From contig CAMPDV010000243.1 in the NCBI GenBank assembly GCA_946699065.1, positions 62,001 through 126,000 on the forward strand: a stretch of DNA of 64,000 nucleotides. Direction: 5' to 3'. Below the pieces are notes generated by a model. That model saw only the letters and a program-made list of their open reading frames with translations. It did no database searches and was not told the origin of the DNA. The position numbers and the translations under genes were made by a program. Position 1 is the stretch's first letter, and every line of letters starts with the position of its first letter. This document shows, in pieces, positions 1 to 64,000 of this stretch. Source of the stretch: Loxodes magnus. Lineage: Eukaryota; Ciliophora; Karyorelictea; Loxodida; Loxodidae.

Positions 1-1
1 T

Positions 2-3000
2 ACCTGTCTTGACGTCCCATAGTCTCACCGTCTAATCTCCACTTCCCGATACGATGAACTCTGAATCACTGGATATAGCCACAGATCATACAGAACTAGT
101 GTGACCACTCATGGTCTAACAGATACCTGTCTTGACGTCCCATAGTCTCACCGTATAATATACACTTCCCGATACGATGAACTCAGAATCACTGGATATA
201 TCCACAGATCATACAGAACTAGTGTGACCACTCATGGTCTTACAGGTACCTGTCTTGACGTCCCATAGTCTCACCGTATAATCATGACTTCCCGATACGA
301 TGAACTCTGAATCACTGGATATAGCCACAGATCATACAGAACTAGTGTGACCACTCATGGTCTAACAGATACCTGTCTTGACGTCCCATAGTCTCACCGT
401 ATAATATACACTTCCGAATACGATGAACTCTGAATCACTAGATATAGCCACAGATCATACAGAACTAGTGTGACCACTCATGGTCTAACAGATACCTGTC
501 TTGACGTCCCATAGTCTCACCGTCTAATCATAACTTCCCGATACGATGAACTCTGAATCACTGGATATAGCCACAGATCATACATAACTAGTGTGACCAC
601 TCATGGTCTTACAGGTACCTGTCTTGACGTCCCATAGTCTCACCGTATAATATACACTTCCGAATACGATGAACTCTGAATCACTGGATATAGCCACAGA
701 TCATACAGAACTAGTGTGACCACTCATGGTCTAACAGATACCTGTCTTGACGTCCCATAGTCTCACCGTCTAATCATGACTTCCCGATACGATGAACTCA
801 GAATCACTGGATATATCCACAGATAATACATAACTAGTGTGACCACTCATGGTCTTACAGGTACCTGTCTTGACGTCCCATAGTCTCACCGTATAATCAT
901 GACTTCCCGATACGATGAACTCTGAATCACTGGATATAGCCACAGCTTATACTCAATCTGTGTGACCACTCATGGTCTTACAGGTACCTGTCTTGACGTC
1001 CCATAGTCTCACCGTATAATCATGACTTCCCGATACGATGAACTCTGAATCACTGGATATAGCCACAGCTTATACTCAATCTGTGTGACCACTCATGGTC
1101 TAACAGATACCTGTCTTGACGTCCCATAGTCTCACCGTCTAATCATAACTTCCCGATACGATGAACTCTGAATCACTGTATATAGCCACAGCATTTACAT
1201 AACTAGTGTGACCACTCATGGTCTTACAGGTACCTGTCTTGAAGTCCCATAGTCTCACCGTATAATCATGACTTCCCGATACGATGAACTCTGAATCACT
1301 GGATATAGCCACAGATCATACAGAACTAGTGTGACCACTCATGGTCTAACAGATACCTGTCTTGACGTCCCATAGTCTCACCGTCTAATCTCCACTTCCC
1401 GATACGATGAACTCTGAATCACTGGATATAGCCACAGCTTATACTCAATCTGTGTGACCACTCATGGTCTTACAGGTACCTGTCTTGACGTCCCATAGTC
1501 TCACCGTATAATATACACTTCCGAATACGATGAACTCTGAATCACTGGATATAGCCACAGATAATACAGAACTAGTGTGACCACTCATGGTCTTACAGGT
1601 ACCTGTCTTGACGTCCCATAGTCTCACCGTATAATCATGACTTCCCGATACGATGAACTCTGAATCACTGGATATAGCCACAGCTTATACTCAATCTGTG
1701 TGACCACTCATGGTCTTACAGGTACCTGTCTTGACGTCCCATAGTCTCACCGTATAATCATGACTTCCCGATACGATGAACTCAGAATCACTGGATATAG
1801 CCACAGATCATACAGAACTAGTGTGACCACTCATGGTCTTACAGGTACCTGTCTTGACGTCCCATAGTCTCACCGTCTAATCATTACTTCCCGATACGAT
1901 GAACTCAGAATCACTGGATATAGCCACAGATCATACAGAACTAGTGTGACCACTCATGGTCTAACAGATACCTGTCTTGACGTCCCATAGTCTCACCGTC
2001 TAATCATTACTTCCCGATACTATGAGCTCTGAATCACTCGATATAGCCACAGATGATACAGAACTAGTGTGACCACTCATGGTCTTACAGGTACCTGTCT
2101 TGACGTCCCATAGTCTCACCGTATTATCTCAACTTCCCGATACGATGAACTCTGAATCACTGGATATAGCCACAGATCATACAGAATCTGTGTGACCACT
2201 CATGGTCTTACAGGTACCTGTCCTGACGTCCCATAGTCTCACCGTCTAATCTCCACTTCCCGATACGATGAACTCTGAATCACTGGATATAGCCACAGCT
2301 TATACTCAATCTGTGTGACCACTCATGGTCTTACAGGTACCTGTCTTGACGTCCCATAGTCTCACCGTATAATATACACTTCCGAATACGATGAACTCTG
2401 AATCACTGGATATAGCCACAGATCATACATAATCTGTGTGACCACTCATGGTCTTACAGGTACCTGTCTTGACGTCCCATAGTCTCACCGTATAATCATG
2501 ACTTCCCGATACGATGAACTCAGAATCACTGGATATAGCCACAGCAGATACATAACTAGTGTGACCACTCATGGTCTTACAGGTACCTGTCCTGACGTCC
2601 CATAGTCTCACCGTCTAATCATGACTTCCCGATACGATGAACTCTGAATCACTGGATATAGCCACAGCTTATACTCAATCTGTGTGACCACTCATGGTCT
2701 TACAGGTACCTGTCTTGACGTCCCATAGTCTCACCGTATAATATACACTTCCGAATACGATGAACTCTGAATCACTGGATATAGCCACAGCAGATACATA
2801 ACTAGTGTGACCACTCATGGTCTTACAGGTACCTGTCTTGACGTCCCATAGTCTCACCGTATTATCATGACTTCCCGATACGATGAACTCTGAATCACTG
2901 GATATAGCCACAGCTTATACTCAATCTGTGTGACTACTCATGGTCTTACAGGTACCTGTCTTGACGTCCCATAGTCTCACCGTCTAATTCACACTTCCGA

Positions 3001-6000
3001 ATACGATGAACTCTGAATCACTGGATATAGCCACAGCTTATACTCAATCTGTGTGACCACTCATGGTCTTACAGGTACCTGTCTTGACGTCCCATAGTCT
3101 CACCGTATAATCATGACTTCCCGATACGATGAACTCTGAATCACTGGATATAGCCACAGCAGATACATAACTAGTGTGACCACTCATGGTCTTACAGGTA
3201 CCTGTCCTGACGTCCCATAGTCTCACCGTATAATCATGACTTCCCGATACGATGAACTCAGAATCACTGGATATAGCCACAGATCATACAGAATCTGTGT
3301 GACCACTCATGGTCTTACAGGTACCTGTCTTGACGTCCCATAGTCTCACCGTCTAATCATTACTTCCCGATACGATGAACTCTGAATCACGGGATATAGC
3401 CACAGCATATACATTACTCGTGTGACCACTCATGGTCTTACAGGTACCTGTCTTGACGTCCCATAGTCTCACCGTATAATCATTACTTCCCGATACGATG
3501 AACTCTGAATCACTGGATATAGCCACAGATCATACAATATTAGTGTGACCACTCATGGTCTTACAGGTACCTGTCTTGACGTCCCATAGTCTCACCGTAT
3601 TATCTCAACTTCCCGATACGATGAACTCTGAATCACGGGATATAGCCACAGATGATACAGAACTAGTGTGACCACTCATGGTCTTACAGGTACCTGTCTT
3701 GACGTCCCATAGTCTCACCGTATAATCATGACTTCCCGATACGATGAACTCTGAATCACTGGATATAGCCACAGCATATACATAACTAGTGTGACCACTC
3801 ATGGTCTTACAGGTACCTGTCTTGACGTCCCATAGTCTCACCGTATTATCTCAACTTTCCGATACGATGAACTCTGAATCACTGGATATAGCCACAGCAG
3901 ATACATAACTAGTGTGACCACTCATGGTCTTACAGGTACCTGTCCTGACGTCCCATAGTCTCACCGCCTAATCTACACTTCCCGATACGATGAACTCTGA
4001 ATCAATGGATATAGCCACAGATCTTACAGAATCTGTGTGACCACTCATGGTCTAACAGGTACCTGTCTTGACGTCCCATAGTCTCACCGTCTAATATACA
4101 CTTCCGAATACGATGAACTCTGAATCACTGGATATAGCCACAGATAATACAGAACTAGTGTGACCACTCATGGTCTAACAGATACCTGTCTTGACGTCCC
4201 ATAGTCTCACCGTCTAATCTCCACTTCCCGATACGATGAACTCTGAATCACTGGATATAGCCACAGATGATACAGAACTAGTGTGACCACTCATGGTCTT
4301 ACAGGTACCTGTCTTGACGTCCCATAGTCTCACCGTCTAATAAACACTTCCGAATACGATGAACTCTGAATCACTGGATATAGCCACAGCATTTACATAA
4401 CTAGTGTGACCACTCATGGTCTTACAGGTACCTGTCTTGACGTCCCATAGTCTCACCGTATAATCATGACTTCCCGATACGATGAACTCTGAATCACTGG
4501 ATATAGCCACAGCATATACATAACTAGTGTGACCACTCATGGTCTAACAGATACCTGTCTTGACGTCCCATAGTCTCACCGTCTAATCATGACTTCCCGA
4601 TACGATGAACTCAGAATCACTGGATATAGCCACAGCTTATACTCAATCTGTGTGACCACTCATGATCTTACAGGTACCTGTCTTGACGTCCCATAGTCTC
4701 ACCGTCTAATCATTACTTCCCGATACTATGAACTCTGAATCACTGGATATAGCCACAGCATATACATTACTCGTGTGACCACTCATGGTCTTACAGGTAC
4801 CTGTCTTGACGTCCCATAGTCTCACCGTATAATCATTACTTCCCGATACGATGAACTCTGAATCACTGGATATAGCCACAGATCATACAATATTAGTGTG
4901 ACCACTCATGGTCTTACAGGTACCTGTCTTGACGTCCCATAGTCTCACCGTCTAATCATTACTTCCCGATACTATGAACTCTGAATCACTGGATATAGCC
5001 ACAGATCATACAGAACTAGTGTGACTACTCATGGTCTTACAGGTACCTGTCTTGACGTCCCATAGTCTCACCGTCTAATTCACACTTCCGAATACGATGA
5101 ACTCTGAATCACTGGATATAGCCACAGCTTATACTCAATCTGTGTGACCACTCATGGTCTAACAGATACCTGTCTTGACGTCCCATAGTCTCACCGTCTA
5201 ATCATGACTTCCCGATACTATGAACTCAGAATCACTGGATATAGCCACAGATCATACAGAACTAGTGTGACCACTCATGGTCTTACAGGTACCTGTCTTG
5301 ACGTCCCATAGTCTCACCGTATTATCTCAACTTCCCGATACGATGAACTCTGAATCACTGGATATAGCCACAGATCATACAGAACTAGTGTGACCACTCA
5401 TGGTCTTACAGATACCTGTCTTGACGTCCCATAGTCTCACCGTATAATCATAACTTCCCGATACTATGAACTCAGAATCACTGGATATAGCCACAGATCT
5501 TACAGAATCTGTGTGACTACTCATGGTCTTACAGGTACCTGTCTTGACGTCCCATAGTCTCACCGTCTAATTCACACTTCCGAATACGATGAACTCTGAA
5601 TCACTGGATATAGCCACAGCTTATACTCAATCTGTGTGACTACTCATGGTCTTACAGGTACCTGTCTTGACGTCCCATAGTCTCACCGTCTAATTCACAC
5701 TTCCGAATACGATGAACTCTGAATCACTGGATATAGCCACAGCTTATACTCAATCTGTGTGACCACTCATGGTCTTACAGATACCTGTCTTGACGTCCCA
5801 TAGTCTCACCGTCTAATCTCCACTTCCCGATACGATGAACTCTGAATCACTGGATATAGCCACAGCAGATACATAACTAGTGTGACCACTCATGGTCTTA
5901 CAGATACCTGTCTTGACGTCCCATAGTCTCACCGTCTAATCATTACTTCCCGATACTATGAACTCAGAATCACTGGATATAGCCACAGATCATACAGAAC

Positions 6001-9000
6001 TAGTGTGACCACTCATGGTCTTACAGGTACCTGTCTTGACGTCCCATAGTCTCACCGTATAATCATTACTTCCCGATACGATGAACTCTGAATCACTGGA
6101 TATAGCCACAGATGATACAGAACTAGTGTGACCACTCATGGTCTTACAGGTACCTGTCTTGACGTCCCATAGTCTCACCGTATAATCATGACTTCCCGAT
6201 ACGATGAACTCTGAATCACGGGATATAGCCACAGATGATACAGAACTAGTGTGACCACTCATGGTCTTACAGGTACCTGTCTTGACGTCCCATAGTCTCA
6301 CCGTATAATCATGACTTCCCGATACGATGAACTCTGAATCACTGGATATAGCCACAGCATATACATTACTCGTGTGACCACTCATGGTCTAACAGGTACC
6401 TGTCTTGACGTCCCATAGTCTCACCGTATAATCATTACTTCCCGATACTATGAACTCTGAATCACTGGATATAGCCACAGATCATACAATATTAGTGTGA
6501 CCACTCATGGTCTTACAGGTACCTGTCTTGACGTCCCATAGTCTCACCGTCTAATCATAACTTCCCGATACTATGAACTCTGAATCACTGGATATAGCCA
6601 CAGATCATACAATATTAGTGTGACCACTCATGGTCTTACAGGTACCTGTCTTGACGTCCCATAGTCTCACCGTATAATCATTACTTCCCGATACTATGAA
6701 CTCTGAATCACTGGATATAGCCACAGATGATACAGAACTAATGTGACCACTCATGGTCTAACAGATACCTGTCTTGACGTCCCATAGTCTCACCGTATTA
6801 TCATGACTTCCCGATACGATGAACTCTGAATCACTGGATATAGCCACAGATCATACAATATTAGTGTGACCACTCATGGTCTTACAGGTACCTGTCTTGA
6901 CGTCCCATAGTCTCACCGTATAATCATGACTTCCCGATACTATGAACTCTGAATAACTGGATATGGCCACAGATGATACAGAACTAGTGTGACCACTCAT
7001 GGTCTTACAGGTACCTGTCTTGACGTCCCATAGTCTCACCGTCTAATCATGACTTCCCGATACGATGAACTCTGAATCACTGGATATAGCCACAGATCAT
7101 ACAATATTAGTGTGACCACTCATGGTCTTACAGGTACCTGTCTTGACGTCCCATAGTCTCACCGTCTAATCATTACTTCCCGATACTATGAACTCTGAAT
7201 CACTGGATATAGCCACAGATCTTACAGAATCTGTGTGACTACTCATGGTCTTACAGGTACCTGTCTTGACGTCCCATAGTCTCACCGTCTAATTCACACT
7301 TCCGAATACGATGAACTCTGAATCACTGGATATAGCCACAGCTTATACTCAATCTGTGTGACTACTCATGGTCTTACAGGTACCTGTCTTGACGTCCCAT
7401 AGTCTCACCGTCTAATTCACACTTCCGAATACGATGAACTCTGAATCACTGGATATAGCCACAGCTTATACTCAATCTGTGTGACCACTCATGGTCTTAC
7501 AGATACCTGTCTTGACGTCCCATAGTCTCACCGTATTATCTCAACTTCCCGATACGATGAACTCAGAATCACTGGATATAGCCACAGATCATACAGAACT
7601 AGTGTGACCACTCATGGTCTTACAGGTACCTGTCTTGACGTCCCATAGTCTCACCGTCTAATCATTACTTCCCGATACGATGAACTCTGAATCACTGGAT
7701 ATAGCCACAGATCATACAGAATCTGTGTGACCACTCATGGTCTTACAGGTACCTGTCTTGACGTCCCATAGTCTCACCGTATAATCATTACTTCCCGATA
7801 CGATGAACTCTGAATCACTGGATATAGCCACAGATGATACAGAACTAGTGTGACCACTCATGGTCTTACAGGTACCTGTCTTGACGTCCCATAGTCTCAC
7901 CGTATAATCATGACTTCCCGATACGATGAACTCAGAATCACTGGATATAGCCACAGATCATACAGAACTAGTGTGACCACTCATGGTCTTACAGATACCT
8001 GTCTTGACGTCCCATAGTCTCACCGTCTAATCATTACTTCCCGATACTATGAACTCTGAATCACTCGATATAGCCACAGATCATACAGAACTAGTGTGAC
8101 CACTCATGGTCTTACAGGTACCTGTCTTGACGTCCCATAGTCTCACCGTATAATCATGACTTCCCGATACGATGAACTCTGAATCACTGGATATAGCCAC
8201 AGCTTATACTCAATCTGTGTGACCACTCATGGTCTTACAGATATCTGTCTTGACGTCCCATAGTCTCACCGTATAATCATGACTTCCCGATACTATGAAC
8301 TCAGAATCACTGGATATAGCCACAGATCATACAGAACTAGTGTGACCACTCATGGTCTTACAGGTACCTGTCTTGACGTCCCATAGTCTCACCGTCTTAT
8401 CATTACTTCCCGATACTATGAACTCTGAATCAATGGATAAAGCTACAGATCTTACAGAATCTGTGTGACCACTCATGGTCTTACAGGTACCTGTCTTGAC
8501 GTCCCATAGTCTCACCGTCTAATCATGACTTCCCGATACTATGAACTCTGAATCACTGGATATAGCCACAGATAATACATAACTAGTGTGACCACTCATG
8601 GTCTTACAGGTACCTGTCTTGACGTCCCATAGTCTCACCGTCTAATCATTACTTCCCGATACTATGAACTCTGAATCACTCGATATAGCCACAGATGATA
8701 CATAACTAGTGTGACCACTCATGGTCTTACAGGTACCTGTCTTGACGTCCCATAGTCTCACCGTCTAATATACACTTCCGAATACGATGAACTCTGAATC
8801 ACTGGATATAGCCACAGATAATACATAACTAGTGTGACCACTCATGGTCTTACAGATACCTGTCTTGACGTCCCATAGTCTCACCGTCTAATATACACTT
8901 CCCGATACGATGAACTCTGAATCACTGGATATAGCCACAGCATATACATTACTCGTGTGACCACTCATGGTCTTACAGGTACCTGTCTTGACGTCCCATA

Positions 9001-12000
9001 GTCTCACCGTCTAATCTCCACTTCCCGATACGATGAACTCTGAATCACTGGATATAGCCACAGATGATACAGAACTAGTGTGACCACTCATGGTCTTACA
9101 GGTACCTGTCTTGACGTCCCATAGTCTCACCGTATAATCATTACTTCCCGATACTATGAACTCTGAATCACTGGATATAGCCACAGATCATACAATATTA
9201 GTGTGACCACTCATGGTCTTACAGGTACCTGTCTTGACGTCCCATAGTCTCACCGTATAATCATTACTTCCCGATACGATGAACTCTGAATCACTGGATA
9301 TAGCCACAGATGATACAGAACTAGTGTGACCACTCATGGTCTTACAGATACCTGTCTTGACGTCCCATAGTCTCACCGTATAATCATTACTTCCCGATAC
9401 TATGAACTCTGAATCACTGGATATAGCCACAGATCATACAGAACTAGTGTGACCACTCATGGTCTTACAGATACCTGTCTTGACGTCCCATAGTCTCACC
9501 GTCTAATCTCCACTTCCCGATACGATGAACTCTGAATCACTGGATATAGCCACAGCATATACATTACTCGTGTGACCACTCATGGTCTTACAGGTACCTG
9601 TCTTGACGTCCCATAGTCTCACCGTATAATCATTACTTCCCGATACGATGAACTCTGAATCACTGGATATAGCCACAGATCTTACAGAATCTGTGTGACT
9701 ACTCATGGTCTTACAGGTACCTGTCTTGACGTCCCATAGTCTCACCGTCTAATTCACACTTCCGAATACGATGAACTCAGAATCACTGGATATAGCCACA
9801 GCATATACATTACTCGTGTGACCACTCATGGTCTTACAGGTACCTGTCTTGACGTCCCATAGTCTCACCGTCTAATCTCCACTTCCCGATACGATGAACT
9901 CTGAATCACTGGATATAGCCACAGCATATACATTACTCGTGTGACCACTCATGGTCTTACAGGTACCTGTCTTGACGTCCCATAGTCTCACCGTCTAATC
10001 TCCACTTCCCGATACGATGAACTCTGAATCACTGGATATAGCCACAGATCTTACAGAATCTGTGTGACTACTCATGGTCTTACAGGTACCTGTCTTGACG
10101 TCCCATAGTCTCACCGTCTAATTCACACTTCCGAATACGATGAACTCTGAATCACTGGATATAGCCACAGCTTATACTCAATCTGTGTGACTACTCATGG
10201 TCTTACAGGTACCTGTCTTGACGTCCCATAGTCTCACCGTCTAATTCACACTTCCGAATACGATGAACTCTGAATCACTGGATATAGCCACAGCATATAC
10301 ATTACTCGTGTGACCACTCATGGTCTTACAGGTACCTGTCTTGACGTCCCATAGTCTCACCGTCTAATCATTACTTACCGATACGATGAACTCTGAATCA
10401 CTGGATATAGCCACAGCATATACATTACTCGTGTGACCACTCATGGTCTTACAGGTACCTGTCTTGACGTCCCATAGTCTCACCGTCTAATCTCCACTTC
10501 CCGATACGATGAACTCTGAATCACTGGATATAGCCACAGCATATACATTACTAGTGTGACCACTCATGGTCTTACAGGTACCTGTCTTGACGTCCCATAG
10601 TCTCACCGTTTAATCATGACTTCCCGATACGATGAACTCTGAATCACTGGATATAGCCACAGATCATACAGAACTAGTGTGACCACTCATGGTCTTACAG
10701 GTACCTGTCTTGACGTCCCATAGTCTCACCGTATAATCATGACTTCCCGATACGATGAACTCAGAATCACTGGATATAGCCACAGCATATACATTACTCG
10801 TGTGACCACTCATGGTCTTACAGGTACCTGTCTTGACGTCCCATAGTCTCACCGTATTATCATAACTTTCCGATACGATGAACTCTGAATCACTGGATAT
10901 AGCCACAGCAGATACATAACTAGTGTGACCACTCATGGTCTTACAGGTACCTGTCCTGACGTCTCATAGTCTCACCGCCTAATCTACACTTCCCGATACG
11001 ATGAACTCTGAATCAATGGATATAGCCACAGATCTTACAGAATCTGTGTGACCACTCATGGTCTTACAGGTACCTGTCTTGACGTCCCATAGTCTCACCG
11101 TCTAATCTCCACTTCCCGATACGATGAACTCTGAATCACTGGATATAGCCACAGATCATACAGAACTAGTGTGACCACTCATGGTCTTACAGATACCTGT
11201 CTTGACGTCCCATAGTCTCACCGTCTAATCATTACTTCCCGATACTATGAACTCAGAATCACTGGATATAGCCACAGCATATACATTACTCGTGTGACCA
11301 CTCATGGTCTTACAGGTACCTGTCTTGACGTCCCATAGTCTCACCGTATAATCATGACTTCCCGATACTATGAACTCTGAATCACTGGATATAGCCACAG
11401 ATCATACAATATTAGTGTGACCACTCATGGTCTTACAGGTACCTGTCTTGACGTCCCATAGTCTCACCGTCTAATCATGACTTCCCGATACGATGAACTC
11501 TGAATCACTGGATATAGCCACAGCTTATACTCAATCTGTGTGACCACTCATGGTCTTACAGATACCTGTCTTGACGTCCCATAGTCTCACCGTATAATCA
11601 TGACTTCCCGATACGATGAACTCTGAATCACTGGATATAGCCACAGCTTATACTCAATCTGTGTGACCACTCATGGTCTTACAGGTACCTGTCTTGACGT
11701 CCCATAGTCTCACCGTCTAATCTCCACTTCCCGATACGATGAACTCTGAATCACTGGATATAGCCACAGCTTATACTCAATCTGTGTGACCACTCATGGT
11801 CTTACAGGTACCTGTCTTGACGTCCCATAGTCTCACCGTCTAATCTCCACTTCCCGATACGATGAACTCTGAATCACTGGATATAGCCACAGCATATACA
11901 TTACTCGTGTGACCACTCATGGTCTTACAGGTACCTGTCTTGACGTCCCATAGTCTCACCGTATAATCATGACTTCCCGATACGATGAACTCTGAATCAC

Positions 12001-15000
12001 TGGATATAGCCACAGCTTATACTCAATCTGTGTGACCACTCATGGTCTTACAGGTACCTGTCTTGACGTCCCATAGTCTCACCGTATTATCTCAACTTCC
12101 CGATACGATGAACTCTGAATCACTGGATATAGCCACAGCATATACATTACTCGTGTGACCACTCATGGTCTTACAGGTACCTGTCTTGACGTCCCATAGT
12201 CTCACCGTATAATCATGACTTCCCGATACTATGAACTCTGAATCACTGGATATAGCCACAGATCATACAATATTAGTGTGACCACTCATGGTCTTACAGA
12301 TACCTGTCTTGACGTCCCATAGTCTCACCGTATAATCATGACTTCCCGATACGATGAACTCTGAATCACTCGATATAGCCACAGCTTATACTCAATCTGT
12401 GTGACCACTCATGGTCTTACAGGTACCTGTCTTGACGTCCCATAGTCTCACCGTATTATCATAACTTTCCGATACGATGAACTCAGAATCACTGGATATA
12501 GCCACAGCAGATACATAACTAGTGTGACCACTCATGGTCTTACAGGTACCTGTCTTGACGTCCCATAGTCTCACCGTATAATCATGACTTCCCGATACGA
12601 TGAACTCTGAATCACTGGATATAGCCACAGCTTATACTCAATCTGTGTGACCACTCATGGTCTTACAGGTACCTGTCTTGACGTCCCATAGTCTCACCGT
12701 ATTATCTCAACTTCCCGATACGATGAACTCTGAATCACGGGATATAGCCACAGATCATACAGAACTAGTGTGACCACTCATGGTCTTACAGGTACCTGTC
12801 TTGACGTCCCATAGTCTCACCGTATAATCATGACTTCCCGATACGATGAACTCTGAATCACGGGATATAGCCACAGATGATACAGAACTAGTGTGACCAC
12901 TCATGGTCTTACAGGTACCTGTCTTGACGTCCCATAGTCTCACCGTATAATCATTACTTCCCGATACGATGAACTCTGAATCACTGGATATAGCCACAGA
13001 TGATACAGAACTAGTGTGACCACTCATGGTCTAACAGATACCTGTCTTGACGTCCCATAGTCTCACCGTATAATCATAACTTCCCGATACGATGAACTCA
13101 GAATCACTGGATATAGCCACAGATGATACAGAACTAATGTGACCACTCATGGTCTTACAGGTACCTGTCTTGACGTCCCATAGTCTCACCGTATTATCAT
13201 AACTTTCCGATACGATGAACTCTGAATCACTGGATATAGCCACAGCAGATACATAACTAGTGTGACCACTCATGGTCTTACAGGTACCTGTCCTGACGTC
13301 TCATAGTCTCACCGCCTAATCTACACTTCCCGATACGATGAACTCTGAATCAATGGATATAGCCACAGATTTTACAGAATCTGTGTGACCACTCATGGTC
13401 TTACAGGTACCTGTCTTGACGTCCCATAGTCTCACCGCCTAATCTACACTTCCCGATACTATGAACTCTGAATCACTCGATATAGCCACAGCTTATACTT
13501 AATCTGTGTGACCACTCATGGTCTTACAGGTACCTGTCTTGACGTCCCATAGTCTCACCGTCTCATCTCTACTTACCGATACGATGAACTCTGAATCACT
13601 GGATATAGCCACAGCATATACATTACTCGTGTGACCACTCATGGTCTTACAGGTACCTGTCTTGACGTCCCATAGTCTCACCGTATTATCATAACTTTCC
13701 GATACGATGAACTCAGAATCACTGGATATAGCCACAGCAGATACATAACTAGTGTGACCACTCATGGTCTTACAGGTACCTGTCTTGACGTCCCATAGTC
13801 TCACCGCCTAATCTACACTTCCCGATACGATGAACTCTGAATCAATGGATATAGCCACAGATCTTACAGAATCTGTGTGACCACTCATGGTCTTACAGGT
13901 ACCTGTCTTGACGTCCCATAGTCTCACCGTATAATCATAACTTCCCGATACTATGAACTCTGAATCACTGGATATAGCCACAGATGATACAGAACTAGTG
14001 TGACCACTCATGGTCTTACAGATACCTGTCTTGACGTCCCATAGTCTCACCGTATAATCATTACTTCCCGATACGATGAACTCTGAATCACTGGATATAG
14101 CCACAGCATATACATTACTCGTGTGACCACTCATGGTCTTACAGGTACCTGTCTTGACGTCCCATAGTCTCACCGCCTAATCTACACTTCCCGATACGAT
14201 GAACTCTGAATCACTGGATATAGCCACAGATGATACAGAACTAGTGTGACCACTCATGGTCTTACAGGTACCTGTCTTGACGTCCCATAGTCTCACCGTA
14301 TAATCATGACTTCCCGATACGATGAACTCTGAATCACTGGATATAGCCACAGATGATACAGAACTAGTGTGACCACTCATGGTCTAACAGATACCTGTCT
14401 TGACGTCCCATAGTCTCACCGTATAATCATAACTTCCCGATACGATGAACTCAGAATCACTGGATATAGCCACAGATCATACAGAACTAATGTGACCACT
14501 CATGGTCTAACAGATACCTGTCTTGACGTCCCATAGTCTCACCGTCTAATCTCCACTTCCCGATACGATGAACTCTGAATCACTGGATATAGCCACAGAT
14601 CATACAGAACTAGTGTGACCACTCATGGTCTTACAGATACCTGTCTTGACGTCCCATAGTCTCACCGCCTAATCTACACTTCCCGATACGATGAACTCAG
14701 AATCACTGGATATAGCCACAGATCATACAGAACTAGTGTGACCACTCATGGTCTTACAGGTACCTGTCTTGACGTCCCATAGTCTCACTGTCTAATCTCC
14801 ACTTCCCGATACGATGAACTCTGAATCACTGGATATAGCCACAGATGATACAGAACTAATGTGACCACTCATGGTCTTACAGATACCTGTCTTGACGTCC
14901 CATAGTCTCACCGTCTAATCTCCACTTCCCGATACGATGAACTCTGAATCACTGGATATAGCCACAGATCATACAGAACTAGTGTGACCACTCATGGTCT

Positions 15001-18000
15001 AACAGATACCTGTCTTGACGTCCCATAGTCTCACCGTATAATCATAACTTCCCGATACGATGAACTCAGAATCACTGGATATAGCCACAGATGATACAGA
15101 ACTAATGTGACCACTCATGGTCTTACAGGTACCTGTCTTGACGTCCCATAGTCTCACCGTATTATCATAACTTTCCGATACGATGAACTCTGAATCACTG
15201 GATATAGCCACAGATCTTACAGAATCTGTGTGACCACTCATGGTCTTACAGGTACCTGTCTTGACGTCCCATAGTCTCACCGCCTAATCTACACTTCTCG
15301 ATACGATGAACTCAGAATCACTCGATATAGCCACAGATCTTACAGAATCTGTGTGACCACTCATGGTCTTACAGGTACCTGTCTTGACGTCCCATAGTCT
15401 CACCGTATAATCATGACTTCCCGATACGATGAACTCTGAATCACTGGATATAGCCAACGCTTATACTCAATCTGTGTGACCACTCATGGTCTTACAGGTA
15501 CCTGTCTTGACGTCCCATAGTCTCACCGTATAATCATGACTTCCCGATACGATGAACTCTGAATCACGGGATATAGCCACAGCTTATACTCAATCTGTGT
15601 GACCACTCATGGTCTTACAGGTACCTGTCTTGACGTCCCATAGTCTCACCGTATTATCATAACTTTCCGATACGATGAACTCTGAATCACTGGATATAGC
15701 CACAGCAGATACATAACTAGTGTGACCACTCATGGTCTTACAGGTACCTGTCTTGACGTCCCATAGTCTCACCGCCTAATCTACACTTCCCGATACGATG
15801 AACTCTGAATCAATGGATATAGCCACAGATCTTACAGAATCTGTGTGACCACTCATGGTCTTACAGGTACCTGTCTTGACGTCCCATAGTCTCACTGTCT
15901 AATCTCCACTTCCCGATACGATGAACTCTGAATCACTGGATATAGCCACAGCTTATACTTAATCTGTGTGACCACTCATGGTCTTACAGGTACCTGTCTT
16001 GACGTCCCATAGTCTCACCGTCTCATCTCTACTTACCGATACGATGAACTCTGAATCACTGGATATAGCCACAGCATATACATTACTCGTGTGACCACTC
16101 ATGGTCTTACAGGTACCTGTCTTGACGTCCCATAGTCTCACCGCCTAATCTACACTTCCCGATACGATGAACTCTGAATCACTGGATATAGCCACAGATG
16201 ATACAGAACTAGTGTGACCACTCATGGTCTTACAGGTACCTGTCTTGACGTCCCATAGTCTCACCGTATAATCATGACTTCCCGATACGATGAACTCTGA
16301 ATCACTGGATATAGCCACAGATGATACAGAACTAGTGTGACCACTCATGGTCTAACAGATACCTGTCTTGACGTCCCATAGTCTCACCGTATAATCATAA
16401 CTTCCCGATACGATGAACTCAGAATCACTGGATATAGCCACAGATCATACAGAACTAATGTGACCACTCATGGTCTAACAGATACCTGTCTTGACGTCCC
16501 ATAGTCTCACCGTCTAATCTCCACTTCCCGATACGATGAACTCTGAATCACTGGATATAGCCACAGATCATACAGAACTAGTGTGACCACTCATGGTCTT
16601 ACAGATACCTGTCTTGACGTCCCATAGTCTCACCGCCTAATCTACACTTCCCGATACGATGAACTCAGAATCACTGGATATAGCCACAGATCATACAGAA
16701 CTAGTGTGACCACTCATGGTCTTACAGGTACCTGTCTTGACGTCCCATAGTCTCACTGTCTAATCTCCACTTCCCGATACTATGAACTCTGAATCACTGG
16801 ATATAGCCACAGATGATACAGAACTAATGTGACCACTCATGGTCTTACAGATACCTGTCTTGACGTCCCATAGTCTCACCGTCTAATCTCCACTTCCCGA
16901 TACGATGAACTCTGAATCACTGGATATAGCCACAGATCATACAGAACTAGTGTGACCACTCATGGTCTTACAGATACCTGTCTTGACGTCCCATAGTCTC
17001 ACCGCCTAATCTACACTTCCCGATACGATGAACTCTGAATCACTCGATATAGCCACAGATGATACAGAACTAGTGTGACCACTCATGGTCTTACAGGTAC
17101 CTGTCTTGACGTCCCATAGTCTCACCGTATAATCATGACTTCCCGATACGATGAACTCTGAATCACTGGATATAGCCACAGATCATACAATATTAGTGTG
17201 ACCACTCATGGTCTTACAGGTACCTGTCTTGACGTCCCATAGTCTCACCGTATTATCTCAACTTCCCGATACGATGAACTCTGAATCACGGGATATAGCC
17301 ACAGCTTATACTCAATCTGTGTGACCACTCATGGTCTAACAGATACCTGTCTTGACGTCCCATAGTCTCACCGTCTAATCATTACTTCCCGATACTATGA
17401 ACTCTGAATCACTCGATATAGCCACAGCTTATACTTAATCTGTGTGACCACTCATGGTCTTACAGGTACCTGTCTTGACGTCCCATAGTCTCACCGTCTC
17501 ATCTCTACTTACCGATACGATGAACTCTGAATCACTGGATATAGCCACAGCATATACATTACTCGTGTGACCACTCATGGTCTTACAGGTACCTGTCTTG
17601 ACGTCCCATAGTCTCACCGTATTATCATAACTTTCCGATACGATGAACTCTGAATCACTGGATATAGCCACAGCAGATACATAACTAGTGTGACCACTCA
17701 TGGTCTTAACGGTACATGTCCTGACGTCTCATAGTCTCACCGCCTAATCTACACTTCCCGATACGATGAACTCTGAATCAATGGATATAGCCACAGATCT
17801 TACAGAATCTGTGTGACCACTCATGGTCTTACAGGTACCTGTCTTGACGTCCCATAGTCTCACCGTCTAATCTCCACTTCCCGATACTATGAACTCTGAA
17901 TCACTGGATATAGCCACAGCTTATACTCAATCTGTGTGACCACTCATGGTCTTACAGATACCTGTCTTGACGTCCCATAGTCTCACCGTCTAATCTCCAC

Positions 18001-21000
18001 TTCCCGATACGATGAACTCTGAATCACTGGATATAGCCACAGCATATACATTACTCGTGTGACCACTCATGGTCTTACAGGTACCTGTCTTGACGTCCCA
18101 TAGTCTCACCGTCTAATCTCCACTTCCCGATACGATGAACTCTGAATCACTGGATATAGCCACAGCTTATACTCAATCTGTGTGACCACTCATGGTCTTA
18201 CAGGTACCTGTCTTGACGTCCCATAGTCTCACCGTATTATCTCAACTTCCCGATACGATGAACTCTGAATCACGGGATATAGCCACAGATCATACAGAAC
18301 TAGTGTGACCACTCATGGTCTTACAGGTAACTGTCTTGACGTCCCATAGTCTCACCGTATAATCATTACTTCCCGATACGATGAACTCAGAATCACTGGA
18401 TATAGCCACAGATGATACAGAACTAATGTGACCACTCATGGTCTTACAGATACCTGTCTTGACGTCCCATAGTCTCACCGTCTAATCTCCACTTCCCGAT
18501 ACGATGAACTCTGAATCACTGGATATAGCCACAGCATATACATTACTCGTGTGACCACTCATGGTCTTACAGGTACCTGTCTTGACGTCCCATAGTCTCA
18601 CCGTCTAATCTCCACTTCCCGATACGATGAACTCTGAATCACTGGATATAGCCACAGCTTATACTCAATCTGTGTGACCACTCATGGTCTTACAGGTACC
18701 TGTCTTGACGTCCCATAGTCTCACCGTATTATCTCAACTTCCCGATACGATGAACTCTGAATCACTGGATATAGCCACAGCTTATACTCAATCTGTGTGA
18801 CCACTCATGGTCTTACAGGTACCTGTCTTGACGTCCCATAGTCTCACCGTATAATCATTACTTCCCGATACTATGAACTCTGAATCACTGGATATAGCCA
18901 CAGATCATACAATATTAGTGTGACCACTCATGGTCTTACAGGTACCTGTCTTGACGTCCCATAGTCTCACCGTCTAATCATGACTTCCCGATACGATGAA
19001 CTCTGAATCACTGGATATAGCCACAGCTTATACTCAATCTGTGTGACCACTCATGGTCTTACAGGTACCTGTCTTGACGTCCCATAGTCTCACCGTCTAA
19101 TCATTACTTCCCGATACTATGAACTCTGAATCACTCGATATAGCCACAGATGATACAGAACTAGTGTGACCACTCATGGTCTTACAGGTACCTGTCTTGA
19201 CGTCCCATAGTCTCACCGTATAATCATGACTTCCCGATACGATGAACTCTGAATCACTGGATATAGCCACAGCTTATACTCAATCTGTGTGACCACTCAT
19301 GGTCTTACAGGTACCTGTCTTGACGTCCCATAGTCTCACCGTATTATCTCAACTTCCCGATACGATGAACTCTGAATCACGGGATATAGCCACAGCTTAT
19401 ACTCAATCTGTGTGACCACTCATGGTCTAACAGATACCTGTCTTGACGTCCCATAGTCTCACCGTCTAATCTCCACTTCCCGATACTATGAACTCTGAAT
19501 CACTGGATATAGCCACAGCTTATACTTAATCTGGGTGACCACTCATGGTCTTACAGGTACCTGTCTTGACGTCCCATAGTCTCACCGTCTCATCTCTACT
19601 TACCGATACGATGAACTCTGAATCACTGGATATAGCCACAGCATATACATTACTCGTGTGACCACTCATGGTCTTACAGGTACCTGTCTTGACGTCCCAT
19701 AGTCTCACCGTATTATCATAACTTTCCGATACGATGAACTCTGAATCACTGGATATAGCCACAGCAGATACATAACTAGTGTGACCACTCATGGTCTTAC
19801 AGGTACCTGTCCTGACGTCTCATAGTCTCACCGCCTAATCTACACTTCCCGATACGATGAACTCTGAATCAATGGATATAGCCACAGATCTTACAGAATC
19901 TGTGTGACCACTCATGGTCTTACAGGTACCTGTCTTGACGTCCCATAGTCTCACCGTCTAATCTCCACTTCCCGATACGATGAACTCTGAATCACTGGAT
20001 ATAGCCACAGCATATACATTACTCGTGTGACCACTCATGGTCTTACAGGTACCTGTCTTGACGTCCCATAGTCTCACCGTCTAATCTCCACTTCCCGATA
20101 CGATGAACTCTGAATCACTGGATATAGCCACAGCTTATACTCAATCTGTGTGACCACTCATGGTCTTACAGGTACCTGTCTTGACGTCCCATAGTCTCAC
20201 CGTATTATCTCAACTTCCCGATACGATGAACTCTGAATCACGGGATATAGCCACAGATCATACAGAACTAGTGTGACCACTCATGGTCTTACAGGTAACT
20301 GTCTTGACGTCCCATAGTCTCACCGTATAATCATTACTTCCCGATACGATGAACTCTGAATCACGGGATATAGCCACAGATGATACAGAACTAATGTGAC
20401 CACTCATGGTCTTACAGATACCTGTCTTGACGTCCCATAGTCTCACCGTCTAATCTCCACTTCCCGATACGATGAACTCTGAATCACTGGATATAGCCAC
20501 AGCATATACATTACTCGTGTGACCACTCATGGTCTTACAGGTACCTGTCTTGACGTCCCATAGTCTCACCGTCTAATCTCCACTTCCCGATACGATGAAC
20601 TCTGAATCACTGGATATAGCCACAGCTTATACTCAATCTGTGTGACCACTCATGGTCTTACAGGTACCTGTCTTGACGTCCCATAGTCTCACCGAATTAT
20701 CTCAACTTCCCGATACGATGAACTCTGAATCACTGGATATAGCCACAGCTTATACTCAATCTGTGTGACCACTCATGGTCTTACAGGTACCTGTCTTGAC
20801 GTCCCATAGTCTCACCGTATAATCATTACTTCCCGATACTATGAACTCTGAATCACTGGATATAGCCACAGATCATACAATATTAGTGTGACCACTCATG
20901 GTCTTACAGGTACCTGTCTTGACGTCCCATAGTCTCACCGTCTAATCATGACTTCCCGATACGATGAACTCTGAATCACTGGATATAGCCACAGCTTATA

Positions 21001-24000
21001 CTCAATCTGTGTGACCACTCATGGTCTTACAGGTACCTGTCTTGACGTCCCATAGTCTCACCGTATAATCATTACTTCCCGATACGATGAACTCTGAATC
21101 ACTGGATATAGCCACAGATCATACAATATTAGTGTGACCACTCATGGTCTTACAGGTACCTGTCTTGACGTCCCATAGTCTCACCGTCTAATCATTACTT
21201 CCCGATACTATGAACTCTGAATCACTGGATATAGCCACAGATCATACAGAACTAGTGTGACTACTCATGGTCTTACAGGTACCTGTCTTGACGTCCCATA
21301 GTCTCACCGTCTAATTCACACTTCCGAATACGATGAACTCTGAATCACGGGATATAGCCACAGCTTATACTCAATCTGTGTGACCACTCATGGTCTAACA
21401 GATACCTGTCTTGACGTCCCATAGTCTCACCGTCTAATCTCCACTTCCCGATACTATGAACTCTGAATCACTGGATATAGCCACAGCTTATACTTAATCT
21501 GGGTGACCACTCATGGTCTTACAGGTACCTGTCTTGACGTCCCATAGTCTCACCGTCTCATCTCTACTTACCGATACGATGAACTCTGAATCACTGGATA
21601 TAGCCACAGCATATACATTACTCGTGTGACCACTCATGGTCTTACAGGTACCTGTCTTGACGTCCCATAGTCTCACCGTATTATCATAACTTTCCGATAC
21701 GATGAACTCTGAATCACTGGATATAGCCACAGCAGATACATAACTAGTGTGACCACTCATGGTCTTACAGGTACCTGTCCTGACGTCTCATAGTCTCACC
21801 GCCTAATCTACACTTCCCGATACGATGAACTCTGAATCAATGGATATAGCCACAGATCTTACAGAATCTGTGTGACCACTCATGGTCTTACAGGTACCTG
21901 TCTTGACGTCCCATAGTCTCACCGCCTAATCTACACTTCTCGATACGATGAACTCAGAATCACTCGATATAGCCACAGCTTATACTCAATCTGTGTGACC
22001 ACTCATGGTCTTACAGATACCTGTCTTGACGTCCCATAGTCTCACCGTCTAATCTCCACTTCCCGATACGATGAACTCTGAATCACTGGATATAGCCACA
22101 GCATATACATTACTCGTGTGACCACTCATGGTCTTACAGGTACCTGTCTTGACGTCCCATAGTCTCACCGTCTAATCTCCACTTCCCGATACGATGAACT
22201 CTGAATCACTGGATATAGCCACAGCATATACTCAATCTGTGTGACCACTCATGGTCTTACAGGTACCTGTCTTGACGTCCCATAGTCTCACCGTATTATC
22301 TCAACTTCCCGATACGATGAACTCTGAATCACGGGATATAGCCACAGATCATACAGAACTAGTGTGACCACTCATGGTCTTACAGGTACCTGTCTTGACG
22401 TCCCATAGTCTCACCGTATAATCATTACTTCCCGATACGATGAACTCAGAATCACTGGATATAGCCACAGATGATACAGAACTAATGTGACCACTCATGG
22501 TCTAACAGATACCTGTCTTGACGTCCCATAGTCTCACCGTCTAATCTCCACTTCCCGATACGATGAACTCTGAATCACTGGATATAGCCACAGATCATAC
22601 AGAACTAGTGTGACCACTCATGGTCTTACAGATACCTGTCTTGACGTCCCATAGTCTCACCGTCTAATCTCCACTTCCCGATACGATGAACTCTGAATCA
22701 CTGGATATAGCCACAGATGATACAGAACTAGTGTGACCACTCATGGTCTAACAGACACCTGTCTTGACGTCCCATAGTCTCACCGCCTAATCTACACTTC
22801 CCGATACGATGAACTCTGAATCACTCGATATAGCCACAGCAGATACATAACCCGTGTGACCACTCATGGTCTTACAGGTACCTGTCTTGACGTCCCATAG
22901 TCTCACCGCCTAATCTACACTTCCCGATACGATGAACTCTGAATCACTGGATATAGCCACAGATCTTACAGAACTAATGTGACCACTCATGGTCTTACAG
23001 GTACCTGTCTTGACGTCCCATAGTCTCACCGTATAATCATTACTTCCCGATACGATGAACTCAGAATCACTGGATATAGCCACAGATCTTATAGAACTAG
23101 TGTGATCACTCATGGTCTTACAGATACCTGTCTTGACGTCCCATAGTCTCACCGTCTAATCATTACTTCCCGATACTATGAACTCTGAATCACTCGATAT
23201 AGCCACAGATGATACAGAACTAGTGTGACCACTCATGGTCTTGCAGGTACCTGTCTTGACGTCCCATAGTCTCACCGTATAATCATGACTTCCCGATACG
23301 ATGAACTCTGAATCACTGGATATAGCCACAGCATATACATTACTCGTGTGACCACTCATGGTCTTACAGGTACCTGTCTTGACGTCCCATAGTCTCACCG
23401 TATAATCATTACTTCCCGATACTATGAACTCTGAATCACTGGATATAGCCACAGATCATACAATATTAGTGTGACCACTCATGGTCTTACAGGTACCTGT
23501 CTTGACGTCCCATAGTCTCACCGTCTAATCATGACTTCCCGATACGATGAACTCTGAATCACTGGATATAGCCACAGCTTATACTCAATCTGTGTGACCA
23601 CTCATGGTCTTACAGGTACCTGTCTTGACGTCCCATAGTCTCACCGTCTAATCATTACTTCCCGATACTATGAACTCTGAATCACTCGATATAGCCACAG
23701 ATGATACAGAACTAGTGTGACCACTCATGGTCTTACAGGTACCTGTCTTGACGTCCCATAGTCTCACCGTATAATCATGACTTCCCGATACGATGAACTC
23801 TGAATCACTGGATATAGCCACAGCTTATACTCAATCTGTGTGACCACTCATGGTCTTACAGGTACCTGTCTTGACGTCCCATAGTCTCACCGTATTATCT
23901 CAACTTCCCGATACGATGAACTCTGAATCACGGGATATAGCCACAGCTTATACTCAATCTGTGTGACCACTCATGGTCTAACAGATACCTGTCTTGACGT

Positions 24001-24565
24001 CCCATAGTCTCACCGTCTAATCTCCACTTCCCGATACTATGAACTCTGAATCACTGGATATAGCCACAGCTTATACTTAATCTGTGTGACCACTCATGGT
24101 CTTACAGGTACCTGTCTTGACGTCCCATAGTCTCACCGTCTCATCTCTACTTACCGATACGATGAACTCTGAATCACTGGATATAGCCACAGCATATACA
24201 TTACTCGTGTGACCACTCATGGTCTTACAGGTACCTGTCTTGACGTCCCATAGTCTCACCGCCTAATCATAACTTCCCGATACGATGAACTCTGAATCAC
24301 TGGATATAGCCACAGATCTTACAGAATCTGTGTGACCACTCATGGTCTTACAGGTACCTGTCTTGACGTCCCATAGTCTCACCGCCTAATCATAACTTCC
24401 CGATACGATGAACTCTGAATCACTGGATATAGCCACAGATCTTACAGAATCTGTGTGACCACTCATGGTCTTACAGGTACCTGTCTTGACGTCCCATAGT
24501 CTCACCGCCTAATCATAACTTCCCGATACGATGAACTCTGAATCACTGGATATAGCCACAGATCA
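2..24565 (-). CDS. Giant WD40-repeat protein, open block M (3'-most, partial)
   Basis: This block has 8188 codons, about 200 WD40 units, with no indel over 24.5 kb, open only if UGA is Trp and UAR is Gln. The frame is checked by landmarks: identical units at 1445 and 24077 are exactly 184 x 123 bases apart. Five units have TGA at the blade Trp (10964, 13301, 17729, 19820 and 21788). Other TGA codons fall at position 5 (GHTDWVQ), position 7 (SSVWSVA) and position 23 (SGSWDNT). TAG is frequent at positions 25 and 38, and TAA at 5 and 7. Units with Asp24 lost (FGSVYYT, FGSVNQT) are common below 11 kb. It continues beyond base 1, so its end and any non-repeat domain are outside the window. Keeping phase over 200 units argues for selection on the frame, or for very recent expansion. 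Confidence 0.83.
7735..9230 (-). repeat. Higher-order repeat X, copy 1
   Basis: About twelve units recur in the same order near 32451-33946, and about eight of them again near 45655-46680. Offsets are 24716 (201 units minus 7 bases) and 37750 (307 units minus 11). A private difference (gataaagct at about 8438, against gatatagct in the other copies) marks divergence after copying. Confidence 0.85.
14075..15000 (-). repeat. Higher-order repeat Z, copy 1
   Basis: About 7.5 units match 16043-16968 at an offset of exactly 1968 (16 units), with a single base difference noted (tacgatg against tactatg). Confidence 0.8.
16043..16968 (-). repeat. Higher-order repeat Z, copy 2
   Basis: This is the partner of 14075-15000. 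It begins just after the SVSRDET unit and ends where the position 38 codon differs (AAG here, TAG in the other copy). Confidence 0.8.
17430..19520 (-). repeat. Higher-order repeat Y, copy 1 (17 units)
   Basis: The block starts with the DQVQAVA unit next to SVSRDET. It recurs at 19521 (17 units on) and 21489 (16 more units on). Within the copies the offset changes between 2091 and 1968 bases, so whole units have been gained or lost between copies. Confidence 0.8.
19521..21488 (-). repeat. Higher-order repeat Y, copy 2 (16 units)
   Basis: It shares GHPD (Thr3 changed to Pro; gggtgacc on the plus strand) with copy 3 but not with copy 1, so copies 2 and 3 are the closer pair. Confidence 0.8.
21489..22500 (-). 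repeat. Higher-order repeat Y, copy 3 (partial)
   Basis: It follows copy 2 in unit order until about 22500, where the position 38 codon switches to TAG and the order departs. The TGA at the blade Trp (21788-21790) is in the same relative unit as 19820 and 17729. Confidence 0.75.
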
Positions 24566-24576
24566 CTTGAACTAGT
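24561..24576 (-). other. Frame-shifting unit allele, type 1
   Basis: The plus strand reads cacttgaact where other units have catacagaact, one base shorter with linked substitutions. On the coding strand GHTSSVWSVA becomes GHTSSS before the phase changes. Several linked differences make a sequencing slip unlikely. Confidence 0.8.
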
Positions 24577-25429
24577 GTGACCACTCATGGTCTTACAGAT
24601 ACCTGTCTTGACGTCCCATAGTCTCACCGTCTAATCGTCACTTCCCGATACGATGAAATCTGAATCACTGGATATAGCCACAGCAGATACATACTAGTGT
24701 GACCACTCATGGTCTTACAGGTACTTGTCTTGACGTCCCATAGTCTCACCGTATTATCTCAACTTCCCGATACGATGAACTCTGAATCACGGGATATAGC
24801 CACAGATCATACAGAACTAGTGTGACCACTCATGGTCTTACAGGTACCTGTCTTGACGTCCCATAGTCTCACCGTATAATCATTACTTCCCGATACGATG
24901 AACTCAGAATCACTGGATATAGCCACAGATGATACAGAACTAATGTGACCACTCATGGTCTAACAGATACCTGTCTTGACGTCCCATAGTCTCACCGTCT
25001 AATCTCCACTTCCCGATACGATGAACTCTGAATCACGGGATATAGCCACAGATCATACAGAACTAGTGTGACCACTCATGGTCTTACAGGTACCTGTCTT
25101 GACGTCCCATAGTCTCACCGCCTAATCATAACTTCCCGATACGATGAACTCTGAATCACTGGATATAGCCACAGATCTTACAGAATCTGTGTGACCACTC
25201 ATGGTCTTACAGGTACCTGTCTTGACGTCCCATAGTCTCACCGCCTAATCATAACTTCCCGATACGATGAACTCTGAATCACTGGATATAGCCACAGATC
25301 ACTTGAACTAGTGTGACCACTCATGGTCTTACAGATACCTGTCTTGACGTCCCATAGTCTCACCGTCTAATCGTCACTTCCCGATACGATGAAATCTGAA
25401 TCACTGGATATAGCCACAGCAGATACATA
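24565..25429 (-). CDS. Frame-shift cluster of about seven WD40 units
   Basis: Four one-base shortenings (about 24565, 24693, 25301 and 25429) cut this stretch into pieces of 43, 203 and 43 codons, each in a different frame. Two shortened alleles alternate, one unit apart, and the pair occurs twice because a six-unit segment was duplicated at an offset of 737 bases (6 x 123 minus 1). Every piece still encodes WD40 sequence in its own frame. This is the densest break in the array and the most likely place where a single long reading frame really ends or fails. No alternative start or terminator is recognisable. Confidence 0.6.
24688..24697 (-). other. Frame-shifting unit allele, type 2
   Basis: The plus strand reads acatactag instead of acataactag. 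On the coding strand SYVSAVA becomes SMYLLW in the shifted phase. It sits one unit from a type 1 allele and is linked to Glu16 changed to Asp (gaaatctg) in the same unit. Confidence 0.8.
25298..25312 (-). other. Frame-shifting unit allele, type 1, second copy
   Basis: This is the duplicate of the type 1 allele at 24561, carried by the six-unit segmental duplication. Confidence 0.8.
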
Positions 25430-25433
25430 CTAG
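25424..25433 (-). other. Frame-shifting unit allele, type 2, second copy
   Basis: This is the duplicate of the type 2 allele at 24688, with the same linked gaaatctg change. Confidence 0.8.
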
Positions 25434-28011
25434 TGTGACCACTCATGGTCTTACAGGTACTTGTCTTGACGTCCCATAGTCTCACCGTATTATCTCAACT
25501 TCCCGATACGATGAACTCTGAATCACGGGATATAGCCACAGATCATACAGAACTAGTGTGACCACTCATGGTCTTACAGGTACCTGTCTTGACGTCCCAT
25601 AGTCTCACCGTATAATCATTACTTCCCGATACGATGAACTCAGAATCACTGGATATAGCCACAGATGATACAGAACTAATGTGACCACTCATGGTCTAAC
25701 AGATACCTGTCTTGACGTCCCATAGTCTCACCGTCTAATCTCCACTTCCCGATACGATGAACTCTGAATCACGGGATATAGCCACAGATCATACAGAACT
25801 AGTGTGACCACTCATGGTCTTACAGGTACCTGTCTTGACGTCCCATAGTCTCACCGTATAATCATTACTTCCCGATACGATGAACTCTGAATCACTGGAT
25901 ATAGCCACAGATGATACAGAACTAGTGTGACCACTCATGGTCTAACAGACACCTGTCTTGACGTCCCATAGTCTCACCGCCTAATCTACACTTCCCGATA
26001 CGATGAACTCTGAATCACTCGATATAGCCACAGCTTATACTCAATCTGTGTGACCACTCATGGTCTTACAGATACCTGTCTTGACGTCCCATAGTCTCAC
26101 CGTATAATCATAACTTCCCGATACGATGAACTCAGAATCACTGGATATAGCCACAGATGATACAGAACTAATGTGATCACTCATGGTCTTACAGGTACCT
26201 GTCTTGACGTCCCATAGTCTCACCGTATAATCATTACTTCCCGATACGATGAACTCAGAATCACTGGATATAGCCACAGATCATACAGAACTAGTGTGAC
26301 CACTCATGGTCTTACAGATACCTGTCTTGACGTCCCATAGTCTCACCGTCTAATCATTACTTCCCGATACTATGAACTCTGAATCACTCGATATAGCCAC
26401 AGATGATACAGAACTAGTGTGACCACTCATGGTCTTACAGGTACCTGTCTTGACGTCCCATAGTCTCACCGTATAATCATGACTTCCCGATACGATGAAC
26501 TCTGAATCACTGGATATAGCCACAGCTTATACTCAATCTGTGTGACCACTCATGGTCTTACAGGTACCTGTCTTGACGTCCCATAGTCTCACCGTATTAT
26601 CTCAACTTCCCGATACGATGAACTCTGAATCACTGGATATAGCCACAGCATATACATTACTCGTGTGACCACTCATGGTCTTACAGGTACCTGTCTTGAC
26701 GTCCCATAGTCTCACCGTCTAATCTCCACTTCCCGATACGATGAACTCTGAATCACTGGATATAGCCACAGATGATACAGAACTAGTGTGACCACTCATG
26801 GTCTTACAGGTACCTGTCTTGACGTCCCATAGTCTCACCGTATAATCATTACTTCCCGATACGATGAACTCAGAATCACTGGATATAGCCACAGATGATA
26901 CAGAACTAATGTGACCACTCATGGTCTAACAGATACCTGTCTTGACGTCCCATAGTCTCACCGTCTAATCTCCACTTCCCGATACGATGAACTCTGAATC
27001 ACGGGATATAGCCACAGATCATACAGAACTAGTGTGACCACTCATGGTCTTACAGATACCTGTCTTGACGTCCCATAGTCTCACCGTCTAATCATTACTT
27101 CCCGATACTATGAACTCTGAATCACTCGATATAGCCACAGATGATACAGAACTAGTGTGACCACTCATGGTCTTACAGGTACCTGTCTTGACGTCCCATA
27201 GTCTCACCGTATAATCATGACTTCCCGATACGATGAACTCTGAATCACTGGATATAGCCACAGCTTATACTCAATCTGTGTGACCACTCATGGTCTTACA
27301 GGTACCTGTCTTGACGTCCCATAGTCTCACCGTATTATCTCAACTTCCCGATACGATGAACTCTGAATCACGGGATATAGCCACAGCTTATACTCAATCT
27401 GTGTGACCACTCATGGTCTAACAGATACCTGTCTTGACGTCCCATAGTCTCACCGTCTAATCTCCACTTCCCGATACTATGAACTCTGAATCACTGGATA
27501 TAGCCACAGCTTATACTTAATCTGTGTGACCACTCATGGTCTTACAGGTACCTGTCTTGACGTCCCATAGTCTCACCGTCTCATCTCTACTTACCGATAC
27601 GATGAACTCTGAATCACTGGATATAGCCACAGCATATACATTACTCGTGTGACCACTCATGGTCTTACAGGTACCTGTCTTGACGTCCCATAGTCTCACC
27701 GCCTAATCATAACTTCCCGATACGATGAACTCTGAATCACTGGATATAGCCACAGATCTTACAGAATCTGTGTGACCACTCATGGTCTTACAGGTACCTG
27801 TCTTGACGTCCCATAGTCTCACCGCCTAATCATAACTTCCCGATACGATGAACTCTGAATCACTGGATATAGCCACAGATCTTACAGAATCTGTGTGACC
27901 ACTCATGGTCTTACAGATACCTGTCTTGACGTCCCATAGTCTCACCGTCTAATCGTCACTTCCCGATACGATGAAATCTGAATCACTGGATATAGCCACA
28001 GCAGATACATA
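25429..28011 (-). CDS. WD40-repeat open block I
   Basis: This block has 861 codons, exactly 21 units, bounded at both ends by the same shortened allele (acatactag for acataactag on the plus strand). It contains HISSVSSVA units (Thr3 changed to Ile), MSDH units (Gly1 changed to Asp at about 26174 and 28876, the latter in its duplicate), and SGSWDNT units. The bounding alleles at about 25429 and 28011 also carry a linked Glu16 to Asp change (gaaatctg), showing that the frame-shifting unit was itself duplicated. Confidence 0.68.
25480..26855 (-). repeat. Eleven-unit duplication, copy 1
   Basis: It matches 28185-29560 at an offset of 2705 (22 units minus one base), including the rare Gly1 to Asp unit (MSDH). 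Confidence 0.8.
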
Positions 28012-28015
28012 CTAG
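28006..28015 (-). other. Frame-shifting unit allele, type 2, third copy
   Basis: This is the same shortened allele with the linked Glu16 to Asp change. Here the neighbouring type 1 allele is absent, so the pair has been separated by recombination. Confidence 0.8.
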
Positions 28016-31000
28016 TGTGACCACTCATGGTCTTACAGGTACTTGTCTTGACGTCCCATAGTCTCACCGTATTATCATAACTTTCCGATACGATGAACTC
28101 TGAATCACTGGATATAGCCACAGCAGATACATAACTAGTGTGACCACTCATGGTCTTACAGGTACCTGTCTTGACGTCCCATAGTCTCACCGTATTATCT
28201 CAACTTCCCGATACGATGAACTCTGAATCACGGGATATAGCCACAGATCATACAGAACTAGTGTGACCACTCATGGTCTTACAGGTACCTGTCTTGACGT
28301 CCCATAGTCTCACCGTATAATCATTACTTCCCGATACGATGAACTCAGAATCACTGGATATAGCCACAGATGATACAGAACTAATGTGACCACTCATGGT
28401 CTAACAGATACCTGTCTTGACGTCCCATAGTCTCACCGTCTAATCTCCACTTCCCGATACGATGAACTCTGAATCACGGGATATAGCCACAGATCATACA
28501 GAACTAGTGTGACCACTCATGGTCTTACAGGTACCTGTCTTGACGTCCCATAGTCTCACCGTATAATCATTACTTCCCGATACGATGAACTCTGAATCAC
28601 TGGATATAGCCACAGATGATACAGAACTAGTGTGACCACTCATGGTCTAACAGACACCTGTCTTGACGTCCCATAGTCTCACCGCCTAATCTACACTTCC
28701 CGATACGATGAACTCTGAATCACTCGATATAGCCACAGCTTATACTCAATCTGTGTGACCACTCATGGTCTTACAGGTACCTGTCTTGACGTCCCATAGT
28801 CTCACCGTATAATCATAACTTCCCGATACGATGAACTCAGAATCACTGGATATAGCCACAGATGATACAGAACTAATGTGATCACTCATGGTCTTACAGG
28901 TACCTGTCTTGACGTCCCATAGTCTCACCGTATAATCATTACTTCCCGATACGATGAACTCAGAATCACTGGATATAGCCACAGATCATACAGAACTAGT
29001 GTGACCACTCATGGTCTTACAGATACCTGTCTTGACGTCCCATAGTCTCACCGTCTAATCATTACTTCCCGATACTATGAACTCTGAATCACTCGATATA
29101 GCCACAGATGATACAGAACTAGTGTGACCACTCATGGTCTTACAGGTACCTGTCTTGACGTCCCATAGTCTCACCGTATAATCATGACTTCCCGATACGA
29201 TGAACTCTGAATCACTGGATATAGCCACAGCTTATACTCAATCTGTGTGACCACTCATGGTCTTACAGGTACCTGTCTTGACGTCCCATAGTCTCACCGT
29301 ATTATCTCAACTTCCCGATACGATGAACTCTGAATCACTGGATATAGCCACAGCATATACATTACTCGTGTGACCACTCATGGTCTTACAGGTACCTGTC
29401 TTGACGTCCCATAGTCTCACCGTCTAATCTCCACTTCCCGATACGATGAACTCTGAATCACTGGATATAGCCACAGATGATACAGAACTAGTGTGACCAC
29501 TCATGGTCTTACAGGTACCTGTCTTGACGTCCCATAGTCTCACCGTATAATCATTACTTCCCGATACTATGAACTCTGAATCACTGGATATAGCCACAGA
29601 TCATACAATATTAGTGTGACCACTCATGGTCTTACAGGTACCTGTCTTGACGTCCCATAGTCTCACCGTATTATCATAACTTTCCGATACGATGAACTCT
29701 GAATCACTGGATATAGCCACAGCTTATACTCAATCTGTGTGACCACTCATGGTCTTACAGGTACCTGTCTTGACGTCCCATAGTCTCACCGTATAATCAT
29801 GACTTCCCGATACGATGAACTCTGAATCACTGGATATAGCCACAGCTTATACTCAATCTGTGTGACCACTCATGGTCTAACAGATACCTGTCTTGACGTC
29901 CCATAGTCTCACCGTATAATCATGACTTCCCGATACGATGAACTCTGAATCACTGGATATAGCCACAGCTTATACTCAATCTGTGTGACCACTCATGGTC
30001 TTACAGGTACCTGTCTTGACGTCCCATAGTCTCACCGTCTAATCATGACTTCCCGATACGATTAACTCTGAATCACTGGATATAGCCACAGCTTATACTC
30101 AATCTGTGTGACCACTCATGGTCTTACAGATATCTGTCTTGACGTCCCATAGTCTCACCGTATAATCATGACTTCCCGATACTATGAACTCAGAATCACT
30201 GGATATAGCCACAGATCATACAGAACTAGTGTGACCACTCATGGTCTTACAGATACCTGTCTTGACGTCCCATAGTCTCACCGTCTAATCATTACTTCCC
30301 GATACTATGAACTCTGAATCACTCGATATAGCCACAGATGATACAGAACTAGTGTGACCACTCATGGTCTTACAGGTACCTGTCTTGACGTCCCATAGTC
30401 TCACCGTCTAATCATGACTTCCCGATACTATGAACTCTGAATCACTGGATATAGCCACAGATAATACATAACTAGTGTGACCACTCATGGTCTTACAGGT
30501 ACCTGTCTTGACGTCCCATAGTCTCACCGTCTAATCATGACTTCCCGATACTATGAACTCTGAATCACTGGATATAGCCACAGATGATACAGAACTAGTG
30601 TGACCACTCATGGTCTTACAGGTACCTGTCTTGACGTCCCATAGTCTCACCGTCTAATATACACTTCCGAATACGATGAACTCTGAATCACTGGATATAG
30701 CCACAGATGATACAGAACTAGTGTGACCACTCATGGTCTTACAGGTACCTGTCTTGACGTCCCATAGTCTCACCGTATAATCATTACTTCCCGATACTAT
30801 GAACTCTGAATCACTGGATATAGCCACAGCAGATACATAACTAGTGTGACCACTCATGGTCTTACAGGTACCTGTCTTGACGTCCCATAGTCTCACCGTC
30901 TAATATACACTTCCGAATACGATGAACTCTGAATCACTGGATATAGCCACAGATAATACATAACTAGTGTGACCACTCATGGTCTTACAGATACCTGTCT

Positions 31001-31160
31001 TGACGTCCCATAGTCTCACCGTCTAATATACACTTCCGAATACGATGAACTCTGAATCACTGGATATAGCCACAGATGATACAGAACTAGTGTGACCACT
31101 CATGGTCTAACAGATACCTGTCTTGACGTCCCATAGTCTCACCGTTTAATATACACTTCC
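28011..31160 (-). CDS. WD40-repeat open block H
   Basis: This block has 1050 codons, about 25.6 units. It opens at its 5' end with a unit where position 25 is TAA (SVYQT) rather than the usual TAG. It shares about 1.2 kb (roughly 29345-30530) with 33648-34833 at an offset of 4303, which is 35 units minus two shortened bases. One unit has Phe17 changed to Leu (plus-strand gattaactc at 30059-30067), and the same change recurs in the duplicate near 34364, confirming segmental copying. Near 28180-29560 it matches 25480-26855, 22 units away. Confidence 0.7.
28185..29560 (-). repeat. Eleven-unit duplication, copy 2
   Basis: Partner of 25480-26855. It ends where the position 18 Ile codon changes from ATC to ATA (tactatg on the plus strand). 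Confidence 0.8.
29345..30530 (-). repeat. Ten-unit duplication, copy 1
   Basis: It matches 33648-34833 at an offset of 4303 (35 units minus two bases), with the rare Phe17 to Leu unit in both. Confidence 0.82.
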
Positions 31161-31164
31161 GATA
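31153..31164 (-). other. Frame-shifting unit, cttccgata
   Basis: This unit is one base shorter than both common forms (cttcccgata and cttccgaata). It could be a crossover product of the two forms within this motif. It was seen once only. Confidence 0.7.
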
Positions 31165-31945
31165 CGATGAACTCTGAATCACTGGATATAGCCACAGCAG
31201 ATACATAACTAGTGTGACCACTCATGGTCTTACAGGTACCTGTCTTGACGTCCCATAGTCTCACCGTATTATCATAACTTTCCGATACGATGAACTCTGA
31301 ATCACTGGATATAGCCACAGCTTATACTCAATCTGTGTGACCACTCATGGTCTAACAGATACCTGTCTTGACGTCCCATAGTCTCACCGTCTAATCTCCA
31401 CTTCCCGATACTATGAACTCTGAATCACTGGATATAGCCACAGCTTATACTTAATCTGTGTGACCACTCATGGTCTTACAGGTACCTGTCTTGACGTCCC
31501 ATAGTCTCACCGTATTATCATAACTTTCCGATACGATGAACTCTGAATCACTGGATATAGCCACAGCATATACATTACTCGTGTGACCACTCATGGTCTT
31601 ACAGGTACCTGTCTTGACGTCCCATAGTCTCACCGTATTATCTCAACTTCCCGATACGATGAACTCTGAATCACTGGATATAGCCACAGATCTTACAGAA
31701 CTAGTGTGACCACTCATGGTCTTACAGGTACCTGTCTTGACGTCCCATAGTCTCACCGTATAATCATGACTTCCCGATACGATGAACTCTGAATCACTGG
31801 ATATAGCCACAGCTTATACTCAATCTGTGTGACCACTCATGGTCTTACAGGTACCTGTCTTGACGTCCCATAGTCTCACCGTATTATCATAACTTTCCGA
31901 TACGATGAAATCTGAATCACTGGATATAGCCACAGCAGATACATA
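31160..31945 (-). CDS. WD40-repeat open block G
   Basis: This block has 262 codons, about 6.4 units, between a shortened catactag allele near 31945 and a one-base shortening (cttccgata) near 31158-31162. Units are of ordinary type, with DQVQAVA (TAA at both position 5 and position 7), SNVYAVA and SESYDNT. The short length between two shifts makes it a weak candidate for a separate reading unit; it is better seen as part of the same array out of phase by one base. Confidence 0.55.
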
Positions 31946-31949
31946 CTAG
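31940..31949 (-). other. Frame-shifting unit allele, type 2, fourth copy
   Basis: This copy again carries gaaatctg, but its position 20-25 segment is of another unit type (attatcataactttcc on the plus strand), showing that the allele has recombined onto a different half-unit. Confidence 0.8.
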
Positions 31950-34900
31950 TGTGACCACTCATGGTCTTACAGGTACTTGTCTTGACGTCCCATAGTCTCA
32001 CCGTATTATCATAACTTTCCGATACGATGAACTCTGAATCACTGGATATAGCCACAGCAGATACATAACTAGTGTGACCACTCATGGTCTTACAGGTACC
32101 TGTCTTGACGTCCCATAGTCTCACCGTATTATCTCAACTTCCCGATACGATGAACTCTGAATCACTGGATATAGCCACAGCTTATACTCAATCTGTGTGA
32201 CCACTCATGGTCTTACAGATACCTGTCTTGACGTCCCATAGTCTCACCGTATAATCATTACTTCCCGATACGATGAACTCAGAATCACTGGATATAGCCA
32301 CAGATGATACAGAACTAATGTGACCACTCATGGTCTAACAGATACCTGTCTTGACGTCCCATAGTCTCACCGTCTAATCTCCACTTCCCGATACGATGAA
32401 CTCTGAATCACGGGATATAGCCACAGATCATACAGAACTAGTGTGACCACTCATGGTCTTACAGGTACCTGTCTTGACGTCCCATAGTCTCACCGTATAA
32501 TCATTACTTCCCGATACGATGAACTCTGAATCACTGGATATAGCCACAGATGATACAGAACTAGTGTGACCACTCATGGTCTTACAGGTACCTGTCTTGA
32601 CGTCCCATAGTCTCACCGTATAATCATGACTTCCCGATACGATGAACTCAGAATCACTGGATATAGCCACAGATCATACAGAACTAGTGTGACCACTCAT
32701 GGTCTTACAGATACCTGTCTTGACGTCCCATAGTCTCACCGTCTAATCATTACTTCCCGATACTATGAACTCTGAATCACTCGATATAGCCACAGATCAT
32801 ACAGAACTAGTGTGACCACTCATGGTCTTACAGGTACCTGTCTTGACGTCCCATAGTCTCACCGTATAATCATGACTTCCCGATACGATGAACTCTGAAT
32901 CACTGGATATAGCCACAGCTTATACTCAATCTGTGTGACCACTCATGGTCTTACAGATATCTGTCTTGACGTCCCATAGTCTCACCGTATAATCATGACT
33001 TCCCGATACTATGAACTCAGAATCACTGGATATAGCCACAGATCATACAGAACTAGTGTGACCACTCATGGTCTTACAGGTACCTGTCTTGACGTCCCAT
33101 AGTCTCACCGTCTTATCATTACTTCCCGATACTATGAACTCTGAATCAATGGATATAGCTACAGATCTTACAGAATCTGTGTGACCACTCATGGTCTTAC
33201 AGGTACCTGTCTTGACGTCCCATAGTCTCACCGTCTAATCATGACTTCCCGATACTATGAACTCTGAATCACTGGATATAGCCACAGATAATACATAACT
33301 AGTGTGACCACTCATGGTCTTACAGGTACCTGTCTTGACGTCCCATAGTCTCACCGTCTAATCATTACTTCCCGATACTATGAACTCTGAATCACTCGAT
33401 ATAGCCACAGATGATACATAACTAGTGTGACCACTCATGGTCTTACAGGTACCTGTCTTGACGTCCCATAGTCTCACCGTCTAATATACACTTCCGAATA
33501 CGATGAACTCTGAATCACTGGATATAGCCACAGATAATACATAACTAGTGTGACCACTCATGGTCTTACAGATACCTGTCTTGACGTCCCATAGTCTCAC
33601 CGTCTAATATACACTTCCCGATACGATGAACTCTGAATCACTGGATATAGCCACAGCATATACATTACTCGTGTGACCACTCATGGTCTTACAGGTACCT
33701 GTCTTGACGTCCCATAGTCTCACCGTCTAATCTCCACTTCCCGATACGATGAACTCTGAATCACTGGATATAGCCACAGATGATACAGAACTAGTGTGAC
33801 CACTCATGGTCTTACAGGTACCTGTCTTGACGTCCCATAGTCTCACCGTATAATCATTACTTCCCGATACTATGAACTCTGAATCACTGGATATAGCCAC
33901 AGATCATACAATATTAGTGTGACCACTCATGGTCTTACAGGTACCTGTCTTGACGTCCCATAGTCTCACCGTATTATCATAACTTTCCGATACGATGAAC
34001 TCTGAATCACTGGATATAGCCACAGCTTATACTCAATCTGTGTGACCACTCATGGTCTTACAGGTACCTGTCTTGACGTCCCATAGTCTCACCGTATAAT
34101 CATGACTTCCCGATACGATGAACTCTGAATCACTGGATATAGCCACAGCTTATACTCAATCTGTGTGACCACTCATGGTCTAACAGATACCTGTCTTGAC
34201 GTCCCATAGTCTCACCGTATAATCATGACTTCCCGATACGATGAACTCTGAATCACTGGATATAGCCACAGCTTATACTCAATCTGTGTGACCACTCATG
34301 GTCTTACAGGTACCTGTCTTGACGTCCCATAGTCTCACCGTCTAATCATGACTTCCCGATACGATTAACTCTGAATCACTGGATATAGCCACAGCTTATA
34401 CTCAATCTGTGTGACCACTCATGGTCTTACAGATATCTGTCTTGACGTCCCATAGTCTCACCGTATAATCATGACTTCCCGATACTATGAACTCAGAATC
34501 ACTGGATATAGCCACAGATCATACAGAACTAGTGTGACCACTCATGGTCTTACAGATACCTGTCTTGACGTCCCATAGTCTCACCGTCTAATCATTACTT
34601 CCCGATACTATGAACTCTGAATCACTCGATATAGCCACAGATGATACAGAACTAGTGTGACCACTCATGGTCTTACAGGTACCTGTCTTGACGTCCCATA
34701 GTCTCACCGTCTAATCATGACTTCCCGATACTATGAACTCTGAATCACTGGATATAGCCACAGATAATACATAACTAGTGTGACCACTCATGGTCTTACA
34801 GGTACCTGTCTTGACGTCCCATAGTCTCACCGTCTAATATACACTTCCGAATACGATGAACTCTGAATCACTGGATATAGCCACAGATGATACAGAACTA

Positions 34901-37900
34901 GTGTGACCACTCATGGTCTTACAGGTACCTGTCTTGACGTCCCATAGTCTCACCGTATAATCATTACTTCCCGATACTATGAACTCTGAATCACTGGATA
35001 TAGCCACAGCTAATACATAACTAGTGTGACCACTCATAGTCTTACAGGTACCTGTCTTGACGTCCCATAGTCTCACCGTATGATCTCAACTTCCCGATAC
35101 GATGAACTCTGAATCACTGGATATAGCCACAGCATTTACATAACTAGTGTGACCACTCATAGTCTTACAGGTACCTGTCTTAACGTCCCATAGTCTCACC
35201 GTCATATCATGACTTCCCGATACGATGAACTCTGAATCACTGGATATAGCCACAGCTAATACATAACTAGTGTGACCACTCATGGTCTTACAGGTACCTG
35301 TCTTGACGTTCCATAGTCTCACCGTATTATCTCAACTTCCCGATACGATGAACTCTGAATCACGGGATATAGCCACAGATGATACAGAACTAGTGTGACC
35401 ACTCATGGTCTTACAGGTACCTGTCTTGACGTCCCATAGTCTCACCGTATAATCATTACTTCCCGATACGATGAACTCAGAATCACTGGATATAGCCACA
35501 GATGATACAGAACTAGTGTGACCACTCATGGTCTTACAGGTACCTGTCTTGACGTCCCATAGTCTCACCGTATAATCATGACTTCCCGATACGATGAACT
35601 CTGAATCACTGGATATAGCCACAGCTTATACTCAATCTGTGTGACCACTCATGGTCTTACAGGTACCTGTCTTGACGTCCCATAGTCTCACCGTCTCATC
35701 TCTACTTACCGATACGATGAACTCTGAATCACTGGATATAGCCACAGCATATACATTACTCGTGTGACCACTCATGGTCTTACAGGTACCTGTCTTGACG
35801 TCCCATAGTCTCACCGTATAATCATTACTTCCCGATACGATGAACTCTGAATCACTGGATATAGCCACAGATGATACAGAACTAGTGTGACCACTCATGG
35901 TCTAACAGATACCTGTCTTGACGTCCCATAGTCTCACCGTCTTATCATAACTTCCCGATACGATGAACTCTCAATCACTGGATATAGCCACAGATAATAC
36001 ATAACTAGTGTGACCACTCATGGTCTTACAGGTACCTGTCTTGACGTCCCATAGTCTCACCGTCTAATCATGACTTCCCGATACGATGAACTCAGAATCA
36101 CTGGATATAGCCACAGATCATACAGAACTAGTGTGACCACTCATGGTCTTACAGATACCTGTCTTGACGTCCCATAGTCTCACCGTCTAATCATTACTTC
36201 CCGATACTATGAACTCTGAATCACTGGATATAGCCACAGATGATACAGAACTAGTGTGACCACTCATGGTCTTACAGGTACCTGTCTTGACGTCCCATAG
36301 TCTCACCGTATAATCATGACTTCCCGATACGATGAACTCTGAATCACGGGATATAGCCACAGATCATACAGAACTAGTGTGACCACTCATGGTCTTACAG
36401 GTACCTGTCTTGACGTCCCATAGTCTCACCGTATTATCTCAACTTCCCGATACGATGAACTCTGAATCACGGGATATAGCCACAGATCATACAGAACTAG
36501 TGTGACCACTCATGGTCTTACAGGTACCTGTCTTGACGTCCCATAGTCTCACCGTATTATCATGACTTCCCGATACGATGAACTCTGAATCACTGGATAT
36601 AGCCACAGCTTATGCTCAATCTGTGTGACCACTCATGGTCTTACAGGTACCTGTCTTGACGTCCCATAGTCTCACCGTCTAATCTCCACTTCCCGATACG
36701 ATGAACTCTGAATCACTGGATATAGCCACAGCTTATACTCAATCTGTGTGACCACTCATGGTCTTACAGGTACCTGTCTTGACGTCCCATAGTCTCACCG
36801 TATAATCATGACTTCCCGATACGATGAACTCTGAATCACTGGATATAGCCACAGCTTATACTCAATCTGTGTGACCACTCATGGTCTTACAGGTACCTGT
36901 CTTGACGTCCCATAGTCTCACCGTCTCATCTCTACTTACCGATACGATGAACTCTGAATCACTGGATATAGCCACAGCATATACATTACTCGTGTGACCA
37001 CTCATGGTCTTACAGGTACCTGTCTTGACGTCCCATAGTCTCACCGCCTAATCTACACTTCCCGATACGATGAACTCTGAATCACTGGATATAGCCACAG
37101 CTTATGCTCAATCTGTGTGACCACTCATGGTCTTACAGATACCTGTCTTGACGTCCCATAGTCTCACCGTCTAATCATTACTTCCCGATACTATGAACTC
37201 TGAATCACTCGATATAGCCACAGATGATACAGAACTAGTGTGACCACTCATGGTCTTACAGGTACCTGTCTTGACGTCCCATAGTCTCACCGTATTATCT
37301 CAACTTCCCGATACGATGAACTCTGAATCACGGGATATAGCCACAGATCATACAGAACTAGTGTGACCACTCATGGTCTTACAGGTACCTGTCTTGACGT
37401 CCCATAGTCTCACCGTATAATCATGACTTCCCGATACGATGAACTCTGAATCACTTGATATAGCCACAGCTTATGCTCAATCTGTGTGACCACTCATGGT
37501 CTTACAGATACCTGTCTTGACGTCCCATAGTCTCACCGTCTAATCATTACTTCCCGATACTATGAACTCTGAATCACTCGATATAGCCACAGATGATACA
37601 GAACTAGTGTGACCACTCATGGTCTTACAGGTACCTGTCTTGACGTCCCATAGTCTCACCGTATTATCTCAACTTCCCGATACGATGAACTCTGAATCAC
37701 TGGATATAGCCACAGCTTATGCTCAATCTGTGTGACCACTCATGGTCTTACAGATACCTGTCTTGACGTCCCATAGTCTCACCGTCTAATCATTACTTCC
37801 CGATACTATGAACTCTGAATCACTCGATATAGCCACAGATGATACAGAACTAGTGTGACCACTCATGGTCTTACAGGTACCTGTCTTGACGTCCCATAGT

Positions 37901-40900
37901 CTCACCGTATTATCTCAACTTCCCGATACGATGAACTCTGAATCACGGGATATAGCCACAGATCATACAGAACTAGTGTGACCACTCATGGTCTTACAGG
38001 TACCTGTCTTGACGTCCCATAGTCTCACCGTATAATCATGACTTCCCGATACGATGAACTCTGAATCACTGGATATAGCCACAGCTTATGCTCAATCTGT
38101 GTGACCACTCATGGTCTTACAGGTACCTGTCTTGACGTCCCATAGTCTCACCGTATAATCATGACTTCCCGATACGATGAACTCTGAATCACTGGATATA
38201 GCCACAGCTTATACTCAATCTGTGTGACCACTCATGGTCTTACAGGTACCTGTCTTGACGTCCCATAGTCTCACCGTATTATCTCAACTTCCCGATACGA
38301 TGAACTCTGAATCACTGGATATAGCCACAGCATATACATTACTCGTGTGACCACTCATGGTCTTACAGGTACCTGTCTTGACGTCCCATAGTCTCACCGT
38401 ATAATCATGACTTCCCGATACGATGAACTCTGAATCACTGGATATAGCCACAGCTTATGCTCAATCTGTGTGACCACTCATGGTCTTACAGATACCTGTC
38501 TTGACGTCCCATAGTCTCACCGTATAATCATGACTTCCCGATACGATGAACTCTGAATCACTCGATATAGCCACAGATGATACAGAACTAGTGTGACCAC
38601 TCATGGTCTTACAGGTACCTGTCTTGACGTCCCATAGTCTCACCGTATAATCATGACTTCCCGATACGATGAACTCTGAATCACTGGATATAGCCACAGC
38701 TTATACTCAATCTGTGTGACCACTCATGGTCTTACAGGTACCTGTCTTGACGTCCCATAGTCTCACCGTATTATCTCAACTTCCCGATACGATGAACTCT
38801 GAATCACTGGATATAGCCACAGATAATACATAACTAGTGTGACCACTCATGGTCTTACAGATACCTGTCTTGACGTCCCATAGTCTCACCGTATAATCAT
38901 AACTTCCCGATACGATGAACTCTGAATCACTGGATATAGCAACAGATCATACATAATCTGTGTGACCACTCATGGTCTTACAGATACCTGTCTTGACGTC
39001 CCATAGTCTCACCGTCTAATCTCCACTTCCCGATACTATGAACTCTGAATCACTCGATATAGCCACAGATGATACAGAACTAATGTGACCACTCATGGTC
39101 TTACAGGTACCTGTCTTGACGTCCCATAGTCTCACCGTATAATCATGACTTCCCGATACGATGAACTCTGAATCACTGGATATAGCCACAGCTTATACTC
39201 AATCTGTGTGACCACTCATGGTCTTACAGGTACCTGTCTTGACGTTCCATAGTCTCACCGTATTATCTCAACTTCCCGATACGATGAACTCTGAATCACG
39301 GGATATAGCCACAGATGATACAGAACTAGTGTGACCACTCATGGTCTTACAGGTACCTGTCTTGACGTTCCATAGTCTCACCGTATAATCATTACTTCCC
39401 GATACGATGAACTCAGAATCACTGGATATAGCCACAGATGATACAGAACTAGTGTGACCACTCATGGTCTTACAGGTACCTGTCTTGACGTCCCATAGTC
39501 TCACCGTATAATCATGACTTCCCGATACGATGAACTCTGAATCACTGGATATAGCCACAGATCATACAGAACTAGTGTGACCACTCATGGTCTTACAGAT
39601 ACCTGTCTTGACGTCCCATAGTCTCACCGTCTCATCTCTACTTACCGATACGATGAACTCTGAATCACTGGATATAGCCACAGCATATACATTACTCGTG
39701 TGACCACTCATGGTCTTACAGGTACCTGTCTTGACGTCCCATAGTCTCACCGTATAATCATTACTTCCCGATACGATGAACTCTGAATCACTGGATATAG
39801 CCACAGATGATACAGAACTAGTGTGACCACTCATGGTCTAACAGATACCTGTCTTGACGTCCCATAGTCTCACCGTCTTATCATAACTTCCCGATACGAT
39901 GAACTCTGAATCACTGGATATAGCCACAGATCATACAGAACTAGTGTGACCACTCATGGTCTTACAGATACCTGTCTTGACGTCCCATAGTCTCACCGTC
40001 TCATCTCTACTTACCGATACGATGAACTCTGAATCACTGGATATAGCCACAGCATATACATTACTCGTGTGACCACTCATGGTCTTACAGGTACCTGTCT
40101 TGACGTCCCATAGTCTCACCGTATAATCATTACTTCCCGATACGATGAACTCTGAATCACTGGATATAGCCACAGATCATACAGAACTAGTGTGACCACT
40201 CATGGTCTTACAGATACCTGTCTTGACGTCCCATAGTCTCACCGTCTCATCTCTACTTACCGATACGATGAACTCTGAATCACTGGATATAGCCACAGCA
40301 TATACATTACTCGTGTGACCACTCATGGTCTTACAGGTACCTGTCTTGACGTCCCATAGTCTCACCGTATAATCATTACTTCCCGATACGATGAACTCTG
40401 AATCACTGGATATAGCCACAGATGATACAGAACTAGTGTGACCACTCATGGTCTAACAGATACCTGTCTTGACGTCCCATAGTCTCACCGTCTTATCATA
40501 ACTTCCCGATACGATGAACTCTCAATCACTGGATATAGCCACAGATAATACATAACTAGTGTGACCACTCATGGTCTTACAGGTACCTGTCTTGACGTCC
40601 CATAGTCTCACCGTATAATCATGACTTCCCGATACGATGAACTCAGAATCACTGGATATAGCCACAGATCATACAGAACTAGTGTGACCACTCATGGTCT
40701 TACAGATACCTGTCTTGACGTCCCATAGTCTCACCGTCTAATCATTACTTCCCGATACTATGAACTCTGAATCACTGGATATAGCCACAGATGATACAGA
40801 ACTAGTGTGACCACTCATGGTCTTACAGGTACCTGTCTTGACGTCCCATAGTCTCACCGTATAATCATGACTTCCCGATACGATGAACTCTGAATCACTG

Positions 40901-41415
40901 GATATAGCCACAGCTTATACTCAATCTGTGTGACCACTCATGGTCTTACAGGTACCTGTCTTGACGTCCCATAGTCTCACCGTATTATCTCAACTTCCCG
41001 ATACGATGAACTCTGAATCACGGGATATAGCCACAGATCATACAGAACTAGTGTGACCACTCATGGTCTTACAGGTACCTGTCTTGACGTCCCATAGTCT
41101 CACCGTATAATCATGACTTCCCGATACGATGAACTCTGAATCACTGGATATAGCCACAGCTTATACTCAATCTGTGTGACCACTCATGGTCTAACAGATA
41201 CCTGTCTTGACGTCCCATAGTCTCACCGTATAATCATGACTTCCCGATACGATGAACTCTGAATCACTGGATATAGCAACAGATCATACATAATCTGTGT
41301 GACCACTCATGGTCTTACAGATACCTGTCTTGACGTCCCATAGTCTCACCGTATAATCATGACTTCCCGATACTATGAACTCTGAATCACTCGATATAGC
41401 CACAGATGATACAGA
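31945..41415 (-). CDS. Giant WD40-repeat protein, open block F
   Basis: This block has 3157 codons, 77 units without an indel, open with UGA as Trp and UAR as Gln. It holds the cluster of units in which Val6 has become Ala (GHTDWAQAVA; cttatgctc on the plus strand) at about 36.6, 37.1, 37.5, 37.7, 38.1 and 38.5 kb, a marker of local amplification. It also has SVSRDET units and rare top-face variants SYVNAVA, SYVLAVA and SHDMT near 35.0-35.3 kb. Asp31 of WD becomes Asn (WNVKTG) in units near 35.3, 39.2, 39.4 and 42.2 kb. TGA at Ser15 occurs at 35971 and 40522. The segment at about 32451-33946 duplicates one in the 3'-most block. Role as for block A. Confidence 0.78.
32451..33946 (-). repeat. 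Higher-order repeat X, copy 2
   Basis: It matches copy 1 almost base for base, including the rare unit GSNDKT (position 25 Lys) and the Ser13 to Ile change. The ends are estimated from where the unit types stop agreeing. Confidence 0.85.
33648..34833 (-). repeat. Ten-unit duplication, copy 2
   Basis: Partner of 29345-30530. It directly follows higher-order repeat X copy 2, so two duplications have been joined here. Confidence 0.82.
39560..40450 (-). repeat. Local two- to three-unit amplification
   Basis: The order [20 protein letters not shown] recurs three times in a row at 39562, 39931 and 40177, offsets of 369 and 246 bases (three and two units). Confidence 0.8.
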
Positions 41416-41512
41416 ACAGTGTGACCACTCATGGTCTTACAGGTACCTGTCTTGACGTCCCATAGTCTCACCGTATAATCATGACTTCCCGATACGATGA
41501 ACTCTGAATCAT
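41415..41512 (-). other. Short out-of-phase stretch between two shortenings
   Basis: About 32 codons lie between two one-base shortenings less than one unit apart: gaacagtg for gaactagtg near 41415-41418, and cattgata for cactggata near 41511-41515. In its own frame the stretch still encodes the rest of a WD40 unit (DSEFIV through GHT). Neither shortened allele was seen elsewhere in the window, unlike the more common shortened alleles, so these look like young or assembly-level changes. Confidence 0.6.
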
Positions 41513-43252
41513 TGATATAGCCACAGCTTATACTCAAACTGTGTGACCACTCATGGTCTTACAGGTACTTGTCTTGACGTCCCATAGTCTCACCGTATTA
41601 TCATAACTTTCCGATACGATGAACTCTGAATCACTGGATATAGCCACAGCAGATACAGAACTAGTGTGACCACTCATGGTCTTACAGGTACCTGTCTTGA
41701 CGTCCCATAGTCTCACCGTATAATCATGACTTCCCGATACGATGAACTCTGAATCACTGGATATAGCCACAGCTTATACTCAATCTGTGTGACCACTCAT
41801 GGTCTAACAGATACCTGTCTTGACGTCCCATAGTCTCACCGTCTAATCTCCACTTCCCGATACGATGAACTCTGAATCACTGGATATAGCCACAGCTTAT
41901 ACTCAATCTGTGTGACCACTCATGGTCTTACAGATACCTGTCTTGACGTCCCATAGTCTCACCGTCTAATCTCAACTTCCCGATACGATGAACTCTGAAT
42001 CACTGGATATAGCCACAGCATATACATTACTCGTGTGACCACTCATGGTCTTACAGGTACCTGTCTTGACGTCCCATAGTCTCACCGTATAATCATGACT
42101 TCCCGATACGATGAACTCTGAATCACTGGATATAGCCACAGCTTATACTCAATCTGTGTGACCACTCATGGTCTTACAGGTACCTGTCTTGACGTTCCAT
42201 AGTCTCACCGTATTATCTCAACTTCCCGATACGATGAACTCAGAATCACTGGATATAGCCACAGATGATACAGAACTAATGTGACCACTCATGGTCTTAC
42301 AGGTACCTGTCTTGACGTCCCATAGTCTCACCGTATAATCATTACTTCCCGATACGATGAACTCAGAATCACTGGATATAGCCACAGATGATACAGAACT
42401 AGTGTGACCACTCATGGTCTTACAGGTACCTGTCTTGACGTCCCATAGTCTCACCGTATAATCATGACTTCCCGATACGATGAACTCTGAATCACTGGAT
42501 ATAGCCACAGCTTATACTCAATCTGTGTGACCACTCATGGTCTTACAGGTACCTGTCTTGACGTCCCATAGTCTCACCGTCTAATCTCAACTTCCCGATA
42601 CGATGAACTCTGAATCACGGGATATAGCCACAGATCATACAGAACTAGTGTGACCACTCATGGTCTTACAGGTACCTGTCTTGACGTCCCATAGTCTCAC
42701 CTCCTAATCATAACTTCCCGATACGATGAACTCTGAATCACTGGATATAGCCACAGATCTTACAGAATCTGTGTGACCACTCATGGTCTTACAGGTACCT
42801 GTCTTGACGTCCCATAGTCTCACCGTATAATCATAACTTTCCGATACGATGAACTCTGAATCACTGGATATAGCCACAGCAGATACATAACTAGTGTGAC
42901 CACTCATGGTCTTACAGGTACCTGTCCTGACGTCTCATAGTCTCACCGCCTAATCTACACTTCCCGATACGATGAACTCTGAATCAATGGATATAGCCAC
43001 AGATCTTACAGAATCTGTGTGACCACTCATGGTCTTACAGGTACCTGTCTTGACGTCCCATAGTCTCACCGTCTAATCGTCACTTCCGAATACGATGAAC
43101 TCTGAATCACTGGATATAGCCACAGCAGATACATAACCCGTGTGACCACTCATGGTCTTACAGGTACTTGTCTTGACGTCCCATAGTCTCACCGTATTAT
43201 CATAACTTTCCGATACGATGAACTCTGAATCACTGGATATAGCCACAGATCA
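41513..43252 (-). CDS. WD40-repeat open block D
   Basis: This block has 580 codons, about 14.1 units, open with UGA as Trp and UAR as Gln. One unit carries TGA in place of TGG at the blade Trp (42935-42937), linked to Lys33 changed to Arg, as in six other units elsewhere. Another has Gly35 changed to Ser (WDVKTSTC). The block ends at a one-base shortening in the AISSD segment at about 41511-41515. The unit just above that break reads GHTVWVQAVA, a Val at position 4 seen nowhere else that I noticed. Confidence 0.65.
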
Positions 43253-43262
43253 CTTGAACTAG
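43248..43262 (-). other. Frame-shifting unit allele, type 1, third copy
   Basis: This is the same shortened allele as at 24561, about 18.7 kb away, exactly seven units from the next copy. Confidence 0.8.
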
Positions 43263-44112
43263 TGTGACCACTCATGGTCTTACAGGTACCTGTCTTGACG
43301 TCCCATAGTCTCACCGTATAATCATGACTTCCCGATACGATGAACTCTGAATCACTGGATATAGCCACAGCTTATACTCAATCTGTGTGACCACTCATGG
43401 TCTTACAGGTACCTGTCTTGACGTCCCATAGTCTCACCGTATTATCTCAACTTCCCGATACGATGAACTCTGAATCACGGGATATAGCCACAGATCATAC
43501 AGAACTAGTGTGACCACTCATGGTCTTACAGGTACCTGTCTTGACGTCCCATAGTCTCACCGCCTAATCATAACTTCCCGATACGATGAACTCTGAATCA
43601 CTGGATATAGCCACAGATGATACAGAACTAGTGTGACCACTCATGGTCTTACAGGTACCTGTCTTGACGTCCCATAGTCTCACCGTATAATCATAACTTT
43701 CCGATACGATGAACTCTGAATCACTGGATATAGCCACAGCAGATACATAACTAGTGTGACCACTCATGGTCTTACAGGTACCTGTCCTGACGTCCCATAG
43801 TCTCACCGCCTAATCTACACTTCCCGATACGATGAACTCTGAATCACGGGATATAGCTACAGATCTTACAGAATCTGTGTGACCACTCATGGTCTTACAG
43901 GTACCTGTCTTGACGTCCCATAGTCTCACCGTCTAATCGTCACTTCCCGATACGATGAACTCTGAATCACTGGATATAGCCACAGCAGATACATAACCCG
44001 TGTGACCACTCATGGTCTTACAGGTACTTGTCTTGACGTCCCATAGTCTCACCGTATTATCATAACTTTCCGATACGATGAACTCTGAATCACTGGATAT
44101 AGCCACAGATCA
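43252..44112 (-). CDS. WD40-repeat open block C, seven units
   Basis: This block has 287 codons, exactly seven WD40 units between two copies of the same shortened allele. Seven is the usual number of blades in one closed propeller, but this may be chance, because other block lengths are not multiples of seven. The units include [15 protein letters not shown] (from cccgtgtgacc on the plus strand) and WDVRTG variants. The frame differs by one base from block B upstream and block D downstream. Confidence 0.65.
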
Positions 44113-44122
44113 CTTGAACTAG
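44108..44122 (-). other. Frame-shifting unit allele, type 1, fourth copy
   Basis: It follows the 43248 copy at seven units. The flanking unit order is largely shared between the two, pointing to a seven-unit duplication. Confidence 0.8.
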
Positions 44123-47100
44123 TGTGACCACTCATGGTCTTACAGGTACCTGTCCTGACGTCCCATAGTCTCACCGTCTAATATACACTTCCGAATACGA
44201 TGAACTCTGAATCAATGGATATAGCCACAGATCTTACAGAATCTGTGTGACCACTCATGGTCTTACAGGTACCTGTCTTGACGTCCCATAGTCTCACCGT
44301 CTAATATACACTTCCGAATACGATGAACTCTGAATCACTGGATATAGCCACAGATAATACATAACTAGTGTGACCACTCATGGTCTTACAGATACCTGTC
44401 TTGACGTCCCATAGTCTCACCGTCTAATATACACTTCCCGATACGATGAACTCTGAATCACTGGATATAGCTACAGCTTATACTCAATCTGTGTGACCAC
44501 TCATGGTCTTACAGGTACCTGTCTTGACGTCCCATAGTCTCACCGTTTAATATACACTTCCGAATACGATGAACTCTGAATCACTGGATATAGCCACAGA
44601 TCATACAGAACTAGTGTGACCACTCATGGTCTTACAGATACCTGTCTTGACGTCCCATAGTCTCACCGTCTAATATACACTTCCCGATACGATGAACTCT
44701 GAATCACTGGATATAGCTACAGCTTATACTCAATCTGTGTGACCACTCATGGTCTTACAGGTACCTGTCTTGACGTCCCATAGTCTCACCGTCTAATCGT
44801 CACTTCCCGATACGATGAACTCTGAATCACTGGATATAGCCACAGATAATACATAACTAGTGTGACCACTCATGGTCTTACAGGTACCTGTCTTGACGTC
44901 CCATAGTCTCACCTTATTATCATAACTTTCCGATACGATGAACTCTGAATCACTGGATATAGCCACAGCAGATACATAACTAGTGTGACCACTCATGGTC
45001 TTACAGGTACCTGTCCTGACGTCCCATAGTCTCACCGCCTAATCTACACTTCCCGATACGATGAACTCTGAATCAATGGATATAGCCACAGATAATACAT
45101 AACTAGTGTGACCACTCATGGTCTTACAGGTACCTGTCTTGACGTCCCATAGTCTCACCGTCTAATCATGACTTCCCGATACGATGAACTCTGAATCACT
45201 GGATATAGCCACAGCTTATACTCAATCTGTGTGACCACTCATGGTCTTACAGGTACCTGTCTTGACGTCCCATAGTCTCACCGTATAATCATTACTTCCC
45301 GATACTATGAACTCTGAATCACTGGATATAGCCACAGCTTATACTCAATCTGTGTGACCACTCATGGTCTAACAGATACCTGTCTTGACGTCCCATAGTC
45401 TCACCGTCTAATCTCCACTTCCCGATACGATGAACTCTGAATCACTGGATATAGCCACAGATGATACAGAACTAGTGTGACCACTCATGGTCTTACAGGT
45501 ACCTGTCTTGACGTCCCATAGTCTCACCGTCTAATATACACTTCCGAATACGATGAACTCTGAATCACTGGATATAGCCACAGCATATACATTACTCGTG
45601 TGACCACTCATGGTCTTACAGGTACCTGTCTTGACGTCCCATAGTCTCACCGTATAATCATGACTTCCCGATACGATGAACTCAGAATCACTGGATATAG
45701 CCACAGATCATACAGAACTAGTGTGACCACTCATGGTCTTACAGATACCTGTCTTGACGTCCCATAGTCTCACCGTCTAATCATTACTTCCCGATACTAT
45801 GAACTCTGAATCACTCGATATAGCCACAGATCATACAGAACTAGTGTGACCACTCATGGTCTTACAGGTACCTGTCTTGACGTCCCATAGTCTCACCGTA
45901 TAATCATGACTTCCCGATACGATGAACTCTGAATCACTGGATATAGCCACAGCTTATACTCAATCTGTGTGACCACTCATGGTCTTACAGATATCTGTCT
46001 TGACGTCCCATAGTCTCACCGTATAATCATGACTTCCCGATACTATGAACTCAGAATCACTGGATATAGCCACAGATCATACAGAACTAGTGTGACCACT
46101 CATGGTCTTACAGGTACCTGTCTTGACGTCCCATAGTCTCACCGTCTTATCATTACTTCCCGATACTATGAACTCTGAATCAATGGATATAGCTACAGAT
46201 CTTACAGAATCTGTGTGACCACTCATGGTCTTACAGGTACCTGTCTTGACGTCCCATAGTCTCACCGTCTAATCATGACTTCCCGATACTATGAACTCTG
46301 AATCACTGGATATAGCCACAGATAATACATAACTAGTGTGACCACTCATGGTCTTACAGGTACCTGTCTTGACGTCCCATAGTCTCACCGTCTAATCATT
46401 ACTTCCCGATACTATGAACTCTGAATCACTCGATATAGCCACAGATGATACATAACTAGTGTGACCACTCATGGTCTTACAGGTACCTGTCTTGACGTCC
46501 CATAGTCTCACCGTCTAATATACACTTCCGAATACGATGAACTCTGAATCACTGGATATAGCCACAGATAATACATAACTAGTGTGACCACTCATGGTCT
46601 TACAGATACCTGTCTTGACGTCCCATAGTCTCACCGTCTAATATACACTTCCCGATACGATGAACTCTGAATCACTGGATATAGCCACAGCTTATACTCA
46701 ATCTGTGTGACCACTCATGGTCTTACAGGTACCTGTCTTGACGTCCCATAGTCTCACCGTTTAATATACACTTCCGAATACGATGAACTCTGAATCACTG
46801 GATATAGCCACAGATAATACATAACTAGTGTGACCACTCATGGTCTTACAGGTACCTGTCTTGACGTCCCATAGTCTCACCTTATTATCATAACTTTCCG
46901 ATACGATGAACTCTGAATCACTGGATATAGCCACAGCAGATACATAACTAGTGTGACCACTCATGGTCTTACAGGTACCTGTCCTGACGTCCCATAGTCT
47001 CACCGCCTAATCTACACTTCCCGATACGATGAACTCTGAATCAATGGATATAGCCACAGATCTTACAGAATCTGTGTGACCACTCATGGTCTTACAGGTA

Positions 47101-50100
47101 CCTGTCCTGACGTCCCATAGTCTCACCGTATTATCTCAACTTCCCGATACGATGAACTCTGAATCACGGGATATAGCCACAGATCATACAGAACTAGTGT
47201 GACCACTCATGGTCTTACAGGTACCTGTCTTGACGTCCCATAGTCTCACCGTATAATCATAACTTCCCGATACGATGAACTCAGAATCACTGGATATAGC
47301 CACAGATGATACAGAACTAATGTGACCACTCATGGTCTTACAGGTACCTGTCTTGACGTCCCATAGTCTCACCGTATTATCTCAACTTCCCGATACGATG
47401 AACTCTGAATCACGGGATATAGCCACAGCTTATACTCAATCTGTGTGACCACTCATGGTCTAACAGATACCTGTCTTGACGTCCCATAGTCTCACCGTCT
47501 AATCGTCACTTCCGAATACGATGAACTCTGAATCACTGGATATAGCCACAGATGATACAGAACTAGTGTGACCACTCATGGTCTAACAGATACCTGTCTT
47601 GACGTCCCATAGTCTCACCGTCTAATATACACTTCCGAATACGATGAACTCTGAATCACTGGATATAGCCACAGATAATACATAACTAGTGTGACCACTC
47701 ATGGTCTTACAGGTACCTGTCTTGACGTCCCATAGTCTCACCGTATTATCATAACTTTCCGATACGATGAACTCTGAATCACTGGATATAGCCACAGATA
47801 ATACCTAATTAGTGTGACCACTCATGGTCTTACAGGTACCTGTCTTGAAGTCCCATAGTCTCACCGTCTAATATACACTTCCGAATACGATGAACTCTGA
47901 ATCACTGGATATAGCCACAGATAATACATAACTAGTGTGACCACTCATGGTCTTACAGGTACCTGTCTTGACGTCCCATAGTCTCACCGTCTAATCATGA
48001 CTTCCCGATACTATGAACTCTGAATCACTGGATATAGCCACAGATAATAAATAACTCGTGTGACCACTCATGGTCTAACAGGTACCTGTCTTGACGTCCC
48101 ATAGTCTCACCGTCTAATCATTACTTCCCGATACTATGAACTCTGAATCACTGGATATAGCCACAGCTTATACTCAATCTGTGTGACCACTCATGGTCTT
48201 ACAGGTACCTGTCTTGACGTCCCATAGTCTCACCGTATTATCATTACTTCCCGATACTATGAACTCTGAATCACTGGATATAGCCACAGCTTATACTCAA
48301 TCTGTGTGACCACTCATGGTCTTACAGGTACCTGTCTTGACGTCCCATAGTCTCACCGTCTAATCTCCACTTCCCGATACGATGAACTCTGAATCACTGG
48401 ATATAGCCACAGCATATACATTACTCGTGTGACCACTCATGGTCTTACAGGTACCTGTCTTGACGTCCCATAGTCTCACCGTATAATCATTACTTCCCGA
48501 TACGATGAACTCTGAATCACTGGATATAGCCACAGATGATACAGAACTAGTGTGACCACTCATGGTCTTACAGGTACCTGTCTTGACGTCCCATAGTCTC
48601 ACCGTATTATCTCAACTTCCCGATACGATGAACTCTGAATCACGGGATATAGCCACAGATCATACAGAACTAGTGTGACCACTCATGGTCTTACAGGTAC
48701 CTGTCTTGACGTCCCATAGTCTCACCGTATAATCATTACTTCCCGATACGATGAACTCTGAATCACTGGATATAGCCACAGATGATACAGAACTAGTGTG
48801 ACCACTCATGGTCTTACAGGTACCTGTCTTGACGTCCCATAGTCTCACCGTATAATCATTACTTCCCGATACGATGAACTCTGAATCACTGGATATAGCC
48901 ACAGATGATACAGAACTAGTGTGACCACTCATGGTCTAACAGATACCTGTCTTGACGTCCCATAGTCTCACCGTATAATCATAACTTCCCGATACGATGA
49001 ACTCAGAATCACTGGATATAGCCACAGATGATACAGAACTAATGTGACCACTCATGGTCTTACAGGTACCTGTCTTGACGTCCCATAGTCTCACCGTATT
49101 ATCTCAACTTCCCGATACGATGAACTCTGAATCACGGGATATAGCCACAGCTTATACTCAATCTGTGTGACCACTCATGGTCTAACAGATACCTGTCTTG
49201 ACGTCCCATAGTCTCACCGTCTAATCGTCACTTCCGAATACGATGAACTCTGAATCACTGGATATAGCCACAGATGATACAGAACTAGTGTGACCACTCA
49301 TGGTCTTACAGGTACTTGTCTTGACGTCCCATAGTCTCACCGTATTATCTCAACTTCCCGATACGATGAACTCTGAATCACGGGATATAGCCACAGATCA
49401 TACAGAACTAGTGTGACCACTCATGGTCTTACAGGTACCTGTCTTGACGTCCCATAGTCTCACCGTATAATCATGACTTCCCGATACGATGAACTCTGAA
49501 TCACTGGATATAGCCACAGCTTATGCTCAATCTGTGTGACCACTCATGGTCTTACAGGTACCTGTCTTGACGTCCCATAGTCTCACCGTATAATCATGAC
49601 TTCCCGATACGATGAACTCTGAATCACTGGATATAGCCACAGCTTATACTCAATCTGTGTGACCACTCATGGTCTTACAGGTACCTGTCTTGACGTCCCA
49701 TAGTCTCACCGTATTATCTCAACTTCCCGATACGATGAACTCTGAATCACGGGATATAGCCACAGATCATACAGAACTAGTGTGACCACTCATGGTCTTA
49801 CAGGTACCTGTCTTGACGTCCCATAGTCTCACCGTATAATCATAACTTCCCGATACGATGAACTCAGAATCACTGGATATAGCCACAGATGATACAGAAC
49901 TAATGTGACCACTCATGGTCTTACAGGTACCTGTCTTGACGTCCCATAGTCTCACCGTATTATCTCAACTTCCCGATACGATGAACTCTGAATCACGGGA
50001 TATAGCCACAGCTTATACTCAATCTGTGTGACCACTCATGGTCTAACAGATACCTGTCTTGACGTCCCATAGTCTCACCGTCTAATCGTCACTTCCGAAT

Positions 50101-52475
50101 ACGATGAACTCTGAATCACTGGATATAGCCACAGCATATACAGAACTAGTGTGACCACTCATGGTCTAACAGATACCTGTCTTGACGTCCCATAGTCTCA
50201 CCGTCTAATATACACTTCCGAATACGATGAACTCTGAATCACTGGATATAGCCACAGATAATACATAACTAGTGTGACCACTCATGGTCTTACAGGTACC
50301 TGTCTTGACGTCCCATAGTCTCACCGTATTATCATAACTTTCCGATACGATGAACTCTGAATCACTGGATATAGCCACAGATAATACCTAATTAGTGTGA
50401 CCACTCATGGTCTTACAGGTACCTGTCTTGAAGTCCCATAGTCTCACCGTCTAATATACACTTCCGAATACGATGAACTCTGAATCACTGGATATAGCCA
50501 CAGATAATACATAACTAGTGTGACCACTCATGGTCTTACAGGTACCTGTCTTGACGTCCCATAGTCTCACCGTATAATCATGACTTCCCGATACTATGAA
50601 CTCTGAATCACTGGATATAGCCACAGATAATAAATAACTCGTGTGACCACTCATGGTCTAACAGGTACCTGTCTTGACGTCCCATAGTCTCACCGTCTAA
50701 TCATTACTTCCCGATACTATGAACTCTGAATCACTGGATATAGCCACAGCTTATACTCAATCTGTGTGACCACTCATGGTCTTACAGGTACCTGTCTTGA
50801 CGTCCCATAGTCTCACCGTATTATCATTACTTCCCGATACTATGAACTCTGAATCACTCGATATAGCCACAGCATATACATTACTCGTGTGACCACTCAT
50901 GGTCTTACAGGTACCTGTCTTGACGTCCCATAGTCTCACCGTCTAATCATTACTTCCCGATACTATGAACTCTGAATCACTGGATATAGCCACAGCTTAT
51001 ACTCAATCTGTGTGACCACTCATGGTCTTACAGGTACCTGTCTTGACGTCCCATAGTCTCACCGTATTATCTCAACTTCCCGATACGATGAACTCTGAAT
51101 CACGGGATATAGCCACAGATCATACAGAACTAGTGTGACCACTCATGGTCTTACAGATACCTGTCTTGACGTCCCATAGTCTCACCGTCTAATCGTCACT
51201 TCCCGATACGATGAACTCTGAATCACTCGATATAGCCACAGATAATACCTAATTAGTGTGACCACTCATGGTCTAACAGATACCTGTCTTGACGTCCCAT
51301 AGTCTCACCGTCTAATATACACTTCCGACTACGATGAACTCTGAATCACTGGATATAGCCACAGATAATACATAACTAGTGTGACCACTCATGGTCTTAC
51401 AGGTACCTGTCTTGACGTCCCATAGTCTCACCGTATTATCATAACTTTCCGATACGATGAACTCTGAATCACTGGATATAGCCACAGATAATACCTAATT
51501 AGTGTGACCACTCATGGTCTTACAGGTACCTGTCTTGAAGTCCCATAGTCTCACCGTCTAATATACACTTCCGAATACGATGAACTCTGAATCACTGGAT
51601 ATAGCCACAGATAATACATAACTAGTGTGACCACTCATGGTCTTACAGGTACCTGTCTTGACGTCCCATAGTCTCACCGTCTAATCATGACTTCCCGATA
51701 CTATGAACTCTGAATCACTGGATATAGCCACAGATAATAAATAACTCGTGTGACCACTCATGGTCTAACAGGTACCTGTCTTGACGTCCCATAGTCTCAC
51801 CGTATAATCATGACTTCCCGATACTATGAACTCAGAATCACTGGATATAGCCACAGATCATACAGAACTAGTGTGACCACTCATGGTCTTACAGGTACCT
51901 GTCTTGACGTCCCATAGTCTCACCGTCTTATCATAACTTCCCGATACGATGAACTCTCAATCACTGGATATAGCCACAGATAATACATAACTAGTGTGAC
52001 CACTCATGGTCTTACAGGTACCTGTCTTGACGTCCCATAGTCTCACCGTCTAATCATGACTTCCCGATACTATGAACTCTGAATCACTGGATATAGCCAC
52101 AGATAATAAATAACTAGTGTGACCACTCATGGTCTTACAGGTACCTGTCTTGACGTCCCATAGTCTCACCGTCTAATCATTACTTCCCGATACTATGAAC
52201 TCTGAATCACTCGATATAGCCACAGATGATACATAACTAGTGTGACCACTCATGGTCTTACAGGTACCTGTCTTGACGTCCCATAGTCTCACCGTATAAT
52301 ATACACTTCCGAATACGATGAACTCTGAATCACTGGATATAGCCACAGATAATACATAACTAGTGTGACCACTCATGGTCTTACAGGTACCTGTCTTGAC
52401 GTCCCATAGTCTCACCGTATTATCATAACTTTCCGATACGATGAACTCTGAATCACTGGATATAGCCACAGATCA
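44112..52475 (-). CDS. Giant WD40-repeat protein, open block B
   Basis: This block has 2788 codons, exactly 68 units, bounded on both sides by the same shortened allele (cacttgaact in place of catacagaact on the plus strand). It is open only with UGA as Trp and UAR as Gln. From about 47.8 kb upward it carries the NQVLSVA unit (TAG at position 5), often followed by a unit with Val32 changed to Phe; in this window the NQVL unit is confined to the 5' part of the array. It contains SYVLSVA, SYLLSVA and FGSVYQT units, and one TGA at Ser15 (51957-51959). A 21-unit duplication (47184 matches 49767) lies inside it. It probably continues block A; the one-base offset at 52475 is the only thing separating them. 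Confidence 0.75.
45655..46680 (-). repeat. Higher-order repeat X, copy 3 (shorter)
   Basis: It shares about eight units with copies 1 and 2, including GSNDKT near 46150. It diverges at about 46690, where the position 4-7 variant changes from SNVY to DWVQ. Confidence 0.85.
47184..49955 (-). repeat. 21-unit repeated segment
   Basis: The unit block starting at 47184 recurs at 49767, exactly 2583 bases (21 units) away with no indel between them. Both copies are followed by a TAG at position 38 and the GSDDQT unit. Confidence 0.75.
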
Positions 52476-52484
52476 CTTGAACTA
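52470..52484 (-). other. Frame-shifting unit allele, type 1, fifth copy
   Basis: This is the only shortening above 44.2 kb. It separates the 3842-codon block from the 2788-codon block. A duplicate of the surrounding region (50757 matches 52970, 18 units minus one base) has the full-length allele at the equivalent place, so the shortened form is not needed there. Confidence 0.8.
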
Positions 52485-55400
52485 GTGTGACCACTCATGG
52501 TCTTACAGGTACCTGTCTTGACGTCCCATAGTCTCACCGTATTATCATAACTTTCCGATACGATGAACTCTGAATCACTGGATATAGCCACAGATAATAC
52601 CTAATTAGTGTGACCACTCATGGTCTTACAGGTACCTGTCTTGAAGTCCCATAGTCTCACCGTCTAATATACACTTCCGAATACGATGAACTCTGAATCA
52701 CTGGATATAGCCACAGATAATACATAACTAGTGTGACCACTCATGGTCTTACAGGTACCTGTCTTGACGTCCCATAGTCTCACCGTCTAATCATGACTTC
52801 CCGATACTATGAACTCTGAATCACTGGATATAGCCACAGATAATAAATAACTCGTGTGACCACTCATGGTCTAACAGGTACCTGTCTTGACGTCCCATAG
52901 TCTCACCGTCTAATCATTACTTCCCGATACTATGAACTCTGAATCACTGGATATAGCCACAGCTTATACTCAATCTGTGTGACCACTCATGGTCTTACAG
53001 GTACCTGTCTTGACGTCCCATAGTCTCACCGTATTATCATTACTTCCCGATACTATGAACTCTGAATCACTCGATATAGCCACAGCATATACATTACTCG
53101 TGTGACCACTCATGGTCTTACAGGTACCTGTCTTGACGTCCCATAGTCTCACCGTCTAATCATTACTTCCCGATACTATGAACTCTGAATCACTGGATAT
53201 AGCCACAGCTTATACTCAATCTGTGTGACCACTCATGGTCTTACAGGTACCTGTCTTGACGTCCCATAGTCTCACCGTATTATCTCAACTTCCCGATACG
53301 ATGAACTCTGAATCACGGGATATAGCCACAGATCATACAGAACTAGTGTGACCACTCATGGTCTTACAGATACCTGTCTTGACGTCCCATAGTCTCACCG
53401 TCTAATCGTCACTTCCCGATACGATGAACTCTGAATCACTCGATATAGCCACAGATAATACCTAATTAGTGTGACCACTCATGGTCTAACAGATACCTGT
53501 CTTGACGTCCCATAGTCTCACCGTCTAATATACACTTCCGACTACGATGAACTCTGAATCACTGGATATAGCCACAGATAATACATAACTAGTGTGACCA
53601 CTCATGGTCTTACAGGTACCTGTCTTGACGTCCCATAGTCTCACCGTATTATCATAACTTTCCGATACGATGAACTCTGAATCACTGGATATAGCCACAG
53701 ATAATACCTAATTAGTGTGACCACTCATGGTCTTACAGGTACCTGTCTTGAAGTCCCATAGTCTCACCGTCTAATATACACTTCCGAATACGATGAACTC
53801 TGAATCACTGGATATAGCCACAGATAATACATAACTAGTGTGACCACTCATGGTCATACAGGTACCTGTCTTGACGTCCCATAGTCTCACCGTATAATCA
53901 TGACTTCCCGATACTATGAACTCAGAATCACTGGATATAGCCACAGATCATACAGAACTAGTGTGACCACTCATGGTCTTACAGGTACCTGTCTTGACGT
54001 CCCATAGTCTCACCGTCTAATCATTACTTCCCGATACTATGAACTCTCAATCAATGGATATAGCTACAGATCTTACAGAATCTGTGTGACCACTCATGGT
54101 CTTACAGGTACCTGTCTTGACGTCCCATAGTCTCACCGTCTAATCATGACTTCCCGATACTATGAACTCTGAATCACTGGATATAGCCACAGATAATAAA
54201 TAACTAGTGTGACCACTCATGGTCTTACAGGTACCTGTCTTGACGTCCCATAGTCTCACCGTCTAATCATTACTTCCCGATACTATGAACTCTGAATCAC
54301 TCGATATAGCCACAGATGATACATAACTAGTGTGACCACTCATGGTCTTACAGGTACCTGTCTTGACGTCCCATAGTCTCACCGTCTAATATACACTTCC
54401 GAATACGATGAACTCTGAATCACTGGATATAGCCACAGATAATACATAACTAGTGTGACCACTCATGGTCTTACAGGTACCTGTCTTGACGTCCCATAGT
54501 CTCACCGTATTATCATAACTTTCCGATACGATGAACTCTGAATCACTGGATATAGCCACAGATAATACCTAATTAGTGTGACCACTCATGGTCTTACAGG
54601 TACCTGTCTTGAAGTCCCATAGTCTCACCGTCTAATATACACTTCCGAATACGATGAACTCTGAATCACTGGATATAGCCACAGATAATACAGAACTAGT
54701 GTGACCACTCATGGTCTTACAGATACCTGTCTTGACGTCCCATAGTCTCACCGTCTAATCATTACTTCCCGATACTATGAACTCTGAATCACTCGATATA
54801 GCCACAGCATATACATTACTCGTGTGACCACTCATGGTCTAACAGATACCTGTCTTGACGTCCCATAGTCTCACCGTATTATCATAACTTTCCGATACGA
54901 TGAACTCTGAATCACTGGATATAGCCACAGATAATACCTAATTAGTGTGACCACTCATGGTCTTACAGATACCTGTCTTGACGTCCCATAGTCTCACCGT
55001 CTAATCGTCACTTCCGAATACGATGAACTCTGAATCACTGGATATAGCCACAGATGATACAGAACTAGTGTGACCACTCATGGTCTAACAGGTACCTGTC
55101 TTGACGTCCCATAGTCTCACCGTCTAATCTCCACTTTCCGATACGATGAACTCTGAATCACTGGATATAGCCACAGCAGATACATAACTAGTGTGACCAC
55201 TCATGGTCTTACAGGTACCTGTCTTGACGTCCCATAGTCTCACCGTATAATCATGACTTCCCGATACGATGAACTCTGAATCACTCGATATAGCCACAGA
55301 TAATACCTAATTAGTGTGACCACTCATGGTCTAACAGATACCTGTCTTGACGTCCCATAGTCTCACCGTCTAATATACACTTCCGACTACGATGAACTCT

Positions 55401-58400
55401 GAATCACTGGATATAGCCACAGATAATACATAACTAGTGTGACCACTCATGGTCTTACAGGTACCTGTCTTGACGTCCCATAGTCTCACCGTATTATCAT
55501 AACTTTCCGATACGATGAACTCTGAATCACTGGATATAGCCACAGATAATACCTAATTAGTGTGACCACTCATGGTCTTACAGGTACCTGTCTTGAAGTC
55601 CCATAGTCTCACCGTCTAATATACACTTCCGAATACGATGAACTCTGAATCACTGGATATAGCCACAGCTTATACTCAATCTGTGTGACCACTCATGGTC
55701 TTACAGGTACCTGTCTTGACGTCCCATAGTCTCACCGTATTATCATAACTTTCCGATACGATGAACTCTGAATCACTGGATATAGCCACAGATAATACCT
55801 AATTAGTGTGACCACTCATGGTCTTACAGGTACCTGTCTTGAAGTCCCATAGTCTCACCGTCTAATATACACTTCCCGATACTATGAACTCTGAATCAAT
55901 GGATATAGCCACAGATAATACAGAACTAGTGTGACCACTCATGGTCTTACAGGTACCTGTCTTGACGTCCCATAGTCTCACCGTCTAATCATGACTTCCC
56001 GATACGATGAACTCTGAATCACTGGATATAGCCACAGCAGATACATAACTAGTGTGACCACTCATGGTCTTACAGGTACCTGTCCTGACGTCCCATAGTC
56101 TCACCGTCTAATATACACTTCCGAATACGATGAACTCTGAATCACTGGATATAGCCACAGATAATACAGAACTAGTGTGACCACTCATGGTCTTACAGGT
56201 ACATGTCCTGACGTCTCATAGTCTCACCGCCTAATCTACACTTCCCGATACGATGAACTCTGAATCAATGGATATAGCCACAGATCTTACAGAATCTGTG
56301 TGACCACTCATGGTCTTACAGGTACCTGTCTTGACGTCCCATAGTCTCACCGCCTAATCTACACTTCTCGATACGATGAACTCAGAATCACTCGATATAG
56401 CCACAGCTTATACTCAATCTGTGTGACCACTCATGGTCTTACAGATACCTGTCTTGACGTCCCATAGTCTCACCGTCTAATCTCCACTTCCCGATACGAT
56501 GAACTCTGAATCACTGGATATAGCCACAGCATATACATTACTCGTGTGACCACTCATGGTCTTACAGATACCTGTCTTGACGTCCCATAGTCTCACCGTC
56601 TAATCGTCACTTCCCGATACGATGAACTCTGAATCACTCGATATAGCCACAGATAATACCTAATTAGTGTGACCACTCATGGTCTAACAGATACCTGTCT
56701 TGACGTCCCATAGTCTCACCGTCTAATATACACTTCCGACTACGATGAACTCTGAATCACTGGATATAGCCACAGATAATACATAACTAGTGTGACCACT
56801 CATGGTCTTACAGGTACCTGTCTTGACGTCCCATAGTCTCACCGTATTATCATAACTTTCCGATACGATGAACTCTGAATCACTGGATATAGCCACAGAT
56901 AATACCTAATTAGTGTGACCACTCATGGTCTTACAGGTACCTGTCTTGAAGTCCCATAGTCTCACCGTCTAATATACACTTCCGAATACGATGAACTCTG
57001 AATCACTGGATATAGCCACAGATAATACATAACTAGTGTGACCACTCATGGTCTTACAGGTACCTGTCTTGACGTCCCATAGTCTCACCGTATAATCATG
57101 ACTTCCCGATACTATGAACTCAGAATCACTGGATATAGCCACAGATCATACAGAACTAGTGTGACCACTCATGGTCTTACAGGTACCTGTCTTGACGTCC
57201 CATAGTCTCACCGTCTAATCATTACTTCCCGATACTATGAACTCTGAATCAATGGATATAGCTACAGATCTTACAGAATCTGTGTGACCACTCATGGTCT
57301 TACAGATACCTGTCTTGACGTCCCATAGTCTCACCGTCTAATATACACTTCCGAATACGATGAACTCTGAATCACTGGATATAGCCACAGATGATACATA
57401 ACTAGTGTGACCACTCATGGTCTTACAGATACCTGTCTTGACGTCCCATAGTCTCACCGTATAATCATGACTTCCCGATACGATGAACTCTGAATCACTG
57501 GATATAGCCACAGCTTATACTCAATCTGTGTGACCACTCATGGTCTTACAGGTACCTGTCTTGACGTCCCATAGTCTCACCGTATAATCATGACTTCCCG
57601 ATACGATGAACTCTGAATCACTGGATATAGCCACAGCATATACATTACTCGTGTGACCACTCATGGTCTAACAGATACCTGTCTTGACGTCCCATAGTCT
57701 CACCGTCTAATATACACTTCCCGATACGATGAACTCTGAATCACTGGATATAGCCACAGCTTATACTCAATCTGTGTGACCACTCATGGTCTTACAGGTA
57801 CCTGTCTTGACGTCCCATAGTCTCACCGTTTAATATACACTTCCGAATACGATGAACTCTGAATCACTGGATATAGCCACAGATAATACATAACTAGTGT
57901 GACCACTCATGGTCTTACAGGTACCTGTCTTGACGTCCCATAGTCTCACCTTATTATCATAACTTTCCGATACGATGAACTCTGAATCACTGGATATAGC
58001 CACAGCAGATACATAACTAGTGTGACCACTCATGGTCTTACAGGTACCTGTCCTGACGTCCCATAGTCTCACCGCCTAATCTACACTTCCCGATACGATG
58101 AACTCTGAATCAATCGATATAGCCACAGATCTTACAGAATCTGTGTGACCACTCATGGTCTTACAGGTACCTGTCTTGACGTCCCATAGTCTCACCGTCT
58201 TATCATAACTTCCCGATACGATGAACTCTCAATCACTGGATATAGCCACAGATAATACATAACTAGTGTGACCACTCATGGTCTTACAGGTACCTGTCTT
58301 GACGTCCCATAGTCTCACCGTCTAATCATGACTTCCCGATACGATGAACTCTGAATCACTGGATATAGCCACAGCTTATACTCAATCTGTGTGACCACTC

Positions 58401-61400
58401 ATGGTCTTACAGGTACCTGTCCTGACGTCCCATAGTCTCACCGCCTAATCTACACTTCCCGATACGATGAACTCAGTATCACTGGATATAGCCACAGATC
58501 TTACAGAATCTGTGTGACCACTCATGGTCTTACAGGTACCTGTCTTGACGTCCCATAGTCTCACCGCCTAATCTACACTTCCCGATACGATGAACTCTGA
58601 ATCAATGGATATAGCCACAGATAATACAGAACTAGTGTGACCACTCATGGTCTTACAGGTACCTGTCTTGACGTCCCATAGTCTCACCGTCTAATCATGA
58701 CTTCCCGATACGATGAACTCTGAATCAATGGATATAGCCACAGCAGATACATAACTAGTGTGACCACTCATGGTCTTACAGGTACCTGTCCTGACGTCCC
58801 ATAGTCTCACCGCCTAATCTACACTTCCCGATACGATGAACTCAGTATCACTGGATATAGCCACAGATCTTACAGAATCTGTGTGACCACTCATGGTCTT
58901 ACAGGTACCTGTCTTGACGTCCCATAGTCTCACCGCCTAATCATAACTTCCCGATACTATGAACTCTGAATCACTGGATATAGCCACAGATCATACAATA
59001 TTAGTGTGACCACTCATGGTCTTACAGATACCTGTCTTGACGTCCCATAGTCTCACCGTCTAATATACACTTCCGAATACGATGAACTCAGAATCACTCG
59101 ATATAACCACAGATAATACATAACTAGTGTGACCACTCATGGTCTTACAGGTACCTGTCTTGACGTCCCATAGTCTCACCGTCTTATCATAACTTCCCGA
59201 TACGATGAACTCTCAATCACTGGATATAGCCACAGATAATACATAACTAGTGTGACCACTCATGGTCTTACAGATACCTGTCTTGACGTCCCATAGTCTC
59301 ACCGTCTAATATACACTTCCGAATACGATGAACTCAGAATCACTCGATATAACCACAAATAATACATAACTAGTGTGACCACTCATGGTCTTACAGGTAC
59401 CTGTCTTGACGTCCCATAGTCTCACCGTCTTATCATAACTTCCCGATACGATGAACTCTCAATCACTGGATATAGCCACAGATAATACATAACTAGTGTG
59501 ACCACTCATGGTCTTACAGATACCTGTCTTGACGTCCCATAGTCTCACCGTCTAATATACACTTCCGAATACGATGAACTCTGAATCACTGGATATAGCC
59601 ACAGATAATACATAACTAGTGTGACCACTCATGGTCTTACAGATACCTGTCTTGACGTCCCATAGTCTCACCGTATTATCTCAACTTCCCGATACGATGA
59701 ACTCTGAATCACGGGATATAGCCACAGCTTATACTCAATCTGTGTGACCACTCATGGTCTTACAGGTACCTGTCTTGACGTCCCATAGTCTCACCGTATA
59801 ATCATGACTTCCCGATACGATGAACTCTGAATCACTGGATATAGCCACAGCATATACATTACTCGTGTGACCACTCATGGTCTAACAGATACCTGTCTTG
59901 ACGTCCCATAGTCTCACCGTATTATCATAACTTTCCGATACGATGAACTCTGAATCACTGGATATAGCCACAGATAATACCTAATTAGTGTGACCACTCA
60001 TGGTCTTACAGGTACCTGTCTTGAAGTCCCATAGTCTCACCGTCTAATATACACTTCCGAATACGATGAACTCTGAATCACTGGATATAGCCACAGATAA
60101 TACATAACTAGTGTGACCACTCATGGTCTTACAGGTACCTGTCTTGACGTCCCATAGTCTCACCGTCTTATCATAACTTCCGAATACGATGAACTCTGAA
60201 TCACTGGATATAGCCACAGATAATACATAACTAGTGTGACCACTCATGGTCTTACAGGTACCTGTCTTGACGTCCCATAGTCTCACCGCCTAATCATAAC
60301 TTCCCGATACTATGAACTCTGAATCACTGGATATAGCCACAGATCATACAATATTAGTGTGACCACTCATGGTCTTACAGATACCTGTCTTGACGTCCCA
60401 TAGTCTCACCGTCTAATATACACTTCCGAATACGATGAACTCTGAATCACTGGATATAGCCACAGATGATACATAACTAGTGTGACCACTCATGGTCTTA
60501 CAGATACCTGTCTTGACGTCCCATAGTCTCACCGTATAATCATGACTTCCCGATACGATGAACTCTGAATCACTGGATATAGCCACAGCTTATACTCAAT
60601 CTGTGTGACCACTCATGGTCTTACAGGTACCTGTCTTGACGTCCCATAGTCTCACCGTATAATCATGACTTCCCGATACGATGAACTCTGAATCACTGGA
60701 TATAGCCACAGCATATACATTACTCGTGTGACCACTCATGGTCTAACAGATACCTGTCTTGACGTCCCATAGTCTCACCGTATTATCATAACTTTCCGAT
60801 ACGATGAACTCTGAATCACTGGATATAGCCACAGATAATACCTAATTAGTGTGACCACTCATGGTCTTACAGGTACCTGTCTTGACGTCCCATAGTCTCA
60901 CCGTATTATCTCAACTTTCCGATACGATGAACTCTGAATCACGGGATATAGCCACAGATCATACAGAACTAGTGTGACCACTCATGGTCTTACAGGTACC
61001 TGTCTTGACGTCCCATAGTCTCACCGCCTAATCATAACTTCCCGATACGATGAACTCTGAATCACTGGATATAGCCACAGATCTTACAGAATCTGTGTGA
61101 CCACTCATGGTCTTACAGGTACCTGTCTTGACGTCCCATAGTCTCACCGTATAATCATAACTTTCCGATACGATGAACTCTGAATCACTGGATATAGCCA
61201 CAGCAGATACATAACTAGTGTGACCACTCATGGTCTTACAGGTACCTGTCCTGACGTCCCATAGTCTCACCGCCTAATCTACACTTCCCGATACGATGAA
61301 CTCTGAATCACGGGATATAGCTACAGATCTTACAGAATCTGTGTGACCACTCATGGTCTTACAGGTACCTGTCTTGACGTCCCATAGTCTCACCGTCTAA

Positions 61401-64000
61401 TCGTCACTTCCCGATACGATGAACTCTGAATCACTGGATATAGCCACAGATCTTACAGAATCTGTGTGACCACTCATGGTCTTACAGGTACCTGTCTTGA
61501 CGTCCCATAGTCTCACCGTATAATCATGACTTCCCGATACGATGAACTCTGAATCACTGGATATAGCCACAGCTTATACTCAATCTGTGTGACCACTCAT
61601 GGTCTTACAGGTACCTGTCTTGACGTCCCATAGTCTCACCGTCTAATATACACTTCCGAATACGATGAACTCTGAATCACTGGATATAGCCACAGATAAT
61701 ACAGAACTAGTGTGACCACTCATGGTCTTACAGATACCTGTCTTGACGTCCCATAGTCTCACCGCCTAATCATAACTTCCCGATACTATGAACTCTGAAT
61801 CACTGGATATAGCCACAGATCATACAATATTAGTGTGACCACTCATGGTCTTACAGATACCTGTCTTGACGTCCCATAGTCTCACCGTCTAATATACACT
61901 TCCGAATACGATGAACTCTGAATCACTGGATATAGCCACAGATGATACATAACTAGTGTGACCACTCATGGTCTTACAGATACCTGTCTTGACGTCCCAT
62001 AGTCTCACCGTATAATCATGACTTCCCGATACGATGAACTCTGAATCACTGGATATAGCCACAGCTTATACTCAATCTGTGTGACCACTCATGGTCTTAC
62101 AGGTACCTGTCTTGACGTCCCATAGTCTCACCGTATAATCATGACTTCCCGATACGATGAACTCTGAATCACTGGATATAGCCACAGCATATACATTACT
62201 CGTGTGACCACTCATGGTCTAACAGATACCTGTCTTGACGTCCCATAGTCTCACCGTATTATCATAACTTTCCGATACGATGAACTCTGAATCACTGGAT
62301 ATAGCCACAGATAATACCTAATTAGTGTGACCACTCATGGTCTTACAGGTACCTGTCTTGAAGTCCCATAGTCTCACCGTCTAATATACACTTCCGAATA
62401 CGATGAACTCTGAATCACTGGATATAGCCACAGATAATACATAACTAGTGTGACCACTCATGGTCTTACAGGTACCTGTCTTGACGTCCCATAGTCTCAC
62501 CGTCTTATCATAACTTCCCGATACGATGAACTCTCAATCACTGGATATAGCCACAGATAATACATAACTAGTGTGACCACTCATGGTCTTACAGGTACCT
62601 GTCTTGACGTCCCATAGTCTCACCGTCTAATCATGACTTCCCGATACGATGAACTCTGAATCACTGGATATAGCCACAGCTTATACTCAATCTGTGTGAC
62701 CACTCATGGTCTTACAGGTACCTGTCTTGACGTCCCATAGTCTCACCGTATTATCTCAACTTCCCGATACGATGAACTCTGAATCACGGGATATAGCCAC
62801 AGATCATACAGAACTAGTGTGACCACTCATGGTCTTACAGATACCTGTCTTGACGTCCCATAGTCTCACCGTCTAATCGTCACTTCCCGATACGATGAAC
62901 TCTGAATCACTGGATATAGCCACAGATCTTACAGAATCTGTGTGACCACTCATGGTCTTACAGGTACCTGTCTTGACGTCCCATAGTCTCACCGTATAAT
63001 CATGACTTCCCGATACGATGAACTCTGAATCACTGGATATAGCCACAGCTTATACTCAATCTGTGTGACCACTCATGGTCTTACAGGTACCTGTCTTGAC
63101 GTCCCATAGTCTCACCGTATTATCATAACTTTCCGATACGATGAACTCTGAATCACTGGATATAGCCACAGCAGATACATAACTAGTGTGACCACTCATG
63201 GTCTTACAGGTACCTGTCCTGACGTCCCATAGTCTCACCGCCTAATCTACACTTCCCGATACGATGAACTCTGAATCAATGGATATAGCCACAGATCTTA
63301 CAGAATCTGTGTGACCACTCATGGTCTTACAGGTACCTGTCTTGACGTCCCATAGTCTCACCGTATAATCATGACTTCCCGATACGATGAACTCTGAATC
63401 ACTGGATATAGCCACAGCTTATACTCAATCTGTGTGACCACTCATGGTCTTACAGGTACCTGTCTTGACGTCCCATAGTCTCACCGTATTATCTCAACTT
63501 TCCGATACGATGAACTCTGAATCACGGGATATAGCCACAGATCATACAGAACTAGTGTGACCACTCATGGTCTTACAGATACCTGTCTTGACGTCCCATA
63601 GTCTCACCGTCTAATCGTCACTTCCCGATACGATGAACTCTGAATCAATGGATATAGCCACAGATAATACCTAATTAGTGTGACCACTCATGGTCTTACA
63701 GGTACCTGTCTTGACGTCCCATAGTCTCACCGCCTAATCATAACTTCCCGATACGATGAACTCTGAATCACTGGATATAGCCACAGATCTTACAGAATCT
63801 GTGTGACCACTCATGGTCTTACAGGTACCTGTCTTGACGTCCCATAGTCTCACCGTATAATCATAACTTTCCGATACGATGAACTCTGAATCACTGGATA
63901 TAGCCACAGCAGATACATAACTAGTGTGACCACTCATGGTCTTACAGGTACCTGTCCTGACGTCCCATAGTCTCACCGTCTTATCATAACTTCCCGATAC
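52475..64000 (-). CDS. Giant WD40-repeat protein, open block A (5'-most, partial)
   Basis: This block has 3842 codons, about 93.7 WD40 units, all in one frame with no indel, if UGA is read as Trp and UAR as Gln. Its 5' end lies outside the window and no initiator can be assigned. WD40 units fold as four-stranded blades, usually seven per propeller, and serve as binding platforms; the partner is unknown. Typical units here read GHTNQVLSVA (TAG at position 5), FGSVYQT (TAG at 25) and SGSWDNT (TGA at 23). One unit has TGA for the blade Trp at 56216-56218. TGA also replaces Ser15 at 54047, 58229, 59213, 59459 and 62534, the least WD40-like stop position. The block ends at a one-base shortening near 52475. 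The WD40 call is certain; translation as one protein is inferred from the open frame. Confidence 0.8.
61028..63976 (-). repeat. 22-unit repeated segment
   Basis: The unit pair at 61028-61270 recurs at 63734-63976, exactly 2706 bases (22 units) away. The unit order around 59.9-61.2 kb and 62.2-63.9 kb is largely shared. Confidence 0.7.

What the first reader, a model, noticed from the sequence alone, without database searches (positions are those of the whole stretch)
1..64000. A 64 kb WD40 array that opens only if all three stop codons are sense codons
Under the standard code the longest open stretch is 131 codons. Reading UGA as Trp and UAA/UAG as Gln leaves no in-frame stop in the units I read and gives blocks of up to 8188 codons. 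A code that frees only UGA (as in mycoplasmas or Blepharisma) or only UAR (as in Tetrahymena) leaves the array broken. Known nuclear codes that free all three are those of karyorelict ciliates, Condylostoma, Amoebophrya and Blastocrithidia. A gene this long with no fixed stop codon would be an extreme case for context-dependent termination.
Basis: partly seen in the sequence, partly recalled or inferred. Interest (0 to 1): 0.93.

Follow-up and report, generated by a model that had tools for sequence, protein, structure and literature searches.

The report
WD40 repeat satellite with sense stops
This stretch is one huge run of about 520 near-identical copies of a protein repeat, probably grown from a recognition gene of an organism that reads stop codons as amino acids, but the run itself no longer looks like one working gene.

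Summary
The array is real. The 64 kb are one tandem repeat of a 123-bp, 41-codon WD40 unit on the minus strand: 508 intervals of 123 bp, 12 of 122 bp. In the WD40 frame all three stops recur, 722 in 508 units; freeing only UGA or only UAR leaves it broken. Open-frame length is weak evidence, because a 3x41-bp repeat opens frames by periodicity: an antisense frame runs 8190 codons with UAG kept.

The better evidence is position. 644 of 722 stops sit in four codon columns whose spacing matches the four codons under diversifying selection in fungal WD40 immune receptors. Variation there is old; rare mutations are spread evenly. So the stops probably were sense codons in the founder gene. Which residues they meant could not be established.

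Against a live giant gene: 12 one-base deletions make 13 frame blocks, recurrent ones copied by duplication, and changes outside the four columns look neutral.

Source organism, tRNAs, flanks and expression could not be tested. Best reading: a drifting satellite grown from a diversified WD40 receptor gene of an all-sense-stop eukaryote.

The parts
1..64000 (-). Tandem array of a 123-bp WD40 repeat; runs off both ends of the window
   Evidence: TRF: period 123, 520.4 copies, 92% matches, 1-64000; 521 anchors, 508 intervals of 123 bp and 12 of 122 bp; PF00400 in a sense-only 131-aa piece, E 4.7e-34
1..24502 (-). Longest block in one WD40 frame, 8167 codons if all stops are sense
52413..64000 (-). 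Second longest block in one WD40 frame, 3862 codons
31877..41346 (-). Third longest block in one WD40 frame, 3156 codons
52413..52534 (-). 122-bp unit carrying a one-base net deletion (frameshift); its lesion recurs in 5 of the 12 such units
44050..44171 (-). 122-bp frameshift unit, same lesion as at 52413
43190..43311 (-). 122-bp frameshift unit, identical to the one at 52413
41347..41590 (-). Two adjacent 122-bp frameshift units, each with a lesion seen once
31877..31998 (-). 122-bp frameshift unit; this lesion recurs in 4 of the 12
31140..31261 (-). 122-bp frameshift unit with a lesion seen once
27943..28064 (-). 122-bp frameshift unit, same lesion as at 31877
25239..25482 (-). Two adjacent 122-bp frameshift units, repeated as a pair at 24503-24746
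24503..24746 (-). Two adjacent 122-bp frameshift units, copy of the pair at 25239-25482
5990..6385 (-). Longest standard-code ORF, 131 aa, about three WD40 units; the query for relatives

Best explanation
A satellite-like tandem array grown by repeated unequal exchange from a small set of founder repeats of a WD40 gene of the 'high internal conservation' type (WD40 repeats almost identical except at four ligand-facing codons, as in fungal NACHT-WD40 receptors). The founder gene belonged to an organism, most likely a ciliate or other protist, in which all three stop codons were read inside genes (UGA as Trp and UAA/UAG as Gln fit best with known codes), so the stops at the four variable codons were ordinary residues. 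The array was then amplified to more than 520 copies and now drifts: one-base deletions and amino-acid changes arise and are copied along with neighbouring units without detectable selection. Shown: array, columns, frameshifts, near-neutral pattern, block duplication. Inferred: founder gene function, reassigned code, protist origin, unequal exchange as the engine.
For: (1) 644 of 722 stops lie in columns 19, 21, 37, 39. One offset (+12) of 41 maps the four codons 7, 9, 25, 27 under positive selection in Podospora WD40 repeats (PMC1805685, passages) exactly onto them; the six most variable columns are all among the seven high dN/dS positions in PMC12222747 (passages) at one offset, reached by 1 of 20,000 random sets. 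(2) Two eras: common alleles (>30 copies) fill 17 of 36 possible changes in those columns and 16 of 333 elsewhere (Fisher p 5e-11), while rare alleles (<=3 copies) are 2 of 36 and 32 of 333 (p 0.56). So the variation, stops included, is older than the present drift and lies where selection acts. (3) 0 TGG in 2032 variable codons and 0 CAR anywhere, against Trp or Gln in these columns in 17 of 19 relative arrays. TGA occurs in columns 19, 21 and 37 and never in 39; Trp is the commonest residue of the relatives in 19 and 21, present in 37, and not among the twelve commonest in 39. (4) Decay: 12 of 520 intervals lose one base, 8 distinct sequences, two lesions accounting for 9 of 12. Outside the four columns 47 nonsynonymous and 17 synonymous alleles, neutral expectation 75% nonsynonymous, omega about 0.93; omega 0.2 rejected, p 4e-9, omega 0.5 p 0.015. 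(5) 16 runs of 4 or more identical consecutive units, longest 9; none in three shuffles.
Against: Code inference from relatives is not specific: TCT at columns 19 and 21 is also called Trp, as is AGA by one of two scores; UAA is called Trp; UAG is split among Gln, Arg and Lys; UAR jointly is called Arg. Sense codons were recovered first in 24 of 38 cases. Pfam PF00400 scores: 7 of 9 other readings beat Trp for UGA, 4 of 9 beat Gln for UAG, 8 of 9 beat Gln for UAA; the control shows the test would also reject the true meaning of TAT. Zero CAR and zero TGG at the variable columns is odd even under a reassigned code: in Amoebophrya dynein genes UAR is mixed with CAR and UGG is preferred (PMC6394959, passages). 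Two of 19 relative arrays have no Trp or Gln in these columns, so their absence can be chance. Columns 11 (63), 29 (8) and 3 (7) also hold stops. Common alleles alone have a lower omega (0.53, or 0.37 with ten columns left out), so the older part of the array's history may have been constrained. Founder alleles are few, so counts of copies overstate the evidence.
Confidence: 0.5

Rival explanations
1. A standard-code pseudogene satellite: a WD40 gene of an ordinary eukaryote or bacterium died, was amplified as a tandem repeat, and stops accumulated freely.
For: Near-neutral ratio outside the variable columns; stop-creating changes not avoided there (3 of 11 possible ones seen, TGG to TGA included, against 61 of 322 other changes; my tally); recurrent frameshifts; meanings of the stops not inferable with confidence. 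The stops are one step from coexisting sense codons (TCA, TTA, TAT, AAG). No CAR and no TGG at variable columns needs no special code here.
Against: Stops that arose after death should fall in all columns, but 644 of 722 lie in the four diversifying codons, which hold 17 of 36 possible common alleles against 16 of 333 elsewhere, while rare alleles are even. That needs the stops to be as old as the selected variation.
Confidence: 0.25
2. A living giant gene or gene cluster: a receptor with hundreds of WD40 repeats translated through all stops.
For: Frame blocks up to 8167 codons; only 123- and 122-bp units, no other lengths; read through by table 27, an 8-unit piece is predicted as a confident propeller (pLDDT 93.2, pTM 0.89), as WD40 sequence would be anyway; common alleles with ten columns left out (5 N, 4 S) do not exclude constraint (p 0.27 against omega 0.2).
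Against: 13 frame blocks; deletions copied to several places; omega 0.2 rejected in every other allele class tested, though for common alleles with four columns left out only at p 0.047; no period of 7 or 8 units that would mark propellers.
Confidence: 0.12
3. [quoted passage not shown]
For: The unit is of the kind found in fungal NLRs, where RIP is discussed as a source of mutation (PMC1805685, PMC4986451, passages). Dinucleotide ratios TpA/ApT 0.91 and (CpA+TpG)/(ApC+GpT) 0.93 pass thresholds that I recall for RIP.
Against: Outside the four columns C-to-T or G-to-A alleles are not enriched at CpA/TpG: 7 of 18 sites against 15 of 34 other sites, 34 copies against 487. CAC in column 16 is intact in 508 of 508 units. 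From the coexisting codons many stops need transversions (TCA-TGA, TAT-TAG). No CAR remains as a source.
Confidence: 0.04
4. Assembly or sequencing artefact: the length of the array and the 122-bp units come from misassembly of a shorter repeat or from read errors.
For: Arrays of 123-bp units with many identical copies are hard to assemble; misassembly of tandem repeats is suspected in Loxodes magnus long-read assemblies (PMC11441545, section 8), and a one-base homopolymer misassembly is reported in a het-d array (PMC12222747, passages).
Against: 255 distinct unit sequences in 520, so not a simple collapse; the same lesion recurs with linked variants in distant units. This concerns copy number, not the presence of stops.
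Confidence: 0.09

Closest known systems
Podospora anserina NACHT-WD40 (NWD/HNWD: het-d, het-e, het-r) repeats of high internal conservation
   Same: Near-identical WD40 repeats (92% here); variation concentrated in the same four codon positions, paired around a conserved codon; repeats shuffled by exchange
   Different: Repeat 41 not 42 codons; 520+ copies, not about 11 (PMC12222747, passages); stops in the variable codons; frame broken 12 times; no NACHT or effector part in the window
Karyorelict code, NCBI table 27 (Loxodes, Parduczia) and Condylostoma code, table 28
   Same: UAA, UAG and UGA all inside reading frames (PMC4967479, passages). Loxodes magnus (PMC11441545, section 8 and passages) also has very large amounts of tandem repeat in its long-read assemblies (231-359 Mbp)
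   Different: Window G+C is about 44%, against 33.5% for L. magnus coding sequence; no flanking gene, tRNA or transcript to confirm the code; no CAR codons at all
Amoebophrya sp. ex Karlodinium veneficum (UAR=Gln, UGA=Trp, context-dependent)
   Same: All three stops interrupt about half of its annotated, transcribed genes (PMC12005148, passages)
   Different: UGG favoured over UGA and CAR mixed with UAR in its dynein genes (PMC6394959, passages); here TGA only and TAR only at the variable columns
Cyanobacterial and other bacterial NB-ARC/NACHT-WD40 proteins, and the Nostoc repetitive propeller 2ymu
   Same: Closest sequence relatives found: up to 57% identity among the 40 of 177 plasmid records listed, all below 60%, 35-52% in nine genome contigs; 2ymu best in the PDB by sequence (its Nostoc origin is recalled)
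   Different: Taken here as open standard-code frames; 5-16 units per array examined

Membership tests
High-internal-conservation WD40 repeat (NLR sensor type) | WD40 repeat | tested here: met
   PF00400 E 4.7e-34 on the sense-only 131 aa; PDB hits 2ymu, WRAP designs
High-internal-conservation WD40 repeat (NLR sensor type) | Repeats above about 85% identical within the array | tested here: met
   92% matches; threshold from PMC4986451 (passages)
High-internal-conservation WD40 repeat (NLR sensor type) | Variation concentrated at the four positively selected codons | tested here: met
High-internal-conservation WD40 repeat (NLR sensor type) | NACHT or NB-ARC domain upstream in the same gene | not testable with these tools
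   Window lies wholly inside the array and no genome is held
High-internal-conservation WD40 repeat (NLR sensor type) | One open frame through the repeats | tested here: not met
   Stops in the standard code; 12 frameshifts under any triplet code
All-sense-stop nuclear code (tables 27/28 type) | UGA at Trp sites and UAR at Gln sites of homologues | tested here: inconclusive
   UGA fits Trp but so does a sense control; UAG Gln/Arg/Lys; UAA not Gln; Pfam test without power
All-sense-stop nuclear code (tables 27/28 type) | UGA used beside UGG, UAR beside CAR | tested here: not met
   At the variable columns 260 TGA and 0 TGG, 384 TAR and 0 CAR; at the invariant Trp column TGG 501 and TGA 7. Expectation taken from Amoebophrya
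All-sense-stop nuclear code (tables 27/28 type) | Suppressor tRNAs, modified Trp tRNA or eRF1, stops near transcript ends | not testable with these tools
   No genome held, no tRNA found in the window
Satellite DNA | Long head-to-tail array, homogenised, with block duplications | tested here: met
Satellite DNA | No selection on coding content | tested here: met
   omega about 0.93 outside four columns, omega 0.2 rejected (p 4e-9); stop and frameshift alleles tolerated; common alleles alone less clear (omega 0.53, p 0.047)
RIP-mutated repeat | C-to-T excess at CpA | tested here: not met
   7 of 18 CpA/TpG sites against 15 of 34 others outside the four columns, although bulk dinucleotide ratios look RIP-like

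The most novel reading that the evidence does not exclude
A reservoir of more than 520 WD40 recognition cassettes in an organism with no dedicated stop codon, feeding active receptor genes by gene conversion, in which Trp and Gln at the ligand-facing codons are written only with former stop codons (0 TGG and 0 CAR in 2032 such codons), so that the same codons diversify the binding face and can end translation when context changes.
Probability: 0.08. Interest if true: 0.85.

Novelty: new variant of a known kind. Interest (0 to 1): 0.5.

Why it matters
If the founder gene did read all three stops as residues, this locus would show an immune-receptor-type WD40 repertoire diversified partly with former stop codons, and how such a coding repeat becomes a satellite. 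Multi-copy diversified repeats with stops in the selected codons would give a within-genome test of stop reassignment. If instead the organism has the standard code, it is an unusual but ordinary dead array, and a warning that open-frame length proves little in repeats whose unit is a multiple of three.

Tried and rejected
Code inference from bacterial relatives: 232 repeat units from 17 loci, 5 dropped for 20 or more gaps, 227 used (one search printed 178 units with fewer than 8 gaps). UGA came out as Trp, but the control codon TCT at columns 19 and 21 did too, so I do not count it as proof. Codon-column pairs with fewer than 5 copies were left out (for example TAA in column 39, 4 copies). 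The per-array table uses 222 of the 227 units (arrays of 5 or more).

Pfam scoring of alternative readings, ten residues tried per stop codon on one stretch of 1000 codons: no preference for Trp or Gln. Control: reading TAT as Asn or Arg raises PF00400 from 762.1 to 783.9 and 782.9, so the true reading would lose; reading TCT as Arg lowers it to 733.0. The test has no power at these columns and was set aside.

Looking for the same array elsewhere: no relative in viral contigs with two of three scans; the third gave one unrelated bacterial-looking WD40 ORF (L018); none in phages; bacterial relatives only in genome contigs and plasmids. Rfam: nothing at the gathering threshold. My first table-27 Pfam query (second protein) was out of frame and its hits are meaningless; repeated in frame.

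Literature: searches. I saw no paper in these listings (10 of 16, 2 of 2, 15 of 15, 10 of 90, 4 of 4, 5 of 5, 0 and 4 of 4 papers shown) whose title or abstract start described a WD40-derived satellite or WD40 arrays with reassigned stops; (satellite DNA, WD40, tandem array, coding sequence) gave 0 papers. This covers open-licence PMC only.

Diversity-generating retroelement: considered because variable sites approach saturation (four bases at codon 21 position 2); rejected without a search, because I know of none that acts on hundreds of units and all bases vary, not only A.

Caveats of the neutral test: each base change is counted against the consensus, TGG-to-TGA is counted as synonymous (table 27), and the joint change in columns 34-35 is counted as separate alleles.

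Full report
What is there. The whole window is one tandem array. TRF gives period 123, 520.4 copies and 92% matches over 1-64000. On the minus strand 521 anchors are spaced 123 bp (508 intervals) or 122 bp (12 intervals), with no other length. The unit translates as a 41-residue WD40 repeat ([34 protein letters not shown]). A sense-only 131-aa piece hits PF00400 at 4.7e-34; its best PDB relatives by sequence are the repetitive propeller 2ymu and designed WRAP propellers. ARAGORN found no tRNA, Rfam no match at its gathering scores. There is no flank; both ends are inside the array. No genome is held for the window.

The stops. In the 508 full units there are 722 stop codons in the WD40 frame: 275 TGA, 320 TAG, 127 TAA. 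71 of 508 units have none, and no more than two stop-free units follow each other. Locked to the WD40 frame, the longest open stretch is 132 codons with all stops, 263 with UGA free, 542 with UAR free, 819 with only UAA kept, 409 with only UAG kept. Its weight is limited: a repeat of 3x41 bases opens frames by periodicity, and on the opposite strand a frame that is not WD40 stays open for 8190 codons when only UAG is a stop and another for 5270 when only UAA is. Freeing all three opens any sequence.

Where the stops are. 644 of 722 lie in four columns, 19, 21, 37 and 39; the others are TAG in column 11 (63), TGA in 29 (8) and TGA at the invariant Trp, column 3 (7). In Podospora NACHT-WD40 receptors four codons, numbers 7, 9, 25 and 27, are under strong positive selection, in pairs around a conserved codon, at the protein-interaction face (PMC1805685, passages). 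Exactly one of 41 offsets, +12, lays that pattern on columns 19, 21, 37, 39, and the codons between, Val 20 and Asp 38, are conserved (494 and 444 of 508). A later list of seven high dN/dS positions (PMC12222747, passages) contains all six of the window's most variable columns at one offset; 1 of 20,000 random sets does as well (12 of 20,000 for the top seven columns, of which six match; 277 of 20,000 for the top four alone). In 19 bacterial arrays the same four columns are among the six most variable on average.

Two eras. In the four columns 17 of 36 possible base changes are common (>30 copies), against 16 of 333 in the rest (p 5e-11); rare changes (<=3 copies) are 2 of 36 and 32 of 333 (p 0.56). 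Old variation is focused on the selected codons, new variation is not. Since the stops are among the common alleles of those codons (TAG39 239 copies, TAA21 115, TGA19 108, TGA21 102, TGA37 50), they seem to date from the time when the repeat was a selected protein. This is my main reason to think they were sense codons. It is an inference from few founder alleles: block 17-22 has ten versions with 18 or more copies, four of them with a stop.

What they meant. Trp is the commonest residue of relatives in columns 19 and 21 and present in 37; Gln is the commonest in 39 in the table of 178 gap-filtered units, second to Lys in the later table of 227. 17 of 19 relative arrays have Trp or Gln in the four columns (0-39% of these codons over the 19); in the window no TGG occurs there (0 of 2032) and no CAA/CAG anywhere (0 of 20,828 codons), while stops make up 644 of 2032. 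With TGA=Trp and TAR=Gln the share, 32%, falls in the relatives' range. Against this, a bootstrap over relatives calls UGA Trp but also calls the sense codon TCT Trp at columns 19 and 21, calls UAA Trp, and leaves UAG among Arg, Gln and Lys. Pfam scores do not favour Trp or Gln: 7 of 9 other residues beat Trp for UGA, 4 of 9 beat Gln for UAG, 8 of 9 beat Gln for UAA, with a control that shows no power. Complete absence of CAR and of TGG at these columns is also unexpected under a reassigned code, to judge by Amoebophrya, where both spellings coexist (PMC6394959, passages). So the particular residues are not established.

Is it a gene now? The twelve 122-bp units have 8 distinct sequences; one lesion occurs in 5 of them and another in 4, with linked variants, once as a duplicated pair. 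They cut the WD40 frame into 13 blocks of 40 to 8167 codons. Outside the four columns there are 47 nonsynonymous and 17 synonymous alleles, just the neutral share (75% expected); alleles with 4-30 copies, unlikely to be read errors, are 14 to 2. Omega 0.2 is rejected for all alleles (p 4e-9), omega 0.5 less firmly (p 0.015; p 0.11 for rare alleles alone). Leaving out ten columns gives 35 to 12 (p 3e-7 against omega 0.2). Common alleles are less clear: 10 to 6 (omega 0.53, p 0.047 against 0.2), or 5 to 4 with ten columns left out (p 0.27), which leaves room for constraint in the past. On the whole the array evolves like a satellite. Sixteen runs of four or more identical units at two places (longest nine; zero in three shuffles) show duplication of blocks; lags of 7 or 8 units are not special.

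RIP. Bulk ratios look RIP-like (0.91, 0.93; thresholds recalled), but outside the four columns C-to-T changes are not enriched at CpA/TpG (7 of 18 against 15 of 34 sites).

Structure. Eight units read by table 27 are predicted as a propeller (mean pLDDT 93.2, pTM 0.89), best PDB matches ODA16 and 2ymu. This says that the read-through is a good WD40 sequence; it does not test the code.

Origin. Not determined. All-sense-stop codes are known in Condylostoma and Parduczia (PMC4967479, passages), Loxodes (PMC11441545, passages), Amoebophrya (PMC12005148 and PMC6394959, passages) and Blastocrithidia (UAR=Glu; abstract start of PMC12153298 in the listing). Loxodes magnus combines table 27 with 231-359 Mbp of tandem repeat in its assemblies (PMC11441545, section 8), which is the most suggestive setting, but its coding G+C is 33.5% against about 44% here.

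Verdict. Real array, real stops, placed where a receptor's variable residues lie. Most likely a drifting satellite descended from a diversified WD40 receptor gene of an organism that reads all three stops as amino acids (0.5). A dead standard-code array (0.25) and a live giant gene (0.12) remain open until the source genome is seen.

Noticed in passing
window 3-24572, + strand: An 8190-codon open frame on the strand opposite the WD40 frame when only UAG is a stop; an effect of the 3x41-bp period.
   Followed up: yes
window, whole array, codon columns 21 and 37: Single base positions are near saturation: codon 21 position 2 is A172 G143 C117 T76, codon 37 position 1 is G163 T123 C118 A104. Strong diversification or targeted mutation in the past.
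   Followed up: partly
window, columns 34-35 of the unit, 58 copies: TCGGGA is replaced by TTCGGA: either two substitutions or a length-compensated insertion plus deletion, which keeps the frame.
   Followed up: no
window, column 3 of units 63, 171, 343, 359, 376, 412, 431 (counted from 0 at the 64000 end): The invariant WD40 tryptophan TGG is TGA in 7 scattered units, silent if UGA is Trp.
   Followed up: partly
window 24503-52534: All twelve 122-bp units lie in this middle part; none in 1-24502 or 52535-64000.
   Followed up: no
L018 5938-6330: A short bacterial-looking WD40 ORF near proline-synthesis-like ORFs, an integrase-like ORF and a helix-turn-helix-like ORF in an IMG/VR contig; names are mine from reading the translations, not searched.
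   Followed up: no
L012 1196-6199: Tolypothrix plasmid caspase-family protein with 16 WD40 units found and no Trp or Gln in the four variable columns, a useful counter-example.
   Followed up: partly
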